Shown: positions 1-64,000 of the stretch, one piece after another
Layout of the letters: each line of letters starts with the position of its first letter
How positions within the stretch are numbered: the stretch's first letter is position 1
Source: Candidatus Micrarchaeota archaeon CG1_02_47_40
Lineage (GTDB): Archaea > Micrarchaeota > Micrarchaeia > Anstonellales > CG1-02-47-40
Direction: 5' to 3'
DNA: 64,000 bases
NCBI GenBank assembly: GCA_001871475.1
Contig: MNVE01000002.1
Coordinates: 62,001 to 126,000 of the forward strand
The notes under the pieces: model-generated
The model's input: only the letters and a program-made list of their open reading frames with translations
Database searches by the model: none
Told to the model about the DNA's origin: nothing
Program-made: the position numbers and the translations under genes

Positions 1-502
1 TTGCCCCATCTAATTTCAATTTCCCGAACTTCACCTCAAAACCCATTTCATTTGCAGTGCCATTCACGCTTTCCATCCACTGCCTCAAAGTAAACTGCGG
101 CTGGCTTATGATTGTAATGCCTTCACCCTCAAGTGCTACAAGCTCCTCATCAGCACCAACAGACGCGCAGTTTATGTTCGTTCCCCCAATCTGCACACTT
201 CCATTTTCAGCCAAAGCGATTATTGTGTTCTTAACTCCTCCCAATTCACCCAGCCCACCATAGTTTTGTTCAAGCTCATACTGCGCCAAGCATCCCATTG
301 CCCTGTAAGTTGATAAATTCGCCGCCTCGCTTAATTTCCCGTCCGTAATCTGCGAAAGCAAGAAAGCAAAAGAATCCGTCTTTATTTTCTCTGGCAATCT
401 TTTCTCCTTTATCTTATTCTCTTCAGCCCAAATGCTCAAGCTGATTAAAAGTATTGAGAGAAGCACTACAAACATTGCAGTGAAGAATATTCCCTTTTTC
501 AT
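1..502 (-). CDS. Signal-anchored secreted protein, C-terminus off window
   Basis: The reading frame is open from an ATG at 502 down to the window edge (167 codons), so the C-terminus is missing. Residues 1-28 are a short Lys pair followed by a hydrophobic stretch ending near a Trp-Ala-Glu, which fits a signal peptide or N-terminal membrane anchor. The rest is polar with a few Cys and Gly-rich turns, so it is probably extracytoplasmic. The start codon overlaps the stop of the upstream gene by 4 bases (ATGA), which implies coupled translation of two envelope proteins. No family is recognised. A pseudopilin-like or surface protein is possible but is inference. Confidence 0.6.
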   Translation of the reverse strand, partial: MKKGIFFTAMFVVLLSILLISLSIWAEENKIKEKRLPEKIKTDSFAFLLSQITDGKLSEAANLSTYRAMGCLAQYELEQNYGGLGELGGVKNTIIALAENGSVQIGGTNINCASVGADEELVALEGEGITIISQPQFTLRQWMESVNGTANEMGFEVKFGKLKLDGA

Positions 503-1059
503 ATATACACCGAAACCCTTACCAGTCCTACGTAAATTTCACCGGGATTATATGTGCTTGCAGGCATGGCGCACACTTCCCCCTCTCCGCAATTAACCCC
601 CCCCATCCCGCTTGGCATTACTGAATACCCGCTTACAGGGCTTTTCGCATTCGCCTCAAATTTCTTCATCCCTTTCGCGTGATTTGAAGTCGGGTCAGTC
701 GCAGTATCGTATGCACTAATCCAGCTGCCGCTTTGTGCATCATAAACATCAAACCTAAAGCCGTATTGTTCAGGGATGATTGCTTTCGCCACATCCAAGG
801 GCGTACCTCCCACGCTTCCCCCGCTTGCGCCAAGCCCTGCCTCCCCAATCTGCTCAAGGCAGGTTTTCCCGCTGCAATCCGCCTCATCAAGTGCAGACAG
901 CGTATCCTTTGCAAGGTAATACGCCTGCATATATGCTCCGCCTGATGACTCGGGAACGGAGTAAATAAGAAAGAGGGAATAAACAGTAACCACTGCAAGC
1001 ATCAGCGCAACAAACGCGTCAATCGTGAAAACCAATCCCTTTTTCTTCAAGAAATCCAT
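499..1059 (-). CDS. Pilin-like membrane-anchored hypothetical protein
   Basis: 186 residues. The N-terminus is MDFLKKKG followed by a hydrophobic segment (about residues 9-32), so a short basic head and Gly precede one membrane helix, as in archaeal class III signal peptide proteins and type IV pilin-like proteins. The mature part contains Cys residues at about 63 and 68 and several more towards the C-terminus, compatible with disulfides outside the cell. An AGAGGGG ribosome-binding sequence precedes the ATG. It overlaps the following gene by ATGA, so the two are co-transcribed and probably work together at the cell surface. Family assignment is inference; the true function is unknown. Confidence 0.6.
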   Translation of the reverse strand: MDFLKKKGLVFTIDAFVALMLAVVTVYSLFLIYSVPESSGGAYMQAYYLAKDTLSALDEADCSGKTCLEQIGEAGLGASGGSVGGTPLDVAKAIIPEQYGFRFDVYDAQSGSWISAYDTATDPTSNHAKGMKKFEANAKSPVSGYSVMPSGMGGVNCGEGEVCAMPASTYNPGEIYVGLVRVSVYI

Positions 1060-1133
1060 CCCCTCTTATTTTTTTTATTTTCGCTGTCTTTTACAATTAC
1101 CCGAACCCATCTCCCCCTTTTCTTGTTGCTTCC

Positions 1134-2060
1134 TCATACATTTACCTTAAACCCTTCCCCTCTTATCTTTGCCATTACCCCTTCCGAAACCGCCTCAACA
1201 AAACCTCCAAAAAGCGCACTTTCGCTTAAAATTCCCCCAAGCCACCCCTTCTCCTTTTTCTCAATCTTGCATACTCTCGGCTTTCCCTTTAAGCCTGCAA
1301 GCCTTCCCGCCTCTTCTACTGCCGTCTCTTTTCCCCCCAGTTTATCCACAAGCCCTAAAGAGTAAGCCTGCCTTCCAGTCAATATCCTGCTGTCAAATAT
1401 CCTCTCCTCATTCTCATTTATCTTTCCCTTCCTTCCATCAATCACCGCTTTCTTGAACTCCGCATACTCCTCTTCTACAATTCCCTGCAATATACCTATC
1501 TCCTCCTCGCTTGCCTTTCTTGCAGGGTTTCCAATATCCTTAAACTTCCCTTCCGCTATGCTTGTTTCATTCAGCCCGATTTTTTCAAAAAGCCCGCTCA
1601 TTTCCAGGTAAGTTATCCTCGCGCCGATATTTCCCGTAAGCGCGCTTGGTTCGGAAACTATGTAATCCGTTCCCGCGCCTATGTAATACCCTCCAGATGC
1701 TGCCATCTCCCTAAAATACGCAACAGTCGGCTTTTTTGCATTCACCACCGCTTCATGCACTTCATGCGTCGCAACCACGGAGCCGCCTGGCGTGTTTATC
1801 ACGAGCATTATCGCGCCCACTCCCTCTTCCTCATCCGCTTCTTCAATCAATTTTGCAATATCCTCCGAACCCATTATCCCGCCAAAGAAAAGAGTCGGCT
1901 CAATCCCCTGCGCCACAATCTCCCCGTTTATTTCCACTACCCCTATGCACTTCTCCCCAAGCCCTCCGGCATTCAGAAACGGCATGATAATTAATACAGC
2001 AATCACAATAAGCACAACCAAAAGCCCTGCAGAGCCTGCAAAAAGCATTTTATTATCCAT
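1134..2060 (-). CDS. sppA: Signal peptide peptidase SppA (S49 family)
   Basis: Membrane-bound serine protease of the ClpP/crotonase fold that degrades cleaved signal peptides. The N-terminus carries one strong membrane helix (about residues 5-28). The protease core shows the NTPGGS motif, then AASGGYY with the nucleophile Ser at about 122, and GKFKDIGNP about 50 residues later, which supplies the general-base Lys of the Ser/Lys dyad. Length (308 aa from the ATG at 2060) fits the short archaeal SppA form. A TTG 5 codons upstream would also be in frame. It lies upstream of, and is transcribed towards, the two envelope genes. The catalytic dyad is established for the family; exact Lys assignment is inferred. 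Confidence 0.88.
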   Translation of the reverse strand: MDNKMLFAGSAGLLVVLIVIAVLIIMPFLNAGGLGEKCIGVVEINGEIVAQGIEPTLFFGGIMGSEDIAKLIEEADEEEGVGAIMLVINTPGGSVVATHEVHEAVVNAKKPTVAYFREMAASGGYYIGAGTDYIVSEPSALTGNIGARITYLEMSGLFEKIGLNETSIAEGKFKDIGNPARKASEEEIGILQGIVEEEYAEFKKAVIDGRKGKINENEERIFDSRILTGRQAYSLGLVDKLGGKETAVEEAGRLAGLKGKPRVCKIEKKEKGWLGGILSESALFGGFVEAVSEGVMAKIRGEGFKVNV

Positions 2061-2164
2061 CCCTTTAATTTTCAATCAATCCCCCCTTTTCCTTCCAACT
2101 CCCCCCGAAAACACACTAAGATAAGCACCATTGCAATAAAAACCTTTTTGAATGTAAAATTAGC

Positions 2165-2701
2165 ATGGATTTTTCTATAGACGTTGCCATAACGCTCATT
2201 CTTTTCATACTTCCCGCCTATTTTGCCAATTCTACCCCGGTAATTTTCGGAGGAGGGGAGCCGCTTGATTTCGGAAAGAAATTTTTGGATGGAAGAAGGC
2301 TGCTTGGAAAGGGAAAAACGATAAGGGGCTTTCTTTCAGGCGTTTTTGCAGGAATGCTGATAGGAGTTCTTGAGGCACTCATCCTTCCTTACACTCCCTT
2401 CAATTTCTTCTGCAATCCCTCAAATTACGTCGTGCTTGCCTTCTTCCTCTCAACCGGCACAATGGCAGGCGATTCTTTGGGCAGTTTCATAAAAAGAAGG
2501 CTTGCAATCCCATCCGGCTCCCCTTCCCTTCTCCTTGACCAGCTTGCCTTCCTTGCTATCGCTCTTTTCTTTGCCTATCCGCGCGCCTCTTTTCTCTACG
2601 CATTGGAAAGCCTTCTCTTTCTCTTCGTGCTGACATACTTCCTGCACGTGGCTTTCAACGTGCTTGCGAATAAATTAGGGTTGAAGAGGGTGCCGTGGTA
2701 G
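2165..2701 (+). CDS. carS: CDP-archaeol synthase (CarS)
   Basis: Integral membrane enzyme that transfers CMP from CTP to unsaturated archaetidic acid, giving CDP-archaeol for polar lipid synthesis. Several membrane helices span 178 residues. The family signature is visible near residues 20-60: YFANSTPVIFGGG, then PLDFGKKFLDGRRLLGKGKTIRG, followed by a GDSLGSFIKRR segment near residue 107. Length matches the family (about 170-180 aa). It is divergent from sppA with about 100 bp between them. An AT-rich stretch (ataaaaacc) about 25 bp before the ATG can serve as TATA box for a leaderless message. Two geranylgeranyl-reductase-family genes further along belong to the same lipid pathway. Confidence 0.93.
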   Translation: MDFSIDVAITLILFILPAYFANSTPVIFGGGEPLDFGKKFLDGRRLLGKGKTIRGFLSGVFAGMLIGVLEALILPYTPFNFFCNPSNYVVLAFFLSTGTMAGDSLGSFIKRRLAIPSGSPSLLLDQLAFLAIALFFAYPRASFLYALESLLFLFVLTYFLHVAFNVLANKLGLKRVPW

Positions 2702-2708
2702 TGGCGGT

Positions 2709-2924
2709 CTAAATTTCAGAATAAGCCCTCTGCAACTGCGCTTTATCGTCTACCAAGTTCTCAATCTTACAACGCAAGTCGGCTTTTCTGTTTAGTACAT
2801 ATCCGACCAGCAAGGACATGTCAGAAATTGCCTTATTAAGAATCAGTTTTGCATACTCTTTATTGTTTTGTACGATGCTTGCAAGAAAATCTACGCTTTC
2901 TCTGCCTCTTGTGTACCTTATCAA
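2709..2924 (-). CDS. Small helical hypothetical protein, non-ATG start
   Basis: An open frame continues from inside the upstream acidic-tail gene to 2709. The coding part after that gene's stop gives about 70-80 residues, Lys/Asn/Leu-rich, probably alpha-helical, ending with AYSEI. A strong Shine-Dalgarno-like sequence (GAGGAGGGAG on the minus strand, 2946-2955) lies right after the upstream stop codon, but no ATG follows at the right distance. The nearest in-frame candidates are ATT at 2945 and TTG at 2924; the TTG is used here. The frame could also be extended upstream to an ATG at 2990 overlapping the other gene. No family is recognised, and it may be a decayed gene. Confidence 0.35.
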   Translation of the reverse strand: MIRYTRGRESVDFLASIVQNNKEYAKLILNKAISDMSLLVGYVLNRKADLRCKIENLVDDKAQLQRAYSEI

Positions 2925-2955
2925 TTCACAAAACGCAGTATAAATCTCCCTCCTC

Positions 2956-4902
2956 TTACTTTTTCTTCGCCAATTTCTCCAATTTCTCAATCGCCTTCTT
3001 CACAGCTTCCTTTCTCTTTTTAGTATCAGGTGCGCTTTCCTTTCTTTCGGGTTCTTCTCTTTTCAGGGCTTTCTTTCCTTTCACAGATTTCATCTGCCCG
3101 CCTGCGCGCGCCTTTGAAATTCCCCCACTCTCGACTTTTCTTCCCAATATCCGTTCAATCTCCCTTTTCCTCTCCTCAAACTCCCCATCTTCTTTCTCTT
3201 CCGTTTCCCCTTCTTCGTAAGCTTTCCCTTTCCCCTCTTCATCCTCTTCATAAGCTTTCTCCCCTTCTTCCCTTCCCCCTTCATACACCTCTGTCTCTTC
3301 AGCTTCTTCCTTTCCGTAAACCGGCATTATCCTTCCGCTCTCCTCCCCTTTCTTGTAAAGCTCATCATAAATCTTCTTCAAATCATCTTCCGTTAATCCT
3401 CCTTCCTCTTCTTTTTCAGAAGGCTCTTCTTCCTCTTCGCCCTCTCCTGCAATCTTTTCTCCAATTTCCCTCTCATCCGTTTCTTTCCTGCTTTCCTCCT
3501 CTTCCCCCGCCATGCGTTCATATTCCTCTTTTTCCCCGCCTTCATGCTCTTCCTTCCCCTCCATTTCCTTTTCAAACACTTCCTCTTCACCATATTCTTC
3601 TTCCCTGCTGTTTTGGAGTTTTCTTTTTATACTTTCCTCTTCATCCATCTCATCCTTCTCTTCCTTTTCATCTTCTTCAAGCATTCCAGCATCCTTCTCT
3701 TCCATCTCCTCTTCAGATGCATCCTTTTCATCATCTTCCTCTTCAAGCATTCCCACTTCTTCTTTGTCCTCTCCCTTCTCTTCATAATCAGAAGTCTCAC
3801 TTTCCCCTTCGCTCATTTTCCTTCTCCTCTCCTCCAGTATGCTTCGCGTTCCTTCCATCTCCTTTTCTCCCTCTTCATAAGATTTGTAAAGCTCATCCAT
3901 TTTCGCTTCTCCATCAGCCCCTTTCGTTCCAATAACCGTCTCCCCAAGGCGGGTATTCCATACTGCTTGCGCACTCCCCGCGCTTCCGGCACGGCTCTCC
4001 CCATCCTCTTCCTTCTCCCTAACCGACATTATCACTGCAACTGCAAGAAGCACGAATGAAATGAGCAGAAGCCCGCCTATTATACCTGCAAAATCCCCAA
4101 GGTTAATCTGTGGAAGCCACCCCTCCTTCTTCTCATCGGAAATTTCCGCCGCAACAACGCTGACAACAATCGGAGCCACCTTCGTGCCCGCATCCTGCAA
4201 AAGCTTCAATCCCGCCGCGCGGTATATATAACTGCCATCAGTTTTCGCGACAAAATCAACAGCCCCCTTCGCATCCGTAACCATTCTTGTTATCTCCCCG
4301 CCAGGGCTTATTACTGAAATTTCCCCTTTTACAATCGGCATTCCAGCTGAATTTTTCAGAAAAACGGTTATTTTCTGCCCCACTTGCGCTTCTTTCGGGG
4401 CGGTTATAACTGCCTCAAGCAAATCCGCATTTATTCTCGGTTTTTCAAGGCCCAAAAATTCGCTCTCACTAACCCTTCTCGTTATTGCAAAAGAAATTTC
4501 AATCTCCCCGCCAGTTTCCATTCTTGAATAAGAATGGCTTGCAACCCCCCACTTCACAGATGAAGGAACAGGGTTCCATTCCCAGTCAACGTGTCTTCCA
4601 GTCTCATCCTTTCCTTCCCCTATAAGCTCCCCGAAATCCTGCTCTATGTAAATATTTGCCCTTTCAAATTCTCCAATATTCTTTATTTTCAAGACTATTT
4701 TTGAGCCGTATTCATGCACTGCCACGTCCCTTGCGATGCTTATCTTGGGGTTGTCGGTTACAACAAGCTCCCGCGTCACTTCAAAGCCCGCATACCCAGG
4801 CATATCAGCTTTCTTTGAAAGAACCACCTGCTCATTATTCAGCGCACACAGCATCCCTGCAAGCGCAAGAATGAACACGGCCAGAAAAACAGTTTTTTTC
4901 AT
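2956..4902 (-). CDS. Membrane protein with Ig-like ectodomain and long acidic tail
   Basis: 648 residues from the ATG at 4902. Upstream in-frame codons are rejected because a GGTG ribosome site and a clear signal peptide (MKKTVFLAVF..., residues 1-20) start here. Residues 21-265 are a beta-rich extracytoplasmic part; about 165-235 looks like an Ig-like or carboxypeptidase-regulatory-like domain (AGMPIVKGEISVISPGG). One membrane helix follows at about 272-293. Residues 295-648 are an extremely Glu/Lys-rich, low-complexity, probably disordered or coiled cytoplasmic tail in which Glu dominates, turning Lys-rich and basic at the very end. The function is unknown. The 5' leader contains a large structured inverted repeat (4963-5042). 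Confidence 0.7.
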   Translation of the reverse strand: MKKTVFLAVFILALAGMLCALNNEQVVLSKKADMPGYAGFEVTRELVVTDNPKISIARDVAVHEYGSKIVLKIKNIGEFERANIYIEQDFGELIGEGKDETGRHVDWEWNPVPSSVKWGVASHSYSRMETGGEIEISFAITRRVSESEFLGLEKPRINADLLEAVITAPKEAQVGQKITVFLKNSAGMPIVKGEISVISPGGEITRMVTDAKGAVDFVAKTDGSYIYRAAGLKLLQDAGTKVAPIVVSVVAAEISDEKKEGWLPQINLGDFAGIIGGLLLISFVLLAVAVIMSVREKEEDGESRAGSAGSAQAVWNTRLGETVIGTKGADGEAKMDELYKSYEEGEKEMEGTRSILEERRRKMSEGESETSDYEEKGEDKEEVGMLEEEDDEKDASEEEMEEKDAGMLEEDEKEEKDEMDEEESIKRKLQNSREEEYGEEEVFEKEMEGKEEHEGGEKEEYERMAGEEEESRKETDEREIGEKIAGEGEEEEEPSEKEEEGGLTEDDLKKIYDELYKKGEESGRIMPVYGKEEAEETEVYEGGREEGEKAYEEDEEGKGKAYEEGETEEKEDGEFEERKREIERILGRKVESGGISKARAGGQMKSVKGKKALKREEPERKESAPDTKKRKEAVKKAIEKLEKLAKKK

Positions 4903-4928
4903 AGTAATAACACCTTCGTTTAAATTGA

Positions 4929-4959
4929 GTGTTCCACCGGTTTGTGACCAATGGAACAC
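4929..4959 (-). promoter_or_regulatory. Perfect 8-bp hairpin in 5' leader
   Basis: GTGTTCCA at 4929-4936 pairs with TGGAACAC at 4952-4959 around a 15-nt loop, which itself contains GGT/ACC. It lies between the start of the acidic-tail membrane protein (4902) and the larger 15-bp inverted repeat, within the presumed 5' leader of that gene. Confidence 0.5.
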
Positions 4960-4962
4960 AAC

Positions 4963-5042
4963 TATCAAAATGCTCGCAAATATGGGCGAGTGCCCCTTGC
5001 TCAACCGCCGCCTTGCGGGCGGTGAGCGCGAGCATTTTGATA
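4963..5042 (-). promoter_or_regulatory. 15-bp inverted repeat enclosing two hairpins (leader element)
   Basis: TATCAAAATGCTCGC (4963-4977) and its exact complement (5028-5042) form a 15-bp stem. Inside are a GGGC/GCCC mini-hairpin (about 4984-4995) and a longer hairpin whose core is CCGCCGC-CTT-GCGG(G)CGG (about 4998-5027, with flanking GCTC/GAGC). This is a three-way junction. A TATA-like stretch (minus strand TTTAAATATTATAT, about 5075-5090) would start transcription near 5060, so the element would be in the roughly 150-nt 5' leader of the membrane-protein gene. Leader placement is inference. Confidence 0.5.
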
Positions 5043-5141
5043 CCTCTCTTACTCCCACTTAATTTAACCCGATATAATATTTAAACCTATCGTATTTAAT
5101 GGGGCTTTATGAATTCTAACCCCTTTTTGCGCCTTATCAAC

Positions 5142-5261
5142 TTTCACTAACAAGATTCACTTATTTAAGGCGATAGTTTTCCTTTACCTTGCCAATTTTC
5201 ACTAACAAGATTCACTTATTTAAGGCGAATTTCTCCCTTTAATCTCACTTATTCAAGGTGA
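5142..5261. repeat. Tandem repeats copied from 3' end of the HEAT/OB gene
   Basis: Two identical 32-bp units lie at 5142-5173 and 5197-5228 (period 55 bp). A third, diverged, partial unit at about 5246-5268 is the last codons and stop of the gene ending at 5245. Read on the minus strand, each unit resembles GGGAnAAATnnnCCTTnAATAAGTGA, where TGA is the stop codon in the genic copy. Confidence 0.75.
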
Positions 5262-6426
5262 TTTTTCCCTTGGGGGCAACAAAAAGAGCCGCTTCCCCCG
5301 TATCTCCAATTCCATCAACGTAAGCCCCCTGCACCGCCACCCTGTCCCCAACTGCAATGCCCCTTCCCCTGCCCTGGGGCAAACACAGGGGGAATTTTCC
5401 GGTCTGGTCAAGAAGCGTTATTTTGAGCGCATCAGTGCTTTTCTTTCCCTTTCTTATCTCAATCTTTTCCACTTCGCCAACGGTGACTTCTGGGAGCCTT
5501 ATCTTTTTCATCCCGATTTTCAGCGAGGCAAGCCTCTGCACTCCCATCCCCCTGCACTGCAGTTTTGCAAGCCTAAAAGCCATCTCCACCTTGTGCGACA
5601 GTTCCTTTGCAACATTCTTCTCCTCATCAGACAGCATTTTGTCGGTTGCGCCTTCCCTTGAGGCAAGCGAATACGCCCTCCCGTAAATCTCCTCAAAAAA
5701 AGGGTCGCCGGAAACAACGCTTTTTTCCTCCTCTTCCCCAGACACAAGCGAAGCATCTTCTTCAGCAGTTTCTGCAATTTCTCTTCTTTCTTTCGTGCAT
5801 ACTGAAGGCGCCGACTCTCCTTCCTTACTATCTGCCTCGCGTTTTGCCTCTTCCTTGCCCTCCTCATAACTTCCAATGCTCTCAATCTCGCCTTCCTCTT
5901 TGGCAGGCTCTGCCAGCCCCTCCTTGTCTTTTGCAGAAATATACTCCCCTATCTTCTCAACGCGGCGCATCACTTCAAAGTGCTCGCCTATTCTCGTCTG
6001 CCCCTCCTCCCTGCTTACCGCCACAAGCTCCTCATTATGCTTCTTTCTCTTTGAGAAGTACTTTTCAAGCGTGCTCATCATTCTCTGCTTTGTCTTCTTT
6101 GCGGTAAACATCTTTTCAATGGAAGGGAAAAGCTTCACCTTCACGTCATTCTCCGTTTCAACGTGTTCGCTCTCGCTTTGCAGGAACAGCTTTTCAATTG
6201 AGAGCATATCTGTCTTTTCCGTGCTTCTGAGCCTTTCAAGCGCCTCCTGCGCCTTTCCCTTTACATCCACATCCTTGTCGCCCGATAGCTCAAGGAGCGC
6301 AAAAATCGCGCCGGGGTCGTTCCCAAGTGCGGAAATTTCAGCAACCACTCTCATTCTTACCTTGGAGTCGGCGCTGTAGGACTCGGCTATTAAGGCATCA
6401 ACCCGCTTTTGCTTTTCAGAAGTCAT
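5245..6426 (-). CDS. HEAT-like / OB-fold hypothetical protein
   Basis: 393 residues from the ATG at 6426. The frame is open further upstream, but that extension would run through the divergent pantoate kinase promoter and coding region, so this start is preferred. Residues 1-70 are short helical repeats of HEAT type (ADSKVRMRVVAEISALGN). The middle is Glu/Lys-rich and probably flexible. About 310-385 looks like an OB-fold nucleic-acid-binding domain (PEVTVGEVEKIEIRKGKK, then GIAVGDRVAVQGAYVDG). This suggests a single-stranded nucleic-acid-binding or complex-scaffold role, by inference. Its 3' end is duplicated twice downstream. Function unknown. Confidence 0.65.
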   Translation of the reverse strand: MTSEKQKRVDALIAESYSADSKVRMRVVAEISALGNDPGAIFALLELSGDKDVDVKGKAQEALERLRSTEKTDMLSIEKLFLQSESEHVETENDVKVKLFPSIEKMFTAKKTKQRMMSTLEKYFSKRKKHNEELVAVSREEGQTRIGEHFEVMRRVEKIGEYISAKDKEGLAEPAKEEGEIESIGSYEEGKEEAKREADSKEGESAPSVCTKERREIAETAEEDASLVSGEEEEKSVVSGDPFFEEIYGRAYSLASREGATDKMLSDEEKNVAKELSHKVEMAFRLAKLQCRGMGVQRLASLKIGMKKIRLPEVTVGEVEKIEIRKGKKSTDALKITLLDQTGKFPLCLPQGRGRGIAVGDRVAVQGAYVDGIGDTGEAALFVAPKGKITLNK

Positions 6427-6460
6427 TTTTCCTCTCTCCCGTTCCTTCCTGCTCCGATTA

Positions 6461-6469
6461 AATATATAA
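6461..6469 (+). promoter_or_regulatory. TATA box for pantoate kinase
   Basis: The sequence aatatataa is centred about 29 bp upstream of the ATG at 6494, the spacing expected for a leaderless archaeal transcript. It argues against the in-frame ATG at 6470, which lies inside or at the edge of the box. Confidence 0.65.
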
Positions 6470-6493
6470 ATGGTGCGGGGGCAGATTCCCCTT

Positions 6494-7333
6494 ATGGCCG
6501 CTTCTGCATTCTCCCCCTCGCACTTAACCGGCTTCTTCTCCCTTTCAGCCAAAGGCTCATCAGGCGCGGGCATAACGCTGGATAAGGGAGTAAAGACAAC
6601 TGCAGAGTTTGCCGCAAAAGGCGCAAAGAAGGACCGCATTGCCATAAACGGAAACATTTCATCCGCGCCAGTTTCAACATACATTGCAGGCGAATACCGC
6701 AGACTGACGGGCACAAACCGCTTTTTTCGCATATCGCACTCCTCTTTTTTCCCGGTAGGGTATGGCTTTGGCACAAGCGCAAGCGGTGCACTTTCCCTTT
6801 CTTTATCTCTCAATAAATTGCTGGGAACAAAATTTCCCTACAAAAAATGCGTCAAAATTGCCGCCAAAGCCGACTTGGAATGCGGCTGCGGCGTAAGCGG
6901 AGTTCTTGCCTCCAGCATTGGCGGCTTTCTTTTTAGGAAAACGCCAACTTCAAAAGTGATTAAGCTTCCCTTGCCTAATAGTGCTTTTTTTCTATGCGTT
7001 CCCCTCTCTCCCATCCCAACAAAAAACATCATAACCAGCAAAGGGCAGGTGCGCAGAATAACAAAAGCGGGGAGTGAATGCAATGCTTCGTTTGCTTCCA
7101 GCCCTTCCCTCTCCAACTTCTGCCTGCTTTCAAACGAGTTTGCCATAAAAACAAAAATCGCCCCGCCTTCCACTCTTTCCATCCTCAAAAACAATCCCGA
7201 TTTCGGGATGGCGCAGCTTGGCAATACTCTCTTTGCAATAGCGGAAAGCAGGAAAGAATTTGAAGGGAAAAAGAAAAGGATGAGCGAATATGGGGGAGTG
7301 CTTACAGCTGGCTTGAGCGGAAAAGGTGCTTAA
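6494..7333 (+). CDS. Pantoate kinase (GHMP family)
   Basis: Phosphorylates pantoate to 4-phosphopantoate in the archaeal coenzyme A route, used with phosphopantothenate synthetase instead of bacterial PanC/PanK. The N-terminus AFSPSHLTGFF matches the archaeal pantoate kinase signature (FSPxHITGFF). The GHMP ATP-binding motif PVGYGFGTSASGALS is at about residue 87-101. Length (279 aa) fits the family. The start was chosen from the TATA spacing. The gene is divergent from the HEAT/OB protein with only about 67 bp between start codons. Identification rests on the N-terminal and GHMP motifs; other GHMP kinases lack the SPxHxTGFF signature. Confidence 0.85.
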   Translation: MAASAFSPSHLTGFFSLSAKGSSGAGITLDKGVKTTAEFAAKGAKKDRIAINGNISSAPVSTYIAGEYRRLTGTNRFFRISHSSFFPVGYGFGTSASGALSLSLSLNKLLGTKFPYKKCVKIAAKADLECGCGVSGVLASSIGGFLFRKTPTSKVIKLPLPNSAFFLCVPLSPIPTKNIITSKGQVRRITKAGSECNASFASSPSLSNFCLLSNEFAIKTKIAPPSTLSILKNNPDFGMAQLGNTLFAIAESRKEFEGKKKRMSEYGGVLTAGLSGKGA

Positions 7334-7711
7334 CTATTCCACCCTAATCGGATAGCTGCTTTTCCACAATCCGTGCAGGTTGCACCTTATAACCGCGCTT
7401 ATCTCCTTTCCGGCAGAGAGTATCACGCTTATTTTTGCCTTCGGCTCCGTCACCACGGGAGTAAAATTCACCCTCGTAAAATAAAGCCCATCCACAAACA
7501 AATCAACAAACTGTATGAAGTGTGCATTCTGCATGGGGTGAGGCATGCTTCCCACTTTCACTCCCAATTCAAATGCCTCTCCTTTTTTCACTTTTGCGGG
7601 AAATTCCAGCACAGGAGTGTGCTTCTTCTCCAAATCATCCATATTATTCTTGTCTTTAGGCTCATTTATCTTCCAGAAAAGCTCCGCAATTATTCCCTTG
7701 TCTTCTGCCAT
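7334..7711 (-). CDS. Superoxide reductase (neelaredoxin type)
   Basis: Reduces superoxide to hydrogen peroxide at a mononuclear Fe(His)4Cys centre in the cytoplasm. All five ligands are visible (numbering from the ATG at 7711): His31 in KKHTPVLE, His58 and His64 in MPHPMQNAHF, and Cys110 and His113 in the signature RCNLHGLW. No desulforedoxin domain is present, so it is the one-iron class. The position usually held by the sixth-ligand Glu (EKH in Pyrococcus) is Lys here (KKH). An alternative start lies 3 codons upstream. Convergent with pantoate kinase with no gap. Ferredoxin and a flavin reductase elsewhere in the window could supply electrons. Confidence 0.93.
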   Translation of the reverse strand: MAEDKGIIAELFWKINEPKDKNNMDDLEKKHTPVLEFPAKVKKGEAFELGVKVGSMPHPMQNAHFIQFVDLFVDGLYFTRVNFTPVVTEPKAKISVILSAGKEISAVIRCNLHGLWKSSYPIRVE

Positions 7712-7774
7712 TCTCACCACCTCAATAAAACACTCACGGGATATTTATAATTCTTCTTTGGGGAAATCAACACC

Positions 7775-8401
7775 ATGCAAAAAACCAAAATCAGCAGAAT
7801 TCTTGCCATTCTTTCGCGTGCCTATCCTGAAGCAGGCATCTCCCTTTCCTTTGAAAATCCATTTCAGCTTCTCATTTCCACCATCCTCTCCGCACAATGC
7901 ACTGACAAAAGAGTAAATTTAATCACTCCCGCCCTTTTTGCAAAATATAAAAATGCAAAGGATTTTGCAAATGCAAAACAAAGCGAACTTGAAAAACACA
8001 TTCATTCAACGGGATTTTACAGGAATAAAGCGAAGAATATAATAAACTGCTGCAAAATGCTCGTTGCGCACTACTGGGGAAAAGTTCCTCTTTCTATGCA
8101 GGAACTCGTTTGCCTTCCCGGAGTCGGAAGGAAAACTGCAAACATAGTGCTCTCAAATTCCGGAATTATAGAAGGAATTGCAGTTGATACCCATGTCGCA
8201 AGGGTAAGCAGACTGCTGGGTTGGACAAAAAGCAAAAACCCGCTCATCATTGAGCGCGACCTCATGCGGCTCTTCTCAAAAAGCGACTGGCATCTTATAA
8301 ACGCCCTTCTTGTCTGGCACGGAAGAAGAGTATGCGTCGCAAGAAAGCCGAAGTGCGGAATGTGCCTCCTTAAAAACTTGTGCCCGAGCGCGGGGAGATA
8401 A
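7775..8401 (+). CDS. nth: Endonuclease III (DNA glycosylase/AP lyase)
   Basis: Base-excision repair enzyme removing oxidised pyrimidines. The helix-hairpin-helix LPGVGRKTANIVL carries catalytic Lys120, and VDTHVAR carries Asp138. The C-terminal [4Fe-4S] loop has the canonical spacing Cys187-x6-Cys194-x2-Cys197-x5-Cys203. 208 aa is the usual family length. A TATA-like atatttataa about 28 bp upstream supports the ATG at 7775 with a leaderless message. The last 19 coding bases recur at 9772-9790, beyond the neighbouring ATPase gene, which indicates an insertion or duplication at this 3' end. Confidence 0.95.
   Translation: MQKTKISRILAILSRAYPEAGISLSFENPFQLLISTILSAQCTDKRVNLITPALFAKYKNAKDFANAKQSELEKHIHSTGFYRNKAKNIINCCKMLVAHYWGKVPLSMQELVCLPGVGRKTANIVLSNSGIIEGIAVDTHVARVSRLLGWTKSKNPLIIERDLMRLFSKSDWHLINALLVWHGRRVCVARKPKCGMCLLKNLCPSAGR
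8379..8397 (+). repeat. 19-bp direct repeat, copy 1 (nth 3' end)
   Basis: tgtgcccgagcgcggggag forms the last codons of nth. The identical 19 bases are found at 9772-9790, and the two copies flank the DUF4143 ATPase gene. Confidence 0.9.
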
Positions 8402-8402
8402 C

Positions 8403-8434
8403 TCATTATATTTTAGTATAATAAAATATAATGA
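8403..8434. promoter_or_regulatory. 13-bp perfect palindrome between nth and ATPase
   Basis: TCATTATATTTTA (8403-8415) and its exact complement (8422-8434) surround a 6-nt loop. It begins right after the nth stop codon and sits about 20-25 bp upstream of the ATPase TATA box (about 8459-8467). It could be a transcription end structure for nth or an operator for the ATPase gene. Confidence 0.6.
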
Positions 8435-8487
8435 CACTTATTTTTTATTATAATAAAATTTATATACCTTTGCATCTAAACATCTTC

Positions 8488-9765
8488 ATGGTGCCAAAGG
8501 AACTCCTGCACACGGTCGTCCTCGACCAACTTGCAGAGTGCAAACTCGCAGCCATGACTGTAAAAAGGGAGATGTTGGAACGAATCGCGGTTAAAACTAC
8601 GGCGCGCGCCCTCATAATAAAGGGCGTACGCAGATGTGGCAAAAGCACCGCCTTAAAGCAGTTGATGGCGGAAAGATTCAAAGGAAAATTCTTTTATCTG
8701 AATTTTGACGATGAGCGCCTTATTGGTTTTGAAGCAGACGATTTTCAAAAATTAATGGAAGTGTTCATAGAACTCTTCGGAAACCGCCCAGCAATATTTC
8801 TCGACGAGATACAGAATGTGCGGGGATGGGAATTGTTTGTCAACCGGCTTCTTAGGGAAGGGCGCAATGTTTTCATAACCGGCTCAAATGCGAACCTCTT
8901 AAGCCGCGAACTTGGCACCCACCTGACAGGCAGGCATCTTGATTACGAACTTTATCCATTCTCTTTCAGTGAGTATCTTGCACTAAGGGGGGTTGATTTG
9001 CCAAGGCAGGCAGCCTCAACCAGCCAAAAGACGCTTTTGCTGAAAGAATTCAAAAAATACATGGAAGAGGGAGGGATGCCGGAGGCGGCAATAAGCCGCA
9101 ACCCGGCAGTTCTCGGACAGACTATAGAAGACATTGTGCAAAAAGATATAATTCGCAGGTATTCAGTAAGAAAGCCCAACGAATTAAGGGGTGTTTTGAG
9201 ATTTTTGATAGCAAACGCTTCAAATAAAATAACATTCAACAGCATATGCGACAATTTCAGGATAAAAAGCCCCGTTACTGCACAAAATTATGTGAATTAT
9301 GCCGAGGATACATGCCTTATTTTTACGGTCAGAAAGTATGAAAGAAAAATAAAACTTCTTGACAAAAACCCGAAAAAGCTTTATTGCATTGACAACGGAA
9401 TAATTGCAAGGCATTCTTCCGGAGCGATACAGCAGATGGGTGCGCTCCTTGAGAATCTCGTTGCGGTTGAACTTAAAAGACGAAACTGTTTCTTTTATTA
9501 TTACATGAATAAAAACGGCTCGGAAACCGATTTTGCGATTCTTGCAGAAGAAACCCCAAAAAAAATAACGCAGGTTTTGCAGGCGTGTCTAGACCCATCG
9601 GACGTGCTTACTATGCAGAGAGAGGAAAAAGCTCTGCTTTCAACCCTTAACGAAACCGGTCTTTCAGAAGGTCTTGTGGTTACCCTTGATTTTGAAGAAA
9701 CAAAAAAGAAGGAAGGCAAGGCCATACGCTACGTGCCCGCCTGGAAATGGCTTCTTGAAGGATGA
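8488..9765 (+). CDS. AAA-type ATPase with C-terminal DUF4143
   Basis: 426 residues from the ATG at 8488; a TATA box (tttatatac, about 8459-8467) lies 21-29 bp upstream, so the longer frame from 8431 is rejected. Visible motifs are Walker A GVRRCGKSTAL, Walker B AIFLDEIQNV, and FITGSNANLLSRE just after. The C-terminal half is DUF4143, with the nuclease-like segment YYYMNKNGSETDFAI near residue 350. This family is widespread in archaea, is often mobile or patchily distributed, and its substrate is generally unknown. The gene is bracketed by a 19-bp direct repeat of the nth 3' end, so it appears to have been inserted. Confidence 0.9.
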   Translation: MVPKELLHTVVLDQLAECKLAAMTVKREMLERIAVKTTARALIIKGVRRCGKSTALKQLMAERFKGKFFYLNFDDERLIGFEADDFQKLMEVFIELFGNRPAIFLDEIQNVRGWELFVNRLLREGRNVFITGSNANLLSRELGTHLTGRHLDYELYPFSFSEYLALRGVDLPRQAASTSQKTLLLKEFKKYMEEGGMPEAAISRNPAVLGQTIEDIVQKDIIRRYSVRKPNELRGVLRFLIANASNKITFNSICDNFRIKSPVTAQNYVNYAEDTCLIFTVRKYERKIKLLDKNPKKLYCIDNGIIARHSSGAIQQMGALLENLVAVELKRRNCFFYYYMNKNGSETDFAILAEETPKKITQVLQACLDPSDVLTMQREEKALLSTLNETGLSEGLVVTLDFEETKKKEGKAIRYVPAWKWLLEG

Positions 9766-9771
9766 ATAAGC

Positions 9772-9790
9772 TGTGCCCGAGCGCGGGGAG
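9772..9790 (+). repeat. 19-bp direct repeat, copy 2 (duplicated nth 3' end)
   Basis: Identical to 8379-8397. It is followed by ctaa, so the copy still resembles a Gly-Ser-stop ending. It lies 7 bp after the ATPase stop codon. Confidence 0.9.
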
Positions 9791-9811
9791 CTAATCTTCT
9801 ATTTTTCTTCC

Positions 9812-10084
9812 TTAGCGCTTTCCCTTCCTTTTTTCATTCCCTTTCAGTGTTTTCTTCTCTCTCTTTTCTTCCCTTCCCAATTCCCCTTCAGCAACCGTAA
9901 GCAGCATCTGCACATCTTTCAGAGTTTTCCTTACATTCTCCAAATCTTTTTTGCTCCCCTTATGCGCCAATTCGTGCGCAAGTGAAGTTACATCCTGAAG
10001 CAGTTTTTCCGTTTTCTTGTCAAGGGAATCAATGCCCCTCATTTTTTCCTTTATCTCTATAAGCCGCTTCTTAATGTCTTTCAT
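9812..10084 (-). CDS. Small coiled-coil hypothetical protein
   Basis: 90 residues from the ATG at 10084, which is preceded by a GTGATG ribosome site; an upstream in-frame extension runs into the hairpin cluster and is not favoured. Residues 1-65 are a Lys/Glu/Leu heptad-like coiled coil, followed by a basic tail (REEKREKKTLKGNEKRKGKR). No known family is recognised. The basic tail suggests nucleic acid contact, by inference only. It is convergent with the DUF4143 ATPase and lies next to four consecutive hairpins. Confidence 0.6.
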   Translation of the reverse strand: MKDIKKRLIEIKEKMRGIDSLDKKTEKLLQDVTSLAHELAHKGSKKDLENVRKTLKDVQMLLTVAEGELGREEKREKKTLKGNEKRKGKR

Positions 10085-10117
10085 AATCATCACTTTCAAA
10101 CCCAATTCTTTTATCTG

Positions 10118-10216
10118 TTTGCCCTGTGGGCAAAACATTTGAAACGCAAGGCGTTTCAAAATTTTGAAAGTTCTTTGGAACTTTCAAATCTAAAAAAGTC
10201 CGATGCGGACTTTTTT
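10118..10216. repeat. Four consecutive perfect hairpins
   Basis: Within 99 bp: TTTGCCC-TGT-GGGCAAA (10118-10134); TTTGAAACGC-AAG-GCGTTTCAAA (10138-10160); TTTGAAAGTTC-TTTG-GAACTTTCAAA (10163-10188); AAAAAAGTCCG-ATG-CGGACTTTTTT (10192-10216). Stems are 7-11 bp and perfect, loops are 3-4 nt, and stem sequences differ. The last hairpin ends in six T on either strand and could terminate transcription of the gene at 10246-11415. Confidence 0.85.
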
Positions 10217-10245
10217 ATCCCTTTGCCTTTTCCTGCAGTTTCTTT

Positions 10246-11415
10246 CTACCAGCCATAACTTTCCGCTCTTGAATATCCAAGGGAACGCGCAACTGAAAAT
10301 ATATCCTTAGAGAAGAGCTGCGGCGCTTTCATTGCCATCCTCATTCCGGCTGCCATCTTGTCAAGTGCCCCCATTTCTGCAAGCCGCTTCGGCAGTGCAT
10401 TTCCAAATGCATTCAGCTCCGCATTTGTCAGATTATAAAGCGCCTTCTTCCCTTTCATAATCACTTCATATTTTGGGAAATCCGCCTTCCAAAGCTTCTC
10501 ATAGTTTGAAAAAAATTCCTCCCCTCTCTCACCGTACTGCACTGCCTTTGCCGCAACGCGCGCGGCATGCCCCCCAGACGCTATTGAGAGGTGCGTCCCT
10601 CCCTCAAAAAGCGGGCTGGTAAAGCCTGCCGCATCCCCTATTAACATAAATCCCGCCCCATAAGTTTTTGGCAGGGGGCCTGAAGCAGGTATAAGCCCCC
10701 CGAAAGTCTTATTCACCTTCTTTCCCTCCAGCCCCATCTTCTTCACATATTCATCAAGCAATACTTTCGCCCTGCTTTTTTCATTCGTCACCATGCCCAC
10801 ATTCGCCCTGTTCCCCCCCTTCGGTATCACCCAGAAATATCCGTGCGGAAATGCCTGCACATCAAGGTAAAAATCAACATACCCCTGTGTGGTCACCTCT
10901 TTCATCTCATACTGCATCCCGATTACGGTCTCATACCTTGCCCCAAGCTTCAAAAAAGATGACAAAAACGCCTGCGAGCCGGAAGCGTCAATGAGTATGC
11001 GGCAGGTGTATTTCTCCTTATTTGTCTGCACAAGCCAAACATCCCCCCTCGTAACTCCCTCAACCTTCTCCCCAAGCAAAATCTCTGCGCCTTCCTTTTC
11101 CGCCTGCTCCGCCAGGTGCGCCTCAAAGCGGTTTTTTTCAAGTACATAACCCGGCTCATCAAGAAACGTTTCCTTTCCCGAGGGAAACACAACGCGAATT
11201 CCCTTCACTTTCTGCGATATTGTCTCAAGCGGCAGGTTCAGGGAATACTTTTCCTCGCATAATTTTGAGAGGCACTCCCCGCAGTGCACAGGCTCCCCTA
11301 CCTTTTCATTCTCCTCAAAGAGTATTACGGAAAGCCCTTCTCCTGCAGCGCATTTTGCGCAGCGCAAGCCGGCTGGCCCCCCTCCTATAATCGCCACATC
11401 ATAAAGGTCTTGCAC
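10246..11415 (-). CDS. Geranylgeranyl reductase family flavoprotein (paralogue 1)
   Basis: FAD-dependent enzyme expected to saturate the isoprenoid chains of archaeal membrane lipids. The N-terminal Rossmann motif YDVAIIGGGPAG binds FAD. The GEPVHCGECLS segment at about residue 40-50 matches the Cys-containing motif of archaeal geranylgeranyl reductases. A second FAD motif, GAGFMLIGDAAGFTSPLFEGG, is at about 262-282. Length (389 aa) is typical. A second family member lies at 12631-13875, so the two may act on different substrates (for example lipid versus quinone or polyprenol). The exact substrate cannot be read from sequence. Confidence 0.9.
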   Translation of the reverse strand: MQDLYDVAIIGGGPAGLRCAKCAAGEGLSVILFEENEKVGEPVHCGECLSKLCEEKYSLNLPLETISQKVKGIRVVFPSGKETFLDEPGYVLEKNRFEAHLAEQAEKEGAEILLGEKVEGVTRGDVWLVQTNKEKYTCRILIDASGSQAFLSSFLKLGARYETVIGMQYEMKEVTTQGYVDFYLDVQAFPHGYFWVIPKGGNRANVGMVTNEKSRAKVLLDEYVKKMGLEGKKVNKTFGGLIPASGPLPKTYGAGFMLIGDAAGFTSPLFEGGTHLSIASGGHAARVAAKAVQYGERGEEFFSNYEKLWKADFPKYEVIMKGKKALYNLTNAELNAFGNALPKRLAEMGALDKMAAGMRMAMKAPQLFSKDIFSVARSLGYSRAESYGW

Positions 11416-11501
11416 TTTTTCATCCCCCCAAAACTACTTAATATAAATATAAATCAATATAAAAGTGTTTTCAAAGAACGCATAATAAGGGAGTGATGCT
11501 G

Positions 11502-12260
11502 ATGGTTGATTTGAAGGGAAAAACGGCGCTTGTAACCGGCGCCACGGGCGGAATGGGAAAGGAAATTGCATACGCACTTTCAAAACTGGGAATGAATGTT
11601 TGCGTAAATTACTCAAGCGAAAAAAAGGAAAGGGAAGCAGGGGAAATAGTGAGGGGGATTGAAAAGTGCGGCACAAAGGCATTAGCGGTTTGTGCGGACG
11701 TTTCAAACTCGCAAGAAGTGGGGGCGATGTTCAAAGAGGCGCACGCGCGCCTCGGTTCAATTTTCGTGCTTGTAAATAATGCGGGCATATACGCCGCAAA
11801 GCCCGGCACCCCCCTGCACGAAGTGCCGGAGGAAGAATGGGACAGGGTAATGAACGTAAATCTCAAGGGAGTCTACCTCTGCGCAAGGGAAGCGGCAAGG
11901 CAGATGATTGCAAATAAAGGAGGAAGGATAATAAACATCTCATCAGTAGTCGGCTTGCGCGGAAGCAGGGCAGGTGCGCATTACGCCGCTTCCAAGGCAG
12001 GGGTGATAGGGCTGACATACGCGCTTGCAGACGAACTCGGGCAATACGGAATACTTGCAAATTCAGTGGCGCCAGGACCCGTCAAGACAAAGCTTCTTGA
12101 CAAGCTAAACAAAACCGATTTTGAGAGGATGAGAAGAGAAACCCCCATAGGAAGAATTGCGACTGAAAAAGAAATAGCCGATGCGGTCTGCTTTTTTGCG
12201 CAAACCGACATCGTAAACGGGCAGGTAATGGTAGTTGACGGAGGGAGGGTAAAACACTAA
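11502..12260 (+). CDS. Short-chain dehydrogenase/reductase (FabG-like)
   Basis: 252 residues. Classical SDR with the NADP-binding TGATGGMGKEIA near residue 12-23, NNAGIYA at about 90, catalytic Ser in INISSVVG (about 141), YAASKAG with Tyr and Lys (about 157-161), and an N-terminal basic residue pattern compatible with NADP. The C-terminus (NGQVMVVDGG) is like 3-oxoacyl-ACP reductases. The ATG at 11502 is chosen because GGGAGTGAT precedes it at a good distance; GTG at 11493 and ATG at 11496 are in-frame alternatives. Archaeal FabG homologues act on diverse ketones, so the substrate is open. Confidence 0.85.
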   Translation: MVDLKGKTALVTGATGGMGKEIAYALSKLGMNVCVNYSSEKKEREAGEIVRGIEKCGTKALAVCADVSNSQEVGAMFKEAHARLGSIFVLVNNAGIYAAKPGTPLHEVPEEEWDRVMNVNLKGVYLCAREAARQMIANKGGRIINISSVVGLRGSRAGAHYAASKAGVIGLTYALADELGQYGILANSVAPGPVKTKLLDKLNKTDFERMRRETPIGRIATEKEIADAVCFFAQTDIVNGQVMVVDGGRVKH

Positions 12261-12264
12261 TTAT

Positions 12265-12474
12265 TTACTCAAAAGCTCCCTTGAAAACCATTCCGAATCC
12301 TGCTATTACCAATATAACCGGCCAAACCGCAAGCGCCTTTGGCAGCATGCCGGTGTTCTCAAGCAGCATAAGCGCGCCGATTGCGATGAGTATTATTCCC
12401 ACCACAAGGTCAAATTTCATTTCGCTCATTGTGCCGCATGCGCTTTTTTGCGCCGCTTTTTTTGCCTTTGCCAT
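12265..12474 (-). CDS. Small two-helix membrane protein (LiaI-like)
   Basis: 69 residues from the ATG at 12474, preceded by GGTGAT. A basic N-terminal segment is followed by two hydrophobic helices (VVGIILIAIGALMLLENTG and LAVWPVILVIAGFGMVFKG). This pattern, with Leu-Leu-Glu-Asn between helices and Trp-Pro at the second, is typical of the LiaI/LiaF-like transmembrane domain (DUF5668-like). The role is unknown, possibly membrane stress. It ends 4 bp after the convergent SDR gene. Confidence 0.65.
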   Translation of the reverse strand: MAKAKKAAQKSACGTMSEMKFDLVVGIILIAIGALMLLENTGMLPKALAVWPVILVIAGFGMVFKGAFE

Positions 12475-12520
12475 TAAAATCACCGTCATAAAGAAAGAAG
12501 ATTAGATTTTAAAGCCTTTC

Positions 12521-12648
12521 TAACGCTTTCGAGGGAAGGGCTAATCAGCACTTTAGCTGAAAAGTTTTCGAGGGAAGGATTAACGCGCATTTTAGCCGAA
12601 CAGTTTCCGAGGGAAGGATTAACGCGCGCTTCAGCTGAAAATCAGCTT
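12521..12648. repeat. 39-bp tandem repeat, three units, reaching into a gene 3' end
   Basis: The core gagggaagg recurs at 12531, 12570 and 12609, an exact 39-bp period. On the minus strand each unit reads (T)TTCAGCTgAAgnGCncgTTAatCCTTCCCTCg. The first unit contains the last sense codons and stop (TTC AGC TGA) of the gene ending at 12631; the other two lie downstream. Confidence 0.85.
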
Positions 12649-13875
12649 AAGATAAAACGCAGGGGACATGAATTCCTTTTTTGCCTCCTGGTTTGCAAGC
12701 ATCCCTGAAATGGTATCGCGCACTTCCTTATTGCGCGCCGCCTTTTCCACTATCAGGTTAAGTATCCATGTTACCCTTCCAAGCCTCTGCAATGTGTAAG
12801 AGGTGTCAAGCTCCGCCTTTATCTCTTTGAGAAGCTCCTCCTGGTAAGAAAATAAGTATTTTGCCGAAACGTCATCCTGCTTTATCGCCACTGCAATCAC
12901 CCTTGCCGCGACCGAGGCGCTCGTCATTGCATTTCCCTGCCCCTCCCCGCTGAATGGGTCCACCAGGGAAGCGGCATCCCCCAAAAGCAGAAATCCGTCC
13001 CCATATATTTGCGGGATTTTTGAGCCGAAAGGAAGCGTCCATGCCTTTATTTCCCCAATAAGCTGTGCATTTGCAAAGCGCTCCTTGAACATGGGGTTGT
13101 TTTCAATTATCTCAAGCATCGCCTGCTTTAGGTTTATCTTCTTTTTTGCAACGTCCTCCGTAATCATCCCTATTCCCACGTTTGCAGTTTCCCCATCAAG
13201 CGGGAATATCCAGAAATAGCCGGGTATTACGGATTTCACAAAATGTATTTCCATATTGTTGCTCGTGCCCGACACATTTTTGTAATACCCCCTAAACGCC
13301 TGGCACAGGTGTTTTGTATCTTTCTGCTGCCTGCCGGTTTTTCTTGCGACCACGCTTCCAACCCCGTCCGCGCCAACCACTACTTTTGCGCGGTATTCCT
13401 CCTCGCTACCGCTTGCAGAATTCATCCCCTTCACTCCCACCACGCGCTCTCCTTCCCAAACAAGCTCATTCACCGCAAACCCCTCTATTGTTTTCGCGTA
13501 TTTTTTCGCGTTCTGGAAAAGCAGATTATCATGGAGTTCCCTTCTGCAGCAGTAGCCGGTGCCCTTTCGTACTGGGTCGGATGAGGGGAAATCTATTTTT
13601 GCAGACTTTCCTGAAGGGGATGAGAAAATCACACCGCAAATATCCCCATGCGGAAGCTTTGCCGACTCCTCGTGCAGGCCGAGTTCAGTCAATACCTTCA
13701 TTGCCTTTCCGGAAACCGCATCCCCGCAAATCTTGTCGCGCGGAAATTTCTGCTTTTCAAGAAGCAGCACCCCAAGGCCCCTTCTTCCAAGAAGGGCTGC
13801 GCAGGCAGAGCCGGCAGGGCCGCCCCCCACCACAATAACGTCAAAGGAATCCTTTTCAGCTTGTTCATTATTCAT
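12631..13875 (-). CDS. Geranylgeranyl reductase family flavoprotein (paralogue 2)
   Basis: 414 residues. FAD-binding motif FDVIVVGGGPAGSACAALL at the N-terminus, PRDKICGDAVSG at about residue 43-54 as in the geranylgeranyl reductase family, and a C-terminal FAD motif GDGFLLLGDAASLVDPFSGEG. It resembles the bacterial/plant-like branch (DKICGDA) more than paralogue 1. It probably reduces isoprenoid double bonds of lipids, quinones or dolichols. Its 3' end seeds a three-copy 39-bp tandem repeat. Substrate assignment is inference. Confidence 0.88.
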   Translation of the reverse strand: MNNEQAEKDSFDVIVVGGGPAGSACAALLGRRGLGVLLLEKQKFPRDKICGDAVSGKAMKVLTELGLHEESAKLPHGDICGVIFSSPSGKSAKIDFPSSDPVRKGTGYCCRRELHDNLLFQNAKKYAKTIEGFAVNELVWEGERVVGVKGMNSASGSEEEYRAKVVVGADGVGSVVARKTGRQQKDTKHLCQAFRGYYKNVSGTSNNMEIHFVKSVIPGYFWIFPLDGETANVGIGMITEDVAKKKINLKQAMLEIIENNPMFKERFANAQLIGEIKAWTLPFGSKIPQIYGDGFLLLGDAASLVDPFSGEGQGNAMTSASVAARVIAVAIKQDDVSAKYLFSYQEELLKEIKAELDTSYTLQRLGRVTWILNLIVEKAARNKEVRDTISGMLANQEAKKEFMSPAFYLKLIFS

Positions 13876-13984
13876 TTTACTCCCTTCCCAAAATAGCTTT
13901 TCAAGCCCCCTTATTTGAAATACAAAATATAAAAAAGCGATAGGTATATAAAGGAGGAACGCTCACAATAATAATAGTGGTTTT

Positions 13985-14344
13985 ATGAGTATCAAAATGT
14001 TAGCTTTGAAGTTCATTTTGCTTATGGCAGTTTGCGGAATCAGCTCTGCTGTGCAAGGCGGCGGAATGTCAAACATAGGACTTGCCCTCTCTTCAATGTG
14101 CGTTTTCGTATACAGCCTATTTCCGATGGTTGTGCTTCTTATGCTCGTTTGCGCAGGGCTTGTTTATGCAGGAGGGCAGATACTCGGGGCTGAAACCCGC
14201 TCCCGCGCCAATGTATGGGCGACTGCGATGCTTACAGGAGCGCTCATAGGAGTGCTTATCATTTCCCTTGCGCCAACTGTTTTAAGCTATATGTATGGCA
14301 CGGAAGGCTACTTTGACTGGCAGAACTGCAACTTCGGGGAGTAG
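13985..14344 (+). CDS. Small secreted two-helix protein (VirB2/TrbC-like topology)
   Basis: 119 residues: a signal peptide (about 1-22), a short loop, a first membrane helix (about 38-62), a small polar turn with GAETRSRANVW, and a second helix (about 80-100), then a short C-terminus with one Cys. Two helices joined by a charged turn after a cleavable leader is the layout of VirB2/TrbC pilins and related archaeal proteins. A TATA-like ggtatataaa lies about 35-45 bp upstream. No type IV secretion ATPase is seen nearby, so the pilin-like call is only a topology-based guess. Confidence 0.6.
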   Translation: MSIKMLALKFILLMAVCGISSAVQGGGMSNIGLALSSMCVFVYSLFPMVVLLMLVCAGLVYAGGQILGAETRSRANVWATAMLTGALIGVLIISLAPTVLSYMYGTEGYFDWQNCNFGE

Positions 14345-14350
14345 AGCGCC

Positions 14351-14647
14351 ATGATAAGCGCTTCCCTCCGTCTTTTTGGGAAAGTGCAGGGTGTATTCTG
14401 CAGGAAGTATGTTCGCGAGTTAGCAGGAAGGATGGGAATTAGAGGAAGGGTTTGCAATGAAAAAGATGGCAGCGTGAGAATAGAGTGCGAGTGCGAAGGG
14501 GAGAAGGAGTTGCAGGAATTTCTGCGCGAATTAAAGGATGGGGGAAAGGAAGGGCTTTTTTCAGGCATACGGATAAACAATGTAGAAGTTGAAAAGAAAG
14601 AGGAAATAAAAAAGGGAACTTTCACTTCTTTTGAAATTTCCTATTAA
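14351..14647 (+). CDS. acyP: Acylphosphatase
   Basis: 98-residue single-domain enzyme hydrolysing carboxyl-phosphate bonds. The family motif GKVQGVFCRKYV at about residue 9-20 contains the substrate-binding Arg; usual versions read GVGFR or GVFFR, so Cys before Arg is a variant. The second motif GRVCNEKDGSVRIECEGE-like segment at about 32-48 supplies the catalytic Asn. Length matches the family. It starts 6 bp after the preceding small membrane protein gene, so the two are probably co-transcribed. Confidence 0.88.
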   Translation: MISASLRLFGKVQGVFCRKYVRELAGRMGIRGRVCNEKDGSVRIECECEGEKELQEFLRELKDGGKEGLFSGIRINNVEVEKKEEIKKGTFTSFEISY

Positions 14648-14648
14648 T

Positions 14649-15863
14649 CTACTCATACCTCATCGCTTCCACCGCATTCATTCCCGCCGCCTGCCTTGCG
14701 GGGATATAGCCTGAAACCGCCCCTAACAGTACGGAGAATATTGCGCAAAAGGCGACAAGCTCAAGGGAAGGGGCAGCAGGCACATCGAATAAAAGAAGCA
14801 CCCCTACAAGCCCAAGCCCGAAAGCTATTCCTATCGCCCCTCCAAGAAATCCTATAGCCGCGCTCTCAAATAAAAATACGTCCATAATATCCTTTCTGTT
14901 TGCGCCTATTGCCTTTAGCGTGCCAATCTCCTTCACTCTTTCCAAAACAGACATGAACATCGTGTTTGAAACCGTCACTCCTCCCACCACAAGGGAAATT
15001 GCCGCAATCGCCCCAAGAAATGCAGTCAACAAGCCGGTTATCGCGCCTATCTGCTCCGCGATAAAATCAGAGGTGATTACCATAAAATCCTCCTCCCCCT
15101 CCTTTACCTTGTGCGAGTTTCTCATCGCAAACTCCACTTCTTTTTGCACCTCCCCTACATCATAGCCCTTCTTCACTCCTATCAATACTCCTGCTATTTC
15201 CCCTTTTGAGAGGCTTTTTGACATCATCCCCTCCACATCCTCAAAAGGCGCAAAAACAGAGGTGTCCGTGTCATCAAAAGTGCCTCCAGTAGGCTCAAAA
15301 ATCCCCACCACCCGGAACTGCTGTTCGCGTATTTTCACCGCGCTGTTCACTTCAAGGTCGTTTTTGAAAAGCTCGTAGGCGATTTTGTTTCCTATTGCAA
15401 TCACGTGCCTGTCCCCATCCTTTGGCAATCTACCCTTTGCCAGTTTTAAGTTGGGGTAAATCTCCATATAATTCTCCGGTTCAATTCCAGTAATGGTGAT
15501 TGAAGCGGTTTCTCCCTTGTAGGATACTCCGAACACCCCATAGAGGAAAGGCGACATTATGCCAATCCCCCCGATATTTCCCAACCTGTCCATGTCGTTT
15601 TTGTACATTTTCCCCTTAGTCGCGCCCTGGCCGGCAGGGCCTCCCCCCTCGCTTAAGCTTTCCTGGGAGCCGGGCATTATAATCATCGTGTTTGAGCCGA
15701 ATGCGTCCAGCTCCTTGTTTATGCTATTTGTTATTCCCTGCCCAAGGGACACCAAAAGTATGATAACTGCTATGCCTATCACCACTCCAAGTATGGTAAG
15801 CCAGCTTCGCAAAGCGCGGTAGCGCAGTCCCTTTATGGAATAAAGAATGAGGTCGGAGTTCAT
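14649..15863 (-). CDS. MacB-like ABC transporter permease (FtsX family)
   Basis: 404 residues. N-terminal membrane helix (SWLTILGVVIGIAVIILLVSLGQG), then a large extracytoplasmic MacB-PCD domain (about 45-250), then three membrane helices with the FtsX signature ERVKEIGTLKAIGANRKDI and the terminal PARQAAGMNAVEAMRYE. These permeases form mechanotransmission ABC systems with a LolD/MacB-type ATPase, which is not in this window. A broken paralogue lies at 25727-26760. It is convergent with acyP. Substrate unknown. Confidence 0.9.
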   Translation of the reverse strand: MNSDLILYSIKGLRYRALRSWLTILGVVIGIAVIILLVSLGQGITNSINKELDAFGSNTMIIMPGSQESLSEGGGPAGQGATKGKMYKNDMDRLGNIGGIGIMSPFLYGVFGVSYKGETASITITGIEPENYMEIYPNLKLAKGRLPKDGDRHVIAIGNKIAYELFKNDLEVNSAVKIREQQFRVVGIFEPTGGTFDDTDTSVFAPFEDVEGMMSKSLSKGEIAGVLIGVKKGYDVGEVQKEVEFAMRNSHKVKEGEEDFMVITSDFIAEQIGAITGLLTAFLGAIAAISLVVGGVTVSNTMFMSVLERVKEIGTLKAIGANRKDIMDVFLFESAAIGFLGGAIGIAFGLGLVGVLLLFDVPAAPSLELVAFCAIFSVLLGAVSGYIPARQAAGMNAVEAMRYE

Positions 15864-15923
15864 CAGCTAATTAAAGAAGAAAAAGGATTAATAATCAATG
15901 TAAAGAGGAAAAAGAGCCGTCAA

Positions 15924-16919
15924 TCAACGCGATTTGGGCACTTCCTTCTCATCATAAATCTCTCCCAATATCTCCTCAAGCAAATCCTCAAGCGTCACAA
16001 GCCCGCAAACGGAGTTTTTCCCGTCAAGCACGATTGCCAGGTGCACGTGCCTCCGCTGAAAATGCCTGAAAAGGTCATCAAGCATTACATCGCTTCGCAC
16101 GAAAAGCGGCTTTTGCGCAATCTCCGAAAGCTTTTTCTCCGCACTTCCAGCCCCGAATTCGTTGAGCAGGTCCTTTGTGTGCACCACCCCGCTTATCCTG
16201 CCTCTCCTTGAGAAAACAGGGATGCGCGAGTGGGAGTTTTTTGAAACTGCTTTGGCCGCCTCAAAAACGCTCATGCTCTCGGGAAGGGAGAAAATATTCT
16301 GCTTTTGCACCATCACCCCGCTCACCTTAATATCATTGAATTTCAATATCCTCTCAAAATACTCGCGCTCTGCAGGCTCAAGCACCGCCTCATCCACCCC
16401 GATTTCAAACATCGCGCGGAGGTATTCTTCCGTTATTACCGGCGACTCCCTTTTTGCTCCAAGGAGCCGCATGAGAAAATTTGTTATCATTTCAAAGAAT
16501 ATTATAAGAGGGAGCATGAGCAGTATAAGGATTTCAAGAGGCGCCGCCACAAGGGGGGCAATCTCCTGCGCATATCTGCTTGCGATGTTTTTCGGGGTTA
16601 TCTCTCCGAACACAAGCAGTATGAAGGTAGTCGCGCCCGCAGCCAATCCTACTCCCGTCTCCCCAAAAATGCCCATCGCAATGTAGGTGGCAATTGCCGC
16701 GGCAGTGATATTCACCACATTATTTCCGATAAGAATTGCGGTAATGAGCCGCGGCTGTTTTTTCTTGAGACGGTAAACTGCTTCCGCCCCCCGCACGCCT
16801 CTTTTCATCATCGCCTTTATGCGCAGGCGCGAAAGCGAAACGAACACCACCTCAACTCCGGAGAAGAATGCGGAAAGGCATAAGAGAACGGCAAAGAGCG
16901 CGAAATAAACATGGTGCAT
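15924..16919 (-). CDS. DUF21/CBS membrane protein (CNNM/CorC-like)
   Basis: 331 residues. Residues 1-170 form the DUF21 transmembrane domain with the conserved pattern LSAFFSGVEVVFVSLSRLR and ILIGNNVVNI. Two CBS domains follow (about 195-315; ISGVVHTKDLLNEF and VCGLVTLEDLLEEILGEI). The short C-terminus lacks the extra CorC_HlyC domain. The family is linked to Mg2+ or other divalent cation transport in several organisms; earlier names include hemolysin C-like. It starts 1 bp after the ThyX-like gene's stop on the same strand, suggesting co-transcription. Confidence 0.9.
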   Translation of the reverse strand: MHHVYFALFAVLLCLSAFFSGVEVVFVSLSRLRIKAMMKRGVRGAEAVYRLKKKQPRLITAILIGNNVVNITAAAIATYIAMGIFGETGVGLAAGATTFILLVFGEITPKNIASRYAQEIAPLVAAPLEILILLMLPLIIFFEMITNFLMRLLGAKRESPVITEEYLRAMFEIGVDEAVLEPAEREYFERILKFNDIKVSGVMVQKQNIFSLPESMSVFEAAKAVSKNSHSRIPVFSRRGRISGVVHTKDLLNEFGAGSAEKKLSEIAQKPLFVRSDVMLDDLFRHFQRRHVHLAIVLDGKNSVCGLVTLEDLLEEILGEIYDEKEVPKSR

Positions 16920-16920
16920 A

Positions 16921-18567
16921 TTAATCAGACCTTCCTGCTTTTTGCATCTTATCCATCCTTTTGTCTATCCTCTTCTCGCTTTCCAGCCTCTCAAGCGAAT
17001 ACTCTCCCTTCATATCCACAAAATTCATGTGCTCTGCAAAATACGGGTGAACCTCCTTTATCCTCAAATAAATCTCCTGCGCAATTTTCCTATAATCCCG
17101 GTGCCCCTGTGCCATGCTCCTTAACTCGCAGAAGTGAACCGCCTCGCGCAAATTCATTTTTATATACCATTGCATTTTGCATCCCATAGGTACAACATAC
17201 TGCGCTTCACGTGGAATTTTTTTCTGCATTTTCTTGTAAAGAACATCTGCGGCAAGGACAGCTTTGTGCACATTATCGCCTGCATTTATCTCAACAAGTT
17301 CCTTTGGCATTTCAAACCCGTGTTCAGTTGTAAGCAGCTGCCTCTCCTGCGTGAGTATTCTGTGCCTGTGCAAATCACGGTACATGCCGAAATTCCCGCA
17401 GATGCAAAAAGTATACTCCACATTCTCAAATGCCCTTCCGGGCTTGTGCCTCCTGTTCTTTCTCTCTCCAACATACGCATCAATCAAAGCAATCTTCGCC
17501 TCCCTTCCCATCCCCTTTACTTTCTCCTTTATCTCTTTCAGAGGGCAGTGAAGGTGCGGGAACAATATGGTGCAAACCACCTTCTCAAGTGCGTTTTCAT
17601 CATACTCAACAAGAACAACGGGCTCGCTTTGGGTTTTTACCGTGCCAATTCCAATTTCTTCTGCAATCCTGCATGCCTCTTCTCCGACTTTCCTCTCCCT
17701 CCCCTTCAGATACTCCTGATTCAGCGCCCCATATTTGTCATTCGCCCTTTTCACAAAAGAGGGAATGACTTTTGAAAGCTCCCCCTGCATTTTTCCCGCA
17801 ATTTCGCGCATCTCCCCAAGTTCGCTTGCATACCCCTTCATTATCAAATACTCAAATGCCCTCCCATTCCCGTACATTCCCGTATTCGTAAGCGTGGAAG
17901 CAGGCAAGAGGCAGCGCAGAATATCGCAGGTTTTCGCGCGTATTGTGGCTGAATAAGCCCTCTCGGAAACTCCGTCTTCCTGTGGGTTTTTCTCCATCAC
18001 ATATTTTTTCACCGGTTCCATAAGCGAGCAGTAAGTTTCAAAGAGCAGATTGCACGCATTCAAATATTCCTTTGCAAATTCCGACTGCATGATTTTCGGC
18101 TCGCGGCAGTATCTGTATTCCCCCTTCTCATTTTTTTCATTGAAATAAACATACCTTGTTGATTTCTCAAGCGGTGAAATTCCTATGCGCGCATCCTGCA
18201 AAAATTTAGTCGCTACATTTGAAATGTTCTCGCAGGCAATGTGCGCCCCTCCCAATTCCGCAACCGAATCATCTCCGAAACCAACAAGCACCCTTTCATA
18301 AAATTCTTCAGCTTTTCTTGTTGCGATGATTTGCTTTTCCCCCTGCTTATCCGAATATGCGACGATATCGGCAAATCCCGTTTCCTTGTCATTTATGAAT
18401 TCATCAAGAAGCACCCTCCTCAATGATTTTGTTGAACGGCTGTACCTTGAGAAAAGCGCTCCCGCCACCACCTGCGGCAAATTAATTAAGGCGAAAATAT
18501 CGCTATTTGTATTGGTGACAAAGCGCGAAAGCACCTTCTCTTCTTCAGTTGTGAAATTTTCAGCCAT
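16921..18567 (-). CDS. Double-domain ThyX-like flavin thymidylate synthase family protein
   Basis: 548 residues from the ATG at 18567 (a TTG 3 codons upstream is also open). Two ThyX-like halves are visible. The N-terminal half has FGDDSVAELGGAHIACENIS and LQDARIGISPLEKSTRY, where the usual RHR is degenerate (ARI). The C-terminal half has the intact YRDLHRHRILTQERQLLT, resembling the FAD/dUMP-binding RHRxxSxxxxS motif with Thr/Glu changes. Canonical ThyX is about 220-250 aa, so this is a duplication-fusion known from several archaea. Whether it makes dTMP is uncertain because the serine-rich part of the motif is altered. Confidence 0.8.
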   Translation of the reverse strand: MAENFTTEEEKVLSRFVTNTNSDIFALINLPQVVAGALFSRYSRSTKSLRRVLLDEFINDKETGFADIVAYSDKQGEKQIIATRKAEEFYERVLVGFGDDSVAELGGAHIACENISNVATKFLQDARIGISPLEKSTRYVYFNEKNEKGEYRYCREPKIMQSEFAKEYLNACNLLFETYCSLMEPVKKYVMEKNPQEDGVSERAYSATIRAKTCDILRCLLPASTLTNTGMYGNGRAFEYLIMKGYASELGEMREIAGKMQGELSKVIPSFVKRANDKYGALNQEYLKGRERKVGEEACRIAEEIGIGTVKTQSEPVVLVEYDENALEKVVCTILFPHLHCPLKEIKEKVKGMGREAKIALIDAYVGERKNRRHKPGRAFENVEYTFCICGNFGMYRDLHRHRILTQERQLLTTEHGFEMPKELVEINAGDNVHKAVLAADVLYKKMQKKIPREAQYVVPMGCKMQWYIKMNLREAVHFCELRSMAQGHRDYRKIAQEIYLRIKEVHPYFAEHMNFVDMKGEYSLERLESEKRIDKRMDKMQKAGRSD

Positions 18568-18701
18568 TATTCTCAACTATCCCTTATTCCATTTACTGAA
18601 TCGTTTTCCAAGCATCATCTTCACTTTCCAATCACTTTCACTGAAAGATTGGAGGGGCGGATGTTTAAAAGATTTGTTTGAAGAATCTTTGCGGGGTATA
18701 C

Positions 18702-19295
18702 ATGCCTCAGGAAGAAAAAAGCCAAAAAACAGCCATACGGCAGACAGAACCCACGATAGAAACTAGGGACATAAGCATAGCCATTGACAACTACGATGAC
18801 ATCTTCTCCGATTTTGACCCCCGCCCCTATTCAAGCCGCCAGATTTCAGAGGACTTTTTGCGGGAAATAGAAAGAAGGAAACTTGAAGGGGAAAAGGGCG
18901 AGTTTGAGATAAGGTTTTACATAAAAAAGGAAAGACGGAAGGAGGCTACTGAAGAGCAGATTACAAAAAGGCTCCAGTCCTATTTCCGCTGGAAACTCAA
19001 GGAATTGAAGAAAGAAGGGGGCAAGGCAAAAAGCAACGGAATAAGGCTTGTGGGGGCGGGGCTTGCAGTGATGCTCGTGCAGGCTTACTTTGTTGAATTT
19101 AAGATTTACGAGCCAGCATCACCCCTGCTTGACGTTCTTTTCGTTCCATTTGCGTGGTTTGCAGTTTGGATGGGGCTTGAGAAGCTGTTTTGGGGAATGG
19201 GCGAGGCAGAAAAGGAAGCAGAGCCTGCCTCAAAACTTTCGCGGGCAAAATACATTTTCATTTCCGAAGAAGAAAACATTCCAAAAGGGGCATAA
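18702..19295 (+). CDS. Membrane protein with basic helical cytoplasmic domain
   Basis: 197 residues from the ATG at 18702; a TATA-like tttaaaag lies about 30-38 bp upstream. Residues 1-115 are hydrophilic, with a Lys/Glu-rich helical segment (EIRFYIKKERRKEATEEQ). Two hydrophobic helices follow (about 120-137 and 148-168: PLLDVLFVPFAWFAVWMGLEKLFWG), then a polar C-terminus. No known family is recognised. The stop is 3 bp before the TauE-like exporter start, so the two are probably one transcription unit and may be functionally linked. Confidence 0.7.
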   Translation: MPQEEKSQKTAIRQTEPTIETRDISIAIDNYDDIFSDFDPRPYSSRQISEDFLREIERRKLEGEKGEFEIRFYIKKERRKEATEEQITKRLQSYFRWKLKELKKEGGKAKSNGIRLVGAGLAVMLVQAYFVEFKIYEPASPLLDVLFVPFAWFAVWMGLEKLFWGMGEAEKEAEPASKLSRAKYIFISEEENIPKGA

Positions 19296-19298
19296 CGA

Positions 19299-20081
19299 AT
19301 GGAGCTGCTTTTTTCCATCATCCCTTTTCTCATAGGTTTTCTTGCGGGAATCACCGGCGCAATATTCGGAATAGGCGGGGCTGTGCTGTCAATCCCCCTC
19401 TTTCGCACACTTCTTGGGATGGAGGGGCACGCAGCAATCGCCACGGCGCTTCCCTTAGTCTTTCCTACTGCAATTTCCGCCGGCCATTCCTACCTAAAGC
19501 AAAATCTCCTCAAGAAAAAAACCATCCTCCTCTGCGCGCTTGCCGGCTCCATTTTTTCCATCTTCGGCGCATTTCTGACAGGCTTTTTTGACGGTGGCTT
19601 TCTCATGATTGGAGTTGGCGTGATACTTCTGGCGATTGCGTTCATGTTGCACAGAGATGCAAAAGTGCCCCTGAAGGAAGAATGCATTTCAATGAATGAA
19701 AAAGCCATCCGCACTTCCGCCATAGGCGCCGTCTGCGGCTTTGCCTCCGGCTTCTTCGGCATAGGCGGCGGGTCCATTCTCGTTCCGCTTCTTCTGAAAA
19801 TAAGGGCAATCCCGATAAAGAAGGCGATTCCCTGCTCGCTGGCGATAATTGCAATATACGCAATTCCCGGCTCAATCACGCATTATCTGCTCGGCAACTT
19901 GAAGCTTGAAATATTCCTTCCGGCGGCGCTCGGCGCATTAATAGGTGCGCAGATAGGTGCAAGAATAAACGTCGGAATGGAAGAGGAAAGAATGAGAAAA
20001 TTGTTTGCGCTTCTGCTGATTTTGCTGGGCGTTCTGCTTATCGGAAACGAACTGACTTACTTCTTTTTTACCCCAACCTGA
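19299..20081 (+). CDS. TauE/SafE-family sulfite/anion exporter-like permease
   Basis: 260 residues with about seven to eight hydrophobic helices. Two internally repeated motifs, [22 protein letters not shown] (near residue 13) and a second copy [19 protein letters not shown] (near 147), are the hallmark of the TauE/SafE (DUF81) family, built from a tandem duplication. Family members export sulfite, sulfoacetate or related anions, but many are uncharacterised. The gene is coupled to the upstream membrane protein and its last 25 bases overlap the convergent gpmA gene. Confidence 0.88.
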
Positions 20082-20806
20082 TTCTTCACTTTTTCTATTG
20101 CTTTTTTTATCTCTGCCGCATTCCCCAAATAATAATGCCTAATCGGCTTCAAATTTCCATCCAGCTCATACACAAGCGGCATTCCCGTAGGTATATTCAC
20201 ATTCACAATCTCCTCATCCGAAATCCCATCCAAATACTTTACAAGCGCCCTTATGCTGTTCCCGTGCGCGCAAATAAGCACTCTCTTCCCTCCTTTTATG
20301 GCAGGCGCAATCTCCTCCTTCCAGTAAGGAAGCACTCTTGCAAAAACATCTTTGAGGCATTCACTTGCCGGCAGTTCCTTCTCCCCCAATTCCGCGTACC
20401 TCGCCTCTTTCTTCTGCTTTTTCCACTCTTTCTGGCTCACAGCAGGAGGCCGCACCGCATAACTTCTCCTCCATGCCTTTACTTTCCCTTCCCCGAACTT
20501 TTTCACCATCTCCCCCTTATCCATCCCCTGCAATGCGCCGTAATGCCGCTCATTCAATCTCCAGGAGTAATCAACCGGCAAATGCAGTTTCATCTTCTCA
20601 AGCAGAATCCATAAAGTCCTGACCGCCCGTTTCAGCACAGAAGTGTAGGCAATGTCAAAAGAATACCCTTTCTTCTTCAGAATCAGTGCGGCTTTTTTTG
20701 CCTCCGCAATTCCCCCCGCGCTCAAATCAACATCTACCCAGCCCGTAAACCTGTTCTCCTTATTCCAAATGCTTTCCCCGTGCCGAAGCAGTACGAGCTT
20801 AATCAT
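20057..20806 (-). CDS. gpmA: 2,3-bisphosphoglycerate-dependent phosphoglycerate mutase
   Basis: Interconverts 3- and 2-phosphoglycerate in glycolysis/gluconeogenesis. Histidine-phosphatase fold: [18 protein letters not shown] at residues 6-23 (phospho-acceptor His9), [10 protein letters not shown] near 85, and [10 protein letters not shown] near 184. 249 aa is the normal GpmA length. The ATG at 20806 is chosen because homology begins immediately; the longer frame is rejected. Most archaea use the cofactor-independent enzyme, so a bacterial-type GpmA suggests lateral acquisition (inference). Enolase, the next glycolytic step, is at 44541-45782. Confidence 0.93.
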
Positions 20807-20881
20807 GCATTCAGATTCCCACTGACAATTTATTAAATTATGCAAAACTTCTCCCGCAAAGTGCTTGCGCTAATCATATGT

Positions 20882-20922
20882 AAAAAAGAAAAAAAAGAGA
20901 CCTGCAAGGGTACTCCTTGCAG
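20882..20922 (-). terminator. Hairpin plus T-run after the RRM gene
   Basis: CTGCAAGG (20902-20909) pairs with CCTTGCAG (20915-20922) around a 5-nt loop. Read on the minus strand it is followed by a long pyrimidine/T-rich tract (complement of 20882-20900). It is about 45 bp beyond the stop of the RRM gene, so it is well placed to end that transcript. Confidence 0.7.
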
Positions 20923-20967
20923 AAAGTTTTTCGAAGTTTCCGTCAGAGAGAAACAATAAGCAGGTTC

Positions 20968-21321
20968 TTAAAAGCGCCCGCGTCCACCGCCGAAGCGCCC
21001 TCCTCCTCTTCCTTCTCCGCCGCCGAAGTGTCCTCCTCCGCCTCTTCCGCCTTCCCTTCTTCCGCCGCCGCTCTCAGGTGGCCTCGCCTCATTCACGGTG
21101 AGCTTTCTTCCGTCAATCTCCTTGCCGTTCATGTCAGCTATTGCCTTGTCTGCGCCCTCAGCGTCCGCGAAGGTGACAAAACCAAAGCCCCTTGAGCGGC
21201 CGGTTTCCCTATCGCTGACTACGCGCGCGTCGGTTATCTCCCCAAACGAGGAGAACATTTCTCTTAGCTTCCCGTCATCTATATTATATGACAGGTTTCC
21301 GATATACAGTTTCTTTTCCAA
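20968..21321 (-). CDS. RRM RNA-binding protein with Gly/Arg-rich tail
   Basis: 117 residues. A single RNA recognition motif shows RNP2 KLYIGNL (4-10) and RNP1 RGFGFVTF (44-51) with aromatic residues in the RNA-contact positions. Residues 82-117 are an RGG-type Gly/Arg/Phe-rich tail. This is the layout of cyanobacterial and plant glycine-rich RNA-binding proteins, which are often cold-induced, and it is uncommon in archaea. The start codon is TTG (21321). The 5' leader holds a perfect 8-bp hairpin. A terminator follows the gene. Likely role: RNA chaperone; transfer from bacteria is inference. Confidence 0.92.
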   Translation of the reverse strand: MEKKLYIGNLSYNIDDGKLREMFSSFGEITDARVVSDRETGRSRGFGFVTFADAEGADKAIADMNGKEIDGRKLTVNEARPPESGGGRREGGRGGGGHFGGGEGRGGGRFGGGRGRF

Positions 21322-21339
21322 GTCATCAACTCTTTTTGC

Positions 21340-21365
21340 GCTTTAGCCATTCTGTTAGCTAAAGC
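21340..21365 (-). promoter_or_regulatory. 5' leader hairpin of the RRM gene
   Basis: GCTTTAGC (21340-21347) pairs exactly with GCTAAAGC (21358-21365), loop 10 nt. A TATA-like TTTAAATAC on the minus strand overlaps the pncB stop (about 21393-21400), so transcription should start near 21372 and the hairpin would sit in the untranslated leader 18 bases upstream of the TTG start. It could serve autoregulation or cold response. Confidence 0.5.
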
Positions 21366-21396
21366 CTAGTGCCTCTCTTTATGTCTCAATAAGTAT

Positions 21397-22716
21397 TTAA
21401 ACCTGTGCAAGCAGACCCTCACTCAAATCAACAGGGTATTTTGAGGGATTTTTTATTTTTCTAACTTCCACAGGAAGCTTTCCAATCTCCTCCTTGCACA
21501 TTTTTCTTATCTCTTCAATACCTGGAATTTTCCAAGTTATTCTTCCTTCCCTCATCATCTGCACAAGCAGTTTTCTTCCCCCTATCCCTTCCCCTTCCAT
21601 CCCTATAACATCCCGCACATACGCTCCCCCCTCTTCAAGCCTAAATATTTGCTTTTTGCCTGGCAGAGTCGTCTTTCCGGCACTCATCTTCCTCCTCCCC
21701 TTTCCCTCATACTCGCACAGCTTGTAATTCATATCAAGGCAAGGCGCATCAGCAGAAACATCCATAGCAGTGCCTACCCCAAAACTGTCAATAGGCGCAA
21801 TCGCCCATGCCAGCTTCTCCACCTCATACTCGTCCAGCCCCCCGCTTGCAATTATTTTTACATACTTCAAACCTTCTTCATCAAAAATCCCCCTGACCTT
21901 CCTGCTCAATTTCGCAAGGTTTCCGCTGTCAATCCTAACCGCCCCAAGCTTCTTTCCTTCCTTTTCCATTTCACGCGCAACTTTTACTGCGTTTACTGCC
22001 CCCCTAATTGTATCATAAGTATCAATGAGAAAAACGCATCCGCTTCCATAATTTCTTGCAATCGCCCGAAACGCGTCCATTTCACTTTCATATGCAAGTA
22101 TGAATGAGTGTGCAACAGTTCCCATAATGGGAATTCTATACTCCTTTCCTGCCAGAACATTTGAAGTGCCCGCGCACCCCCCTATATAAGAGGCGCGCGA
22201 GGCTTTCAATCCCGCATCCATCCCCTGCGCCCTCCTCAAGCCAAAATCGCAAACAGGCTTTTCCTTTGCAGCCATGCACACCCGTGCGGCTTTCGTGGCA
22301 ATCATCGTCTGAAAAGAGACGCAGTTCAAAAGAAAGCTTTCCAAAATCTGCGCCTGCACAAGCGGAGCGCTTATCCTTATGAGCGGCTCCTTCTCAAAAA
22401 CGCACGTCCCTTCCGGAACTGCGGACACCTCGCCGGAAAACCTGAAATTTTCCAAATATCCCAAAAATCCATTGCTGAATTTTCCGCTTTCCCTCAAATA
22501 CGCAATTTCTTCCTTTCCAAACCTCAACCCTTCTATATACGATAACGCATCATAAATTCCGCACGCAACAAGAAAACCACGGTTTTTCGGGAGGCTTCTT
22601 GCAAACAAGTCAAAAACGGCAATTCCATTCTTTCCCTCCCTAAAGTAGGCGTCAGCCATGGTAAGCTCGTACAAATCAACAAGAAGGGAAACGTTTTCCT
22701 TATTAACAAATCGCAT
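21397..22716 (-). CDS. pncB: Nicotinate phosphoribosyltransferase
   Basis: Makes nicotinate mononucleotide from nicotinate and PRPP in NAD salvage. 439 residues. Visible family features: N-terminal DLYELTMADAYF; FGLRRAQGMDAG near residue 157 with substrate-binding residues; GTVAHSFILAYE with the autophosphorylated His region near 200; VRIDSGNLAKLSRKVR and IIASGGLDEYEVEKL, typical of the type II phosphoribosyltransferase barrel. Length suits the archaeal/Gram-positive branch. The start overlaps nothing. The 3' end coincides with the promoter of the RRM gene. Confidence 0.93.
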   Translation of the reverse strand: MRFVNKENVSLLVDLYELTMADAYFREGKNGIAVFDLFARSLPKNRGFLVACGIYDALSYIEGLRFGKEEIAYLRESGKFSNGFLGYLENFRFSGEVSAVPEGTCVFEKEPLIRISAPLVQAQILESFLLNCVSFQTMIATKAARVCMAAKEKPVCDFGLRRAQGMDAGLKASRASYIGGCAGTSNVLAGKEYRIPIMGTVAHSFILAYESEMDAFRAIARNYGSGCVFLIDTYDTIRGAVNAVKVAREMEKEGKKLGAVRIDSGNLAKLSRKVRGIFDEEGLKYVKIIASGGLDEYEVEKLAWAIAPIDSFGVGTAMDVSADAPCLDMNYKLCEYEGKGRRKMSAGKTTLPGKKQIFRLEEGGAYVRDVIGMEGEGIGGRKLLVQMMREGRITWKIPGIEEIRKMCKEEIGKLPVEVRKIKNPSKYPVDLSEGLLAQV

Positions 22717-22740
22717 TTTTACAACTCACTTGCATTATTA

Positions 22741-22860
22741 TTTTCCATTAGCTTCCCCTTACCATCTCAACTCTTTTCTCTACCATCTCTCCAACATCAA
22801 CTTTTCTCTCTACTCTCTCCAACTTCAATTCTTCCTCTTCTCTTCCTCTTACCATCTTTC
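22741..22860. repeat. Degenerate pyrimidine-rich repeats after the flavin reductase gene
   Basis: The + strand carries accatct-type units at about 22761, 22782, 22811 (diverged, tactctct) and 22851, separated by irregular spacers rich in C and T. The last lies at the 3' end of the gene ending at 22849, where accatct is the complement of its final Arg-Trp-stop codons. It looks like a decayed version of the 3'-end repeats at 5.2 and 12.6 kb. Confidence 0.45.
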
Positions 22861-23574
22861 ATTCTTTATTTTAGTATTCTCCACTCCCAGAGTTTCCAAC
22901 AAATCAATCATTCCCTCAACCATTTTTGCCGGGCCGCAGATATAATACTGCTTTCCGGAGAGATTCCCAAGAGTATCCCTTAGCATCTTCTCGTCAATCC
23001 TTCTCCTAAAGCATTCAACCCCAAGCGGGCAGGTTTCCCCGGTAATTGTCAGCGCCATCCGAAAGTTCCTGTTTTTTTCGGCAACCTTTCCCAATTCCTT
23101 CAAGAATATCAAGTGCTCCGGCTCGCGCGAACTGTAAAAAAGTGCCATCTTTTTTTGCGGCATCCTCTCGCTTGCCCAGCTTATCATGCTGAAAAACGGA
23201 GTAATTCCAACCCCGCCGGCAATGAACACCGCCTCTTCCTGCAAATTTTCCCCAAGGGTGAAATTGCCGTACGGGCCGGTAACGGTAACCGCATCCCCTT
23301 GCTTTTTTGCAAAAAGCATTTTCGTGAATTCAGCATGCAGTGCAACAGTGATGCGCACATGCCCCTTCTCGTTTGGAGAAGAAGAGATTGAATATGCCCT
23401 TTTCGCCACATTTCCCTCCCTGTCCTTTAGAAAAACAAGCACGAACTGCCCTGGGAGAAACTCAAAGATTTTCCCATCGCGCGGGGCAAGGTAGAAGCTC
23501 CTGACAGCAGGTGTTTCCTCCACTATTCTTTCTATTACAAACTCCTTTGCATTTACTGGAGGCACATAAATCAC
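22849..23574 (-). CDS. Ferredoxin/flavodoxin reductase-like FAD/NAD(P) oxidoreductase
   Basis: 241 residues of the FNR fold. RAYSISSSP (about 59-67) is the FAD-binding motif; VTGPYGNFTL follows; GGVGITPFFSMISWA (about 119-133) is the NAD(P)-binding site; YYICGPAKMVEGM near the end is the conserved CGP motif. No [2Fe-2S] domain is attached. It starts at an ATG overlapping the stop of the DUF1858 gene by 4 bases, so the two are translationally coupled. It may pass electrons between NAD(P)H and the neighbouring ferredoxin or superoxide reductase (inference). Confidence 0.88.
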   Translation of the reverse strand: MIYVPPVNAKEFVIERIVEETPAVRSFYLAPRDGKIFEFLPGQFVLVFLKDREGNVAKRAYSISSSPNEKGHVRITVALHAEFTKMLFAKKQGDAVTVTGPYGNFTLGENLQEEAVFIAGGVGITPFFSMISWASERMPQKKMALFYSSREPEHLIFLKELGKVAEKNRNFRMALTITGETCPLGVECFRRRIDEKMLRDTLGNLSGKQYYICGPAKMVEGMIDLLETLGVENTKIKNERW

Positions 23575-23993
23575 TTCTTTCTTTTAACCGCATTACTCGG
23601 TTTTACTTCCTTTTTCTTTCCAACTGCATTACTTGGCTTTCCTTTTCCACCCATTTCAACCGTCTTACTCTGCTTTTCTTTCCCCTTCCTTTCAGCCGCA
23701 TTACTCTGCTTTTCTTTCTTCTCCTTTTCAACTGCATCACTTAGCTTTCCTTTTTTTTTCCTTTCAACCGGCTTATCCCTCTTTCCTTCCTTCTCAACCG
23801 TTTCATTCAGTTTCTTTATCAGTTCACGCATTTTTCTCCTGTCCATTCCGTGCGCTCCTGCCCCTTCCCCGATTGTTTCGTATGCGGCAAACTGGCAGCC
23901 AAGGCATGCAAACCCGTGCTCGTAAAATACGGCAGCCACTTCCGGATGCCTTGCAAGCAGCTCCCCTATTTTCGTATTTTCCTCTACTTTCAT
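23571..23993 (-). CDS. DUF1858 protein with in-frame 12-residue tandem repeats
   Basis: 140 residues. Residues 1-65 form a DUF1858 domain (TKIGELLARHPEVAAVFYEHG followed by Cys-x2-Cys in ACLGC), a small family often found near hybrid-cluster or redox proteins. From about residue 75 to the end the sequence is a 12-residue repeat of the form KxSNAVExKKxx (GKLSDAVEKEKKE, KQSNAAERKGKE, KQSKTVEMGGKG, KPSNAVGKKKEV, KPSNAVKRKK), encoded by a 36-bp DNA repeat. It precedes and overlaps the flavin reductase gene (ATGA). The repeated basic tail is unusual for this family. Confidence 0.8.
   Translation of the reverse strand: MKVEENTKIGELLARHPEVAAVFYEHGFACLGCQFAAYETIGEGAGAHGMDRRKMRELIKKLNETVEKEGKRDKPVERKKKGKLSDAVEKEKKEKQSNAAERKGKEKQSKTVEMGGKGKPSNAVGKKKEVKPSNAVKRKK
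23577..23790. repeat. 36-bp coding tandem repeat at a gene 3' end
   Basis: About five diverged units of 36 bp encode the KxSNAVE-type repeats of the DUF1858 protein. The + strand shows repeated ctgcattac/cattactcggc and cttttctttc blocks. The repeat length is a multiple of three, so the frame is kept. Confidence 0.7.
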
Positions 23994-24028
23994 ATTATCT
24001 TCTTTGTCTCAACATTCGTTGTTTCAAT

Positions 24029-24259
24029 TCATATAATCTTTTTCTTTGCCTCAATATCAGTTATGTGTATGACATTCACAGGGCAGGAATCAGCAGCCTC
24101 CTTGTTGCACTTTAACTCCCCTTCCTCTATTTCCGCCTTTCCCTTATACTTTGACTTTCCGTCGCCAGCCATCTCCCAGAAAGCCGGGCATACTGCGCAG
24201 CACGCGCCGCATCCTATGCAGCTTTCCCTGTCGTGTTCCACCTTATATTTTTTAGCCAT
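24029..24259 (-). CDS. Single-cluster ferredoxin
   Basis: 76 residues, small acidic electron carrier. The cluster motif CIGCGACCAVCP is at about 15-26 and the distal CPVNVIHI near residue 59. The first, fourth and seventh positions of the motif (Cys15, Cys18, Cys21) plus the distal Cys fit one [4Fe-4S] cluster, as in Thermotoga and Pyrococcus ferredoxins; the remaining Cys of the motif may pair with another Cys. It lies upstream of the DUF1858/flavin reductase pair on the same strand, so an electron-transfer operon is plausible. Confidence 0.9.
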   Translation of the reverse strand: MAKKYKVEHDRESCIGCGACCAVCPAFWEMAGDGKSKYKGKAEIEEGELKCNKEAADSCPVNVIHITDIEAKKKII

Positions 24260-24325
24260 ATTTAATACACCGGCATCTCTTTGTGCGGCAAATCTTTAAA
24301 TTGGTTCTTTCCCCTCTTTAGGCTT

Positions 24326-25162
24326 GTGGAAAAACTCCTCTTTGGCACAGCGGGCATTCCCCTTTCAACCCCTTCGCCTGCGGACACCATAAACGGAATT
24401 TCGCAGGTGCGCTCCCTCTCCCTTTCTGCAATGGAACTGGAATTCGTGCAGAACGTGAACATTTCAAGGGAAAAGGCGCCACTTGTAAAAGAAACGGCAA
24501 AGAAGAATGGCATTACTCTGACAGCGCACGGCTCCTACTACGTAAATCTCAACTCGGATGAGCGGCCCAAATATCACGCAAGCGTTTCAAGAATACTTCA
24601 GGCGGCAAAAATACTCCATGCATGCGGAGGATACAGCTTAGTGTTTCACGCGGGCTTTTATTTAGGGAAAACTCCCTCGCAGACGTATGGGCAGGTGAAG
24701 GAAGCATTAAAGGAGCTGACTGCTTCCCTAAAAGATGAATCCATCTCCCTTTGGCTTAGGCCCGAAACAACCGGCAAGCCCTCGCAATTTGGCTCTCTTG
24801 AGGAGATAGTGAAGTTGTCTGAAGAAGTGGAAAACATCCTCCCCTGCATTGATTTTTCCCACCTATACGCAAGAAGCGCGGGAAAGTTCAATTCAAATGA
24901 AGATTTTGCCTCCGTTCTCTCCCAAATAGAAAAGTCACTTGGAAAGGAAGCACTCAAAAATATGCACGTTCATCTTTCAGGCATGAATTACACTGAAAAA
25001 GGGGAGCGCAACCACCTTAATTTTTCCGAATGCAAGATAAATTACAAGGGAGTGCTGGAAGCTTTGCACGAATTCAAATGTGCAGGAGTAGTAATTTCCG
25101 AAAGCCCCAATATAGAAGGAGATGCTTTAATTTCAAAAAGATATTTTGAGGGATTGAGATGA
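24326..25162 (+). CDS. Endonuclease IV-like AP endonuclease
   Basis: 278 residues from a GTG at 24326. The family normally begins with a strand of the form LLFGTAGIPLST, which follows immediately (residues 4-15), and a TATA-like ctttaaatt is about 24-32 bp upstream. TIM-barrel metal-site motifs: LTAHGSYYVNL (His), LVFHAGFYLG (His), RPETTG (Glu), CIDFSHLYARS (Asp, His), MHVHLSG (His) and ISESPN (Glu at the end). These match the Zn-binding set of endonuclease IV. Probable base-excision repair partner of nth. It overlaps the following lipoprotein gene by ATGA. Confidence 0.88.
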   Translation: MEKLLFGTAGIPLSTPSPADTINGISQVRSLSLSAMELEFVQNVNISREKAPLVKETAKKNGITLTAHGSYYVNLNSDERPKYHASVSRILQAAKILHACGGYSLVFHAGFYLGKTPSQTYGQVKEALKELTASLKDESISLWLRPETTGKPSQFGSLEEIVKLSEEVENILPCIDFSHLYARSAGKFNSNEDFASVLSQIEKSLGKEALKNMHVHLSGMNYTEKGERNHLNFSECKINYKGVLEALHEFKCAGVVISESPNIEGDALISKRYFEGLR

Positions 25163-25701
25163 ATGAAATGAAAGCTGCATTTGCCGTGCTTCTGCTTCTT
25201 GCGGCAATCGGTTTTGGCTGCACCTCAAACGAGGTGCGTATAGACACTTCCTCCTGCGAAGGATATTTTGCTTCCTTTCACATAAACTCAACTTCCGTTT
25301 CACTTGATTCAATAAACTCACATGCACAATCAGCCGGCTTCACCCTTCTCTCCAGCGACTTGTCCGAAAAAACATTCACCCAAACCCCAATCTCCTGCTT
25401 TGGTGCAAGGGATACTGCATTCCCCCTCAAGGAGAGTGATTTTTCCTGCCAGTACAGGGAAGGCGGCTTTGATTATGAAAAGAATTACCGAAGCATAAAG
25501 ATAAGCAAAAATGAAAATGGCGCTTCCTATTCCTTCACGATATACGAGCGGTGCAACGGGCAGCTGAAAATTTATTTTGAGTACAATGGAGAGTGCATAG
25601 CACAGGAAGAAGTGAAGGAAACTGCCGCCGCAATGCTTTTGCAGCTCGGGCTTTCTAATCTGCCAGATGGTTTCACGCTGATAAAAAACATTAAAAGCTA
25701 A
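25159..25701 (+). CDS. Putative lipoprotein
   Basis: 180 residues. The N-terminal signal sequence ends with the lipobox-like AAIGFGC (Cys at about 21), so the mature protein is probably membrane-anchored by lipid on the outside. The mature part has four to five Cys and mixed alpha/beta composition (SCEGYFASFHINSTS, SCFGARDT, FSCQYREGG, YERCNGQ), suggesting disulfides. No recognised family. The ATG overlaps the endonuclease IV stop (ATGA), an odd pairing of a repair gene with a surface protein that may just reflect tight packing. Confidence 0.65.
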   Translation: MNEMKAAFAVLLLLAAIGFGCTSNEVRIDTSSCEGYFASFHINSTSVSLDSINSHAQSAGFTLLSSDLSEKTFTQTPISCFGARDTAFPLKESDFSCQYREGGFDYEKNYRSIKISKNENGASYSFTIYERCNGQLKIYFEYNGECIAQEEVKETAAAMLLQLGLSNLPDGFTLIKNIKS

Positions 25702-25726
25702 CTGCCGTCAAATTGAAAGTGTTTAT

Positions 25727-26760
25727 ATGGAACCGATGAAACGACTGCTTTTCTGGCTGCTTGAAGGGACAAAGGGCGGTCCCACAAGGGCGCGCAATCA
25801 GGGGAAAGCACAGCAGGGCAGATAACCTTCCTTGAGGCTGACGCATTAAAACGAGTTTCCGGAGTTGCACAAATAGACGCGCAGGCGCAGGGGACAGTCA
25901 GCTACAAGAACCGAAACTCCTCGCTTACGATTATTGGCACCGAGCCAGGCGCATTCCCGGAAAGCATAGGCACGGTAATCTCTTCCGGAAGGGCGCTTGG
26001 CACAAGCGACACTTCCTCGTGCGTAATCGGCTACTCCGTGATGGCTGAAACCTTCAACGACAGTATGCTGAACAAGCAGATAAAAATAAACGGGGCGGCT
26101 TTCCGCGTAATCGGAGTACTGAACAAATCCGGCTCGTCCTTTTCAGGCCCTGACAGGAACATATACATCTCGCAAAAAGCCGCAAAAAAAACTCTTCAAC
26201 CAGACCGGATACGCAAGTTCCGTTATTGCGGTGGCGGCAAGCGGGCAGGATTCGGATACAGTTGCACAAAGCCTTGCGTCCGCGCTTCGCACGATGCACC
26301 GCGTCAGCGAGGATAGCCAGGATTTCAGCATAACCACCGCCTCCTCAATGCAGGCGGCAATTTCCAGCGTATCCGACACCCTTGGCATTTTTCTCGGGGA
26401 ATCGCTTCCATTTCCCTTATAGTCGGGGGGATAGGGGTTGCAAATGCGATGTTCACAGGCGTGCTTGAGCAGACAAGGTATATAGGACTGCTAAAATCAC
26501 TCGGCTCAAGGAAAAATTTGGTGCTGAAACTCTTCCTCTTTGAGGCGGGAATGGTCGGCCTGACCGGGGGAGTGCTTGGAGTGGCGCTTTCCTTTGCAGG
26601 TTCGGCGCTTCTTGGGAGCTTCGGGCTTCCCTCAAAAATAACTCCGGAGCTTATACTGCTTGGCTTGGGTTTTTCAATAATAATAGGCGTTGTTTCAGGG
26701 CTCATACCCGCGCGCAATGCCGCAAGCGTGGCGCCGGTGGAAGCGCTAAGGTATGAGTGA
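25727..26760 (+). pseudogene. Broken MacB-like permease joined to the 5' end of an HTH regulator gene
   Basis: The ATG at 25727 (or 25736) opens a frame reading FWLLEGTKGGPTRAR, a typical start of archaeal winged-helix regulators, and stops after about 32 codons. From about 25785 in another frame runs the MacB extracytoplasmic domain (ITFLEADALKRVSGVAQ onwards) without the N-terminal helix. The frame shifts near an A-run at about 26180-26190 and again near 26395, after which the FtsX helices (RYIGLLKSLGSRKNLVLK) and the terminal PARNAASVAPVEALRYE are intact to 26760. The ending closely resembles the intact permease at 14649-15863. A deletion fused two genes, and at least two frameshifts followed. 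Confidence 0.85.
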
Positions 26761-26781
26761 AAGCTTATTGGTAAATTTGGA

Positions 26782-26813
26782 TACCGAAAGGTATATATAA
26801 CTACCAATCGGTA
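26782..26813 (+). promoter_or_regulatory. Two operator-like palindromes flanking a TATA box
   Basis: TACCgaaaGGTA (26782-26793) and TACCaatcGGTA (26802-26813) share arms and lie exactly 20 bp centre to centre, two helical turns. The TATA box tatatataa (26792-26800) is between them, and the ATG of the MNT gene follows at 26822. A further half site, ggtaaat, is at 26770-26776. Probably autoregulated by the HTH-bearing MNT protein. Confidence 0.7.
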
Positions 26814-26821
26814 AATAAAAC

Positions 26822-27361
26822 ATGACATTTGGCAAGTTTGCAGGCGTGAAAGTTATAAAATGGTTTCTATGCAATCCATCGGAAAGGATACACTTCAAGA
26901 AGCTTTGTCGCCGGCTTAAGCTGGGCCCCCCTACAGTGAAAAATTACTGCGGAGAATTCGTAGGGAAAAAATGGCTGAATGAAGAGCGCAATGCGAATCT
27001 GCGCATCTTTTCGCTGAACAACTCCAACTATGTAATAAAAGCCCTGAAAAGGGCTTATTTTCTTGAATTGTTGAGGAAAGATGGAATTGAAAAACTCATA
27101 GACGGCAGTGCTGTGTCTTTTGCGCTCTATGGAAGCCATGCAAACGGAGAATACGACGAGAGAAGCGACGTGGATTTGTTGGTTATTGGAAGAAAAGAGC
27201 AGGTTCATTACGAGCAAATAAGTGCGCTTGAGGAAAAAATGAAAAAACATTTTCAGTTAACGGTTATCTCTCTTGAGAGATGGGGGAGAGAAAGGCAGAG
27301 CAACCCATTCATGCTTTCTATTCTGAAAAATCACGTGCTTATCAAGGGGGCGGCATTATGA
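26822..27361 (+). CDS. HTH-fused minimal nucleotidyltransferase (MNT antitoxin)
   Basis: 179 residues. The N-terminal winged-helix domain (about 5-65, FKKLCRRLKLGPPTVKNY) is followed by a minimal nucleotidyltransferase: LYGSHANGEYDERSDVDLLVIG with Gly104-Ser105 and Asp116/Asp118. MNT proteins pair with HEPN toxins and some AMPylate them. The stop overlaps the ATG of the HEPN gene (ATGA), the standard arrangement of this toxin-antitoxin type. The added HTH and two palindromes in the promoter suggest the antitoxin is its own repressor. Confidence 0.88.
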   Translation: MTFGKFAGVKVIKWFLCNPSERIHFKKLCRRLKLGPPTVKNYCGEFVGKKWLNEERNANLRIFSLNNSNYVIKALKRAYFLELLRKDGIEKLIDGSAVSFALYGSHANGEYDERSDVDLLVIGRKEQVHYEQISALEEKMKKHFQLTVISLERWGRERQSNPFMLSILKNHVLIKGAAL

Positions 27362-27777
27362 CCTTTGAAGATTGCGAAAGCAAAGGGTTGATTAGAAAGT
27401 CTGAAAATGCAAAAGACAGAGTCAAGCAATCGCTTGCGCTTGGCTCAAAGTTTCTGAAAAGCGCGCAAAAAAATTTTCAAATGGACGAAAATGAAATCTG
27501 TGAAATAATTGCCTACAATGCCCTTTTTCACTATGCGCGTGCGCTTCTTTTCAATAAGGGATACATTGAGCGAAGCCATTCCTGCCTTTTCATTGCGCTC
27601 AAGCGCCTCTATCCGCAGCTTGGAGAAGCTATTAACGAAGCGGACAGAATCAGGGTTGAGCGGCACAACCTTCAATACGATGGATTCGCGTCGGATGCAA
27701 AATCCGCCCTTTATGTTCTTGAATTCGTAAGAAAATTCGGAAAAACATCAGAAGAACTGCTTGGGAGGCAGAAATAA
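27358..27777 (+). CDS. HEPN-domain protein (toxin partner of MNT)
   Basis: 139 residues, all-helical HEPN domain. The RNase-like motif is at RIRVERHNLQYD (Arg97/Arg99, His103, Tyr107), close to the Rx4-6H form of archaeal COG1895-type HEPN proteins. ARALLFNKGY and SHSCLFIALKRLYP are typical helices of the fold. The gene begins within the stop of the MNT gene, so the pair is translated together. Expected action: RNA cleavage held in check by the MNT partner; activity of this member is inferred from family. Confidence 0.85.
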   Translation: MTFEDCESKGLIRKSENAKDRVKQSLALGSKFLKSAQKNFQMDENEICEIIAYNALFHYARALLFNKGYIERSHSCLFIALKRLYPQLGEAINEADRIRVERHNLQYDGFASDAKSALYVLEFVRKFGKTSEELLGRQK

Positions 27778-28320
27778 TCAGAGCAAATCCACCTTCGTAA
27801 TTATCCCCAGGGTTTTCCCGTTTTTGCTTACAAGGACAGCCTTCTCCCTCTTCAGCATCTGCGCGATGGTTTTGCACGGGGTATCCTCGCGCACGCAAAG
27901 GAACGGCTCTCCCATTATCTCCCCAACGCAAAGCCTCTCCATCTTTTCATGCCCGAATTTCTGCAATCCCTCAAGCACGTTCTCCTCGCAAACAGCTCCC
28001 ACAATTGCTTTTCCTTTGCACACCGGAAGCTGTGAAATCCCCTTTTCTTTTATGAGTTTCACCGCTTCAAGCACCCGCGTCTTTTTGGAAACAAAAATCA
28101 CATTCCTGTTCATCACATCCCCTGCATGCGCTTCAGCAGTATTTTTCGCATTCTCAAGCACTTCCATCACCCTTTTCACTTTTGAGAATGCAGGGTCCGC
28201 CTTTCCGCTCTCTATTTTCGCAATCAAGGACTGCGAAACCCCTGCCAGGCGCGCAAGCTCGCTCTGGCGCATCCCAAGTACAGCCCTCAATTTCTTTATG
28301 TCCTGCAATTCAAATTCCAT
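27778..28320 (-). CDS. HTH-CBS transcriptional regulator
   Basis: 180 residues from the ATG at 28320. An Xre-type helix-turn-helix (about 5-55, RQSELARLAGVSQSLIAKIESGK) precedes two CBS domains (about 68-125 and 130-180; SQLPVCKGKAIVGAV, VLVSKNGKTLGIITKVDLL). CBS pairs usually bind adenosine nucleotides, so DNA binding is probably linked to energy or SAM status (COG3620-type archaeal regulators). The start overlaps the stop of the preceding small gene by 11 bp, placing it last in a three-gene operon. Confidence 0.87.
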   Translation of the reverse strand: MEFELQDIKKLRAVLGMRQSELARLAGVSQSLIAKIESGKADPAFSKVKRVMEVLENAKNTAEAHAGDVMNRNVIFVSKKTRVLEAVKLIKEKGISQLPVCKGKAIVGAVCEENVLEGLQKFGHEKMERLCVGEIMGEPFLCVREDTPCKTIAQMLKREKAVLVSKNGKTLGIITKVDLL

Positions 28321-28768
28321 ATTTTTTAACGCCCCGTTTTGGTATTTTACCGTAACTTCCTCTCTTTCCATTTTTCCGCTTAAATTCCTTTAGCCTGTAA
28401 ATCAAGCCCCATTTTGAGAGCCCGGAAAGTTTTGCCGCTTCCTCAAGCGTTTCACCTGCACCAATTCTTTTTATTGCCTTCACTATCCCCGCATTACCAA
28501 TCCTTCTCTTCCTTCCAAGCGCAGACTTCCTTACTTCCACTCTCACTCCATTTTTGCGCAGTGCAGAAAGCACATCCTTCCCAATCGTTTTCAAAATCCC
28601 TTTAGTCGCAATCAATTTTTTCACTTTCGTTTTTGAAAGCAGAACTGCAAAAAACGATTTTGAGGGCTTCACTTTCAGAATAAAAGTTTTGCAGAGCGGG
28701 TTCTCCTCAATAATATGCATTATTTCGCTTCGCTTTCCGGAAAGCTCAACGCTGTTTCCGCTCATCAT
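28310..28768 (-). CDS. Hypothetical protein with C-terminal helix-turn-helix-like segment
   Basis: 152 residues; ATGATG at 28768 overlaps the stop of the upstream gene, so either Met may be used. Residues 1-85 are alpha/beta and Lys-rich (LCKTFILKVKPSKSFFAVLLS). Residues about 90-140 contain ETLEEAAKLSGLSKWGLIYRLKEF, which reads as a helix-turn-helix of the kind used to bind DNA. It is flanked by an unknown 437-residue protein and an HTH-CBS regulator in the same operon. No family is recognised; DNA binding is inference. Confidence 0.6.
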   Translation of the reverse strand: MMSGNSVELSGKRSEIMHIIEENPLCKTFILKVKPSKSFFAVLLSKTKVKKLIATKGILKTIGKDVLSALRKNGVRVEVRKSALGRKRRIGNAGIVKAIKRIGAGETLEEAAKLSGLSKWGLIYRLKEFKRKNGKRGSYGKIPKRGVKKYGI

Positions 28769-30078
28769 TTCCCTCTTTTCACTTCCCTCAAAAATTTCTC
28801 CCCCCTTCCTGAAAGCATTCCCCCAACTTTCAGCTTCGCCCCCTCCACTTCCTCCCTGCCAGCGCAAAAGAGTTTCATGCACTCCACAACATCCATTTTC
28901 CCCTCATAGCAGGCAAATCCCATGCCAAACGCATGCGGTTCCATGCCATGGCTTTCCTTTTCACACGCAAGCTTCTTTGCAAGAATTTCAGACGGCTTTT
29001 CCACCCCTCCAACTCCCCCTCCAGCATCAACAATCTCAAGCTGCAATTCATTCGGCATTGCCGCGATGCTTGGGATTGGGCTTTGGGACTTTCTCTGCTG
29101 TTCATTTGTAATAACATACGCCTTGAATATGCATTCGGCAAGCTTTTGGATGCTTTTTTTTCTTGCAAGCATCTCTCCGCTCATCCTTCTTGCATTTATT
29201 TCATGCACAAGCCCCTCATTCAACTCAAGCGCGCCATCCGTGCCCACTCTCCCAAGCCCGGCGCCGCTTACAAGCATTTTCACTTTCAGGAGCCCATCTG
29301 CCAAATCAAGCCGTGAATTCGGGGTTATTCCGTTCTTTTTCAGTATTTCATTATACTGCTTCAACTCTCCCTCTTCCTTTTCCGCAAGCATTCCTGCAAT
29401 TCCCTTTCCGGCAAAGCACGCGATTGCGCAAGACAGCGCAACTTTTGTGCTCCTGTTTTTTATTATGCTCGCCTTCCCCTTCACAACTGTTTTTCCAATC
29501 ACTTTTGCTTCATTTCCATACACTCTCTTTACCCTTGCTTCAAGGTTTCCTGCGTGAGAAATGCGCAGGGAATCCACCTTCTTCTTTCCCCCTTCAAAAT
29601 ACTCTACGCTTGCCAGCACTTCATCAGCGTAAGAGCCATACTCTGAAAACGCGTCCATCAGGGTTTTGTAGGAGTTTATTGCGTGCTCCCCTCCCTTCAC
29701 AAGCCGTTTCAGATAATCTCCGCCAAGCGGGAAATGTTCTCCTAATTCCCTATCCTTCATTCTCAAAGCCATCAAGTGCGCAGCATGCGCCGCCCTTATC
29801 CTGTTTAGAGTGAATTTTTTCAATTTTGCAACGTATTTCAAATAAGAAGACTGCTTTTTCTGCTCAACCGCTTCCCGCTCACCGTGCTCCCCCATTTCCC
29901 TTGCGGTTGCCGCCAAAACTCCTGAAAAAGGAGCGTCAAATCCAAATTTTAACATTTCGCTTCTAATGCGGGTTATCCTTTCCACATTCTCCTCGCGCAA
30001 AATTCCGGCTTCCCCAATCTCGTCCAGTAGGCGGTTTGCTTCAGCTACAAGCTGGAGGGAGGAGCTGTAAAGTGCCAT
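28765..30078 (-). CDS. Uncharacterised 437-residue protein
   Basis: No signal peptide or clear membrane helix is seen apart from one moderately hydrophobic stretch (VALSCAIACFAGKGIAGML, about 218-236). The N-terminal 150 residues are helical with many Ala/Glu/Lys. The middle is alpha/beta (AKVIGKTVVKGKASIIKNR), and the C-terminus contains scattered Cys. A TATA box (minus strand CTTTATATAAC, about 30100-30110) is 22-32 bp upstream, so the gene has its own leaderless promoter and heads an operon with two putative DNA-binding proteins. I do not recognise the family and assign no function. Confidence 0.65.
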   Translation of the reverse strand: MALYSSSLQLVAEANRLLDEIGEAGILREENVERITRIRSEMLKFGFDAPFSGVLAATAREMGEHGEREAVEQKKQSSYLKYVAKLKKFTLNRIRAAHAAHLMALRMKDRELGEHFPLGGDYLKRLVKGGEHAINSYKTLMDAFSEYGSYADEVLASVEYFEGGKKKVDSLRISHAGNLEARVKRVYGNEAKVIGKTVVKGKASIIKNRSTKVALSCAIACFAGKGIAGMLAEKEEGELKQYNEILKKNGITPNSRLDLADGLLKVKMLVSGAGLGRVGTDGALELNEGLVHEINARRMSGEMLARKKSIQKLAECIFKAYVITNEQQRKSQSPIPSIAAMPNELQLEIVDAGGGVGGVEKPSEILAKKLACEKESHGMEPHAFGMGFACYEGKMDVVECMKLFCAGREEVEGAKLKVGGMLSGRGEKFLREVKRGK

Positions 30079-30114
30079 GGGGAAGAATTCGCAGGGGAGT
30101 TATATAAAGATTCA

Positions 30115-30222
30115 TTACAATCCGTATCTTGCGCTGAAACTGTCTGTTTTGATAAATCTGCCATGCTTTAGCTTCTCAAGCTTCTGTAGATACTCCTTTC
30201 TTGCGGTTGGTTTCGTTTTCAT
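30115..30222 (-). CDS. Small basic ORF downstream of top6A (35 aa)
   Basis: ATG at 30222, 13 bp after the top6A stop, with GGAAG about 10 bases before it; the stop is at 30115-30117. The product is 35 residues, strongly basic and helical (KEYLQKLEKLKHGRFIK, then TDSFSARYGL). It fills otherwise empty space and is in operon position after KH, top6B and top6A. It resembles small archaeal proteins only in composition. Coding status is a guess. Confidence 0.35.
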   Translation of the reverse strand: MKTKPTARKEYLQKLEKLKHGRFIKTDSFSARYGL

Positions 30223-30235
30223 GCTCAAACTTCCT

Positions 30236-31378
30236 TCAAGGCAGAAACTTCTTCTTCCCAATCTTCTCCTTCAGATACTCGCTTACGAAACTCAATCTCG
30301 GCCCCTGCAAAGCGTCCTGCTCAATTTTCTTTTTCGTTTTCAAAACCTCATTCAATTCCGCTACCCATTCCTTGTGCGCCTTAATCCACTCATACTCCTT
30401 CATCTCCTGCGCCCTCTTTAAGTCAACCTCTTTTGCCTTTATCGTCAGCTTCCCCAAGAAGTCGTAATCCTTTATGTCCTGCATCGTGACTCCCACGAAT
30501 TTCGCCTCCGGCACCGCAATATCCTGTGCAATATAAGCAAGGTTCATGCTTCCGGTCTTAATCGTCCAGTAAATGTACCAGCCCCACGCGTCGCAATCAG
30601 TAAAACAAATTACTGGCAGTTTCTTGTTTGCCAGCTTCCTAATCAACCTTCTGCACCCGCGCGAGGACTGCCCCTTGGGGCTTATTAAAATGCAGTTTTC
30701 CTTCTTCCAGAACTTATCCTCATTCAATCTCTGCCACATGGCATCCTTCTCAACTACCAGCACGTAATCTGCATCAACCGAGAGGAATTCCATCCCATTA
30801 TCCACATCAGAGGGAATCATCCAGCCGCTTCTTCCCTGCTTTGAGCAGTCAATTTCCGTCTCATCTCCGCCGAATTTGTCATTCAGCACAAGCGCCCCTG
30901 CCACCACTCCCTTCCTGTCCGTGCTCAAATTCAAATCCTCCCTCTTTATATTCAGAGCGACCTCCAAATCCTCTATTAACGGGTTTGATTCCGATTGCTC
31001 TGAAAACAATTCCTCATCCAAATCTTCCCCTAATGAAAATTTCAGCTGGTAAAACAGACCCCTAATGCTTGTGTGCGCCCCTTCTTTGAGAAATTTCTTG
31101 CACTTGTTTGCAATCGCAACCGTCTGCATGAATTTACGCGCCTGTCCGACATTCACAAACGTTCTCTTTTCCACCTTATCCCCAAGCCGAAGGTAACCAC
31201 GCCCCTCATCAAAGAGAATGTTCCCTTTAGAGCGCAAAAGAGTTTCAAAAGTGGGGCTTTCATTAGCATTCACCTGCTCCACCATCTCCTCCCCAAGCCG
31301 TTTTAGTTTTATTTCAGGCATTCCGCCTTCCTGCTTGAGCGTGCCGGCAGTATTTGTTTTCTTTTTCATTTTTTTCAT
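30236..31378 (-). CDS. top6A: DNA topoisomerase VI subunit A
   Basis: Spo11-related subunit that cuts both DNA strands in the type IIB topoisomerase. 380 residues: the winged-helix (CAP) domain carries the nucleophilic Tyr110 in TSIRGLFYQLK, and the Toprim domain has VLVVEKDAMW (Glu) and CFTDCDAWGWYI (Asp-x-Asp) for Mg2+. Length is normal. It follows top6B by about 155 bp of repetitive, pyrimidine-rich DNA rather than overlapping it. Works with subunit B to relax supercoils and decatenate. Confidence 0.95.
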   Translation of the reverse strand: MKKMKKKTNTAGTLKQEGGMPEIKLKRLGEEMVEQVNANESPTFETLLRSKGNILFDEGRGYLRLGDKVEKRTFVNVGQARKFMQTVAIANKCKKFLKEGAHTSIRGLFYQLKFSLGEDLDEELFSEQSESNPLIEDLEVALNIKREDLNLSTDRKGVVAGALVLNDKFGGDETEIDCSKQGRSGWMIPSDVDNGMEFLSVDADYVLVVEKDAMWQRLNEDKFWKKENCILISPKGQSSRGCRRLIRKLANKKLPVICFTDCDAWGWYIYWTIKTGSMNLAYIAQDIAVPEAKFVGVTMQDIKDYDFLGKLTIKAKEVDLKRAQEMKEYEWIKAHKEWVAELNEVLKTKKKIEQDALQGPRLSFVSEYLKEKIGKKKFLP

Positions 31379-31534
31379 TCCCTTTCATTATCGCTTTTTT
31401 CATTCTTCTTTTCATAACTTCCAATTTTTTCATTGCTTTCCCTTCTCTCTCTTTTCTCCATTATATTATCTTTCCTTTCTCTCTCTTTTCTTCATTATAA
31501 TCTTCATCCTTTCCGCTTCATATCCGCTTCCTTT
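31379..31534. repeat. Degenerate repeats between top6B and top6A
   Basis: Pyrimidine-rich spacer. Two near-identical blocks, ctttcccttctctctctttt...ccattata and ctttcctttctctctctttt...ttcattata, start at about 31437 and 31472. Shorter tttcatt/ttttcat units recur throughout. The minus-strand GAAAAGGA-type motif also occurs at the 3' end of top6B. No gene is seen. Confidence 0.5.
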
Positions 31535-33169
31535 TCATCGTTCCTCCTTTTCACCCTTTCCGTTGCCTCCGTTTCCATTTTCCCCTTCCTCATCCCCTTC
31601 CCCCATAAGCGAGGGATACTTATTCTCAATGAGCTTTTTCATCTTTTCCTCCAGTTCGGAAGCCTTCCCCTTTTCAGCCAAATCCGCCAAGTCAATGGAA
31701 AGCTGTTTCAAATATCGTTCAACCACTTTCCTCCTTCCCGCCCTGTCCTTCTCCTTAATGATTTCGTGCAGATAGTGCTGCATCCTCCGCGCCACTTCCA
31801 TAACAGTATTCTTTATTTCTGCAGTCACTTCCTCCTCATCAGAAATCGCCTGCTTTCCCGCGCCGGTATAAGGCACGTGCACGGATGCAATATTCACAAA
31901 TACTGTAACGGGCTCCTCCTCAAATCTCTTTATCCCGTACCTCTTCCAATCTATTTCCTTCACCGCCTGCGTTAGTGCGCACCCAGCCGCGTCAAATATC
32001 AGCGGCGCCCGGTTTGCATACCTAATAATATCTCCGCTCTTTCCGCTTCCCCCATTCTCACTATTTCTTCCCGCATCCCCTCCATAAGCAATCGCCACCT
32101 CAATCACGAAGGGAATGCCCCCCTTATATATTTTAGGCGAGCGTTCAGATACTTCCAGAAACTGCGGCTTCAGTATGCCGCCAAGCGATTTCTCAATCTG
32201 CCGCTTTCCAATAGGCACTATGGATTCGGTGGCAGGCGCAATCCATTTCACCTTCCCTATTGCTTTCACTATTTTTTCCGCTTCCGCCCATTCAAGTTCA
32301 GAAGGTTTTTTTGAAAAATCAACTTCATTTGCGATTGCCTGCAGTTCTTTCACCTTCTCCGAACTCACTCTTGTAAAGCTGTTCTGCAAAAAGGAGCTTA
32401 TGCGCGTGCTCTGCGCGTCATGGTGCGCATAATCAATTATATCGTGCGTGGAAAGCCCCATGGGATGCGGCTGGACCGCTTTCGGTTTTGGAGGCACTTC
32501 CTCAACGCTTCGCGGGAATTTCAAATTCTCCCCGTCAGGCGCGGCAAAGGTGATTGTCGCGTGCGGGTTTGCCATCGCGGTTCTTTTTATATACTCATAC
32601 ACTCCGTAAGCGCTCTTGTCATACTTCACATCAGCAAACTCCCCATCCACCACCAACCCATGCTCGCTTCCGTCCGTATCCTCTTCTGCAGACGTTTCAA
32701 TATTCGGCTGGTTGGTTTTGAAATCTATTGAAATGGTGCATTCTATCCTTTTCTTGTCATAATGGGATACCACGCGCACCGGTTTTCCAGTAGTAAGCTG
32801 CGCGTACATGGTGCATCCTGCCGCCCCGATTCCCTGCTGGCCCCTTTGCTGCGCGTACCTATGGAACTTCGTGCCGGCAAGCATCATTCCCAACGCTTTT
32901 CCCAAGTGCTTTTTTGGTATGCCCGGACCGTTATCCTCAACGCGCACGCGGTAGCTGTTATTCTTCTCTATTTCCGCAATCACCACGGTTATTTCAGGGA
33001 GCATTCCCGCTTCCTCGCAGGCATCAAGCGAATTGGTAACATACTCGTGCACAATCGTAGTCAAGGAGCGTGTTTTTCCCGCAAAGCCGAGCATCTGCTT
33101 GTTTTTCTTGAAAAATTCAGCTACCGAATGCTCCTGAAAATCGGAAAAAATTTTATCGGTTGCAACCAT
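31535..33169 (-). CDS. top6B: DNA topoisomerase VI subunit B
   Basis: GHKL ATPase subunit of topoisomerase VI, 544 residues. Bergerat-fold motifs: EYVTNSLDACEE (N box), VEDNGPGIPKKHLG (G1), and GQQGIGAAGCTMYAQL (G2), then the transducer region with PFVIEVAIAYGG and NRAPLIFDAAGC. The C-terminus is Gly/Asn/Lys-Glu rich (GNGGNGKGEKEER) and low-complexity. It follows the KH gene by 16 bp on the same strand. Present in most archaea; supports the archaeal assignment of the window. Confidence 0.95.
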   Translation of the reverse strand: MVATDKIFSDFQEHSVAEFFKKNKQMLGFAGKTRSLTTIVHEYVTNSLDACEEAGMLPEITVVIAEIEKNNSYRVRVEDNGPGIPKKHLGKALGMMLAGTKFHRYAQQRGQQGIGAAGCTMYAQLTTGKPVRVVSHYDKKRIECTISIDFKTNQPNIETSAEEDTDGSEHGLVVDGEFADVKYDKSAYGVYEYIKRTAMANPHATITFAAPDGENLKFPRSVEEVPPKPKAVQPHPMGLSTHDIIDYAHHDAQSTRISSFLQNSFTRVSSEKVKELQAIANEVDFSKKPSELEWAEAEKIVKAIGKVKWIAPATESIVPIGKRQIEKSLGGILKPQFLEVSERSPKIYKGGIPFVIEVAIAYGGDAGRNSENGGSGKSGDIIRYANRAPLIFDAAGCALTQAVKEIDWKRYGIKRFEEEPVTVFVNIASVHVPYTGAGKQAISDEEEVTAEIKNTVMEVARRMQHYLHEIIKEKDRAGRRKVVERYLKQLSIDLADLAEKGKASELEEKMKKLIENKYPSLMGEGDEEGENGNGGNGKGEKEER

Positions 33170-33185
33170 ATCCGAATCACTTTCC

Positions 33186-33725
33186 CTAAAGGCTTATTCC
33201 CAGGCTTTCCTTCAAGCTCTCCTCCTTCATCCTCTTCTTCGCCTTCTCCAGATACATATAAACTGCGGAATGCGGCTGCCCCTGCATTATCTTAAACACT
33301 GCATTCACCGCAACCTCGATAGTTTCAAGGGGCGCTATTATCGCAACCGTATTCCCATACACTGCCATCTGGCAGTCCGCGTCCTGTTCAATGATGTGCT
33401 TTGCCTTCCCATCCATTCCTATTATTCTTCCCTTCATCCTGCTTTTTTCCTTCTCGGAATGCGAAAACTCCCTCAAATTGACTATCTTGAGCGCAAACCT
33501 GTCACTGACTAATTTCAGTGCAATTTCAGGCTCAAAACCCCTTCCAACCGCCTTCACCACGTCCTTTGCGACAAATTCCTCCAAAGGCTCGCCATCAACT
33601 TCAACGTCCCCTTCCTTGCTGACGGTTATTTTCACCTTTAGCCTCTCCTCAAGCACGCTTTTGGTTCCGCCCTTCTTCCCTATGAGCGAACTAACCCGAT
33701 TGGCAGGAATCTTCACAAGCTCCAT
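33186..33725 (-). CDS. KH-domain rRNA-processing protein (Dim2/Pno1-like)
   Basis: 179 residues from the ATG at 33725, preceded by GGTGAG. Two KH domains: the first with SSLIGKKGGTKSVLEE (about 12-27), the second with GRIIGMDGKAKHIIEQDA (about 96-113). The FKIMQGQPHSAVYMYLE ending is characteristic of archaeal homologues of eukaryotic Pno1/Dim2, which acts near the 3' end of small-subunit rRNA and with Rio-type kinases. A Rio1 gene is at 52484. The gene heads the top6B-top6A transcription unit. Confidence 0.92.
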   Translation of the reverse strand: MELVKIPANRVSSLIGKKGGTKSVLEERLKVKITVSKEGDVEVDGEPLEEFVAKDVVKAVGRGFEPEIALKLVSDRFALKIVNLREFSHSEKEKSRMKGRIIGMDGKAKHIIEQDADCQMAVYGNTVAIIAPLETIEVAVNAVFKIMQGQPHSAVYMYLEKAKKRMKEESLKESLGISL

Positions 33726-33799
33726 ATTTCTCACCTTTTCTGGCCGCAATCCCTTTTTTCCCGATAAAATATATAAAGACAACTACGAAACACTCTGCA

Positions 33800-36463
33800 A
33801 TGGCAAGGGAATTCTGCACCCTCTCAACCCAGCAGGCGCTGGAAGAGCTCCAAACCCCCCCCGAAGGATTAAGCGACGCGGAAGCCGCCTTTCGCCTTGC
33901 AAAATTCGGAAAAAATACCCTTGAGCGAAAGCGCATGCCCGGCGTTCTTGAGATATTCCTGCGCCAGTTCAGAAGCCTCATAATACTCATACTCTTTTTT
34001 GCGGCATTGGTTTCGTTTTTCCTCGACGACATTCTTGAAGCGGGAATAATACTCATACTGGTCATTCTCAACGCGGTTATAGGCGCATATCACGAGTTTC
34101 GGGCAGAAAAAGCGCTTGATGCGCTAAAAAAATTCCAGCCGCACGAGGTGAAGGTGCTGAGAGGGGGTGCGGAATCAATAATTAATTCGGAAGACCTGGT
34201 GCTCGGGGACATAGTGGCGCTCTCGGCAGGAGACAAGGTGCCCGCGGACGGGAGAATAATAGACGGGGCAAGATTGCGGGTTGACGAGTCAACTCTAACC
34301 GGCGAATCAAATTCCGTTTCAAAAATCACAGACGCGCTTCAAAAGGAGCCCACTCTCGCAGAAAGAAAAAACATGCTTTACTCGGGCACCCTGATAATTT
34401 CCGGCAGGGCGCTCCTGGCGGTAAGCGCAACCGATGCGCAAACAGAGCTTGGGAAAGTATACGAAAAAATATCTGCCGAGCGGGAGCATTTTCCAATACA
34501 AAAGAAAATGGACGAGTTCAGCCGCCGCCTTGGCGCAATCACTCTCCTTGGCGTGGCCGTTCTCTCCTTGTTTGGCGTGTTTCTTCTTTCCTACACTCCT
34601 ACGGAAATTCTGAAAATTGCAGTTGCGCAGGCGGTTTCTTTCGTGCCCGAAGGGCTGCCCATAGTCGTCACAATAGCGCTTGCGCTAAGCGTTTTTGAGA
34701 TGGCAAAGAAAAATGCGCTGACAAGAAAACTGCAGGCGATAGAAACAATAGGGATAGTCGGGGTAATCTGCGTGGACAAGACGGGGACGCTTACGCAAAA
34801 CCGCATGAGAGTCCAGCGCGTCTTCCTTGATTTTGCGGATTTTGAAATAGGCGAGAGCGGGAAAGTTGCCTGCGAAGGCAAGCCTGCCGACCTGCTTGAG
34901 CAGCCGCATTTTGTGGAGCTTCTCAAAACAGGGGTGCTCTGCAACGATGCAGTTGATGGGGACAGCTCAAAACACCACGAGCCGGTTGAAACCGCCCTGC
35001 TTGAATTTGCGCTTCCCTTCGGTTATGAGAAGAAAAAGCTTGAAGCAATGCGCCAGAGGACAGGAGAGGTTCCCTTTGACCCGAAAAACAAGTACATGAT
35101 AACAATGAACCGCAAGGATGAAAAGACGCACTTCAACTTAAAGGGAGCGCCGGAAGTGGTGCTGTCCATGTGCTCAAAAATACTCAAAAGGGGCAAGGCG
35201 CACCCTATAACTCCAAAACATAAGAAGATAATACTGGCAACGACTGAAAAATACGCGCGCGAGGGACTGCGTGTTATGGCTTTTGCTTACAAGAATGCGG
35301 AGCGCTCAAAAACCATAGACAACGATTACCAATTCGCCGGGCTTGTCGCCTTTCAGGACCCACTGCGTGCGGAGGCAAAGGCGGCAGTGCAAAAGGCAAG
35401 GGAAGCGGGCATACGCGTAATCATGATAACCGGCGACCACTGCCTGACAGCGCAAACAATTGCAAGGGAAGCGGGCATACTTCTAGAGAGAGGGACGGTA
35501 ATAACCGGAGAGGAGATGGAGCGCATGGGGGAAAAAACCCTCCTGCGCGAGCTTGCCAGGGTGCAGGTGTTTGCGCGCGTCACAAGCGAGCACAAGCTGA
35601 AAATAATAGAGCTTCTCAAAAAAAGGGGGGAAATAGTCGCGATGACCGGGGACGGAGTGAATGACGCGCTCGCGCTGAAAAAGGCAGACGTGGGGGTAGC
35701 GCTTGGCAGCGGAACGGAAGTGGCAAAGGAAGCTTCGGATATCGTGCTCTTGGATGACAACTTCTCAAGCCTTGTTGATGCGGTTGAGGAGGGAAGGCAT
35801 TCCGCAATGAACATAAGGAGGGTGGTGAAATACCTCTTCTCCACCAATTTCACGGAAGTGCTCTTCCTTTTTATAATAATCTTTTCCCCGGTGCTTTTTG
35901 GCACCTACCTTCCCCTTGCACTGCTTCCAATACACATACTCTATGTGAATTTAGTGACTGACGGGCTTTGCGACGTTACGCTTGCGACCGAGAAGAAAAG
36001 CGAAAATTTGATGAACAAGCCGCCCTCTTACTTCAAAGGGGGGGCATTCTTCTCTCCGGACGTGATGAAATTTATCCTTGCCACCTCGCTTGTGTCTTTC
36101 ACCCTGCTGATATTCACCTATTTCTATTACCTGGAGCACGCCTCAAGCATCGGGCACATGCGCACAGTTGTCTTTACACTGCTTTCCTTCATGCAGCTCT
36201 GGAGCGCCATAAATGCGCGCACCGCCTCAAAGAGCGTTTTTGAGGCGGGCTTTTTCTCAAACCGCTATCTTGTTGGGGGCATTGCAGTTTCAATAGTGGT
36301 TCAGCTGGCTGCGATTTACCATCCCTTTTTCAACGAGGTTCTCAAAACAGTCCCGCTCACCCTCTTTGACTGGGCTGTGGTGCTTGCCGGCTCTACCTCG
36401 CTGTTCATGCTGTTTGAAATAATAAAGTATTTTGAGAGAAGGGGAATGAGCATAATAAGCTGA
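33800..36463 (+). CDS. Ca2+-transporting-type P2 ATPase
   Basis: 887-residue cation pump. CVDKTGTLTQNRM holds the phosphorylated Asp (about residue 326); TLTGESN is the actuator motif; MTGDGVNDALALKKADVG is the hinge. In membrane helix 4 the PEGLPIVV motif and in helix 6 NLVTDG match the Ca2+ site residues of SERCA-type pumps, so Ca2+ is the likely ion (Mn2+ is possible). An aaaatatataaaga TATA box about 21-34 bp upstream suggests a leaderless message. Divergent from the KH gene. Confidence 0.94.
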   Translation: MAREFCTLSTQQALEELQTPPEGLSDAEAAFRLAKFGKNTLERKRMPGVLEIFLRQFRSLIILILFFAALVSFFLDDILEAGIILILVILNAVIGAYHEFRAEKALDALKKFQPHEVKVLRGGAESIINSEDLVLGDIVALSAGDKVPADGRIIDGARLRVDESTLTGESNSVSKITDALQKEPTLAERKNMLYSGTLIISGRALLAVSATDAQTELGKVYEKISAEREHFPIQKKMDEFSRRLGAITLLGVAVLSLFGVFLLSYTPTEILKIAVAQAVSFVPEGLPIVVTIALALSVFEMAKKNALTRKLQAIETIGIVGVICVDKTGTLTQNRMRVQRVFLDFADFEIGESGKVACEGKPADLLEQPHFVELLKTGVLCNDAVDGDSSKHHEPVETALLEFALPFGYEKKKLEAMRQRTGEVPFDPKNKYMITMNRKDEKTHFNLKGAPEVVLSMCSKILKRGKAHPITPKHKKIILATTEKYAREGLRVMAFAYKNAERSKTIDNDYQFAGLVAFQDPLRAEAKAAVQKAREAGIRVIMITGDHCLTAQTIAREAGILLERGTVITGEEMERMGEKTLLRELARVQVFARVTSEHKLKIIELLKKRGEIVAMTGDGVNDALALKKADVGVALGSGTEVAKEASDIVLLDDNFSSLVDAVEEGRHSAMNIRRVVKYLFSTNFTEVLFLFIIIFSPVLFGTYLPLALLPIHILYVNLVTDGLCDVTLATEKKSENLMNKPPSYFKGGAFFSPDVMKFILATSLVSFTLLIFTYFYYLEHASSIGHMRTVVFTLLSFMQLWSAINARTASKSVFEAGFFSNRYLVGGIAVSIVVQLAAIYHPFFNEVLKTVPLTLFDWAVVLAGSTSLFMLFEIIKYFERRGMSIIS

Positions 36464-36502
36464 GGGCAATGGAAAGAAGGGGAGCGGCGGTTATAAATTA
36501 AC

Positions 36503-39500
36503 CTACATGAATTCCGCCAATCCCGACTGCTTTGACTTCTCGTCTATGAATATGCTTCTTATCTCCTCCTCCAGCATATCCAGCCTCTGCTTCAGGTAGT
36601 TTGGCAAATCATACAGCACGCACATTCTCTTTGACATCTGCAAGTACTTCTCAATTCCTCCTTTATTCACTGTTAAAAGCAATTTCTCCCCGCATTTGGT
36701 GCACTTCCCCACTAACGGAACTCTTCTATACTTTGCATTGCAGGAAACGCATCTGAACATCTGGCGGGAAAATGCCCTCAAATTTCCGTACAAATCAGGC
36801 AAAAAGTGCGATAAAATAATTCTCTCCGCAACATTCCTCTCATCCACCGCCCTTATTTTTTTCTCAAGGGCAAGCTGCGCATCCACCTTCTCCCCCATGT
36901 CCTTGAATTTTATGTACGTGGTTGAGACAGCCCCGCTCTGAATGGAAGAGGTATGGTGCGTGAAAAGCAAATTTTTGTACTGCTCCTCCGTTCCAAGGGT
37001 GTCCTTTACCAATTTCAGTTTCGCTTCAGAGGGAGGAAGGTATTTTTCGCACGCATCAAAGAACTCCAGGGGAAGGGAGGAGCATATTTCCATTGAGTGC
37101 ACCTCGTCATCCACCTCATTCGGGTCAAGAATGGCAGTAAGCACGCGCGGAGCGTCCATCGTCCCCCCGCGGGACTTTGGCACAAAGTGCATTGAAAAAT
37201 CAAGAAGCGCATCCAGAAGGAGCATCAGCGAATCCTCATCCCCGTCAGCATTCCTTCTTTTCGCGGTGTGGAAATAAGGGTGCGCATACCCCACATGCGC
37301 TTTTGTAAATCCCACAAGCCTACAAAGCACCCCTGCAGAGGTGTGCGGGGAAAGCCCGACAAAAAACTTTCCCACCAAATCCCCCCTCCCCTTCACATTG
37401 TAAAATGGCTTCATCCCATAAAGGCACACGAGCATCTCATCTATGAAATTTGCCACGTTTATGAAATACTCCGCCCCCTCATCCGAAATCAGCACATCCT
37501 GCGCCCGCAATTCAAGAAGCTGCCCTTCATTTTTCAGCTCCTTCCCCTCATAATCATGCGTGTAGCCAAGGGATTTCAGTTTTTCAACCCCCACCCCAAC
37601 TTCATTCGGATAAAAGTGCGTTAAGGGCACATCTGTTGCGTCAAACCTGCAGGTGCCATCCCGGAACACACTCACTCCATGCCTTGCGCGCAATATTCCC
37701 TTCTCCAATCTCTCGGGTATTTTGGACGCGGAAATAAGCCCCTTCACACCCTTCACTTCGGAAGGCAGGTTATTGCCGCATGCCCTTTTTGCCTCGTCAA
37801 ACAATCCCTCCAAATCAACCGCGCGCTCCTCATAAAGCACGCATTCGGAATCGCAGGAGAGGCAGAACTCCTCCCTTCTCTCCTTCTTGCATTTTGGGCA
37901 CACATAAGCAAACCCGCACATCGCGCCGCAGGCGCACTTTTTCGTAACATTCACTTTTCCGCACTGCGGGCATTTCAGGCGCGCAACCTCAACATTCACC
38001 CCCCTTCCTTCTGAAACAGGCGACTCCTTCAACGCCTTATAAGTTTTCAGCACGCTTCTGTGTTTTATCCTCTGCCCCAGGGGAAAGAGCACGTGCACGG
38101 CAGGCCGCATCTCCCTTTTCTTTGCCTTTTCAGGCCTTCCCATTCTCGCTCCCACGTATATGGGCGATTTCTCCTTAATCACTACCCCCGCGCTTTCATT
38201 AATTATTTTCATCACTCCCTTTCCCTTAAACTCCCCGAACTTTTTCTCAAACTCGGCAAACTCTACCTTTCCACCATGCAGCATCCCAAGCGTCTTTAAG
38301 AGCGCAACCGCATCCTCTTTTTCAATTTCAACATTCTCCAAATTTTTTCCGCTTACTCCATGCTCCACGCAAAGCTTCTCAAGCACCCTTTTTTCCCCCC
38401 TGTTTGGCAGAACAATTTTCTTAAGCGCAAACCATTCGCTTTCCATTTTTGCAAGCGAGAGGTATTCCGCAAGGGAAAACAATTCCTCCTCATTTATGTC
38501 ATGCCAGAAATAAGTGTAATCGGGATGAAGGGGCACGGAATGCTCCCTTGAGATTTTGAACGCATCTTCAGCACCCACTTTTTCCTTTGCAGAAATTCCC
38601 TTCTGTCTGCAAATCTCTGCATACCACTCAAAACACCACGCACTAGGCACCAGCGGGTGGTTTGATTTTATGAAATCACCGACAGGCACAAGCAAATCCC
38701 CCAAAAACAATATCTCCTCAATCTCGTAAAGCTTTTCAACTGCTGCCTCAACACTCTTCAATTTCACAACCGTCCCGTCCTTTAATTTCACCACCGGCCC
38801 CTCAATGGTGTCGCAAGGGGAAACTATGCACCCCTTTCCCGGCCTCTCCAGTTTCATCTGCGTACCTATTGCAAGGAAAGAATCCGCAGCAATCATCGTG
38901 GCAGGATGCACTGCCTTTCCCATAATCCCGCTTGCCCTTGTCCTTCCGTAGCGCAATCTGAAACCCCCAGGCTCCATAGGGTATGAAAATATCGGCCTTC
39001 CAGCCACCAAATCATCAAGGTAAGTGCTGTTTGGCGCTATTTTCTCCACTTCCTTACCCTTGCCTACTCTTATCACCTTCTCAAGCCAGCCCCAGTCAAG
39101 CGAAACGCTTTTTGTGTATTTGAGCACCTTGCTTGCCTTTTGTGCAATTCCCTCGCACACCACAAGCGCAATCCCCCCCCTAACCCTGTTCGTAATATCC
39201 TCGCTTACGGTTTTTCCCATCCGGTCGCGCGCAAACTTTTTCATATCCCGATGCACCGCAACCTCCACCTCTTCCGTAGGGTCGCCTTCAATGCACACAG
39301 GGCAGTTTTTCACTATGTGGCGCATGTGCTCTTCCGGAGGTTTGTACTGCAATCTAGCGCCCCTTGCGTCATACACCTCGCACTCCTCTACAATCCTTTC
39401 TATTTCACTGTCGGTCGCGCGGTAATCCCCAACTCCCATTCTGCTTCTTGCTGCGTCCCCAAGCACAACTGCCAATGCGGCAACGGTCCCGCCTGCGGAG

Positions 39501-39949
39501 CGGATAGGGCCTGCAAAATAAATCGCCAGGTAATCCGATTCATCCGGGTTTTGCATTATCCTTATTCTTGCAATTCCTTCAGTAGGCGCTACAAGCACCC
39601 CTTCCGTCAATATTCCCACTCCGGTTCTTACTGCCTGATCTATAAGCTTCTCCTTGTTTTTTCCCTTGTCAAATTCCCCGTCGCATATTCTCTTTACGAT
39701 TTCGTACGCGACCAGGGTGCGCGCCATCCCTCCCTGCTCAAGCGCCCTTATATGCACTGCAATTCCCGGCGGACCCACAATCCCTTCCACCCTTCCTGCC
39801 ACATCCTCGGCTATTTTTATTTCCACTTCCCCTTCAGGGTCAGCCCCCTTTTTCCTTGCCTCGGCTGCCACTAAGTAAGCCTCCCCAAGCCCGCTGCGCA
39901 GGGCTTCAAAATATTCCTGCATTTTCTTATCCGCTGCTAACAATTTCAT
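36503..39949 (-). CDS. polC: DNA polymerase D large subunit DP2
   Basis: Catalytic subunit of the archaeal replicative polymerase D, 1148 residues. The active-site motif NADGDEDSLMLLLDALLDFS (about residue 900) supplies the metal-binding Asp pair, with the usual Cys of NCDGDED replaced by Ala. Zinc-binding Cys clusters are visible at about 660-720 (CPQCGKVNVTKKCACG, CPKCKK, CLSCDSEC) and near the C-terminus (CVSCNAKY, CTKCGEK). No intein interrupts it. It overlaps DP1 by ATGA at 39946-39949, so both subunits are translated together. Confidence 0.96.
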   Translation of the reverse strand: MKLLAADKKMQEYFEALRSGLGEAYLVAAEARKKGADPEGEVEIKIAEDVAGRVEGIVGPPGIAVHIRALEQGGMARTLVAYEIVKRICDGEFDKGKNKEKLIDQAVRTGVGILTEGVLVAPTEGIARIRIMQNPDESDYLAIYFAGPIRSAGGTVAALAVVLGDAARSRMGVGDYRATDSEIERIVEECEVYDARGARLQYKPPEEHMRHIVKNCPVCIEGDPTEEVEVAVHRDMKKFARDRMGKTVSEDITNRVRGGIALVVCEGIAQKASKVLKYTKSVSLDWGWLEKVIRVGKGKEVEKIAPNSTYLDDLVAGRPIFSYPMEPGGFRLRYGRTRASGIMGKAVHPATMIAADSFLAIGTQMKLERPGKGCIVSPCDTIEGPVVKLKDGTVVKLKSVEAAVEKLYEIEEILFLGDLLVPVGDFIKSNHPLVPSAWCFEWYAEICRQKGISAKEKVGAEDAFKISREHSVPLHPDYTYFWHDINEEELFSLAEYLSLAKMESEWFALKKIVLPNRGEKRVLEKLCVEHGVSGKNLENVEIEKEDAVALLKTLGMLHGGKVEFAEFEKKFGEFKGKGVMKIINESAGVVIKEKSPIYVGARMGRPEKAKKREMRPAVHVLFPLGQRIKHRSVLKTYKALKESPVSEGRGVNVEVARLKCPQCGKVNVTKKCACGAMCGFAYVCPKCKKERREEFCLSCDSECVLYEERAVDLEGLFDEAKRACGNNLPSEVKGVKGLISASKIPERLEKGILRARHGVSVFRDGTCRFDATDVPLTHFYPNEVGVGVEKLKSLGYTHDYEGKELKNEGQLLELRAQDVLISDEGAEYFINVANFIDEMLVCLYGMKPFYNVKGRGDLVGKFFVGLSPHTSAGVLCRLVGFTKAHVGYAHPYFHTAKRRNADGDEDSLMLLLDALLDFSMHFVPKSRGGTMDAPRVLTAILDPNEVDDEVHSMEICSSLPLEFFDACEKYLPPSEAKLKLVKDTLGTEEQYKNLLFTHHTSSIQSGAVSTTYIKFKDMGEKVDAQLALEKKIRAVDERNVAERIILSHFLPDLYGNLRAFSRQMFRCVSCNAKYRRVPLVGKCTKCGEKLLLTVNKGGIEKYLQMSKRMCVLYDLPNYLKQRLDMLEEEIRSIFIDEKSKQSGLAEFM

Positions 39950-41391
39950 TCACCTACAAAACTCACATTATGGATTTTTCCGAGTTTCGTTTCATATACT
40001 GGCACTACTCCCGGAGAGGGAACGTGCCCGTTTCTAATCTGGTAATCCGTTCTTGACTGAAAAGTGCCCGAATTCACCAGCAGTGTCCCCCTGTAAGTGG
40101 CAGTTGAGTTTTTGTGCACGTGCCCCATATGCACAACATCCGGCTCCTCCTCTATTATCAAATAATCTTTTTCTTCCGGCACTATGAGGTTGCTTCCATA
40201 CGGGGGGGAAAGGTGCCTTCTCTTCAGCAATTCCACCATCGGCTTTTCAGGGTGTGCATAATCCATGTTTGGCAGGCTTGCGATTATCCCGTCAAGAGAG
40301 TTGCCATGGTATACTAAATGGCTCAACCCTTCTATTTCCACATACCCCGGGCTTCCAATCCTGCGCACATCGCTTTTGAGCAGATTCCCCCCAATCATCG
40401 GCTGTGGGTCTGCCCTTCTTACCGCATCGTGGTTGCCGGGGCACACCACCACCTCTATATAATCCGGTATCTGGCAGAGCAGTTCATCAAGCATCTCATA
40501 CTGCTTGTAAATGTCCTTTACCACAAGCTCCTTTTCCTGCAAGGGGTATATCCCAATCCCATCCACATTATCCCCTGCTATTATTATGTATTTCACCTTT
40601 CCAGCCAATTCCGCGTTTCCTCCCTCCCCTCCCAGCCAGGAGAGAAAGCGCGAAAACTCTTTTTGCAGAAAATTCTTGCTTCCAACGTGCAAATCCGAAA
40701 CATACGCAATTGCAAGGTCGCTTTCAGTTTTCTTCTGCTCCCTCACCATAGGCAAATCAAGGTAATTTAGCTCATCCGCAATGAGGAAAATATCCGAAAC
40801 CTTCCCATCCACTGCAATCACATCATCAAGCAGTATGCTTCTTGATTTTGGAAATGCCTTTGACTGCGCGTTCACAATCACTTTCGTGCTCCCCTTCAAA
40901 TCCTCCAATTCAATAAGCAGATTCCCGTTTTTCGTTATTCTTTTTTCATAAACAATTCCGATAACTCTTACAATCTGCCCCTGCATGTCCTTTATCCTGC
41001 AGCTTTCTATGATTGGCTTGTCTGTTATTCTCGTCCTAAGAAGCCTTCTCATCCTTTCAAACCTGTCATTAAAATACGCCACGAAATTCTCAATGGTGCC
41101 GGTGCACCTTGACTTTCCCGAAACATCCCCATGGTCAAGCACTCTTAAATTCGGCGCGCTTTCCTTTGCAATAGGATGAAAATCGCTTGAGCGGCGCACT
41201 TCCACAGGAAGAGGTATTTTTTCAATGCCTGCAATGATTTTCTCAACGTCTTCCGCATCCACAAATACTTTTTTTTCTTCCAATAATTTTTCCGCGGCTT
41301 CATTGGCGTGCGGAGATTTCTCAAGAAGAATCATCGCGCCTTCAGTAAGCCGGATGCCAGCCCCAATCAGCTTTTCTGCTGCCTCCCCCAT
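39946..41391 (-). CDS. polB: DNA polymerase D small subunit DP1 (3'-5' exonuclease)
   Basis: 481 residues. Calcineurin-like phosphodiesterase motifs: YVSDLHVGSKNF, IAGDNVDGIG, CPGNHDAVR, YHGNSLD and HMGHVHKN provide the dimetal site of the proofreading nuclease. An OB-fold precedes them (QIVRVIGIVYEKRI, about residue 140-200), and the N-terminal 80 residues are helical. Length is at the short end for DP1 (many are over 500 aa). It is the first gene of the DP1-DP2 pair and lies 22 bp after the UPF0147 gene on the same strand. Confidence 0.95.
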   Translation of the reverse strand: MGEAAEKLIGAGIRLTEGAMILLEKSPHANEAAEKLLEEKKVFVDAEDVEKIIAGIEKIPLPVEVRRSSDFHPIAKESAPNLRVLDHGDVSGKSRCTGTIENFVAYFNDRFERMRRLLRTRITDKPIIESCRIKDMQGQIVRVIGIVYEKRITKNGNLLIELEDLKGSTKVIVNAQSKAFPKSRSILLDDVIAVDGKVSDIFLIADELNYLDLPMVREQKKTESDLAIAYVSDLHVGSKNFLQKEFSRFLSWLGGEGGNAELAGKVKYIIIAGDNVDGIGIYPLQEKELVVKDIYKQYEMLDELLCQIPDYIEVVVCPGNHDAVRRADPQPMIGGNLLKSDVRRIGSPGYVEIEGLSHLVYHGNSLDGIIASLPNMDYAHPEKPMVELLKRRHLSPPYGSNLIVPEEKDYLIIEEEPDVVHMGHVHKNSTATYRGTLLVNSGTFQSRTDYQIRNGHVPSPGVVPVYETKLGKIHNVSFVGE

Positions 41392-41413
41392 TAAACCATC
41401 TTAAACGTTCCAT

Positions 41414-41665
41414 CTATTCTTCCCTTATCGTCTCAAGCTCCGAGAGAATGGTCCAAATCTGCGTCCGGGCATGAGTGGGCATGTTGATATCCTCCGAAAC
41501 AGAATCAAGAAGGTAAACCGCGTTGCTTGTGCGCACCTTAATATCCCCCTCTTCGGTCATTCTCGCCTTTGCTTCGTTTATCGCCTTTCTTATGTTTTTC
41601 GGTATTGACGTATCCTCTTCAAGCGTGCTCATGAGCTCTATCACGTTTTTTATCCTGTCAGCCAT
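41414..41665 (-). CDS. UPF0147 family protein
   Basis: 83 residues from the ATG at 41665, which is preceded by GGGAGG. All-helical sequence (MADRIKNVIELMSTLEEDTS then PKNIRKAINEAKARM and MPTHARTQIWTILSELE) matches the small archaeal UPF0147 family of unknown function. The longer open frame upstream overlaps the tRNA-Pro candidate and is rejected. It precedes the polymerase D genes on the same strand, so it may share their transcript. Confidence 0.88.
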   Translation of the reverse strand: MADRIKNVIELMSTLEEDTSIPKNIRKAINEAKARMTEEGDIKVRTSNAVYLLDSVSEDINMPTHARTQIWTILSELETIREE

Positions 41666-41748
41666 ATAATTTACCTCCCTTGAATATTCTAAAACGCGGA
41701 ATTGATTTTTCTCATGCTTAATATTCCAGAGAAAATATATAAACAAAA

Positions 41749-41896
41749 TGGGGCAGCTGAGATTGACAGCCTTGCTGGCAAATTTTGTGCGCCAGCACAA
41801 AGCTTTTGAAATTCCGGAGTTTTCTTATTTCTAAAAAAACTCTCTCAGATCGCCAGGTCCCGAACCTGGAAGCATACCAGGTTAGCACACTGCCCC
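41749..41896 (-). tRNA. tRNA-Pro(CGG) candidate, interrupted in the T arm
   Basis: On the minus strand: acceptor GGGGCAG (41896-41890), U8, A14, GG and A21 of the D loop, anticodon arm CCAGG-UUCGGGA-CCUGG (41869-41853; anticodon CGG at 41862-41860), a 4-nt variable loop, T-stem CUGAG (41848-41844) and its partner CUCAG (41761-41757), then acceptor CUGCCCC (41756-41750) and discriminator A. Between the T-stem arms lie 82 nt instead of 7, so about 75 nt must be removed. The D stem is weak (two firm pairs) and a standard UUC start of the T loop cannot be placed with certainty, so this may be a disrupted or decaying tRNA. Confidence 0.6.
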
Positions 41897-41954
41897 GACT
41901 GCATATCTTTTTGCCCATAAAACCTTAATAAACAATTAACCTCTATTATTTCCT

Positions 41955-43775
41955 ATGCAAACCCTGCTTGAGAACGAAATAGCGAAGCTGATTGCGGATG
42001 CCACAGGTTTATCGGCAGAGGAAATACTTCCCACTCTTGAAATACCGAAAAACAACCTCGGCGAGCTTGCCTCCACCTGCCCCTTCGTGCTTGCTAAAAG
42101 AGAGAAGAGAAATCCTTTGCAGATAGCGCAGGAAATCGCCTCCAAACTCCCAAAACACAAATGGGTGCAAAAAGCGCAGGCGACCGGACCTTACATAAAT
42201 TTCTTCCTCTCCGAAGAATTCTACTCCGACGCGCTCTCGCACATCTTAAAGGAAGGGAAAAAATACGGGAAAGGAAAAAAGCAAAAGGGAAAAACAATAG
42301 TTGAATTCCCTTCAGTGAATCCCAACAAGCCCTGGCACATAGGGCATTTGCGAAATGCGATTTTAGGGGACTGCATTGCGCGCCTTCTTTCCTTTTCAGG
42401 CAAGGAAGTAGAGGTGGAAGATTACATAGATGATTTGGGTTTGCAGGTGGCTGAAAGCTTATGGGGCTATCTGAAGAATGCGAATGCCGGAAAAGAAAAA
42501 TTCGACCACTTTCTCGGAAAGGAATATGTGGAAGTGGAAAAGAAAATGCAGGACGAGACAGTAAAAACAGAAGTAAGAAAACTGCTGAAGGAAATGGAGG
42601 AAGGGAAGGGAGAAATTGCAAAAAAGCACGACGAAATGGTGCAAAACTGCATCCGCGCTCAATACGAAACAGCTTTCAAATTAAAAATCTACCACGATGT
42701 CCTGGTGCGCGAATCGGAAATAATGGGCACAATATACGGGGAGGGAATGGAACTTCTCTCAAAAAGCAAAAAAATAGTGCATGAGACGGAAGGGAAGAAC
42801 GCAAACTGCCTTGTGGCGCGGATGGAAGGGGACGAGTTCAAAAATTTAGAAAATCCCGACATGATATTGGTGCGTAGCGACGGCACAGCCACCTACACCG
42901 GCAAAGACGTGATTTTTCATCTCTGGAAATTCGGAAAATTAAAGGGAAAATTCAAGTATTCAAAATTTCTAACACAGCCAAACGGCAGCGACTGCCATAT
43001 CACCTCCGCAGAAGGCAAATCCCTTCCCTTTGGAAAAACGTCCTCCTGCATAAACATAATAGGGGTTGAGCAGTCCTACCAGCAGAGCGTTGTGAAAGAA
43101 ATACTGCGCATTCTTGGATATGAAAAAGAAGCATCTTCCCTCCACCACCTTGCATACGAGCACGCCGCCCTTCCCGAAGGAAAATTTTCAGGGAGAGCAG
43201 GCACCTGGATTGGTTATACTGCCGATGAATTGATTGAAGAGGGAGTAAAAAGAGCAAGCGAGAAAGCAGGGAAGGAGCTGGGTGAAGAGGAAAAGAAGGC
43301 AATCGCAAATGAGGTTGCAATAGGCGCGATACGCTTCTCCTTCGCCTCGCAGTCTCCCGAGAAAAAAATAATATTTGACTGGGACAGGGCGCTTTCTCTG
43401 GAAGGGGATTCCGCACCATATTTACAATATGCATACGCGCGCATGAGCGGGATAATACAAAAGGCAGGGGGGTTGAAGATGAAGAAAGGGAAGGCCGACT
43501 ACCCCTTCAGCGAAAATGAAAAATCACTCCTCCGCATTCTTTCCCGCTTTCCCAAAACCCTCTCCCATGCCGTGCACGACTTGAGGCCCCACATCCTCTG
43601 CGACTACTCTCTTGAGCTTGCCTCCTCCTTCAACAAATTCTACAATACCTCTTCCATACTGAAAGCGGAGAGCATTGAGGCAAAACAAGCGCGGGTGCGT
43701 ATTCTTCTCGCATCAAAAAACTGCCTTGAAAACGCGCTTTTGCTGCTTGGAATAACTCCGCTTGAAAAAATGTAA
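41955..43775 (+). CDS. argS: Arginyl-tRNA synthetase
   Basis: Class I synthetase charging tRNA-Arg, 606 residues. FPSVNPNKPWHIGHLRNAILGD (about 116-137) holds the HIGH motif. The KMSKS counterpart is replaced by GKFSGRAGTWIGYTADELI, as in other ArgRS that lack a canonical Lys there. The N-terminal Add-1 domain (1-85) and C-terminal helical anticodon-binding domain (about 480-606, ALSLEGDSAPYLQYAYARMSG) are present. It ends 2 bp before the 3' end of the convergent tRNA-Arg gene, its own substrate, which is a notable neighbour. Confidence 0.96.
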   Translation: MQTLLENEIAKLIADATGLSAEEILPTLEIPKNNLGELASTCPFVLAKREKRNPLQIAQEIASKLPKHKWVQKAQATGPYINFFLSEEFYSDALSHILKEGKKYGKGKKQKGKTIVEFPSVNPNKPWHIGHLRNAILGDCIARLLSFSGKEVEVEDYIDDLGLQVAESLWGYLKNANAGKEKFDHFLGKEYVEVEKKMQDETVKTEVRKLLKEMEEGKGEIAKKHDEMVQNCIRAQYETAFKLKIYHDVLVRESEIMGTIYGEGMELLSKSKKIVHETEGKNANCLVARMEGDEFKNLENPDMILVRSDGTATYTGKDVIFHLWKFGKLKGKFKYSKFLTQPNGSDCHITSAEGKSLPFGKTSSCINIIGVEQSYQQSVVKEILRILGYEKEASSLHHLAYEHAALPEGKFSGRAGTWIGYTADELIEEGVKRASEKAGKELGEEEKKAIANEVAIGAIRFSFASQSPEKKIIFDWDRALSLEGDSAPYLQYAYARMSGIIQKAGGLKMKKGKADYPFSENEKSLLRILSRFPKTLSHAVHDLRPHILCDYSLELASSFNKFYNTSSILKAESIEAKQARVRILLASKNCLENALLLLGITPLEKM

Positions 43776-43794
43776 AACGGGCCCGGCGAGATTT

Positions 43795-43914
43795 GTTCGG
43801 TCTTCAGCCCCTACCTTTCTTCAGGGGGGTGAAGCCCTTCGCAAATGCTTGCATTTGCGAGACTTGACGCGAAGCGTCAAGCGGATAGGGGGGTGAAACC
43901 CCCCATATGGGATT
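43795..43914 (-). other. 120-nt T-loop intron of tRNA-Arg, hairpin-rich
   Basis: The exact ends are ambiguous by 2 nt because of repeated A. It contains TCGCAAATG-CTTG-CATTTGCGA (43839-43860), CTTGACGC-GAA-GCGTCAAG (43863-43881) and GGGGGG-TGAAA-CCCCCC (43888-43904); CCCCTA (about 43809-43814) and TAGGGG (43886-43891) could form an enclosing stem. Confidence 0.65.
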
Positions 43915-43941
43915 GAACTCGCGGCCTACAGCTTAGAAGGC

Positions 43942-43972
43942 TTGCGGAAATAATGCCGTTTGGAATTATTCT
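43942..43972 (-). other. 31-nt anticodon-stem intron of tRNA-Arg (29/30)
   Basis: Removal is needed to form the anticodon stem. The intron has a self-complementary core (AATAAT/ATTATT), which could give the helix of a bulge-helix-bulge splice motif. CAAG is repeated at both edges. Confidence 0.6.
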
Positions 43973-44109
43973 TGCCGCTCTATCCAGGCTGAGCTACGGG
44001 CCCGCAGTTTTGTTTATGCATCTGAAGGGTTTAATAATTAATTGCAGTGCGGTTTTTCCTGTTTCGAACATGCACTTCTTTTAAAAATCTTCCCGGAGTT
44101 TCCATACAC

Positions 44110-44544
44110 ATGCGCAAGGAAGTTCTTTACCCGATTTTCGCGCTTGCAATAATGGTGACGTGTGCAATCGTCGCCTACCATTTCCTTGAGGGCTGGGACT
44201 GGCTTACCTCTGCTTTTTTTGCGACTGCGACAATCACAACGGTAGGATACGGGGACGTGGTTCCCCATACGTTCTATGGAAAAATTTTCACAATCGGCTT
44301 CATGCTTGCGGGCGTTTCAACAGGTTTTTATGTCCTTATTCAGCTTTCACAATATTCAAGGGTGGTGTTTGAGAGGCGCTTTGAAAACATTTTTCAGGGG
44401 GTTGACAGCCGCCTTGACGCGATACGTTATTTTCACGCAAGAAACATAAGCTCTCTCCAGTCCGCAAGAAAAAGGCACAACGTTTCCCTTGAACAGGGAA
44501 AATACGAAAAAGTCAGCGTAAGCGGAAGAAAGAAGAAGCGCTAA
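44110..44544 (+). CDS. Two-helix potassium channel
   Basis: 144 residues from the ATG at 44110; a TATA-like tttaaaaat about 24-32 bp upstream supports a leaderless start. Two membrane helices (about 6-23 and 56-78) flank the pore loop with selectivity filter TITTVGYGD (about 41-49). The C-terminal 60 residues are basic (RRFENIFQGVDSRLDAIRYFH, GRKKKR) and lack an RCK domain. It is a minimal KcsA-like K+ channel subunit, expected to tetramerise. The gene is convergent with enolase, overlapping it by 4 bp. Confidence 0.9.
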   Translation: MRKEVLYPIFALAIMVTCAIVAYHFLEGWDWLTSAFFATATITTVGYGDVVPHTFYGKIFTIGFMLAGVSTGFYVLIQLSQYSRVVFERRFENIFQGVDSRLDAIRYFHARNISSLQSARKRHNVSLEQGKYEKVSVSGRKKKR

Positions 44545-45782
44545 CCCTTTCCGAACCTTGCCATTGCCCCAAGCTCCTCCTCTATTCTTAATAATTGATT
44601 ATACTTGCAGGTGCGCTCCCCCCTGCTTAAAGAGCCCGTCTTTATCTGCCCCGCATCAATCCCCACTGCAAAATCCGCAATGAAAGCATCCTCGGTTTCC
44701 CCGGAGCGGTGCGATACAATCACCCCCCAGCCGGCTTTCTTTGCAATATCTGCCGCCTCTATCGCCTCGCTCACGGTTCCCACCTGATTTACCTTGAGAA
44801 GGAGCGCATTTGCCAATTTCTTCCTTGTTGCTTCCTTCACTTTTGCTGGGTTTGAAACAAGCAAATCATCCCCAACTATCTGTATCTTCTTTCCCATCCT
44901 CCTGGTCATCTCCGCAAACGATTTCTCATCCCCTTCCTCAAACGGGTCCTCAATGCTGATTATTTGATGCTCTCTTGCAATCCCTTCATAATACTCAAGC
45001 AAACCATCTGCACTCATTTTCTTTCCATCAATCGCATACCTTCCTTTCGCAAAAAAAGAGCTTGCCGCGCAGTCAAGCGCCAGCTTCACTTCCTTTTCAT
45101 AGCCGCATTCTTCAATCGCTTTTCCAATCGTCCCAAGCGCCTCCTCCGTCCTCTTCATCTGCGGCGCATAACCCCCCTCATCCCCGACATTTCTTGCGCT
45201 CTTTCCGTATTTTTTTTCAAGGATGCCGCCAAGTTCGTGATACACTTCACTTCCCATCCTCAAAGCTTCGCTAAAATTTTTCGCCCCTTTGGGCACAATC
45301 ATAAATTCCTGCACTGCCAGAGCATTCCCGGCGTGCTTTCCTCCGTTTATTATATTCATCATCGGTACGGGCAGCAACCCCCCGTCAAAATATTCATAAA
45401 GAGGCATTCCTCTGCACAGCGCGCCCAATTTCGCGCACGCCATAGAAGTTGCGGTTACTGCGTTGCCTCCCAAATTCCCTTTATTCTCTGTTCCATCAAG
45501 CTCAATCATCGCCGCATCTATCCCCTCAAGCCTTTCCGCATCCATCCCAATAATTGCCTTAGCAATTTCTCCATTCACATTTGCAGCAGCGTTCAATACT
45601 CCCTTTCCGCCATACCTCTTTCCCCCATCCCTCAATTCAATTGCCTCATTCTTTCCAGTAGAAGCTCCAGAAGGAGCGGCCGCTCTTCCCATAAGCTTTC
45701 CCGCCCATGCCTCAACCTCTACAGTGGGGTTTCCCCTTGAATCCAAAATCTCCCTTGCAAGCACCTTGGTTATTTTTGCCAT
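44541..45782 (-). CDS. eno: Enolase
   Basis: Converts 2-phosphoglycerate to phosphoenolpyruvate. 413 residues with the enolase set: N-terminal REILDSRGNPTVEVE, GAAAPSGASTGKNEA loop, metal ligands in KLALDCAASSFF, SIEDPFEEGDEKSF and QIVGDDLLVSN, catalytic Lys in LLLKVNQVGTVSEAIEA, and SHRSGETEDAFIADFAVG. Normal length for archaea. It complements gpmA at 20057 in lower glycolysis. Confidence 0.97.
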   Translation of the reverse strand: MAKITKVLAREILDSRGNPTVEVEAWAGKLMGRAAAPSGASTGKNEAIELRDGGKRYGGKGVLNAAANVNGEIAKAIIGMDAERLEGIDAAMIELDGTENKGNLGGNAVTATSMACAKLGALCRGMPLYEYFDGGLLPVPMMNIINGGKHAGNALAVQEFMIVPKGAKNFSEALRMGSEVYHELGGILEKKYGKSARNVGDEGGYAPQMKRTEEALGTIGKAIEECGYEKEVKLALDCAASSFFAKGRYAIDGKKMSADGLLEYYEGIAREHQIISIEDPFEEGDEKSFAEMTRRMGKKIQIVGDDLLVSNPAKVKEATRKKLANALLLKVNQVGTVSEAIEAADIAKKAGWGVIVSHRSGETEDAFIADFAVGIDAGQIKTGSLSRGERTCKYNQLLRIEEELGAMARFGKG

Positions 45783-45839
45783 TGAGCATTTTCTATCCTG
45801 CCAACGCTAATAAATATTTAGGCTTGCAAATTCTCCCAT

Positions 45840-46841
45840 ATGAAATCAAAAAAGCCCAATTATTCAGTAAAGATGCTTCCAGCGCTGCGCGAAATTGAGC
45901 GGGCAAAGAACGGGCGCAAATGCCACAAATGCGAAAAGAAACCGGCAGTTTTCCTTTCTCATTCCCAGCTTTATTTCTGCAAAAATCATTTCCTTGAATA
46001 TTTTGAGCGCACCTTCATGCGCACCGTGCGGGATTTTTCCCTGATAAAAAAGGGCGAGCACATACTAATCGGGCTTTCAGGCGGGAAGGACAGCACCGCC
46101 CTTCTTTACTGCCTCTCCTCCCTGAAAAAATCCCTCCCCTTCAAATTAACCGCATTTATAATTGATGTCGGAGTGCCCGGATACTGCACCAATTCCCTCA
46201 AATGCGCGCGCGCCTCCTGCCAAAAGCTTTCCATCCCGCTGAAAATAGTTTCCTTCAAGGAGGAAACGGGAAAAACTCTTCTCGAATTCATAAAAGGAAG
46301 GGAGGAGGACTCCTGCTCCTTCTGCGGGGTAATCCGAAGGCACATAATGAACCGGCAGGCAAAGCTTCTGAAAGCCGATAAAATAGCAGTCGCGCACAAT
46401 CTGGATGATTTTGCCCAGACCACGCTGATGAATATAATGCGCAACGAGCCTGCGCGCTTGGCGCGCTTCGGCCTGATGAGCGGAATAGTGGATGATTGCG
46501 GCTTCGTTTCCCGCATAAAGCCCTTTGCGCGCCTAAGCGAAGTAGAAACCTCCATTTATGCAATCTTCAAGAATTTTTCCTATAATCCTGAAAGCTGCCC
46601 ATACTCAAAGAATGCTTTCCGCCAGATTGTGCGAAAAACGCTCAATGAAATAGAGGAGAAATATCCGGGCACGAAAAAGAGGATATTTGCGGGCTGCCTC
46701 GTGGTGCAGAAGGCATTGCAGGAAAAATATTCAAAGCAGGGGCTGAAAATATGCAAATGCAAGCACTGCAGCGAGCCTTCTGCGCACGAGAAATGCAAGT
46801 TCTGCGAGATGACGGAAAGCTCCCCGGCTTTCAATCTATGA
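45840..46841 (+). CDS. TtuA/Ncs6-like tRNA 2-thiolation enzyme
   Basis: 333 residues. N-terminal zinc site (CHKCEKKPAVF, then CKNH), ATP pyrophosphatase loop GLSGGKDSTALLYCL (about 79-93), catalytic and Fe-S Cys in PGYCTNSLKCARASC and CSFCGVIRRHIMN, and a C-terminal zinc cluster ICKCKHCSEPSAHEKCKFC. This is the COG0037 TtuA/Ctu1 architecture that thiolates U34 or U54 of tRNA. It should depend on sulfur from the cysteine desulfurases at 58-62 kb. A TATA-like aataaatattta is about 20-30 bp upstream. Confidence 0.9.
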   Translation: MKSKKPNYSVKMLPALREIERAKNGRKCHKCEKKPAVFLSHSQLYFCKNHFLEYFERTFMRTVRDFSLIKKGEHILIGLSGGKDSTALLYCLSSLKKSLPFKLTAFIIDVGVPGYCTNSLKCARASCQKLSIPLKIVSFKEETGKTLLEFIKGREEDSCSFCGVIRRHIMNRQAKLLKADKIAVAHNLDDFAQTTLMNIMRNEPARLARFGLMSGIVDDCGFVSRIKPFARLSEVETSIYAIFKNFSYNPESCPYSKNAFRQIVRKTLNEIEEKYPGTKKRIFAGCLVVQKALQEKYSKQGLKICKCKHCSEPSAHEKCKFCEMTESSPAFNL

Positions 46842-47394
46842 AAGGAATGATTGCGCGCGCAATTTTTGTTAAAATGCGCGTTCTTCTCTTCCAGAAACTC
46901 TTTCTGTAATTCATGTATCCGTTGTTTTTATTAGGGCGCTTTTCCCTCTCTTCAAGCGCCTTTCTCAACGCATTCATAATTTCAGGCGGCTCATTCTCCT
47001 TTTCCAGCGCATCCTTCAGCTTTCCAATCAGCGCATTTTTTGCCCTCTCCCTTCCAATTTTTCCAAGCGCCTTTACTGCCTTCAGCCGAATATCGGCAAT
47101 CTTATCATCCATCGCCTTAATCAGAATATCTGCCGCATCCTCGCTTCCAATCGCTCCAAGCGCCCAGATAATTTCCTCGCATCCGCATCCACTCATCCTC
47201 ATTCTAAATTCCAGCATGCGGGCAAGTTCAAAAACTATCCTTCCCTCCCCATTTCCATGAAGCTCTCTCTTAGCAATCCTTGCAAGCTCTCTTGCCGCAA
47301 AAAGCCTTTCAATGCTATCCTCGTTTTGCATTTTCCTTAAATTCTCTTGCACAAGCCGGTTATAACGTTCAGCAGAAGTCTCAAACTCATCCAT
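46831..47394 (-). CDS. HEAT-repeat protein
   Basis: 187 residues from the ATG at 47394; an in-frame ATG lies 5 codons upstream. Helical repeats dominate residues 25-145, for example EDAADILIKAMDDKIADIRLKAVKALGKIG, typical of HEAT/PBS-lyase-like repeats. The C-terminal 40 residues are basic (KSFWKRRTRILTKIARA). Probably a protein-interaction scaffold. Its 3' end overlaps the convergent TtuA-like gene by 11 bp. Confidence 0.75.
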   Translation of the reverse strand: MDEFETSAERYNRLVQENLRKMQNEDSIERLFAARELARIAKRELHGNGEGRIVFELARMLEFRMRMSGCGCEEIIWALGAIGSEDAADILIKAMDDKIADIRLKAVKALGKIGRERAKNALIGKLKDALEKENEPPEIMNALRKALEEREKRPNKNNGYMNYRKSFWKRRTRILTKIARAIIPFID

Positions 47395-47463
47395 AAACAG
47401 CACACCCAATTCAAATATGTTATAAACTATGATAAAGATTGTTTTTAAATCTGCCCCTCAAAA

Positions 47464-47475
47464 GGTTTATTATAA
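47464..47475 (+). promoter_or_regulatory. Probable TATA box for mcm
   Basis: ggtttattataac is AT-rich and oriented for mcm. Transcription would start near 47495-47500, leaving a 5' leader of about 100 nt that contains the hairpin element at 47502-47589. Confidence 0.4.
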
Positions 47476-47501
47476 CTAAAGGGGGAATAAAGTGCGGGAG
47501 A

Positions 47502-47589
47502 TTTGACCTTCTGCTTGCCCTTCGGGCAAGTCTTGACGGCTTCGCCGTCAATCGGTCAAAAACCCCCATTTTGGCAAGCAAAATGTGGG
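47502..47589 (+). promoter_or_regulatory. Three-way-junction leader plus hairpin over the mcm ribosome site
   Basis: Outer stem TTTGACC (47502-47508)/GGTCAAA (47554-47560) encloses CTTGCCC-TTC-GGGCAAG (47514-47530) and TTGACGGC-TTC-GCCGTCAA (47533-47551). A further hairpin, CCCCCATTTTG/CAAAATGTGGG with loop GCAAG (47563-47589), pairs the GGG part of the gtgggagg ribosome site 11 bp before the mcm ATG. Confidence 0.6.
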
Positions 47590-47599
47590 AGGCTAATTT

Positions 47600-49684
47600 A
47601 TGGCGGCAAAGAAAGAGACAGACGAGGGGCTCAAAAATGAGTTTGAGCAGTTCTTCTCCTTCATAATGCAAAAGGAAGTAAGCAAGCTTGTTCTCTCCTA
47701 CCCCGCGCAGAAAAGCCTCGTGGTTTCCTACCCCCTTCTTGAAAAATTCAACTCCGACCTTGCGGACGCGCTTGTTAAAAACCCTGACGAACTCATTGAG
47801 GCTGCCGAAGAAGCCCTAATAGACATGAACGTTTCCATGCCCGGCTCCCAGTTCGAGCCCCACGTGCGCTTCTGCGACCTTCCGAATAAGGAGCTTCTCG
47901 TGCAGGACATAGGCTCAAGGCACATAGAAAAGCTGATTGCGGTAAAGGGGGTAATCACAAAAAGAACGGAAATAATGCACAAGGTGCGAATCGCCCTTTA
48001 CAAGTGCCTGATGTGCGATGCCGCATTCAAAATACCCATGACAAAGAAGGCGCAGCCCCCGCAGATATGCGAATCCTGCAAAAGGCGCGCGCTAAAGCTT
48101 GTGGAGGAAGACTCTTACTTTGTTGACATACAAAAGGCGGAAATGCAGGATTTGCTTGAGCGGATAACCGGAGGCGCGCCAAGCGCCCGCGTTTCCCTTT
48201 TTCTTGAGGATGATTTGGTGAATACGCTCACACCGGGCGATAATGTAGAAATAAGCGCGGTAATGAGGATAATGCCGATGCTCCCCTCAAAGGGAAAGCC
48301 CGCATCGCGCTCACAAACCTATGTAAAATACCTTGACGTTCTGCATATTGCAAAAACGCAGAAGGATTTTGAGGAGCTTGAAATCAGCGGGGAGGACGAG
48401 CAGAGAATAAGGGAGCTTTCGCGCGACCCGAGGCTTTACACCCGCCTCATAAAATCCCTCGCTCCCGCGATTTACGGGCATGATGAAGTGAAGGAGGGAA
48501 TATTGCTGCAGCTTTTCGGGGGCACGAAAAACAAGGTGATGGCTGGCGGGGGGAAAATAAGGGACGATATGCACATTCTACTAATAGGAGACCCGGGCGC
48601 CGCCAAAACCCGCTTTTTGCAGAACGTTGATATGCTTGCGCCAAAAAGCATCTACGTTTCAGGAAAATCCGCATCAGGAGTTGGCTTGACCGCTTCGGCA
48701 GAGCGCGATGAACTGGGGGAAGGGGGCTGGACCCTGAAGGCAGGCGCGCTTGTGCTTGCGTCAGGCGGGATGTGCGCCATAGACGAGTTTGACAAGATGG
48801 AAGAGTCGGAGCGCGCCACGATGCACGAGGTGATGGAATCCCAAACCATCAGCATAGCAAAGGCGGGAATGGTCGCAAAATTCAAGGCGAAAACCGCCAT
48901 TCTCGCTGCCGCAAACCCCAAAATGGGCCGCTTTGACCTGACTAAGATGCTTGGGGAGCAGTTTGATATCCCCCCTACTCTTCTCTCCCGCTTTGATTTG
49001 GTGTTTCCCATACTTGATGTCATGGATGAGGACAAAGACACAAAGCTTGCGCACCACATACTCACAATGCACAAGCGCGCGGCGCAGATTGAGAAGGGAA
49101 CAGGCGACGAGCAGGCTGAAGCTGCGGACCCTGATTTGCTTGAGCCGAAATTCATAAGAAAATACATCGCGCTTGCAAGAAGGGAAATCCGCCCGGTTCT
49201 AACCAGCGAGGCGGAGTCAAAATTGCAGGACTATTACGTGCAGATGCGGAATCAGGGAAGAAGGGCAGGAGGAGGAGCGGTCCCAATTACTCCCCGCCAG
49301 ATTGAAGGATTGATAAGGATGAGCGAGGCATCGGCAAAAATACGGCTTTCAAACACCGTTGACAATGAGGATGCCGACCGCGCCATAAAATTAATGACCT
49401 GGGTTCTTGAGAAGATGTATGTGGATAGGGAAACGGGCAAGATAGACATAGACACGATTGCCACCGGGATGCCAAAATCAAAGCGCGACAAGTTTGAGTC
49501 TCTAATGAATATTATAAGGGGCTTGCAGAAGGAATACGATGTAATAGAAATAAACAAGATAGTGGAAGAGGCAAAGAATTACAACATGGACGAGGTGTTC
49601 GTGCGCAGGACGGTTGATGATCTGGTGTATAAGGGGGAGTTGTACAGGAAGGGGCATGGGTTTGTGAAGATGGTTAATCCGTAA
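47600..49684 (+). CDS. mcm: Replicative helicase MCM
   Basis: 694 residues. N-terminal domain with zinc site (CLMCDAAF ... CESCKRR, about 135-175) and OB-fold; AAA+ domain with Walker A GDPGAAKTRFLQ (about 332-343), Walker B MCAIDEFDKM, sensor 1 ILAAANPKMG, and arginine finger LLSRFDLVF; C-terminal winged helix (IIRGLQKEYDVIEINKIVEEA). Normal archaeal length. It unwinds DNA ahead of polymerase D. Hairpin-rich elements flank it on both sides (47502-47589 and 49686-49853). Confidence 0.97.
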   Translation: MAAKKETDEGLKNEFEQFFSFIMQKEVSKLVLSYPAQKSLVVSYPLLEKFNSDLADALVKNPDELIEAAEEALIDMNVSMPGSQFEPHVRFCDLPNKELLVQDIGSRHIEKLIAVKGVITKRTEIMHKVRIALYKCLMCDAAFKIPMTKKAQPPQICESCKRRALKLVEEDSYFVDIQKAEMQDLLERITGGAPSARVSLFLEDDLVNTLTPGDNVEISAVMRIMPMLPSKGKPASRSQTYVKYLDVLHIAKTQKDFEELEISGEDEQRIRELSRDPRLYTRLIKSLAPAIYGHDEVKEGILLQLFGGTKNKVMAGGGKIRDDMHILLIGDPGAAKTRFLQNVDMLAPKSIYVSGKSASGVGLTASAERDELGEGGWTLKAGALVLASGGMCAIDEFDKMEESERATMHEVMESQTISIAKAGMVAKFKAKTAILAAANPKMGRFDLTKMLGEQFDIPPTLLSRFDLVFPILDVMDEDKDTKLAHHILTMHKRAAQIEKGTGDEQAEAADPDLLEPKFIRKYIALARREIRPVLTSEAESKLQDYYVQMRNQGRRAGGGAVPITPRQIEGLIRMSEASAKIRLSNTVDNEDADRAIKLMTWVLEKMYVDRETGKIDIDTIATGMPKSKRDKFESLMNIIRGLQKEYDVIEINKIVEEAKNYNMDEVFVRRTVDDLVYKGELYRKGHGFVKMVNP

Positions 49685-49685
49685 G

Positions 49686-49886
49686 AAACCTACGGTTTGA
49701 GTGTGCTTCGCACACTGCCCGACAACTGCGTTGTCGATTTCTCAAACACCGTGAGAGCAGTCAAACACCGTGAAAGCAGGCAGGATGAGATTCGTATTTA
49801 CTCTGCTTGCACGGTGTTGATGAGAATTGCACCTACTCTGCTCGCACGGTGTTCACCCACTTCCCTTTTAATTAGCCCTACGGTTT
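49686..49886. repeat. Composite inverted-repeat element downstream of mcm
   Basis: A 10-bp direct repeat cctacggttt is at 49689-49698 and 49877-49886. Between them: outer stem GTTTGAG (49695-49701)/CTCAAAC (49741-49747) around AGTGTGC-TTC-GCACACT (49700-49716) and CGACAAC-TGC-GTTGTCG (49720-49736); two direct copies of caaacaccgtgaNagcag (49743-49760, 49762-49779); and two inverted copies ctgctNgcacggtgtt (49803-49818, 49838-49853). No gene is seen. Confidence 0.8.
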
Positions 49887-49887
49887 C

Positions 49888-50277
49888 CTAATACTTTTTC
49901 GCCAGCGCGGAAACAAACTCCCTTGCCACGTCAATCTTTCTTATCAATCCAACTATATCCTTCGGTTTTATTTCCCCATACTCATGCGATATCATGTTGC
50001 GGAGCGTTATCAGCACCTTCATCCTGCCTGCAAGCCCCTGTTCAACAATCCCTTTCTGCGCCAGTGCGTCAATCATCTCCTTGTAAGTGGAAGGCGCGCC
50101 AAAGTGCTTTTTTGCCATGAAAAGCTCTGAACACATCAGGCTCTCGTTTATTATACTGAAAACTACCATTGAAGCCGCGTAGTAATCCCTTTTCTCATCA
50201 AGGGAAAGCCCGCGGTATTCCTCCAAATCCTCAAAATACTTCCTTATCCTGTTTGCGGTGCTTTGGAATTCATCCAT
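49888..50277 (-). CDS. HepT-like HEPN toxin
   Basis: 129 residues, DUF86-type all-helical HEPN protein. The motif RNMISHEY (Arg93-x4-His98-x-Tyr100) is the full Rx4HxY RNase site; in well-studied HepT proteins the Tyr is AMPylated by the partner MntA. The gene start lies inside the 3' end of the MNT gene (34-bp overlap), so both are one unit on the minus strand. Expected to cleave RNA when free. Family roles are established; activity here is inferred from intact motifs. Confidence 0.9.
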   Translation of the reverse strand: MDEFQSTANRIRKYFEDLEEYRGLSLDEKRDYYAASMVVFSIINESLMCSELFMAKKHFGAPSTYKEMIDALAQKGIVEQGLAGRMKVLITLRNMISHEYGEIKPKDIVGLIRKIDVAREFVSALAKKY

Positions 50278-50651
50278 TTTTTCACTCCCTCAAATATCCT
50301 TTTGCGCATTCCCCCATACTTAAGCTCCTTTCCAACCACTTCCCTCCATTTTCGCGCAAGCGCATTCCCATCATTTATAAAAAGAGGCTTTCCGTCCCTA
50401 AACACATTGAAAGCGGCGCAATCGTTCATCCTTTCCATAAAAGAAACGTCGTAGGGCGCGTCAAATTCAGCCGCCATTTTTGCCATCTCCCCAAGCTTCA
50501 TGCCTTCGGTTATGAAGCAGACATCAACGTCGCGCGCCTTTTTTGGAGTTTTAAGATAAGAACCAAACAGGTAGCAGGCGGTTATTTTTTTGTTTTTGCT
50601 GAACCTGCGCAAATACGAAGCGATTTCCGGCGGCAGGACGACGTTTCCCAT
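50244..50651 (-). CDS. MntA-like nucleotidyltransferase antitoxin
   Basis: 135 residues from the ATG at 50651; an upstream in-frame extension exists but family similarity starts here. Minimal nucleotidyltransferase: CYLFGSYLKTPKKARDVDVCF, with Gly30-Ser31 and Asp41/Asp43 as metal ligands; the usual GSxARG..SD pattern is loosened (no Gly after the Ser loop, Arg before the first Asp). It overlaps the HepT gene by 34 bp. It is the second, unrelated MNT/HEPN pair in the window and lacks the HTH seen in the first. Confidence 0.85.
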   Translation of the reverse strand: MGNVVLPPEIASYLRRFSKNKKITACYLFGSYLKTPKKARDVDVCFITEGMKLGEMAKMAAEFDAPYDVSFMERMNDCAAFNVFRDGKPLFINDGNALARKWREVVGKELKYGGMRKRIFEGVKKWMNSKAPQTG

Positions 50652-50704
50652 GGTTAAAATTTGACTGTCCTGTTTTATAAACACCCCCTTTCAAACTTCC
50701 CTCT

Positions 50705-51634
50705 ATGAGCAAGGTAGCACTCTCCATAATAGCAATGTTCGCGCTGACACAACTGCTTGGCATTTATGTTGGCGCACTGCTTGTGGAAAACTCAAAAACC
50801 GTTCCAGAGTTTGGGGATTTCAACGTTTCCCCGGTATCGGATATGAACAGCCCCTTAAATGCAATACTTTTCTTCGCATACGTGATAGGAGGGGCAGTCT
50901 TCCTCGTGCTCGTGCTCAAATTCTACAAGGGAGTCCTTCTTTTCAAGGGGATAGAATTCATGGTGATATTCACCGCATCATTCATAGTGTTTTTTGTTCT
51001 CCTCTACCACATAGTGTTTTCCGTTCTCCTCTACCAGCACACAGCGCTTTCCCTTCTTTATGTAACGCTTGCCTCCATTCTTCTCTCCCTCCTGCTCTCT
51101 GCCGGAAAATTCATTTTTGCAAAGCTCAAAAACTCCGCCGCGGTAATCTCAAGCGCAGGAGTGGGTGCGCTATTCGGATTCTCAATAGGCTTCTACCCCG
51201 CGCTTCTTTTCGTGCTCCTGCTTGCATTATACGATTACTGGGCGGTTTTCAAGACAGGGCACATGGTGAAGTTTGCGCGCGAGCTTGGAGACAGGAAGCT
51301 CTCCTTTTCAATTTCCGCAAGAGAAACGGAAAATGTGAAGGAAAAGGTGCAGGTGAAAAAGGGAGTGTATGAAGAAAGGGAAAAGGAAGTTGAGCGCTCC
51401 AGTATGGAATTGGGCACTGGGGATTTGGCAATACCCGCGATGCTTGCGGTTTCCATTTATCCCACAGGGGGCATTTTCTCCTCCCTTGCAATCGCATTCG
51501 GCTCCCTTATCGGATTGGCATTCACCCTCCACATTGTTTCAAAAAACCGCGTATTCCTTCCCGCAATTCCGCCAATCTGCCTTGGGGGAGCGGCATGCCT
51601 CCTGCTCTTGAGGCTCATTCTTATCCTTTTATAA
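50705..51634 (+). CDS. Presenilin-like intramembrane aspartyl protease
   Basis: 309 residues with about nine membrane helices. LALYDYWAVFKTGHM has the first catalytic Asp177 (YD motif); ELGTGDLAIPAML has Asp240 in the GxGD motif; LPAIPP at 285-290 is the PAL-like motif with Ile in place of Leu. A hydrophilic loop of about 50 residues between the two catalytic helices is rich in Glu/Lys, as in archaeal presenilin homologues. Function: cleavage of membrane-embedded peptides, possibly after SppA or signal peptidase; substrates unknown. Confidence 0.92.
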   Translation: MSKVALSIIAMFALTQLLGIYVGALLVENSKTVPEFGDFNVSPVSDMNSPLNAILFFAYVIGGAVFLVLVLKFYKGVLLFKGIEFMVIFTASFIVFFVLLYHIVFSVLLYQHTALSLLYVTLASILLSLLLSAGKFIFAKLKNSAAVISSAGVGALFGFSIGFYPALLFVLLLALYDYWAVFKTGHMVKFARELGDRKLSFSISARETENVKEKVQVKKGVYEEREKEVERSSMELGTGDLAIPAMLAVSIYPTGGIFSSLAIAFGSLIGLAFTLHIVSKNRVFLPAIPPICLGGAACLLLLRLILILL

Positions 51635-51657
51635 ATTTCGTTAGGTGAAATATTCCC

Positions 51658-52068
51658 ATGACTGACAAATTCAATTACGAGAAAATGCTTGATTCTGCAT
51701 ACGAGCAGCTTCCAAAAAGAACCGCCACGGATGAGCGGTTTGAACTCCCTATACTGGACACTTTTCCGCAGGGCTCCAAAACAATAGTGAAGAATTTTGA
51801 CACTGCGCTTGAGAAGATAAGGAGGAAGAAGGAGGAAGTGATAAAATACCTCTCCCGCGAGCTTGCAATCCCCATCTCCCATGACGGCTCAAGGCTCACA
51901 CTCAACGGGAAGATAAACTCCCGCCTCTTAAATGAGAAGTTTTCAGATTACGTCAATTCGCACGTGCTCTGCAAGGAGTGCAAAAAGCCGGACACGAACA
52001 TAATAGAAGAGCACGGGGTAAAGGTTTTAAGATGCGAAGCATGCGGCGCGAAATCGCCGGTAAGATAA
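51658..52068 (+). CDS. Translation initiation factor aIF2 subunit beta
   Basis: 136 residues. The central alpha/beta domain (FELPILDTFPQGSKTIVKNF, residues about 29-48) and the C-terminal zinc ribbon (LCKECKKPDTNIIEEHG and LRCEACGAKSPVR, four Cys) are typical of aIF2-beta/eIF5. It binds the gamma subunit of the ternary complex delivering initiator tRNA. It starts 23 bp after the presenilin-like gene and is followed by aIF1A and Rio1, a common archaeal order. Confidence 0.95.
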   Translation: MTDKFNYEKMLDSAYEQLPKRTATDERFELPILDTFPQGSKTIVKNFDTALEKIRRKKEEVIKYLSRELAIPISHDGSRLTLNGKINSRLLNEKFSDYVNSHVLCKECKKPDTNIIEEHGVKVLRCEACGAKSPVR

Positions 52069-52120
52069 TCAAAAAACTGGAAGGCAATGCACGCGGGATG
52101 GGAATAAGGAGGAGTAAAAA

Positions 52121-52411
52121 ATGGCTGATGAACAAGCGGATGAATTCGGAAGGATACGGCTTGCAAGGGAAGGGGAAATATACGGCATAGTGCTCTCAAA
52201 CATGGGCTCTTCCCGCCTTCTTATTGAGTGCAAGGATGGAAAGGAGAGGATGTGCCGAATACCCGGAAAGATAAGGCGGAACATATGGGTAAAGGCAGAT
52301 GATTTGGTGCTTATCAAGCCCTGGAGCATAGAATCAGATAAAAAAGGGGATTTGGTTTGGAGATACAACCGGCTTCAGGCTGACTGGTTGAGAAGGAAGA
52401 AGATAGTGTAA
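52121..52411 (+). CDS. Translation initiation factor aIF1A
   Basis: 96 residues, S1-like OB-fold. RIRLAREGEIYGIVLSNMGS, RLLIECKDGKERMCRIPGKIRRNIWVKADD and DLVLIKPW follow the eIF1A pattern of a charged, RNA-binding barrel. An aaggaggag ribosome site precedes the ATG. It occupies the A site of the small subunit during start selection. It lies between aIF2-beta and Rio1 on the same strand, so co-expression of initiation and ribosome-maturation factors is likely. Confidence 0.95.
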   Translation: MADEQADEFGRIRLAREGEIYGIVLSNMGSSRLLIECKDGKERMCRIPGKIRRNIWVKADDLVLIKPWSIESDKKGDLVWRYNRLQADWLRRKKIV

Positions 52412-52483
52412 GACGGGTTAAAGGTATGATAGTGTAAGGGCAGGTTAAAGGGTTATATATTTCTCTTATTCTCATATTCTCCT

Positions 52484-53233
52484 ATGTCAATGACACTTTC
52501 AAAGAAAAAACGCCCAAAAAGGGAAGATAAGCAGTTAGATGGCAGCATAAAAGTTGAAGCTGAAGTATTTGACAGAAAATCCCTAATCTCCCTTTCCACA
52601 TTAATAGAGGGCAAATTCTTTGACACAGTAGAAGGGCTCATCTCGCGCGGAAAGGAAGCAAACGTCTTCCTTGCAAAAAAGAAGGACGAATATTTCGCGG
52701 TGAAAATATACAGGATAGAAACCGGCGCCTTTACGCACATACACTCCTACATAGACGGGGACAAGCGATTTGAGGGGGCGGCAAACAGCAGGATGCAGAT
52801 AGCGATGACTTTTGCGCGAAAGGAGCACGGTAATCTAAAAATAGCGCAAAAAGGAAAGGTGCGCGTCCCAATCCCGGTAAAATTTCGCCGCAACATATTA
52901 ATAACCAAATTTCTCGGGGAAAACGGCTTGCGCTACCCGCAGCTTTTTGAGATTGGAAGCGAAAAGCCGGAAGTGGATTTGCAATCCCTTTTATTTGAAA
53001 TAAAAAAGCTCTACAAGGCGGGACTGGTGCATTCCGATTTATCCGAATACAACGTGCTCATGACTGAAGACGGGCCTTACCTGATTGATTTTGCTCAAGC
53101 CGTTCCCCTTTCCCACCCCGCAGCGCGCGCTTTCCTTGAGCGCGACGTAAGGAATATATTGCACTATTTTGAGAAAAAATACAAAATAAGAAAAGAGAAG
53201 GAGGAAGTGCTCAAATGGATTAAGGGAGATTGA
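52484..53233 (+). CDS. rio1: RIO1 serine protein kinase/ATPase
   Basis: 249 residues. Nucleotide-binding loop GKEANVFLAKKKDEYFAVKIY with the ATP-anchoring Lys; the RIO1-type flexible region KRFEGAANSRMQIAMTFARKE; catalytic loop LVHSDLSEYNVLMTE with Asp; metal-binding LIDFAQAVPLSHP. The order of motifs and length match archaeal Rio1, which works in late small-subunit ribosome maturation. A TATA-like ttatatattt lies about 35 bp upstream. The Dim2-like KH protein at 33186 belongs to the same process. Confidence 0.95.
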   Translation: MSMTLSKKKRPKREDKQLDGSIKVEAEVFDRKSLISLSTLIEGKFFDTVEGLISRGKEANVFLAKKKDEYFAVKIYRIETGAFTHIHSYIDGDKRFEGAANSRMQIAMTFARKEHGNLKIAQKGKVRVPIPVKFRRNILITKFLGENGLRYPQLFEIGSEKPEVDLQSLLFEIKKLYKAGLVHSDLSEYNVLMTEDGPYLIDFAQAVPLSHPAARAFLERDVRNILHYFEKKYKIRKEKEEVLKWIKGD

Positions 53234-53242
53234 TTTTCCCGC

Positions 53243-54562
53243 TTAAAGCTTCAGCACGCTTTCATACCCCCCCAAATCCAATAAACCATGCCCGGAGAGG
53301 TTGAAAACAATTACCTTCTCCTCATTCTTCTCTTTCGCCCTTTTGGCATGCACTATTGCCGAATGTATTGCGTGCGCGCTTTCCGGAGCGGGAATTATTC
53401 CTTCCGTTCTTGTGAATATCGCAGCCGACTCAAATGTTTCAAGCTGTTCATAAGCTTCAGCTTTCACCACTCCTTCATTTGCAAGATGCGAAACAGTAGG
53501 CGCCATCCCATGATACCTTAAGCCCCCTGCATGTATGGGGGAGGGGATGAACTTGTGCCCAAGCGTATACATTTTCAAAAGGGGAGTCATTCCTGCAGTG
53601 TCCCCGAAATCATACTCAAACTTTGACTTTCCGCTTTCCACTCCGGTAATGCTTGGCGCCGCTGTCGGTTCTACTGCAATGAACTCGCACTCCAGCTTTC
53701 CCTTCAATTTCTGCCCTATCGCAGGGAATGTAAAGCCCGCAAAGTTGCTTCCCCCTCCAACGCACCCAATCATCATATCCGGCTTCACATCTGCCATTTC
53801 AAACTGCTTTAGCACCTCCTGCCCAATCACGGTCTGATGCAGCATCACGTGATTCAGCACAGAGCCAAGGGAATAATGCGTCTTTTCATCCTTGGCAGCC
53901 ACCTCTATCGCTTCTGAAATTGCAATCCCAAGCGAACCGGTGCATTTCGGGTCTTCGGAGAGAATCTTCTTTCCCGCTTCCGTCACACTTGAAGGGGACG
54001 CATGCACTTCTGCTCCGTATAATTTCATGATTGTTTTTCTGTGCGGCTTCTGGTCATAAGATGCCCTTACCATAAACACCTCGCACTTCAAATCAAACAT
54101 GCTGCAGGCAAGCGCAAGTGCGCTTCCCCACTGCCCCGCGCCTGTTTCAGTTGAAAGTTTCTCAATTCCCTCTTTTTTGTTGTAATACGCCTGCGCAATT
54201 GCCGTGTTCGCCTTATGCGAACCCACGAATGAAACATCCTCCCTTTTGTAGAATATTTTTGCAGGCGTCTTTAAGTATTTCTCAAGCCTGCTTGCGCGAT
54301 AAAGCGGGGTGGGCCTTGCGATTCTTATAAGGTGCTCCCTCACTTCCTCCGGAATCGCAATCATCCCCTCCTGCGACATTTCCTGCTTAATCAATTCCAT
54401 AGGGAAAAGAGGCGCGAGCATGTCAGGAGTTATCGGCTCCTTTGTTCCAGGGTGAAGCGGCGGTGCAAGCTTTCCCGGCAAATCGGGCAGAATATTGTAC
54501 CAGCTTTTGGGAACCTCCTCAACGTCAAGAATGTATTTTATTTTCTCAGCCATCTTCGCCAC
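53243..54562 (-). CDS. Tryptophan synthase beta chain, TrpB2 type
   Basis: 439 residues, PLP enzyme joining indole and serine. [24 protein letters not shown] holds the PLP Lys; [33 protein letters not shown] (phosphate-binding Gly loop) and a C-terminal [11 protein letters not shown] are present. The long N-terminus and sequence style are those of the TrpB2/TrpB-related group, which often acts without TrpA as an indole rescue enzyme. No other trp gene is nearby, which fits that role. Convergent with rio1. Confidence 0.93.
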
Positions 54563-54574
54563 CTCGTTTTTATC

Positions 54575-54913
54575 TCATTCTCCCTTCAATTTCATTATCG
54601 CGTTTGCGATATCGCCATCAGCTTCTTCCAGCGCTTTCTTTGCCTCTTCTTCAGAAACCCCTGCCTGCTCCATAACCATCTTTACATCATCCTCTCCTGC
54701 AATTCCGCCTCCCTCTTCTTCCACCCTCTCCTTCCCGCCTATCTGGTAGCTGGCATTACCCTGCATGACTATTTTTGTTATCTGCGGTTCTTCTATGATT
54801 ATCCTCTCCCCTTCCTTCTCTATAATAACCCTTTTTGCCTTTATCTCTTCGCTCTTTATGCCCATCTGGCGCATCATCTGCTCCATCTGCTTTGGATTCA
54901 CTCCCGGAAACAT
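54575..54913 (-). CDS. nac: Nascent polypeptide-associated complex protein (archaeal NAC)
   Basis: 112 residues from the ATG at 54913; the TATA region (atataatataat, about 54942-54953) lies 29-40 bp upstream, so a longer N-terminus is rejected. The N-terminus MFPGVNPKQMEQMMRQMGIKS is a signature of archaeal NAC. The NAC beta-barrel follows (EIKAKRVIIEKEGERIIIEEP), then a C-terminal UBA domain (VMEQAGVSEEEAKKALEEADGDIANAIM). It binds nascent chains on the ribosome. Confidence 0.95.
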   Translation of the reverse strand: MFPGVNPKQMEQMMRQMGIKSEEIKAKRVIIEKEGERIIIEEPQITKIVMQGNASYQIGGKERVEEEGGGIAGEDDVKMVMEQAGVSEEEAKKALEEADGDIANAIMKLKGE

Positions 54914-55008
54914 AATGGCAAAAGTTTCAGGGGAAAAATATATAATATAATTGTAGTGTTCATAGGTGATAAAAACGCTTATAAACACCCTAAAACACAA
55001 TAATAGGC

Positions 55009-56688
55009 ATGGGAAGGCAGATAAGACAGGCAGAAGCAAAACTTACCCCTCGCCCGTCAATGCAAAGTCGCATCAGCGACCTTAAGACGGCGATGAGAGA
55101 TGCCGGTTTTCCACTTGTTGATGTTTCTCCTTTCACGACTAAAACTCGCTGCATGTTCAAGAGGCGCGAAGGCTCAAATTTTTCCATTCTTGTGGAAACT
55201 GCCGGCGGAAAGCTGCGCGCCTTCATGAGCAACCCGGACGAAACAAGGGAATCAGCAGAACTTCCTTACAATAAAATAGTGGTTTCCATTTCCGAAGGAT
55301 TGCGCAAGGACGGCAGATTCATAGATGGCGTTGTGCAGAACGCCATTGCCCTTTCCGCAAAAAAGCCTTCCAATATCTTCTGCATACAGCTTCACTATCA
55401 CCTTGGCAGAATAGGCGAAACCATACTCAACACCCCGAACGGAATGATGGACGATGGCGTTTCCTCTTTCGGCGCCTGCGCCACGAACCTTGCATTTTGG
55501 CATACGGATTACTCAATACAGACGATGCACAACAATTTTTCAGCAAAACTTTTTTTGCAGATGCAGAAAACCCTCTCTTCTGCTGGCATCACCGCAATTC
55601 CGGGAATGGAAGCAACTCTTCCCATTTACTTTAAAGAACCCTGGCTGCTCCGTGATTACACCGACAAGAATCCCAATCCGAACGGTCCGCACGTTCTCCT
55701 TTTTGCTTCCTCTCCCGAAATAATGGCGGAGATGCAAAAAAAGCACTTTTCAAAAAGCCCCTACCAATACGCACCATGTACCCACGTGCGCGATGATATG
55801 GAAATGGTGCTTGGGAAAATAAAAGGCAAATACGGGAAAAACATCTCAATTGTTTTCGCCCATCCCATGTGCGATTCCTTCCTTCCGCAGGTTGGGCTTC
55901 TCGAGCGCGCCCTATACGGGGAAATGCCCATAAAGAAACTTCTTAACCTGATCGAAACATATGCGCAAGGAGTCGCCTGTTTCAATTCAACACTCTCCAA
56001 AGACGATTCCGTTGATTTTGGGAAAATAAGAAGCGAAGTTGAGACTGCATTTGAAGGCAGGGAACAAACAAAATTCCATCTTAAATGCCGCCTTTCAAAC
56101 ATAGATGGAGCTGAAGAATTCGTCCGCTTCCTCCTCAACAAGTGGGGAGGCAAATACGGGACAAAAATGAGCAGGAATACAATAAACCTTGCATTCGCCT
56201 CCGAGATGAAGGAGAGATTCGGAACCCTCAAGCTTTTCGAGCCTGACTCCCACAACCAGAACCTGCTTTACACCCTGCCTTTTGGCGGCGCTTACCTCTA
56301 TTGGATAAGGCAGGTTGGCGATTTCGGCAAAGGGCACAACCGCCTCTGGCTGCCCGAGGGCTCAAGGGCGCTTAATGCAAAGGAGTTCGTTTTTCTCCTG
56401 CACGAGGCGGGAAAATTAGAAGAAGAGGCTGTCATATCCCCTACAATCTATTCGGAAATGAAAGACGGAATCCCTTCAATTTCAGGCGAGAGAAGCAGGA
56501 TTACCCTGCCGCAGAAACTTTTTGACTTATTGGAAAAAGGCTACAACTACCTTTTCCACCAGGGGATAGTGCTCGCAAAGGACACCTGGAAGTCCCTCTT
56601 AAGAAAATACGAGCGCGATCCGATGGCGGAATTAAGCGGGCAGGATTTGATATACATGAAGAGGGGTTCCGCCTTCTGGCCTTACTAA
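55009..56688 (+). CDS. PHP-like metal-dependent hydrolase of unknown function
   Basis: 559 residues. A PHP-type set of metal ligands can be laid out in order: His129-x-His131 (QLHYHLG), His165/Asp167 (WHTDY), Glu201 (GMEATLP), His228 (GPHVLLF), His285 (FAHPMCD) and Asp413-x-His415 (PDSHNQN). The first 115 residues are a separate alpha/beta domain, and about 440-559 is a helical C-terminus with KGHNRLWLPEG. The gap between His285 and Asp413 is larger than in small PHP phosphatases. A TATA (gcttataaac) about 25-34 bp upstream supports this start. The family is inferred from motifs; the substrate is unknown. Confidence 0.65.
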   Translation: MGRQIRQAEAKLTPRPSMQSRISDLKTAMRDAGFPLVDVSPFTTKTRCMFKRREGSNFSILVETAGGKLRAFMSNPDETRESAELPYNKIVVSISEGLRKDGRFIDGVVQNAIALSAKKPSNIFCIQLHYHLGRIGETILNTPNGMMDDGVSSFGACATNLAFWHTDYSIQTMHNNFSAKLFLQMQKTLSSAGITAIPGMEATLPIYFKEPWLLRDYTDKNPNPNGPHVLLFASSPEIMAEMQKKHFSKSPYQYAPCTHVRDDMEMVLGKIKGKYGKNISIVFAHPMCDSFLPQVGLLERALYGEMPIKKLLNLIETYAQGVACFNSTLSKDDSVDFGKIRSEVETAFEGREQTKFHLKCRLSNIDGAEEFVRFLLNKWGGKYGTKMSRNTINLAFASEMKERFGTLKLFEPDSHNQNLLYTLPFGGAYLYWIRQVGDFGKGHNRLWLPEGSRALNAKEFVFLLHEAGKLEEEAVISPTIYSEMKDGIPSISGERSRITLPQKLFDLLEKGYNYLFHQGIVLAKDTWKSLLRKYERDPMAELSGQDLIYMKRGSAFWPY

Positions 56689-56721
56689 TCCCTTAAAAAG
56701 AAAACGCGCCTGAAAATATAC

Positions 56722-57678
56722 ATGGACCCTCTTGAATCTTTTGCATCCTGGCTCGTGTTTGAAGTCTTCGGCATAGGCAGCCAAACCCAATTAGGCTCCT
56801 CCCTAACATATTTCATCTACGACACGATTAAAGTTTTCCTCCTCCTTTGTGCAATGGTTTTCCTCGTTTCAATCCTGCGCACCTTCATAACAAAAAAGAA
56901 AATACGCAAATTCCTGGGAGGAAAGAAGGAAGGAATCGGAAACCTCCTTGCCGCCCTGCTTGGAATTCCCACCCCTTTCTGCTCCTGCTCTGCCGTTCCA
57001 ATATTCATCGGCTTCATGGAAGCAGGCGTTCCGCTTGGCATAACCTTCTCCTTCCTCATCGCCTCCCCCATGATAAATGAGATTGCGCTTGCCCTTCTTT
57101 TCGGGCTTTTCGGCTGGAAGGTGGCTTTCCTTTACATTGCAAGCGGGCTTGCGATTGCGATAATCGCAGGCATAATAATAGGGAGGATGGGGCTTGAAAA
57201 GGAAGTGGAGAAAATTTCAACGGCAGGCAGTTCCAAATGGTTCAGGGAGAAAAAGATGAAATGGAAGGACAGGATTGAATTTGCGAAAGCGCAAACTCAT
57301 GCAATCGTTGCGAAAGTGGCACCCTACTTGATAGGGGGGATAGCAATAGGGGCGCTCATACACGGCTATGCGCCTGAAAATTTCCTTTCCGAAATTGCGG
57401 GAAAAGACAGCCTTTTGGCAGTCCCGCTTGCAGTGTTAATAGGAATTCCCCTCTACTCAAATACAGCAGGCATACTTCCCGTTGTTCAGGCGCTTATAGG
57501 AAAGGGAATGGCACTTGGAACAGCGCTTGCATTCATGATGAGCGTGACTGCAATTTCCCTGCCAGAGATGGTTATTTTGAGGAGAGTGCTAAAGCCAAAA
57601 TTAATAGCAATATTCGCAGGAGTGCTCTTTATTGCGATAGTGATTACGGGCTTTCTCTTCAATGCGCTGATAGGTTAA
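56722..57678 (+). CDS. ArsP-like permease (UPF0718/COG0701)
   Basis: 318 residues with about eight membrane helices. The family signature GIPTPFCSCSAVPIFIGF (about 80-97) contains the Cys-x-Cys pair, and a second half repeats the pattern at GIPLYSNTAGILPVVQAL. This COG0701 family includes ArsP, which exports organoarsenicals, but many members are uncharacterised. An aag-rich cytoplasmic loop lies between the halves (KWFREKKMKWKDRIEFAK). The 3' end of the gene is duplicated twice downstream. Confidence 0.87.
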   Translation: MDPLESFASWLVFEVFGIGSQTQLGSSLTYFIYDTIKVFLLLCAMVFLVSILRTFITKKKIRKFLGGKKEGIGNLLAALLGIPTPFCSCSAVPIFIGFMEAGVPLGITFSFLIASPMINEIALALLFGLFGWKVAFLYIASGLAIAIIAGIIIGRMGLEKEVEKISTAGSSKWFREKKMKWKDRIEFAKAQTHAIVAKVAPYLIGGIAIGALIHGYAPENFLSEIAGKDSLLAVPLAVLIGIPLYSNTAGILPVVQALIGKGMALGTALAFMMSVTAISLPEMVILRRVLKPKLIAIFAGVLFIAIVITGFLFNALIG

Positions 57679-57785
57679 GTCTGCCTAATCCTACTCGCTT
57701 TCTTTTCAATGCGCTTATTGGCCGATTCCTGCAACAGTGATTACCGATTTTCTTTTCAATATCCTTACTGATTGATTCTCTTCTA
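57650..57785 (+). repeat. Repeats copied from the 3' end of the ArsP-like gene
   Basis: The gene end tttctcttcaatgcgctgat (from 57652) recurs as tttcttttcaatgcgcttat (ttcaat at 57705) and tttcttttcaatatccttac (ttcaat at 57755). Spacing is 47 then 50 bp. The third copy also shares the preceding gtgattac with the genic copy. The stop codon lies in the first unit. Confidence 0.75.
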
Positions 57786-57795
57786 AGGTTCTCTC

Positions 57796-58704
57796 TTAAT
57801 GCGTGGTGCAGCTTGAAACCTGCCCAGGCCCATGCTGCACATTCCCTTTAAGCAACGATTCAAAATCAGAAACGCTTTGCGGGCCGACAAGGGAAACTCC
57901 ATTCAAGTAAAAGGTGGGAGTGCCATATATTCCTGCATCATGCCCTGCCTTCTCATCAACTCTTACCCTTTCAGCAGTGCTTTCAGCCTGCACGCACCCA
58001 TCAAAGTTTACCAACTCAAGCCCTATTTTCTGCGCCATTTTCCGCAGGTTTTCAGAAGAATGGTCTGCATCAGAGAAAAGCGCATCATGATATTCCCAGA
58101 ATTTCCCCTGCTCTTCCGCGCAGAAAGCCGCTTTTGCCGTATTGAAACTTTCATTATGTTCAGTGATTGGCAATACCCTAAACTCAAGGCTCACTTCCGG
58201 GTGCGCCAAGAGAAACTCATGCAAATAAGGCTCCGTCGCTTTTGTATACTGGCAGTCAAAGCAGCCAAACTCCACAAGCGTAACATTTCCGCTTCCAAGC
58301 ACCGGTCCCACTCCGGGGAAAACCGGTTTTAGCTGTGCCGCCCCCCCATTTGCCACCGCGTCAAAAACGCAGAAAGCACCGCTCTCCTGCCCGTTGCAGT
58401 TCCCATACGCCCAGTAATTGTACACGGAGACTGCAGAATAGAACATGCTTGCAAAAAAGAGGAGGGTGAATGCAACCGAAAGCACCTGAAAGTGATTGTT
58501 GATTATGCGTGCAGAGGAAGGCGATTTCTCAAGTAATTTTGCAATAAGCGTTGCCTTTATCCGTTCATCCAGCCCGCTTTGGCATGGGCGCAAAGTGGCG
58601 GTTCTTATTACGCAGTCAAACGCTTCCCCTGCCAATGCACGATATTTTGCGGAGAAAATCCCAAGGAATGCGAATACAAACAATGCAATGAAGCACAATA
58701 CCAT
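57796..58704 (-). CDS. Membrane-anchored DsbA-like thioredoxin-fold protein
   Basis: 302 residues. Two N-terminal membrane helices (about 1-20 and 72-95) flank a cytoplasmic loop with CVIRTATLRPCQ. The thioredoxin-fold domain (about 130-295) faces outward and has the redox pair in EFGCFDCQYTK (Cys-Phe-Asp-Cys, about 149-152) and a cis-Pro loop GTPTFYLNG near 262. Extra Cys pairs occur. Likely a thiol oxidoreductase for secreted proteins such as the Cys-containing surface proteins at the window start. No VKOR partner is seen here. Confidence 0.88.
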   Translation of the reverse strand: MVLCFIALFVFAFLGIFSAKYRALAGEAFDCVIRTATLRPCQSGLDERIKATLIAKLLEKSPSSARIINNHFQVLSVAFTLLFFASMFYSAVSVYNYWAYGNCNGQESGAFCVFDAVANGGAAQLKPVFPGVGPVLGSGNVTLVEFGCFDCQYTKATEPYLHEFLLAHPEVSLEFRVLPITEHNESFNTAKAAFCAEEQGKFWEYHDALFSDADHSSENLRKMAQKIGLELVNFDGCVQAESTAERVRVDEKAGHDAGIYGTPTFYLNGVSLVGPQSVSDFESLLKGNVQHGPGQVSSCTTH

Positions 58705-58729
58705 AGCTAATCAGCTCAAAATTATATGC

Positions 58730-59902
58730 TCAAGCGAGTTTTGCAACCTTCCCAAGCGCCTCTTCAAACCCCTGTATTTGCTCTTGTGTATTATAAACGT
58801 GCAGGGAAGCGCGCACCGTCCCTTCCACCCCGAGCTTTTTAGCAAGGGGAATTGCGCAGTGATGCCCGCTTCGCAGTGCAAATCCTAAATTATCAAGCAT
58901 TACCGCAACCTCGTGGTGCGCAAGGGATTTCACATTAAAGGAAAAGAGCGCACATCCCTTCTCCTCTGCGCTCTTCGGTCCGTAGAGCTTCACATTTTCT
59001 GCATCCAAAAACACTGAAAGCATTTTTCCAACCAATTTTTTTTCATGCGCCTCCATATTCCCATAGCCAATCTGTGAAATCAGCTCAATTGCCGCCCCAA
59101 GCCCAATCCATTCTGCAATTGCAGGCGTGCCTGCCTCAAATCTCTCCCTGTTTTCAAGCAAGCTAAATTCCTCTGTGCTTACATTTCTTACAGTTCCCCC
59201 ACCCACAAACCAGGGCTCTAATTGCGCCCCTTCCCGATGAAAAAGCGCCCCTACTCCGGTCGGACCGAAGCATTTGTGTGCTGAAAACGCCATGAAATCA
59301 ACGGGCATCCTCCCCAAATCAAGCGGGTGGTGCCCAACATACTGCGCCGCATCAAGCAATATAAGCGCCCCTTCTTCCTTTGCAATTTTTGCAAGTTTTT
59401 CCACCGGCACTTTTGCGCCAAGCACGTTGCTGCATGCGCTAAATGCAAAAAGTTTAGTCTTTTTTGAGAGAAGCACCCGAAGTTTCTCCGCATCTACACT
59501 GCCGTCCATTTCCGCTTCAAGCACTCTCACTTTCACTCCCTTCTTTTTCAATTGCAGCCAGGGAAGAAGGTTTGAGTGGTGCTCAATATCCGTGACTATT
59601 ACCTCATCTCCCTCCTTCCATTCCCTTCCAAGCGCAACCCCATTTATCCCCTCGGTGCAGTTTCGCACGCTTATGAATTCACTTTCCTTTGCATGGAAGA
59701 ATTTTGCAAGCTTTTTATAAACTCCCTCATACTCCTCGGAAGATTTTCTTGTAAATCTGTGCGCCCCTCTATGCACGTTTGAGCGATACTGTAAATAATA
59801 CTCGTCCATTTTCTTCAGTACTGGAAGTGCAGTAAGGGAGGAGGCTGCCGAATCAAAGTAAGCGACCTTTTCCTGCGGGGGGAAGAACTTAGAAACATCC
59901 AT
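58730..59902 (-). CDS. sufS: Cysteine desulfurase, SufS/CsdA type
   Basis: 390 residues from the ATG at 59902 (another Met 3 codons upstream). PLP enzyme releasing sulfur from cysteine. AYFDSAASSLTALPVL N-terminus, VTDIEHHSNLLPW, PLP Lys in DFMAFSAHKCFGPTG, and the catalytic Cys in ALRSGHHCAIPLAKKLG are diagnostic of the type II (SufS) group. It follows the IscU gene, after about 100 bp, in a cluster with IscS. Two desulfurases side by side suggest separate routes, one for Fe-S clusters and one perhaps for tRNA thiolation (inference). Confidence 0.93.
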   Translation of the reverse strand: MDVSKFFPPQEKVAYFDSAASSLTALPVLKKMDEYYLQYRSNVHRGAHRFTRKSSEEYEGVYKKLAKFFHAKESEFISVRNCTEGINGVALGREWKEGDEVIVTDIEHHSNLLPWLQLKKKGVKVRVLEAEMDGSVDAEKLRVLLSKKTKLFAFSACSNVLGAKVPVEKLAKIAKEEGALILLDAAQYVGHHPLDLGRMPVDFMAFSAHKCFGPTGVGALFHREGAQLEPWFVGGGTVRNVSTEEFSLLENRERFEAGTPAIAEWIGLGAAIELISQIGYGNMEAHEKKLVGKMLSVFLDAENVKLYGPKSAEEKGCALFSFNVKSLAHHEVAVMLDNLGFALRSGHHCAIPLAKKLGVEGTVRASLHVYNTQEQIQGFEEALGKVAKLA

Positions 59903-60003
59903 AACTAGCATTGCTCCGCATACTTTAATAAGAAATCCGCTTTTGTTTGGGCTTTTTGCCGTTTCTCAATGTTCTTTTTCCGCAGTTTTCATTCCCCATT
60001 CTC

Positions 60004-60375
60004 TCAAATCTGCTTTTTCTTCCTATACTCTCCTATCGCTTTTTTGAGTGCATCCTGTGCGAGTACGGAGCAATGCACCTTCACAAGCGGAATTTCTCCT
60101 ATTTTTTTCACAACATCCTGTGCTGTGATTTTCTCCGCTTCCTCAAGCGTTTTCCCCTTCACCATCTCGCACAAATAATCCGAGGAAACTATTGCCGCCA
60201 CGCACCCGTAAGTTTTGAAGCGTATATCCGCAATTTTTCCCGCCTTCACTTTAATGTAAATTCTCATTATGTCCCCGCATCTTACATTTCCCACTTCGCC
60301 TATTGCATCCGCTCCCTTCAGCTCGCCTGCGAATTTTGGCTTTTGGAATCTTTTCAAAACCTTATCAACATACAT
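60004..60375 (-). CDS. iscU: Fe-S cluster scaffold IscU/NifU N-domain
   Basis: 123 residues. Three cluster-binding Cys are in place: Cys33 with Asp35 (NVRCGDIM), Cys58 (KTYGCVAA) and Cys102 (KVHCSVLA). The bacterial LPPVK chaperone motif corresponds to IPLVKVH here. Length is normal. It lies 51 bp downstream of iscS on the same strand, the usual partnership in which IscS hands sulfur to IscU. Confidence 0.95.
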   Translation of the reverse strand: MYVDKVLKRFQKPKFAGELKGADAIGEVGNVRCGDIMRIYIKVKAGKIADIRFKTYGCVAAIVSSDYLCEMVKGKTLEEAEKITAQDVVKKIGEIPLVKVHCSVLAQDALKKAIGEYRKKKQI

Positions 60376-60426
60376 AAAAAAATCACCTTCCCCTTTCTGT
60401 CTTCCTTATCCCCATACACCTCAAAA

Positions 60427-61587
60427 TCATCTTTCCCTTTCCGACTCCAGCGGAGAAATCTTCCGCAGTTTTTCCACCACTTCCCCTGCGCATTTTGCTG
60501 CATACTTTACTTCCTCCTTCGTGCTATACCTGCTTAATGTAAACCTGACAGAGCCATGCGCCCTTTCAGGATTATTCTCAAGCGCAATTAAAACATGCGA
60601 GGGCTCCAGGCTTCGCGACGCGCAGGCAGAGCCGGTAGAGGCGCAAACCCCTTTTGCATCCAGCGCCGCCACAATTCCCTCCCCTTCCACTCCTGCAAAT
60701 GAAACATTCGCATTATTGCAGAGCCTTCTTTCCCCTCTTGGTCCATTGAGAGTGGTGCGCGGAATTTTCAGGAGTTCGGAAATGAGGCAATCCCGCAATT
60801 TTGCCATTCTCTTTTTTCCCTCCTTATCATCCACTGCCAATTCCACCGCTTTGGCAAACCCGGCAATTCCAGCCAAATTCTCCGTGCCCGAGCGCATCCC
60901 CCTCTCATGCCCTCCCCCATGCTGCCAGGGGGAAATTTTCACTCTCTCCTTAATATATAATGCACCAACTCCTTTCGGTCCGTGTATTTTGTGCGCATTC
61001 AGCGTAATGAGGTCCGCCCATTCAGCCTTCAACTCTGCTTTCGTATATGATTGGCACGCATCCGTATGGAAAAGGACATCGTGCCGCTTGCATATCTCAT
61101 GCAGTTCCTTCAAATCCTGTATCACTCCGATTTCATTATTCCCATGAATTATTGAAACCAAAACAGTATCCTTCCTTATCGCTTTTTCCAATTCCTTCCC
61201 CGAAACAAATCCCTTCCCATCCACTCCCAAATACGTAACCTTCCATCCCTGCTCCTCCAGCCATCTGCACGAGTTCAGCACGCACTCATGCTCTATTTTC
61301 GTGGTTATGATGCGCCTTCCCTTCCCTTTATTTGCAAATGCAACTCCCTTTACTGCAAAATTGTTCGCCTCCGTCCCTCCGGAGGTGAAAATAATTTCCT
61401 TCTCTTTTGCACCAATGCTCTTTGCAATAACTTTTCTCGCTTTCTCAAGTTCCTCTTTTGCCTCTCTTCCTTTTTTATGTATGGAAGAAGCATTTCCATA
61501 AAGCCCAAGCTGGCACTTTTGCATGAACTTCTCAACCTCCGCATCAATTGCAGTGGTTGCCGCATTGTCAAGATAAACGAGCTTCAT
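60427..61587 (-). CDS. iscS: Cysteine desulfurase IscS/NifS
   Basis: 386 residues, type I desulfurase. YLDNAATTAID at the N-terminus, FTSGGTEANN, IIHGNNEIG, PLP Lys200 in LNAHKIHGPKG, and the mobile loop STGSACASRSLEPSHVL with catalytic Cys322. It heads the iscS-iscU-sufS transcription unit. The intergenic region shared with the DtxR-FeoA gene contains a direct repeat and the DtxR-type palindrome, so iron could also influence this cluster. Confidence 0.95.
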   Translation of the reverse strand: MKLVYLDNAATTAIDAEVEKFMQKCQLGLYGNASSIHKKGREAKEELEKARKVIAKSIGAKEKEIIFTSGGTEANNFAVKGVAFANKGKGRRIITTKIEHECVLNSCRWLEEQGWKVTYLGVDGKGFVSGKELEKAIRKDTVLVSIIHGNNEIGVIQDLKELHEICKRHDVLFHTDACQSYTKAELKAEWADLITLNAHKIHGPKGVGALYIKERVKISPWQHGGGHERGMRSGTENLAGIAGFAKAVELAVDDKEGKKRMAKLRDCLISELLKIPRTTLNGPRGERRLCNNANVSFAGVEGEGIVAALDAKGVCASTGSACASRSLEPSHVLIALENNPERAHGSVRFTLSRYSTKEEVKYAAKCAGEVVEKLRKISPLESERER

Positions 61588-61598
61588 AATCCATATTT

Positions 61599-61645
61599 GG
61601 AACAGACAGTTTATTAATTTTAGAACAGTCTGGTTTATTAATATT
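61599..61645. repeat. Direct repeat in the iscS-dtxR divergent region
   Basis: gaacagacagtttattaatt (from about 61600) and gaacagtctggtttattaat (from about 61623) repeat with a 23-bp period. Each holds a tttatta-type TATA candidate. CAGAC and GTCTG across the two copies are also mutually complementary. Confidence 0.6.
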
Positions 61646-61657
61646 AGGTATACCTAA
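61644..61657 (+). promoter_or_regulatory. DtxR-type operator
   Basis: TTAGGTATACCTAA is a perfect 14-bp palindrome resembling DtxR/IdeR/MDR1 operator half sites (TTAGG/CCTAA). It begins right after an AT-rich TATA region (about 61633-61643) and ends 7 bp before the ATG of the DtxR-FeoA gene, where bound protein would block transcription start. Iron-dependent autorepression of the feo operon is the likely function. Confidence 0.85.
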
Positions 61658-61664
61658 CTTTGCC

Positions 61665-62261
61665 ATGCAAAAAATAAGCCCCGAGATCGAGGAATACCTG
61701 GAATCGGTCTACCGGAGGAAAGAGAAGGGAGAAACCGCGAAAACGAAGGAGATTGCCCGGGTGCTCGGCGTGTCCGCCCCAAGCGTCAGCCAGATGTTCG
61801 CAAAGCTCGCAAGGGCAGGTTTCATAGAATACAAGCCTTACGGAGGAGCGGTTCTTACAATGAAAGGGGAAAAGATAGGAAAAAGCATCACCCGAAAGCA
61901 CAGGCTAATTGAAAAGTTTTTGGCATTTATCGGTGTGAAAAGGAAGATTCATGATGAGGCATGCGTACTGGAGCATGCGGTTTCCGACGATGTAGAGAGG
62001 GCGATGGAGCGGCTGGTCAGAGAAAAAAGCGCAAAAAGCATTATGGATATGAAAAGGGGCGAATGCGGAAGGGTGGCGCTCATCTCTGCCGGAAGGGCTG
62101 CGAAGAGGCGGCTTGTGGAGATGGGGCTGACCGATGGAACGAGAATAAGGATTGAAAGGCAGCCGTCGCTTATCGGGCCCATTGAGATTTCAGTCAGAGG
62201 CTCCATGCTTGCCATAGGCCGCGGGCTTGCGGCAAAGGTTTTCGTGAAGCCATGCGTTTAG
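61665..62261 (+). CDS. DtxR-family iron regulator fused to FeoA domain
   Basis: 198 residues. N-terminal winged helix (KTKEIARVLGVSAPSVSQMFAKLARAGFIEY, about 25-55), dimerisation/metal-binding domain (KHRLIEKFLAFIGV, DEACVLEHAVSDDVERAM with Cys, Glu and His ligands, about 77-115), and a C-terminal SH3-like FeoA domain (about 122-198; MKRGECGRVALISAG ... LIGPIEISVRGSMLAIGR). It should repress in the presence of Fe2+ or Mn2+. It is followed by feoB 9 bp downstream, so regulator, FeoA function and transporter form one operon. Confidence 0.94.
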   Translation: MQKISPEIEEYLESVYRRKEKGETAKTKEIARVLGVSAPSVSQMFAKLARAGFIEYKPYGGAVLTMKGEKIGKSITRKHRLIEKFLAFIGVKRKIHDEACVLEHAVSDDVERAMERLVREKSAKSIMDMKRGECGRVALISAGRAAKRRLVEMGLTDGTRIRIERQPSLIGPIEISVRGSMLAIGRGLAAKVFVKPCV

Positions 62262-62270
62262 GGTTTTCAA

Positions 62271-63986
62271 ATGAAAAAACTGAATATCGCGCTTGCCGGA
62301 AATGCGAATGTAGGAAAATCGGTTATTTTCAATTATTTCACAAGGCTTAGCCAGCACATAGGCAACTGGCCCGGCAAAACCGTTGAGAAGGCGGAGGGCA
62401 CTCTCATATACGGAAATTATGAGATAAAAATAATCGATCTTCCCGGCATATACTCACTTCAAGCGCAGTCGCCCGAGGAGACGGTTGCCAGGGAATACTT
62501 AAGGGAGGGAAAGCCGGACGCAATCATCAATGTGGTGGATGCATCGGTTCTGGAAAGAAATCTCTTTCTGACTTTCCAGCTCCTAAAGACCAGCGTTCCA
62601 TTGATTGTACTGCTGAACATGGCCGATATTGCAAAGAGAAAAGGGATAACAATAAATAGGAAAAAACTGGAGAGGGAGCTTGGCGTGCCCGTTGTCGAGG
62701 GAGTTGCGATACACGGGAAGGGACTGGAGAACGCCATACAAAAAGCAATAGCGATAAAAGAAAAAGGGAGAAAGACCGGAAAGCCAGCGAAACTCCGGAG
62801 CGCCAAGGAAATCTACCGAAAAGCCGAGTCCGTTTCCAGAAAAGTAGAGGTAAAAACGAGCGGCAGGATGCCGCTTGACGAAAGAATCGATTCCATTGCA
62901 CTGCACAGGATATACGGATATTTCCTTCTGCTTCTTGTGCTTGCTGCCGTGTTCTATTCCATTTTCACTTTCGGGGACTGGCTTTCGGCGCTGTTTTACG
63001 GTTTTTTTGACTGGATGAAAATCGCCGCAGAAGGCGCTTTTGGAAGCGAAGCCGCATCCGGCATTCTCTGGAACGGCATTGTGATGGGCATTGCCGCCGG
63101 CTTTGCGGTTGCCATCCCTTACATTCTGCCGTTCTACATTGTTTTTTCCATTCTGGAAGACAGCGGCTATGTCGCCAGAATGGCATTTCTGATGGACGGG
63201 TTCATGCACTCCATCGGTTTGCACGGAAAGGCATTTCTCCCACTGTTCCTGGGCTATGGCTGCAATGTTCCCGCCTGCATAGGTTGCAGGATAATAGAAA
63301 CGGAGAGGGAAAGATTCCAGGCATCCTTTCTTGCAACTATGGTGCCGTGCGCGGCAAGGAGCATCATAATACTTGGCTTGGTGGGCGCCTACCTCGGCTG
63401 GCACTGGGCGGCTGCCATCTACCTCTTCAACATCGCGGTGGTGTGGATTTTGGGAAAGGCAACAACCAAATTCCTGCCCGGGGAGCCGACAAGCCTCATC
63501 ATGGAAATGCCGTCCTACAAGATGCCGCAGCCAAAAGGCATATTGAAAAGGTCTTTTGAGCGGGTGAAGGCGTACATAACTGTCGCATTTCCGATAATAA
63601 TCGCCATGACATTTCTAATATCCCTGATGGATGCGCTTGGGTTTGTCAAGCCAATTGAAGAGCTGTTCTCTCCCATCACAGTTGGCTGGCTTGGCTTGCC
63701 TGCTGCCGTAGGCATAACCCTTCTTTTCGGGGTATTGAGAAAAGAGCTGGCGCTGATAATGCTTGGAAGCATTTTTGGAACTACAAACTTCGGGGCATTC
63801 CTCTCCCCCCTGCAGATGCTGGTTTTCACCCTGGTGATGGTATTTTACATTCCTTGCAGTGCGACCATCGCCACACTGGTAAGGGAATTCGGCTGGAAGA
63901 AGGCGGCTGCGGTGACGATTTTTGAAATAATCTTCGCGCTGCTTTTGGGCGGCATAGCGCTTCGGCTTCTCGGGCTGTTTTTCTAA
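62271..63986 (+). CDS. feoB: Ferrous iron transporter FeoB
   Basis: 571 residues, on the short side for FeoB. N-terminal G domain: GNANVGKSVIFNYFT (G1), DLPGIYSLQAQSPEE (G3), LLNMADIAK (G4). The membrane part has two gate-type repeats with GYVARMAFLMDGFMHSIGLHGKAF and GYGCNVPACIGCRIIETERER, the conserved Cys-containing motif, and FGVLRKELALIML later. It imports Fe2+ for the IscS/IscU and SufS systems next door. Complete within the window, 14 bp before the edge. Confidence 0.96.
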   Translation: MKKLNIALAGNANVGKSVIFNYFTRLSQHIGNWPGKTVEKAEGTLIYGNYEIKIIDLPGIYSLQAQSPEETVAREYLREGKPDAIINVVDASVLERNLFLTFQLLKTSVPLIVLLNMADIAKRKGITINRKKLERELGVPVVEGVAIHGKGLENAIQKAIAIKEKGRKTGKPAKLRSAKEIYRKAESVSRKVEVKTSGRMPLDERIDSIALHRIYGYFLLLLVLAAVFYSIFTFGDWLSALFYGFFDWMKIAAEGAFGSEAASGILWNGIVMGIAAGFAVAIPYILPFYIVFSILEDSGYVARMAFLMDGFMHSIGLHGKAFLPLFLGYGCNVPACIGCRIIETERERFQASFLATMVPCAARSIIILGLVGAYLGWHWAAAIYLFNIAVVWILGKATTKFLPGEPTSLIMEMPSYKMPQPKGILKRSFERVKAYITVAFPIIIAMTFLISLMDALGFVKPIEELFSPITVGWLGLPAAVGITLLFGVLRKELALIMLGSIFGTTNFGAFLSPLQMLVFTLVMVFYIPCSATIATLVREFGWKKAAAVTIFEIIFALLLGGIALRLLGLFF

Positions 63987-64000
63987 TGCTTCTTTCTTGT

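Follow-up and report, generated by a model that had tools for sequence, protein, structure and literature searches.

Short palindromic repeats have been described repeatedly. REP sequences and BIMEs are short intergenic hairpins with a conserved foot, often paired and accompanied by Y1 transposases, and archaea carry transposed tRNA introns, related ones being found in several tRNA genes. The double-hairpin elements of Allomyces mitochondria and the repetitive hairpin-forming elements of sponge mitochondria are dispersed and patchy and have variable stems, and their mobility has been inferred (PMC2800124), while the palindromic elements of Rickettsia, about 150 bp long, form families of conserved sequence and are inserted in frame into unrelated genes (PMC10969869). 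Short hairpin repeats of mitochondria, conserved in form and changing in sequence, have thus long been known without a mechanism. For palindromic repeats in Micrarchaeota, a literature search gave nothing on point among the papers listed.

Here we describe hairpins of a Micrarchaeota genome, most of which, with a probability that we put at roughly 0.7, are copies of a mobile, non-autonomous element consisting of two hairpins, which belongs to the Micrarchaeota and was apparently undescribed before. Like the mitochondrial elements, they are adjacent short hairpins, dispersed, variable in their stems and patchy between close relatives, but they lie on chromosome contigs instead of organelle DNA, have defined feet (GA and CNGA) and a defined stem base, and occur as in-frame insertions and in tRNA introns. 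Flank duplications were reported to be lacking in Allomyces (PMC2800124), whereas a flank-derived outer stem and a direct repeat are found here at a subset of loci. In-frame insertion into genes is common to the Rickettsia elements and those described here; the latter, however, measure 45-60 bp, have stems that vary by compensatory change and are mostly located outside genes or in tRNA introns. With REP sequences and BIMEs they have in common the short intergenic hairpin with a conserved foot, often paired, but the foot is another one, the stems differ from member to member of the family and there is no association with Y1 transposases.

Excess and clustering of short-loop hairpins

The window analysed is a stretch of 64,000 nucleotides from Candidatus Micrarchaeota archaeon CG1_02_47_40 (contig MNVE01000002.1), whose genome comprises 1.15 Mb. 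An earlier note on this window had reported tandem short-loop hairpins at five sites, and hairpins are indeed present at all five (Table 1). Hairpins with perfect arms and loops of 3-5 nt were counted and compared with local dinucleotide shuffles. Genome-wide, 457 hairpins with arms of at least 7 were found versus 261 in the shuffles, and 204 versus 68 with arms of at least 8, while tandem clusters (arms of at least 7) numbered 55 versus 0-3. Both frequency and tandem clustering exceed the shuffles, the comparison that had been set beforehand as the refuting test, and the proposed dispersed family, with members in leaders, 3' flanks and a tRNA intron, stands far above chance. Among hairpins with arms of at least 7 in the first 813 kb, 122 are intergenic (17 expected), and those in coding DNA are near expectation (213, 194 expected). 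This excess of clusters is not general to such genomes: the nearest relative, G001, has no excess (2 clusters versus 1 in shuffles, 400 kb), and G220 from another family has 11 clusters versus 0-1 (398 kb).

Structure and covariation of the repeated unit

Most clusters with recognisable relatives have one unit in common, [hairpin X]-(GANA)GA-[hairpin A, YTTG...CAAR]-CNGA, which is about 45-60 bp long and occurs in dozens of copies in the genome. Conserved in it are the joints (GA or GANAGA, and CNGA) and the base of hairpin A, while changes in the inner stem pairs are compensatory; the loop of hairpin A is oriented and mostly purine-rich. The conserved feet are found at 36 hairpins versus 0-4 in shuffles. 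When matches were chosen by feet and stem base only, so that inner pairing was not selected for, the inner stem was fully paired in 33 of 35 matches in the genome versus 2 of 61 in viral DNA; the latter is about chance level, and viral carriage of the element was rejected for this reason. Hairpin X stands directly 5' of hairpin A in 26 of 39 units (5% expected), and the stems contain 24 double-change cells against 7.9 expected, a value reached in none of 500 shuffles. These counts show a definable family of units with covarying stems. The earlier statement that the sites share shape, not sequence, was therefore half right, as the stems do vary but the feet, the YTTG/CAAR stem base and the oriented loop are conserved and turn up again in another archaeal family.

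Strong covariation is also what speaks for a functional structured RNA, be it a regulatory leader, a kink-turn-like L7Ae site or a processing signal, whose pairing is under selection. The GA/CNGA internal loop resembles tandem G:A pairs following a bulge, and the L7Ae gene itself has a unit in its tail, archaeal L7Ae being a regulator of its own mRNA (PMC5539422, PMC6298567). As in the kink-turn, the tandem GA could form opposite A:G beside a bulge between two helices, but the bulge (CN) has 2 nt here, not the usual 3, and identity with the kink-turn was rejected on account of this length (PMC6298567). Furthermore, the contexts of the units are inconsistent (leaders, 3' flanks, introns, and ORFs on both strands), the units are near-absent in the nearest relative, and an Rfam search of the window returned no match. 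Tandem hairpins of the site 4 type were not found in the MCM leaders of 19 relatives, which led us to reject a conserved MCM leader RNA. We therefore regard selection for RNA function as an improbable origin of the pairing, and the units warn that covarying stems alone are no proof of a functional RNA. A terminator function was likewise dropped because units occur in introns and ORFs, as was a hammerhead-like reading of the joints, since the cleavage-site arrangement was not seen.

Insertion sites and distribution

The unit of site 3 lies inside the T-loop intron of a tRNA-Arg(TCT) gene. ARAGORN found no tRNA in the intact window because the gene is interrupted by introns, and recognises tRNA-Arg(TCT) after in silico excision of the T-loop intron; the spliced sequences are identified as tRNA, as expected of archaeal tRNA introns. 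The genome has copies of one tRNA T-loop intron both with the unit and, in three cases, bare; the unit interrupts tRNA introns that are otherwise bare. Related introns in different tRNA genes are found here as among the transposed archaeal tRNA introns, whereas the T-loop introns of this genome also receive insertions of another, smaller element. A second comparison is offered by the 3' flank of the SRP RNA gene, where the unit is present in G134, G220, G167 and G037 and the site is bare in G189, G157, G031 and G158. One orthologous site has the unit present or absent within a genus, in a comparison of states that polarises no single gain on the tree.

Units are also found in frame in conserved protein genes: one adds 15 residues to a P-type ATPase, another 21 residues to an AAA_14/DUF4143 ATPase. 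The units illustrate how tRNA introns of archaea become longer and how short inserts arise in proteins. In a second family of the order the feet recur on different stems, with up to 17 matches per genome; elsewhere, including the nearest relative, they are near-absent, and the distribution is patchy even inside one genus.

Flanking repeats and putative mobility

A direct repeat score of at least 12 was obtained at 20 of 83 matches (1.0 expected) and an outer stem of at least 6 bp at 27 of 83 (1.5 expected); because the 83 matches include orthologues and tandem copies, about a dozen loci count as independent. At these loci the unit is bordered on either side by direct repeats of a flank, D, and also encloses D in inverted orientation (D - S - D' - GA - A - CNGA - D), and judging from these repeats hairpin X is built from the target there. 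The direct repeats are above chance but confined to a minority of loci, and at many units, including those in tRNA introns, clear flanking duplication was not seen.

The D - D' - D anatomy resembles an inverted triplication, such as template switching at replication forks might leave if it made and kept short perfect inverted duplications anywhere at a high rate in this lineage, with no element involved. Perfect short-loop stems can arise and persist through template switching (PMC8794818), and perfect stems, loops of 3-4 nt and compensatory change are all seen here. Such a process is sequence-blind, however, so that feet and base pairs conserved at unlinked loci in two archaeal families are not predicted by it, nor are the oriented loops or the homology of entire multi-hairpin units. 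These features refute template switching, proposed in the earlier note, as the sole cause, and we think it hardly likely that the hairpins arose with no element at all.

In the mobile double-hairpin element that we favour, the intermediate in spread would be single-stranded and folded, with feet and a hairpin that may be recognised in trans, and D' would be made by fold-back copying of the target upon insertion. Stems would turn over as each X is templated from its own target and one arm may later be corrected from the other. It is a tentative and rather doubtful extension that these elements constitute a distinct archaeal class of mobile hairpins, which rebuild themselves from every target: they would bring along no more than the small conserved cap GA-hairpin-CNGA, and the outer hairpin would be copied from the target end by fold-back, with an inverted triplication left behind, frequently where tRNA and SRP RNA genes end. 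Given the defined feet, the coexistence of filled and bare sites within the same genome, the in-frame inserts and the flank-derived stem at about a dozen loci, close strains can be compared for a direct test of the insertion mechanism.

Two candidate mobilisers, a Y1 transposase and a reverse transcriptase, were considered, and neither tracks the element. A Y1 transposase fragment is present at contig ends, and conserved feet are also a mark of the REP hairpins, so that the hairpins might be REP-like elements or MITEs moved by the Y1 (IS200/RAYT-type) transposase of the genome. The ends of the Y1 element differ, however (CTGCGCCC-TTTA-GGGCGCAG), no Y1 match was found in the element-rich, though incomplete, genomes G119, G037, G134, G153, G007 and G107, and the element-free G028 has one; we consider mobilisation by Y1 very improbable. 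Reverse transcriptase was rejected as mobiliser, being present in the element-rich G119, G112, G161, G037 and G153 and absent from the genome of the window, G134 and G220.

Hairpin sites of the window

Table 1. Hairpin sites and host genes in the window.
Feature	Position	Strand	Description
Site 1	4963..5042	.	Outer stem of at least 13 bp around two hairpins; no GA/CNGA unit
Site 2	10114..10217	-	Long form of unit; minus-strand order X (10191-10217) - GA - extra hairpin (10163-10188) - AT - extra hairpin (10138-10160) - TGT - A (10118-10134) - CAGA (10114-10117)
Site 3 host gene, tRNA-Arg(TCT)	43779..44003	-	Anticodon-stem intron and T-loop intron
T-loop intron of tRNA-Arg(TCT)	43792..43911	-	120 nt; core common to other tRNA introns of the genome
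Site 3 unit inside T-loop intron	43839..43885	+	X (43839-43860) - GA - A CTTGACGC-GAA-GCGTCAAG (43863-43881) - CGGA (43882-43885)
Site 4	47502..47560	-	Three-way junction form, outer stem 47502-47508/47554-47560; minus-strand order X (47533-47551) - GA - A (47514-47530) - CAGA (47510-47513)
Site 4, third hairpin	47567..47585	.	CATTTTG...CAAAATG; adjoins MCM start codon
MCM helicase gene	47600..49684	+	Leader bears site 4
Site 5, first part	49687..49737	-	Variant double hairpin, joints GGC/CAA in place of GA/CNGA; minus strand [CGACAAC..GTTGTCG]-GGGC-[AGTGTGC-GAA-GCACACT]-CAAA
Site 5, second part	49764..49853	.	Different palindrome family (AACACCGTGnnAGCAG ... CTGCTnnCACGGTGTT) and its partial repeat

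The five sites had been grouped as one family with unrelated stems. Sites 2, 3 and 4 clearly belong to the unit family and have its joints in common, but at site 5 a variant is joined by another palindrome family, unrelated to the unit, and site 1 is not assigned to any class. Diverged homologues of sites 2, 3, 4 and 5 are found at other positions of the genome, and the stems are therefore not all unrelated; of site 1, no second copy was found in the 813 kb searched. The enclosing outer stems are present at sites 1 and 4, while at 49695 only a short local AAACC-TAC-GGTTT hairpin and two further hairpins are clear. Site 1 lies in the probable leader of a minus-strand ORF (2956-5058) and has a fold energy z of -3.4. 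Homologues of site 2 with 85-92% identity are located at C11:33767, 33884, 17228 and 261463 and at C15:55119. The relative of site 4 at C11:30657-30759 (86% identity) shares its third hairpin, and the first part of site 5 has a 97% copy at C11:104-163.

The shared unit and its distribution

All the hairpins that an earlier note had described at five sites of the window are present as described (see table). The whole genome comprises 1,154,623 bp in 16 contigs (labelled C plus a number), and its closest named relatives in an MCM comparison are Candidatus Micrarchaeota. It contains 457 perfect hairpins with loops of 3-5 nt and arms of at least 7 bp, where local dinucleotide shuffles give 261; for arms of at least 8 bp the figures are 204 and 68. 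As tandem clusters are also in excess genome-wide (55 versus 0-3), the proposal of a dispersed family survives comparison with shuffled sequence, and clustering is not confined to the window. In the first 813 kb, 122 intergenic hairpins were observed where 17 were expected, and 213 in coding DNA where 194 were expected. G001, the nearest relative and a member of the same family, showed no hairpin clustering (2 clusters versus 1 in shuffles, in 400 kb); G220, from another family, clusters hairpins too (11 versus 0-1, in 398 kb).

Listing every hairpin with its flanks revealed a motif recurring on one strand, GA-[YTTGnnn loop nnnCAAR]-CNGA, and 36 hairpins with arms of at least 7 bp carry these GA/CNGA feet, compared with 0-4 in shuffles. 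On the motif strand most loops are triplets or quartets rich in purines, such as GAA, GCA and AAA, and the orientation of the unit is therefore kept. When matches were chosen by feet and stem base only, so as not to select for pairing, the interior was fully complementary in 33 of 35 in this genome; on viral contigs 2 of 61 similar matches were paired inside, which is near chance. A second perfect hairpin (X) ends just 5' of the first (A) in 26 of 39 units (5% expected). The linker between them is GA in most units and GANAGA in five, all five inside ORFs. The canonical unit is X-(GANA)GA-A-CNGA.

An alignment of eight site-4-related copies was built on a three-way junction made up of outer stem, A and X. 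Under this structure pairing holds in 93.4% of cells, both sides have changed in 11 pairs, and 24 double-change cells were counted against 7.9 +/- 2.0 in shuffles (0/500 shuffles reaching this number). Sliding the pairing partners destroyed the signal, and compensated variation is found in all three stems.

The pattern GAYTTG N(9-13) CAARCNGA was scanned in 245 genomes of the phylum, with the backward pattern as control. It matched 35 times in the genome of the window, 17 in G112, 15 in G119, 8 each in G037 and G161, once in G001, 3-6 times in several others and not at all in many, while the control usually gave 0-2 matches per genome. Within genus g17 (that of G134) matches range from 0 to 8 per genome. 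In distant genomes the stems differ, and the feet are identical.

Features of the window and of other contigs, with dispersed families and single loci
Feature	Location	Form	Relatives or remarks
Site 1	window 4963-5042	isolated structure	0 relatives in 813 kb compared
Site 2	window 10114-10217	long form, X and A separated by extra hairpins	homologues at 85-92%
Site 3	window 43839-43885	unit within tRNA intron	
Site 4	window 47502-47560	three-way-junction form of unit	
Site 5, first part	window, from 49687	variant double hairpin, joints GGC/CAA	one 97% copy
Site 5, second part	window 49764-49853	different palindrome family (second family)	
Second palindrome family	window 49764-49853; C4:95226, 95506; C15:1844, 164971; C11:149365, 178608, 225790, 270626; C13:13970	~55 bp (AACACCGTGnnAGCAG ... 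CTGCTnnCACGGTGTT)	about ten copies, dispersed; some in tRNA-intron-like sequence, by eye
Third family	C11:60047-60191; C9:91115-91260; end of C3	two long stems (TTTGCAACGAG..., TTTGAAAATCG...), inner hairpin in each, plus GGTATCCGC motif	C9 copy in frame within TrpE-like gene
Unit in P-type ATPase	C5:34726-34765	encodes IEQSKGLRKTCPKGKQ	
Unit in AAA_14/DUF4143 ATPase	C13:3497-3536		
L7Ae ribosomal protein gene	C15:117863-118555	long C-terminal tail	four element-family hairpins
tRNA-intron-like element	C11:108344-108436		flanked by two diverged copies of a protein gene's last ~80 bp
Tandem repeat	window 5138-5241	55 bp, 1.9 copies	
Tandem repeat	window 12527-12641	39 bp, 2.9 copies	

Filled and bare sites

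About a dozen tRNA genes, on C1, C6, C9, C10, C11, C14 and C15, have T-loop introns. A standard ARAGORN run misses such genes, and about a dozen tRNAs, two of them doubtful, are recognised once the intron is removed in silico, including the tRNA-Arg(TCT) of the window. Many of these introns have a common CCCATATGGGGGG core, and a second intron is frequent in the same gene. When aligned, the introns of tRNA-Thr, tRNA-His and tRNA-Arg(CCG) consist of the bare core, those of tRNA-Arg(TCT) and four others hold one or more unit hairpins at the same place, and one tRNA-Ser intron carries additional hairpins of a different sort. The alignment shows no duplicated flanks around the units.

In proteins, the P-type ATPase unit faces a 15-residue gap in the solved magnesium-transporting ATPase. 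Compared with its G220 homologue, the AAA_14/DUF4143 ATPase has an insert of 21 residues, within which its unit lies. Further units are found in L7Ae and L31e, in the C-terminal tail of each. In genus g17 the 3' flank of the SRP RNA carries the unit in G134, G220, G167 and G037 (two copies or more) and a related form of it in G150, and lacks the unit in G189, G157, G031, G158 and G106. The site-4 unit sits in the MCM leader of the window, and tandem hairpins of its type were found in none of the MCM leaders of 19 relatives.

Flank anatomy

With D denoting the flank after CNGA, a direct upstream repeat of D (alignment score at least 12) accompanies 20 of 83 matches (1.0 expected), and an inverted copy, D', directly precedes GA over at least 6 bp in 27 of 83 (1.5 expected), counts that are inflated by orthologues, repeated fetches and tandem copies and correspond to about a dozen independent loci. 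Flank-repeat loci read D - S - D' - GA - A - CNGA - D, where the intervening stretch S, judged by eye, looks alike between loci in genus g17. Clear D-D'-D cases are the pattern-match loci L167/L173, L166, L176 and L179 and, in the window's genome, the arrays at contig ends (C15/C7 and C10/C1). Several such loci are located at ends of tRNA genes or SRP RNA. Tandem arrays of 47-67 bp units are present.

Possible mode of movement and known systems

The units form a defined family whose stems covary and whose distribution is patchy; some sites are filled and others bare, some inserts are in frame, and at a subset of loci the outer stems derive from the flank. We infer that the element moves in trans via an intermediate that is single-stranded and folded; D' would be a fold-back copy of the target, and one arm may later be corrected from the other. 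Template switching, which the earlier note had offered as a possible origin, provides a plausible route for stem turnover (PMC8794818), but leaves the conserved feet unexplained. The archaeal unit works like the mitochondrial double-hairpin or repetitive hairpin elements (PMC2800124) and acts in proteins like the Rickettsia palindromic elements (PMC10969869), yet by organism, sequence or unit length it is a member of neither group. No earlier description of it was found in the literature searched, chiefly outside subscription journals, and its novelty is provisional.

Neither the distribution of Y1 transposases nor that of reverse transcriptases follows that of the element. Four contig ends (the starts of C10, C15 and C5 and the end of C13) carry the 3' part of a Y1 transposase gene, IS200-like, together with a terminal hairpin, and a multicopy insertion sequence therefore broke the assembly there.

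Follow-up and report, generated by a model that had tools for sequence, protein, structure and literature searches.

Can a tRNA gene whose T loop is split by 120 nt still yield a tRNA, and where would such an insertion have come from? The question is raised by a tRNA-Arg(UCU) gene on the minus strand of a 64,000-nt stretch of DNA (the window hereafter) from an archaeon that its relatives place in Micrarchaeota, near Burarchaeum. According to a preliminary description of the locus, the four arms of this tRNA can be completed only if 31 nt are removed from the anticodon stem and 120 nt from the T loop; the positions, the lengths and the UCU anticodon it gave all hold, supported by BHB motifs and by an intronless syntenic orthologue. 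The precursor gene is 226 nt long (43778..44003, minus strand, as are all of its parts) and forms a cloverleaf once the two introns are removed. Exon 1 (43973..44003, tRNA positions 1-29, delimited by alignment to the orthologue at L120) is followed by the 31-nt intron 1 at 29/30 (43942..43972, AGAATAATTCCAAACGGCATTATTTCCGCAA), exon 2 (43913..43941, positions 30-58, including the UCU anticodon, the 5' strand of the T stem and UUCAA), the 120-nt intron 2 in the T loop at 58/59 (43793..43912), and exon 3 (43778..43792, positions 59-73). What is left after removing 43972..43942 and 43912..43793 is a 75-nt tRNA-Arg(UCU), GGGCCCGTAGCTCAGCCTGGATAGAGCGGCAGCCTTCTAAGCTGTAGGCCGCGAGTTCAAATCTCGCCGGGCCCG, so that the criterion for archaeal BHB introns that their removal restores a canonical tRNA is fulfilled. 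The locus is, by inference and without RNA data to document the splicing, a working, spliced tRNA gene.

The join at 29/30 is fixed by intron 1, which carries a full BHB (5' GCGG-CA^A-GAAUAAU ... AUUAUUU-CCGC-AA^G) with a 7-bp outer helix. The join at 58/59 is fixed by the arrangement GUUC-AA^U ... GAAC-AA^A around intron 2, in which the central helix pairs GUUC (43918-43915) with GAAC (43798-43795) and the bulges are AA^U and AA^A. Both junctions meet the archaeal requirement of a 4-bp central helix with 3-nt flanking bulges. The unconstrained MFE fold of the whole precursor includes the acceptor stem, the D arm, the T stem, the BHB helix of intron 1 and the hairpins of intron 2, while the second BHB helix has to be forced at a cost of 0.3 kcal/mol. 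Because its outer helix is not continuous (h2=0), the intron 2 BHB is considered a relaxed motif.

Intron 2 was initially described as containing three hairpins that match a dispersed family. Three perfect hairpins are present as described, although a fourth, imperfect one was missed in that count; the membership in a dispersed family was confirmed, and the shared core was also found outside tRNA genes. This core, a long form of the structure CCC-AUAU-[hairpins]-A-GGG identified by nhmmer clustering and by model R1, occupies 43835..43911 and encloses the three perfect hairpins. The first, GGGGGG-UUUCA-CCCCCC (43888..43904), has a stem that covaries across the family. The second, CUUGACGC-UUC-GCGUCAAG (43863..43881), has identical copies in the anticodon-loop intron of tRNA-Arg(UCG) and at other loci, and the third, UCGCAAAUGC-AA-GCAUUUGCGA (43839..43860), has no second exact copy in the genome. 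The imperfect hairpin, CUUCACCCC...GGGGCUGAAG (43802..43834), was recognized in the MFE fold.

The gene that lies convergent with the tRNA gene (41955..43775, plus strand, 606 amino acids) is a probable arginyl-tRNA synthetase, which we take to be argS from its C-terminus. Just upstream of it, a second intron-bearing tRNA gene of the window, tRNA-Pro(CGG) (41863-41716, minus strand), has two T-arm introns at 53/54 and 59/60. When the probable argS was used as query in 59 genomes of the order, a strong relative was found in 57 of them, and in the same-family genome G003 (62% identity) the same two neighbours enclose an intronless tRNA-Arg(UCU) (L120:3384-3458) that is inverted relative to the studied locus. 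The spliced 75-nt tRNA is identical to this orthologue at 69 of 75 positions, and five of the six differences fall in the T stem with pairing kept. Two pairs are compensatory changes with respect to G003 (GCGAG/CTCGC against GTGGG/CCCAT), in a stem whose halves lie 120 nt from each other in the gene. Therefore the intron boundaries are right and the gene is under structural selection.

Such compensatory changes, as well as the presence of a BHB at both junctions, speak against the locus being a pseudogene, a tRNA gene wrecked by repeat insertion while the real Arg(UCU) tRNA is encoded elsewhere, an idea that can draw on the dispersed repeat forming the core of intron 2. Another intact tRNA-Arg(UCU) gene was listed in the preliminary description as part of what would refute it; a search of the genome found none, and the studied gene is the only AGA-reading tRNA found. 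AGA and AGG account for 64% of the Arg codons in the 12 long ORFs of the window, AGA alone occurring 97 times. The genome is 93% complete and an unseen intact Arg(UCU) gene is therefore possible. However, about 37 of the 44 tRNA genes located in the genome are interrupted in the T arm and cannot all be dead, and we consider the pseudogene explanation very improbable.

This last count indicates that tRNA-Arg(UCU) is not a lone oddity. As a tRNA finder, ARAGORN returned no tRNA in the window and nine in the genome, or 17 when anticodon-loop introns were allowed, and the Rfam tRNA model RF00005 saw 11 in the genome against the 44 eventually located. Because these tools found so few, a custom scanner was written that searches the whole genome for cloverleaves with T-loop inserts, and the 44 genes were located by combining it with spliced alignment and hand reading. 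In about 84% of them an insertion splits the T arm, in about 30 cases with a full BHB helix. By position, 13 insertions are at 56/57, 11 at 58/59 and 6 at 59/60; a further six belong to a weak-motif class, one is found at 53/54 only, and seven genes have an intact T arm. These per-class counts are a hand tally, and a few anticodons (Ile-UAU, one Pro) are uncertain. Two tRNA-Val genes on contigs C10 (9616-9710, minus strand) and C11 (124670-124950, plus strand) apparently have introns in the D loop.

Among 25 T-loop introns that had been found without applying a BHB rule, 23 have all four pairs of the central helix at the junction dictated by the tRNA; in 500 shuffles the number averaged 1.9 and never exceeded 6. 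These numbers and the intronless syntenic orthologue establish that the BHB in tRNA-Arg(UCU) is more than chance. In the 56/57 class it is the 3' end of the intron that matches the host T stem (GGGU/GCCY, AGGU/GCCU, GAGU/GCUC). The motif is weak or differently placed in about seven of the 37 T-arm insertions, and in the T-loop introns of 41-47 nt (Gly-TCC, Asp, Trp, iMet, Pro-CGG, Leu-TAG) two of four central pairs are formed in the two that were scored; we have left this class as relaxed motifs. The retention of a complete BHB helix at the exact junction boundary is also difficult to reconcile with a mature tRNA that would keep the T-loop insert as an expansion loop. While structured inserts might be tolerated, the T loop must dock with the D loop and the same tRNAs have normal T loops in related genomes, which makes this possibility extremely slim.

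The preliminary description had connected introns at such positions with splicing endonucleases of broad specificity and proposed that the type encoded by the genome be identified. The connection is borne out. A single splicing endonuclease gene was found (contig C11, 395 amino acids), and its product matches the ARMAN-2 epsilon2 enzyme over its full length (PDB 4fz2, E=6e-136, alignment over residues 6-395). The equivalents of the catalytic residues Y236, H251 and K282 and of the lysine K161 of the ARMAN-specific loop (ASL), whose roles have been described (PMC6379350), are conserved with respect to 4fz2. The protein fulfills all criteria for the epsilon2 type: a single chain, three units, the Tyr/His/Lys triad and the ARMAN-specific loop lysine. 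Enzymes of this type cut relaxed BHB motifs (PMC6379350, PMC12397907). A gene for RtcB is also present. This tRNA ligase gene (contig C6, 15037-17982) includes an insertion of about 490 residues with intein-like ends (C... to ...HN-C) and LAGLIDADG-like motifs, which looks like an intein.

Directly observed for this locus are its anatomy, both BHBs, the intronless syntenic orthologue, the enzyme genes, the genome-wide pattern and the common core. The explanation that we hold with high confidence is that of a functional tRNA-Arg(UCU) whose precursor transcript would fold into a cloverleaf with two BHB motifs, both of which the epsilon2 endonuclease would cut, at 29/30 and 58/59, before RtcB would ligate the exons into the sole AGA-reading tRNA that was found; that this cleavage and ligation take place in the cell is inferred. 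The T-loop intron would be a recent gain from a paralogous family that is characterized by a CCC-AUAW-hairpin(s)-UNA-GGG core and that may have been copied, by a route of spread that is also inferred, into many tRNA genes of the lineage and outside tRNA genes. The gain itself is deduced from comparison with relatives. In more distant relatives (loci L133, L137, L140), the Arg(UCU)-like gene next to argS has no intron in G207 and only an anticodon-loop intron in G135 and G186, and as none of the three has a T-loop intron, gain is favoured here; most likely the T-loop intron of tRNA-Arg(UCU) was gained in this lineage, the direction being an inference. Intronless G003 counterparts were also found for other interrupted tRNAs, namely Ala-CGC (71 of 73 positions identical), Glu-CTC, Lys-CTT, Lys-TTT, Asn, Gly-TCC, Thr-CGT, Gly-GCC and Arg-CCG, and G003 itself has about ten T-loop introns, every one of them short.

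The family to which intron 2 belongs was traced with nhmmer and model R1 in the T-loop introns of Arg, Thr, Leu, His, Ser, Tyr, Gln and other tRNAs, and in the anticodon-loop introns of Arg-CCT, Ser-CGA, Ser-TGA and Cys, so that similar intron sequences in unrelated tRNAs, the criterion for a transposed intron family, are present. An alignment of 19 copies from T-loop introns, anticodon-loop introns, other loci and two relatives has 98.5% of its paired cells filled by pairs and 29 double changes; its covariation score is 0.47 versus 0.16 for shuffles, and slid controls fall away. As the copies were chosen and trimmed by hand, this score leans towards structure. Model R1 has 28 matches in the genome at E<=0.001 and matches in 22 of 59 genomes of the order, with none in the intron-poor relative G003. 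At the studied locus the match (43917-43888) reaches only E=2e-6 because the inner hairpins make the locus longer than the model. A conserved and covarying core could be taken as a sign that the T-loop intron is a small self-splicing ribozyme and not a BHB intron, but no Rfam family, group I included, was matched at gathering threshold in the window. In addition, introns of 33-46 nt at neighbouring T-loop positions lack the core and still keep the BHB, which indicates that the core is not needed for splicing. We give the ribozyme almost no credence.

About 13 copies of the core lie outside tRNA genes, several of them at gene borders, and where this was checked they are antisense to the adjoining genes. 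Five of the 13 lie between direct repeats, which measure from 20 to more than 70 bp: C11:73975-74028 (38 bp), C11:225755-225869 (at least 58 bp, identical, with both neighbouring genes kept intact), C15:228780-228840 (37 bp), C11:108338-108436 (74 bp, diverged) and C11:270570-270704 (20 bp). Most of these repeats are far above random pairs and the 20-bp one only slightly so; for the C11:108338 copy a chance repeat invalidated the random-pair control. Just upstream of six dispersed copies is the sequence TTCA (five TTCATT, one CTCTTCA), which resembles the TTCAA of the T loop. The 3' end of a tRNA lies only a few bases from the start of two copies in this genome and of several in relatives, and at L206, L210, L211, L213, L214 and L225 of related genomes the core stands just behind the tRNA in the manner of a trailer element. 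Another palindrome, AACACCGTGAGAGCAG...CTGCTCGCACGGTGTT, is separate from the core and likewise dispersed; it is sometimes nested inside the intron core and was located at about 49759-49823 of the window and at C11:52725, C11:178609, C13:13961, C15:1828 and C4:95230.

We read the core as a mobile repeat connected with tRNA introns whose source and direction are not settled. It is possible, and we propose it only tentatively, that a mobile hairpin repeat with a preference for insertion after TTCA invaded many tRNA genes at the T loop (GTTCAA); each insertion would have been spliceable from birth, since of the two BHB strands one would come from the T loop and one from the insert. If spread ran in the reverse direction, from tRNA introns outward, the dispersed copies would be introns that had been excised and reintegrated, and would not have given rise to the introns. 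In favour of this, archaeal introns are able to persist as RNAs after excision, and many tRNA introns contain the core. Against it, the intron tail past the second C-run is missing from the dispersed copies, and a search for reverse transcriptase (PF00078) gave no match. We rate this direction as possible but less likely than not. As for the mobile repeat itself, no mobilising enzyme could be tied to the core. A Y1-transposase (IS200/IS605-like) gene end at the starts of contigs C10 and C15 (1-220 in both) was rejected as a candidate, the hairpin behind it (GCGCCCTTTAGGGCGC) being unlike the core; its repeat sequence is also common to the ends of C5 and C13, which makes four contig ends in total.

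T-loop invasion looks repeated and patchy in the order, because Rfam tRNA counts vary, a relative has a different insert family and matches in the phylum are scattered. Across 29 genomes the tRNAs visible to Rfam range from nine in G005 (97% complete) and 11 in the studied genome and G077 up to 45. In G005, from another family of the order, eight of 12 tRNA genes found by the scan (345 kb only) have T-loop introns with the same BHB geometry that carry a different, A/T-rich insert family, and at loci L233-L250 these A/T-rich hairpins fill T-loop and other tRNA introns. Short patterns of the 56/57 type match in 27 of 196 genomes of the phylum, ten times in the studied genome. Since the standard tRNA model misses most of the genes (11 versus 44), tRNA-based quality scores and codon-reading predictions for such genomes can mislead.

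According to PMC4090602, the mechanism of archaeal tRNA intron transposition is still unknown. In the present case intron gain is directly testable: a genome of the same family offers empty sites, and one structured core turns up in introns of both the T loop and the anticodon loop, directly downstream of tRNA genes and, flanked by target-like direct repeats, at the borders of genes. The link between introns and repeat is a concrete lead on the spread of archaeal tRNA introns and, if insertion of a mobile repeat proved true, it would constitute a DNA-level mechanism for their gain, one that could be read from target duplications at other loci and from intronless orthologues in related genomes.

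Compared with known systems, the endonuclease resembles the ARMAN-2 epsilon2 enzyme (PDB 4fz2, 9w2k; PMC12397907, PMC6379350) as a full-length homologue with the catalytic triad and the ASL lysine, and differs in that its genome is heavily loaded with T-loop introns and in that its activity is inferred. The positions of non-canonical archaeal BHB introns given in PMC4090602 are 29/30, 53/54, 56/57, 59/60, 'etc.'; the introns described here share the same or one-base-away positions, the BHB at the junction and the occurrence of several introns per gene. The 58/59 of tRNA-Arg(UCU) is absent from that open-ended list, 120 nt looks long to us for a T-loop intron, and about 84% of the located genes have an interrupted T arm. 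In the Asgard groups Atabeyarchaeia and Freyarchaeia the tRNA genes are intron-rich (92-95% of tRNAs), likewise often at non-canonical positions, and most tRNA genes are interrupted there as here; the concentration in the T loop and the link to a repeat core are not stated in what is available of that report (PMC11291895). The transposition of tRNA introns in Thermoproteales (Fujishima 2010, as described in the available parts of PMC4033280 and PMC4090602) concerns another phylum, and those parts do not mention copies outside tRNA genes with flanking direct repeats, which are found here together with a structured core. The tRNA-Arg(UCU) gene itself is a known type of intron-bearing gene; what is new, as a variation on known systems, is the genome-wide T-loop load and the link between introns and repeat.
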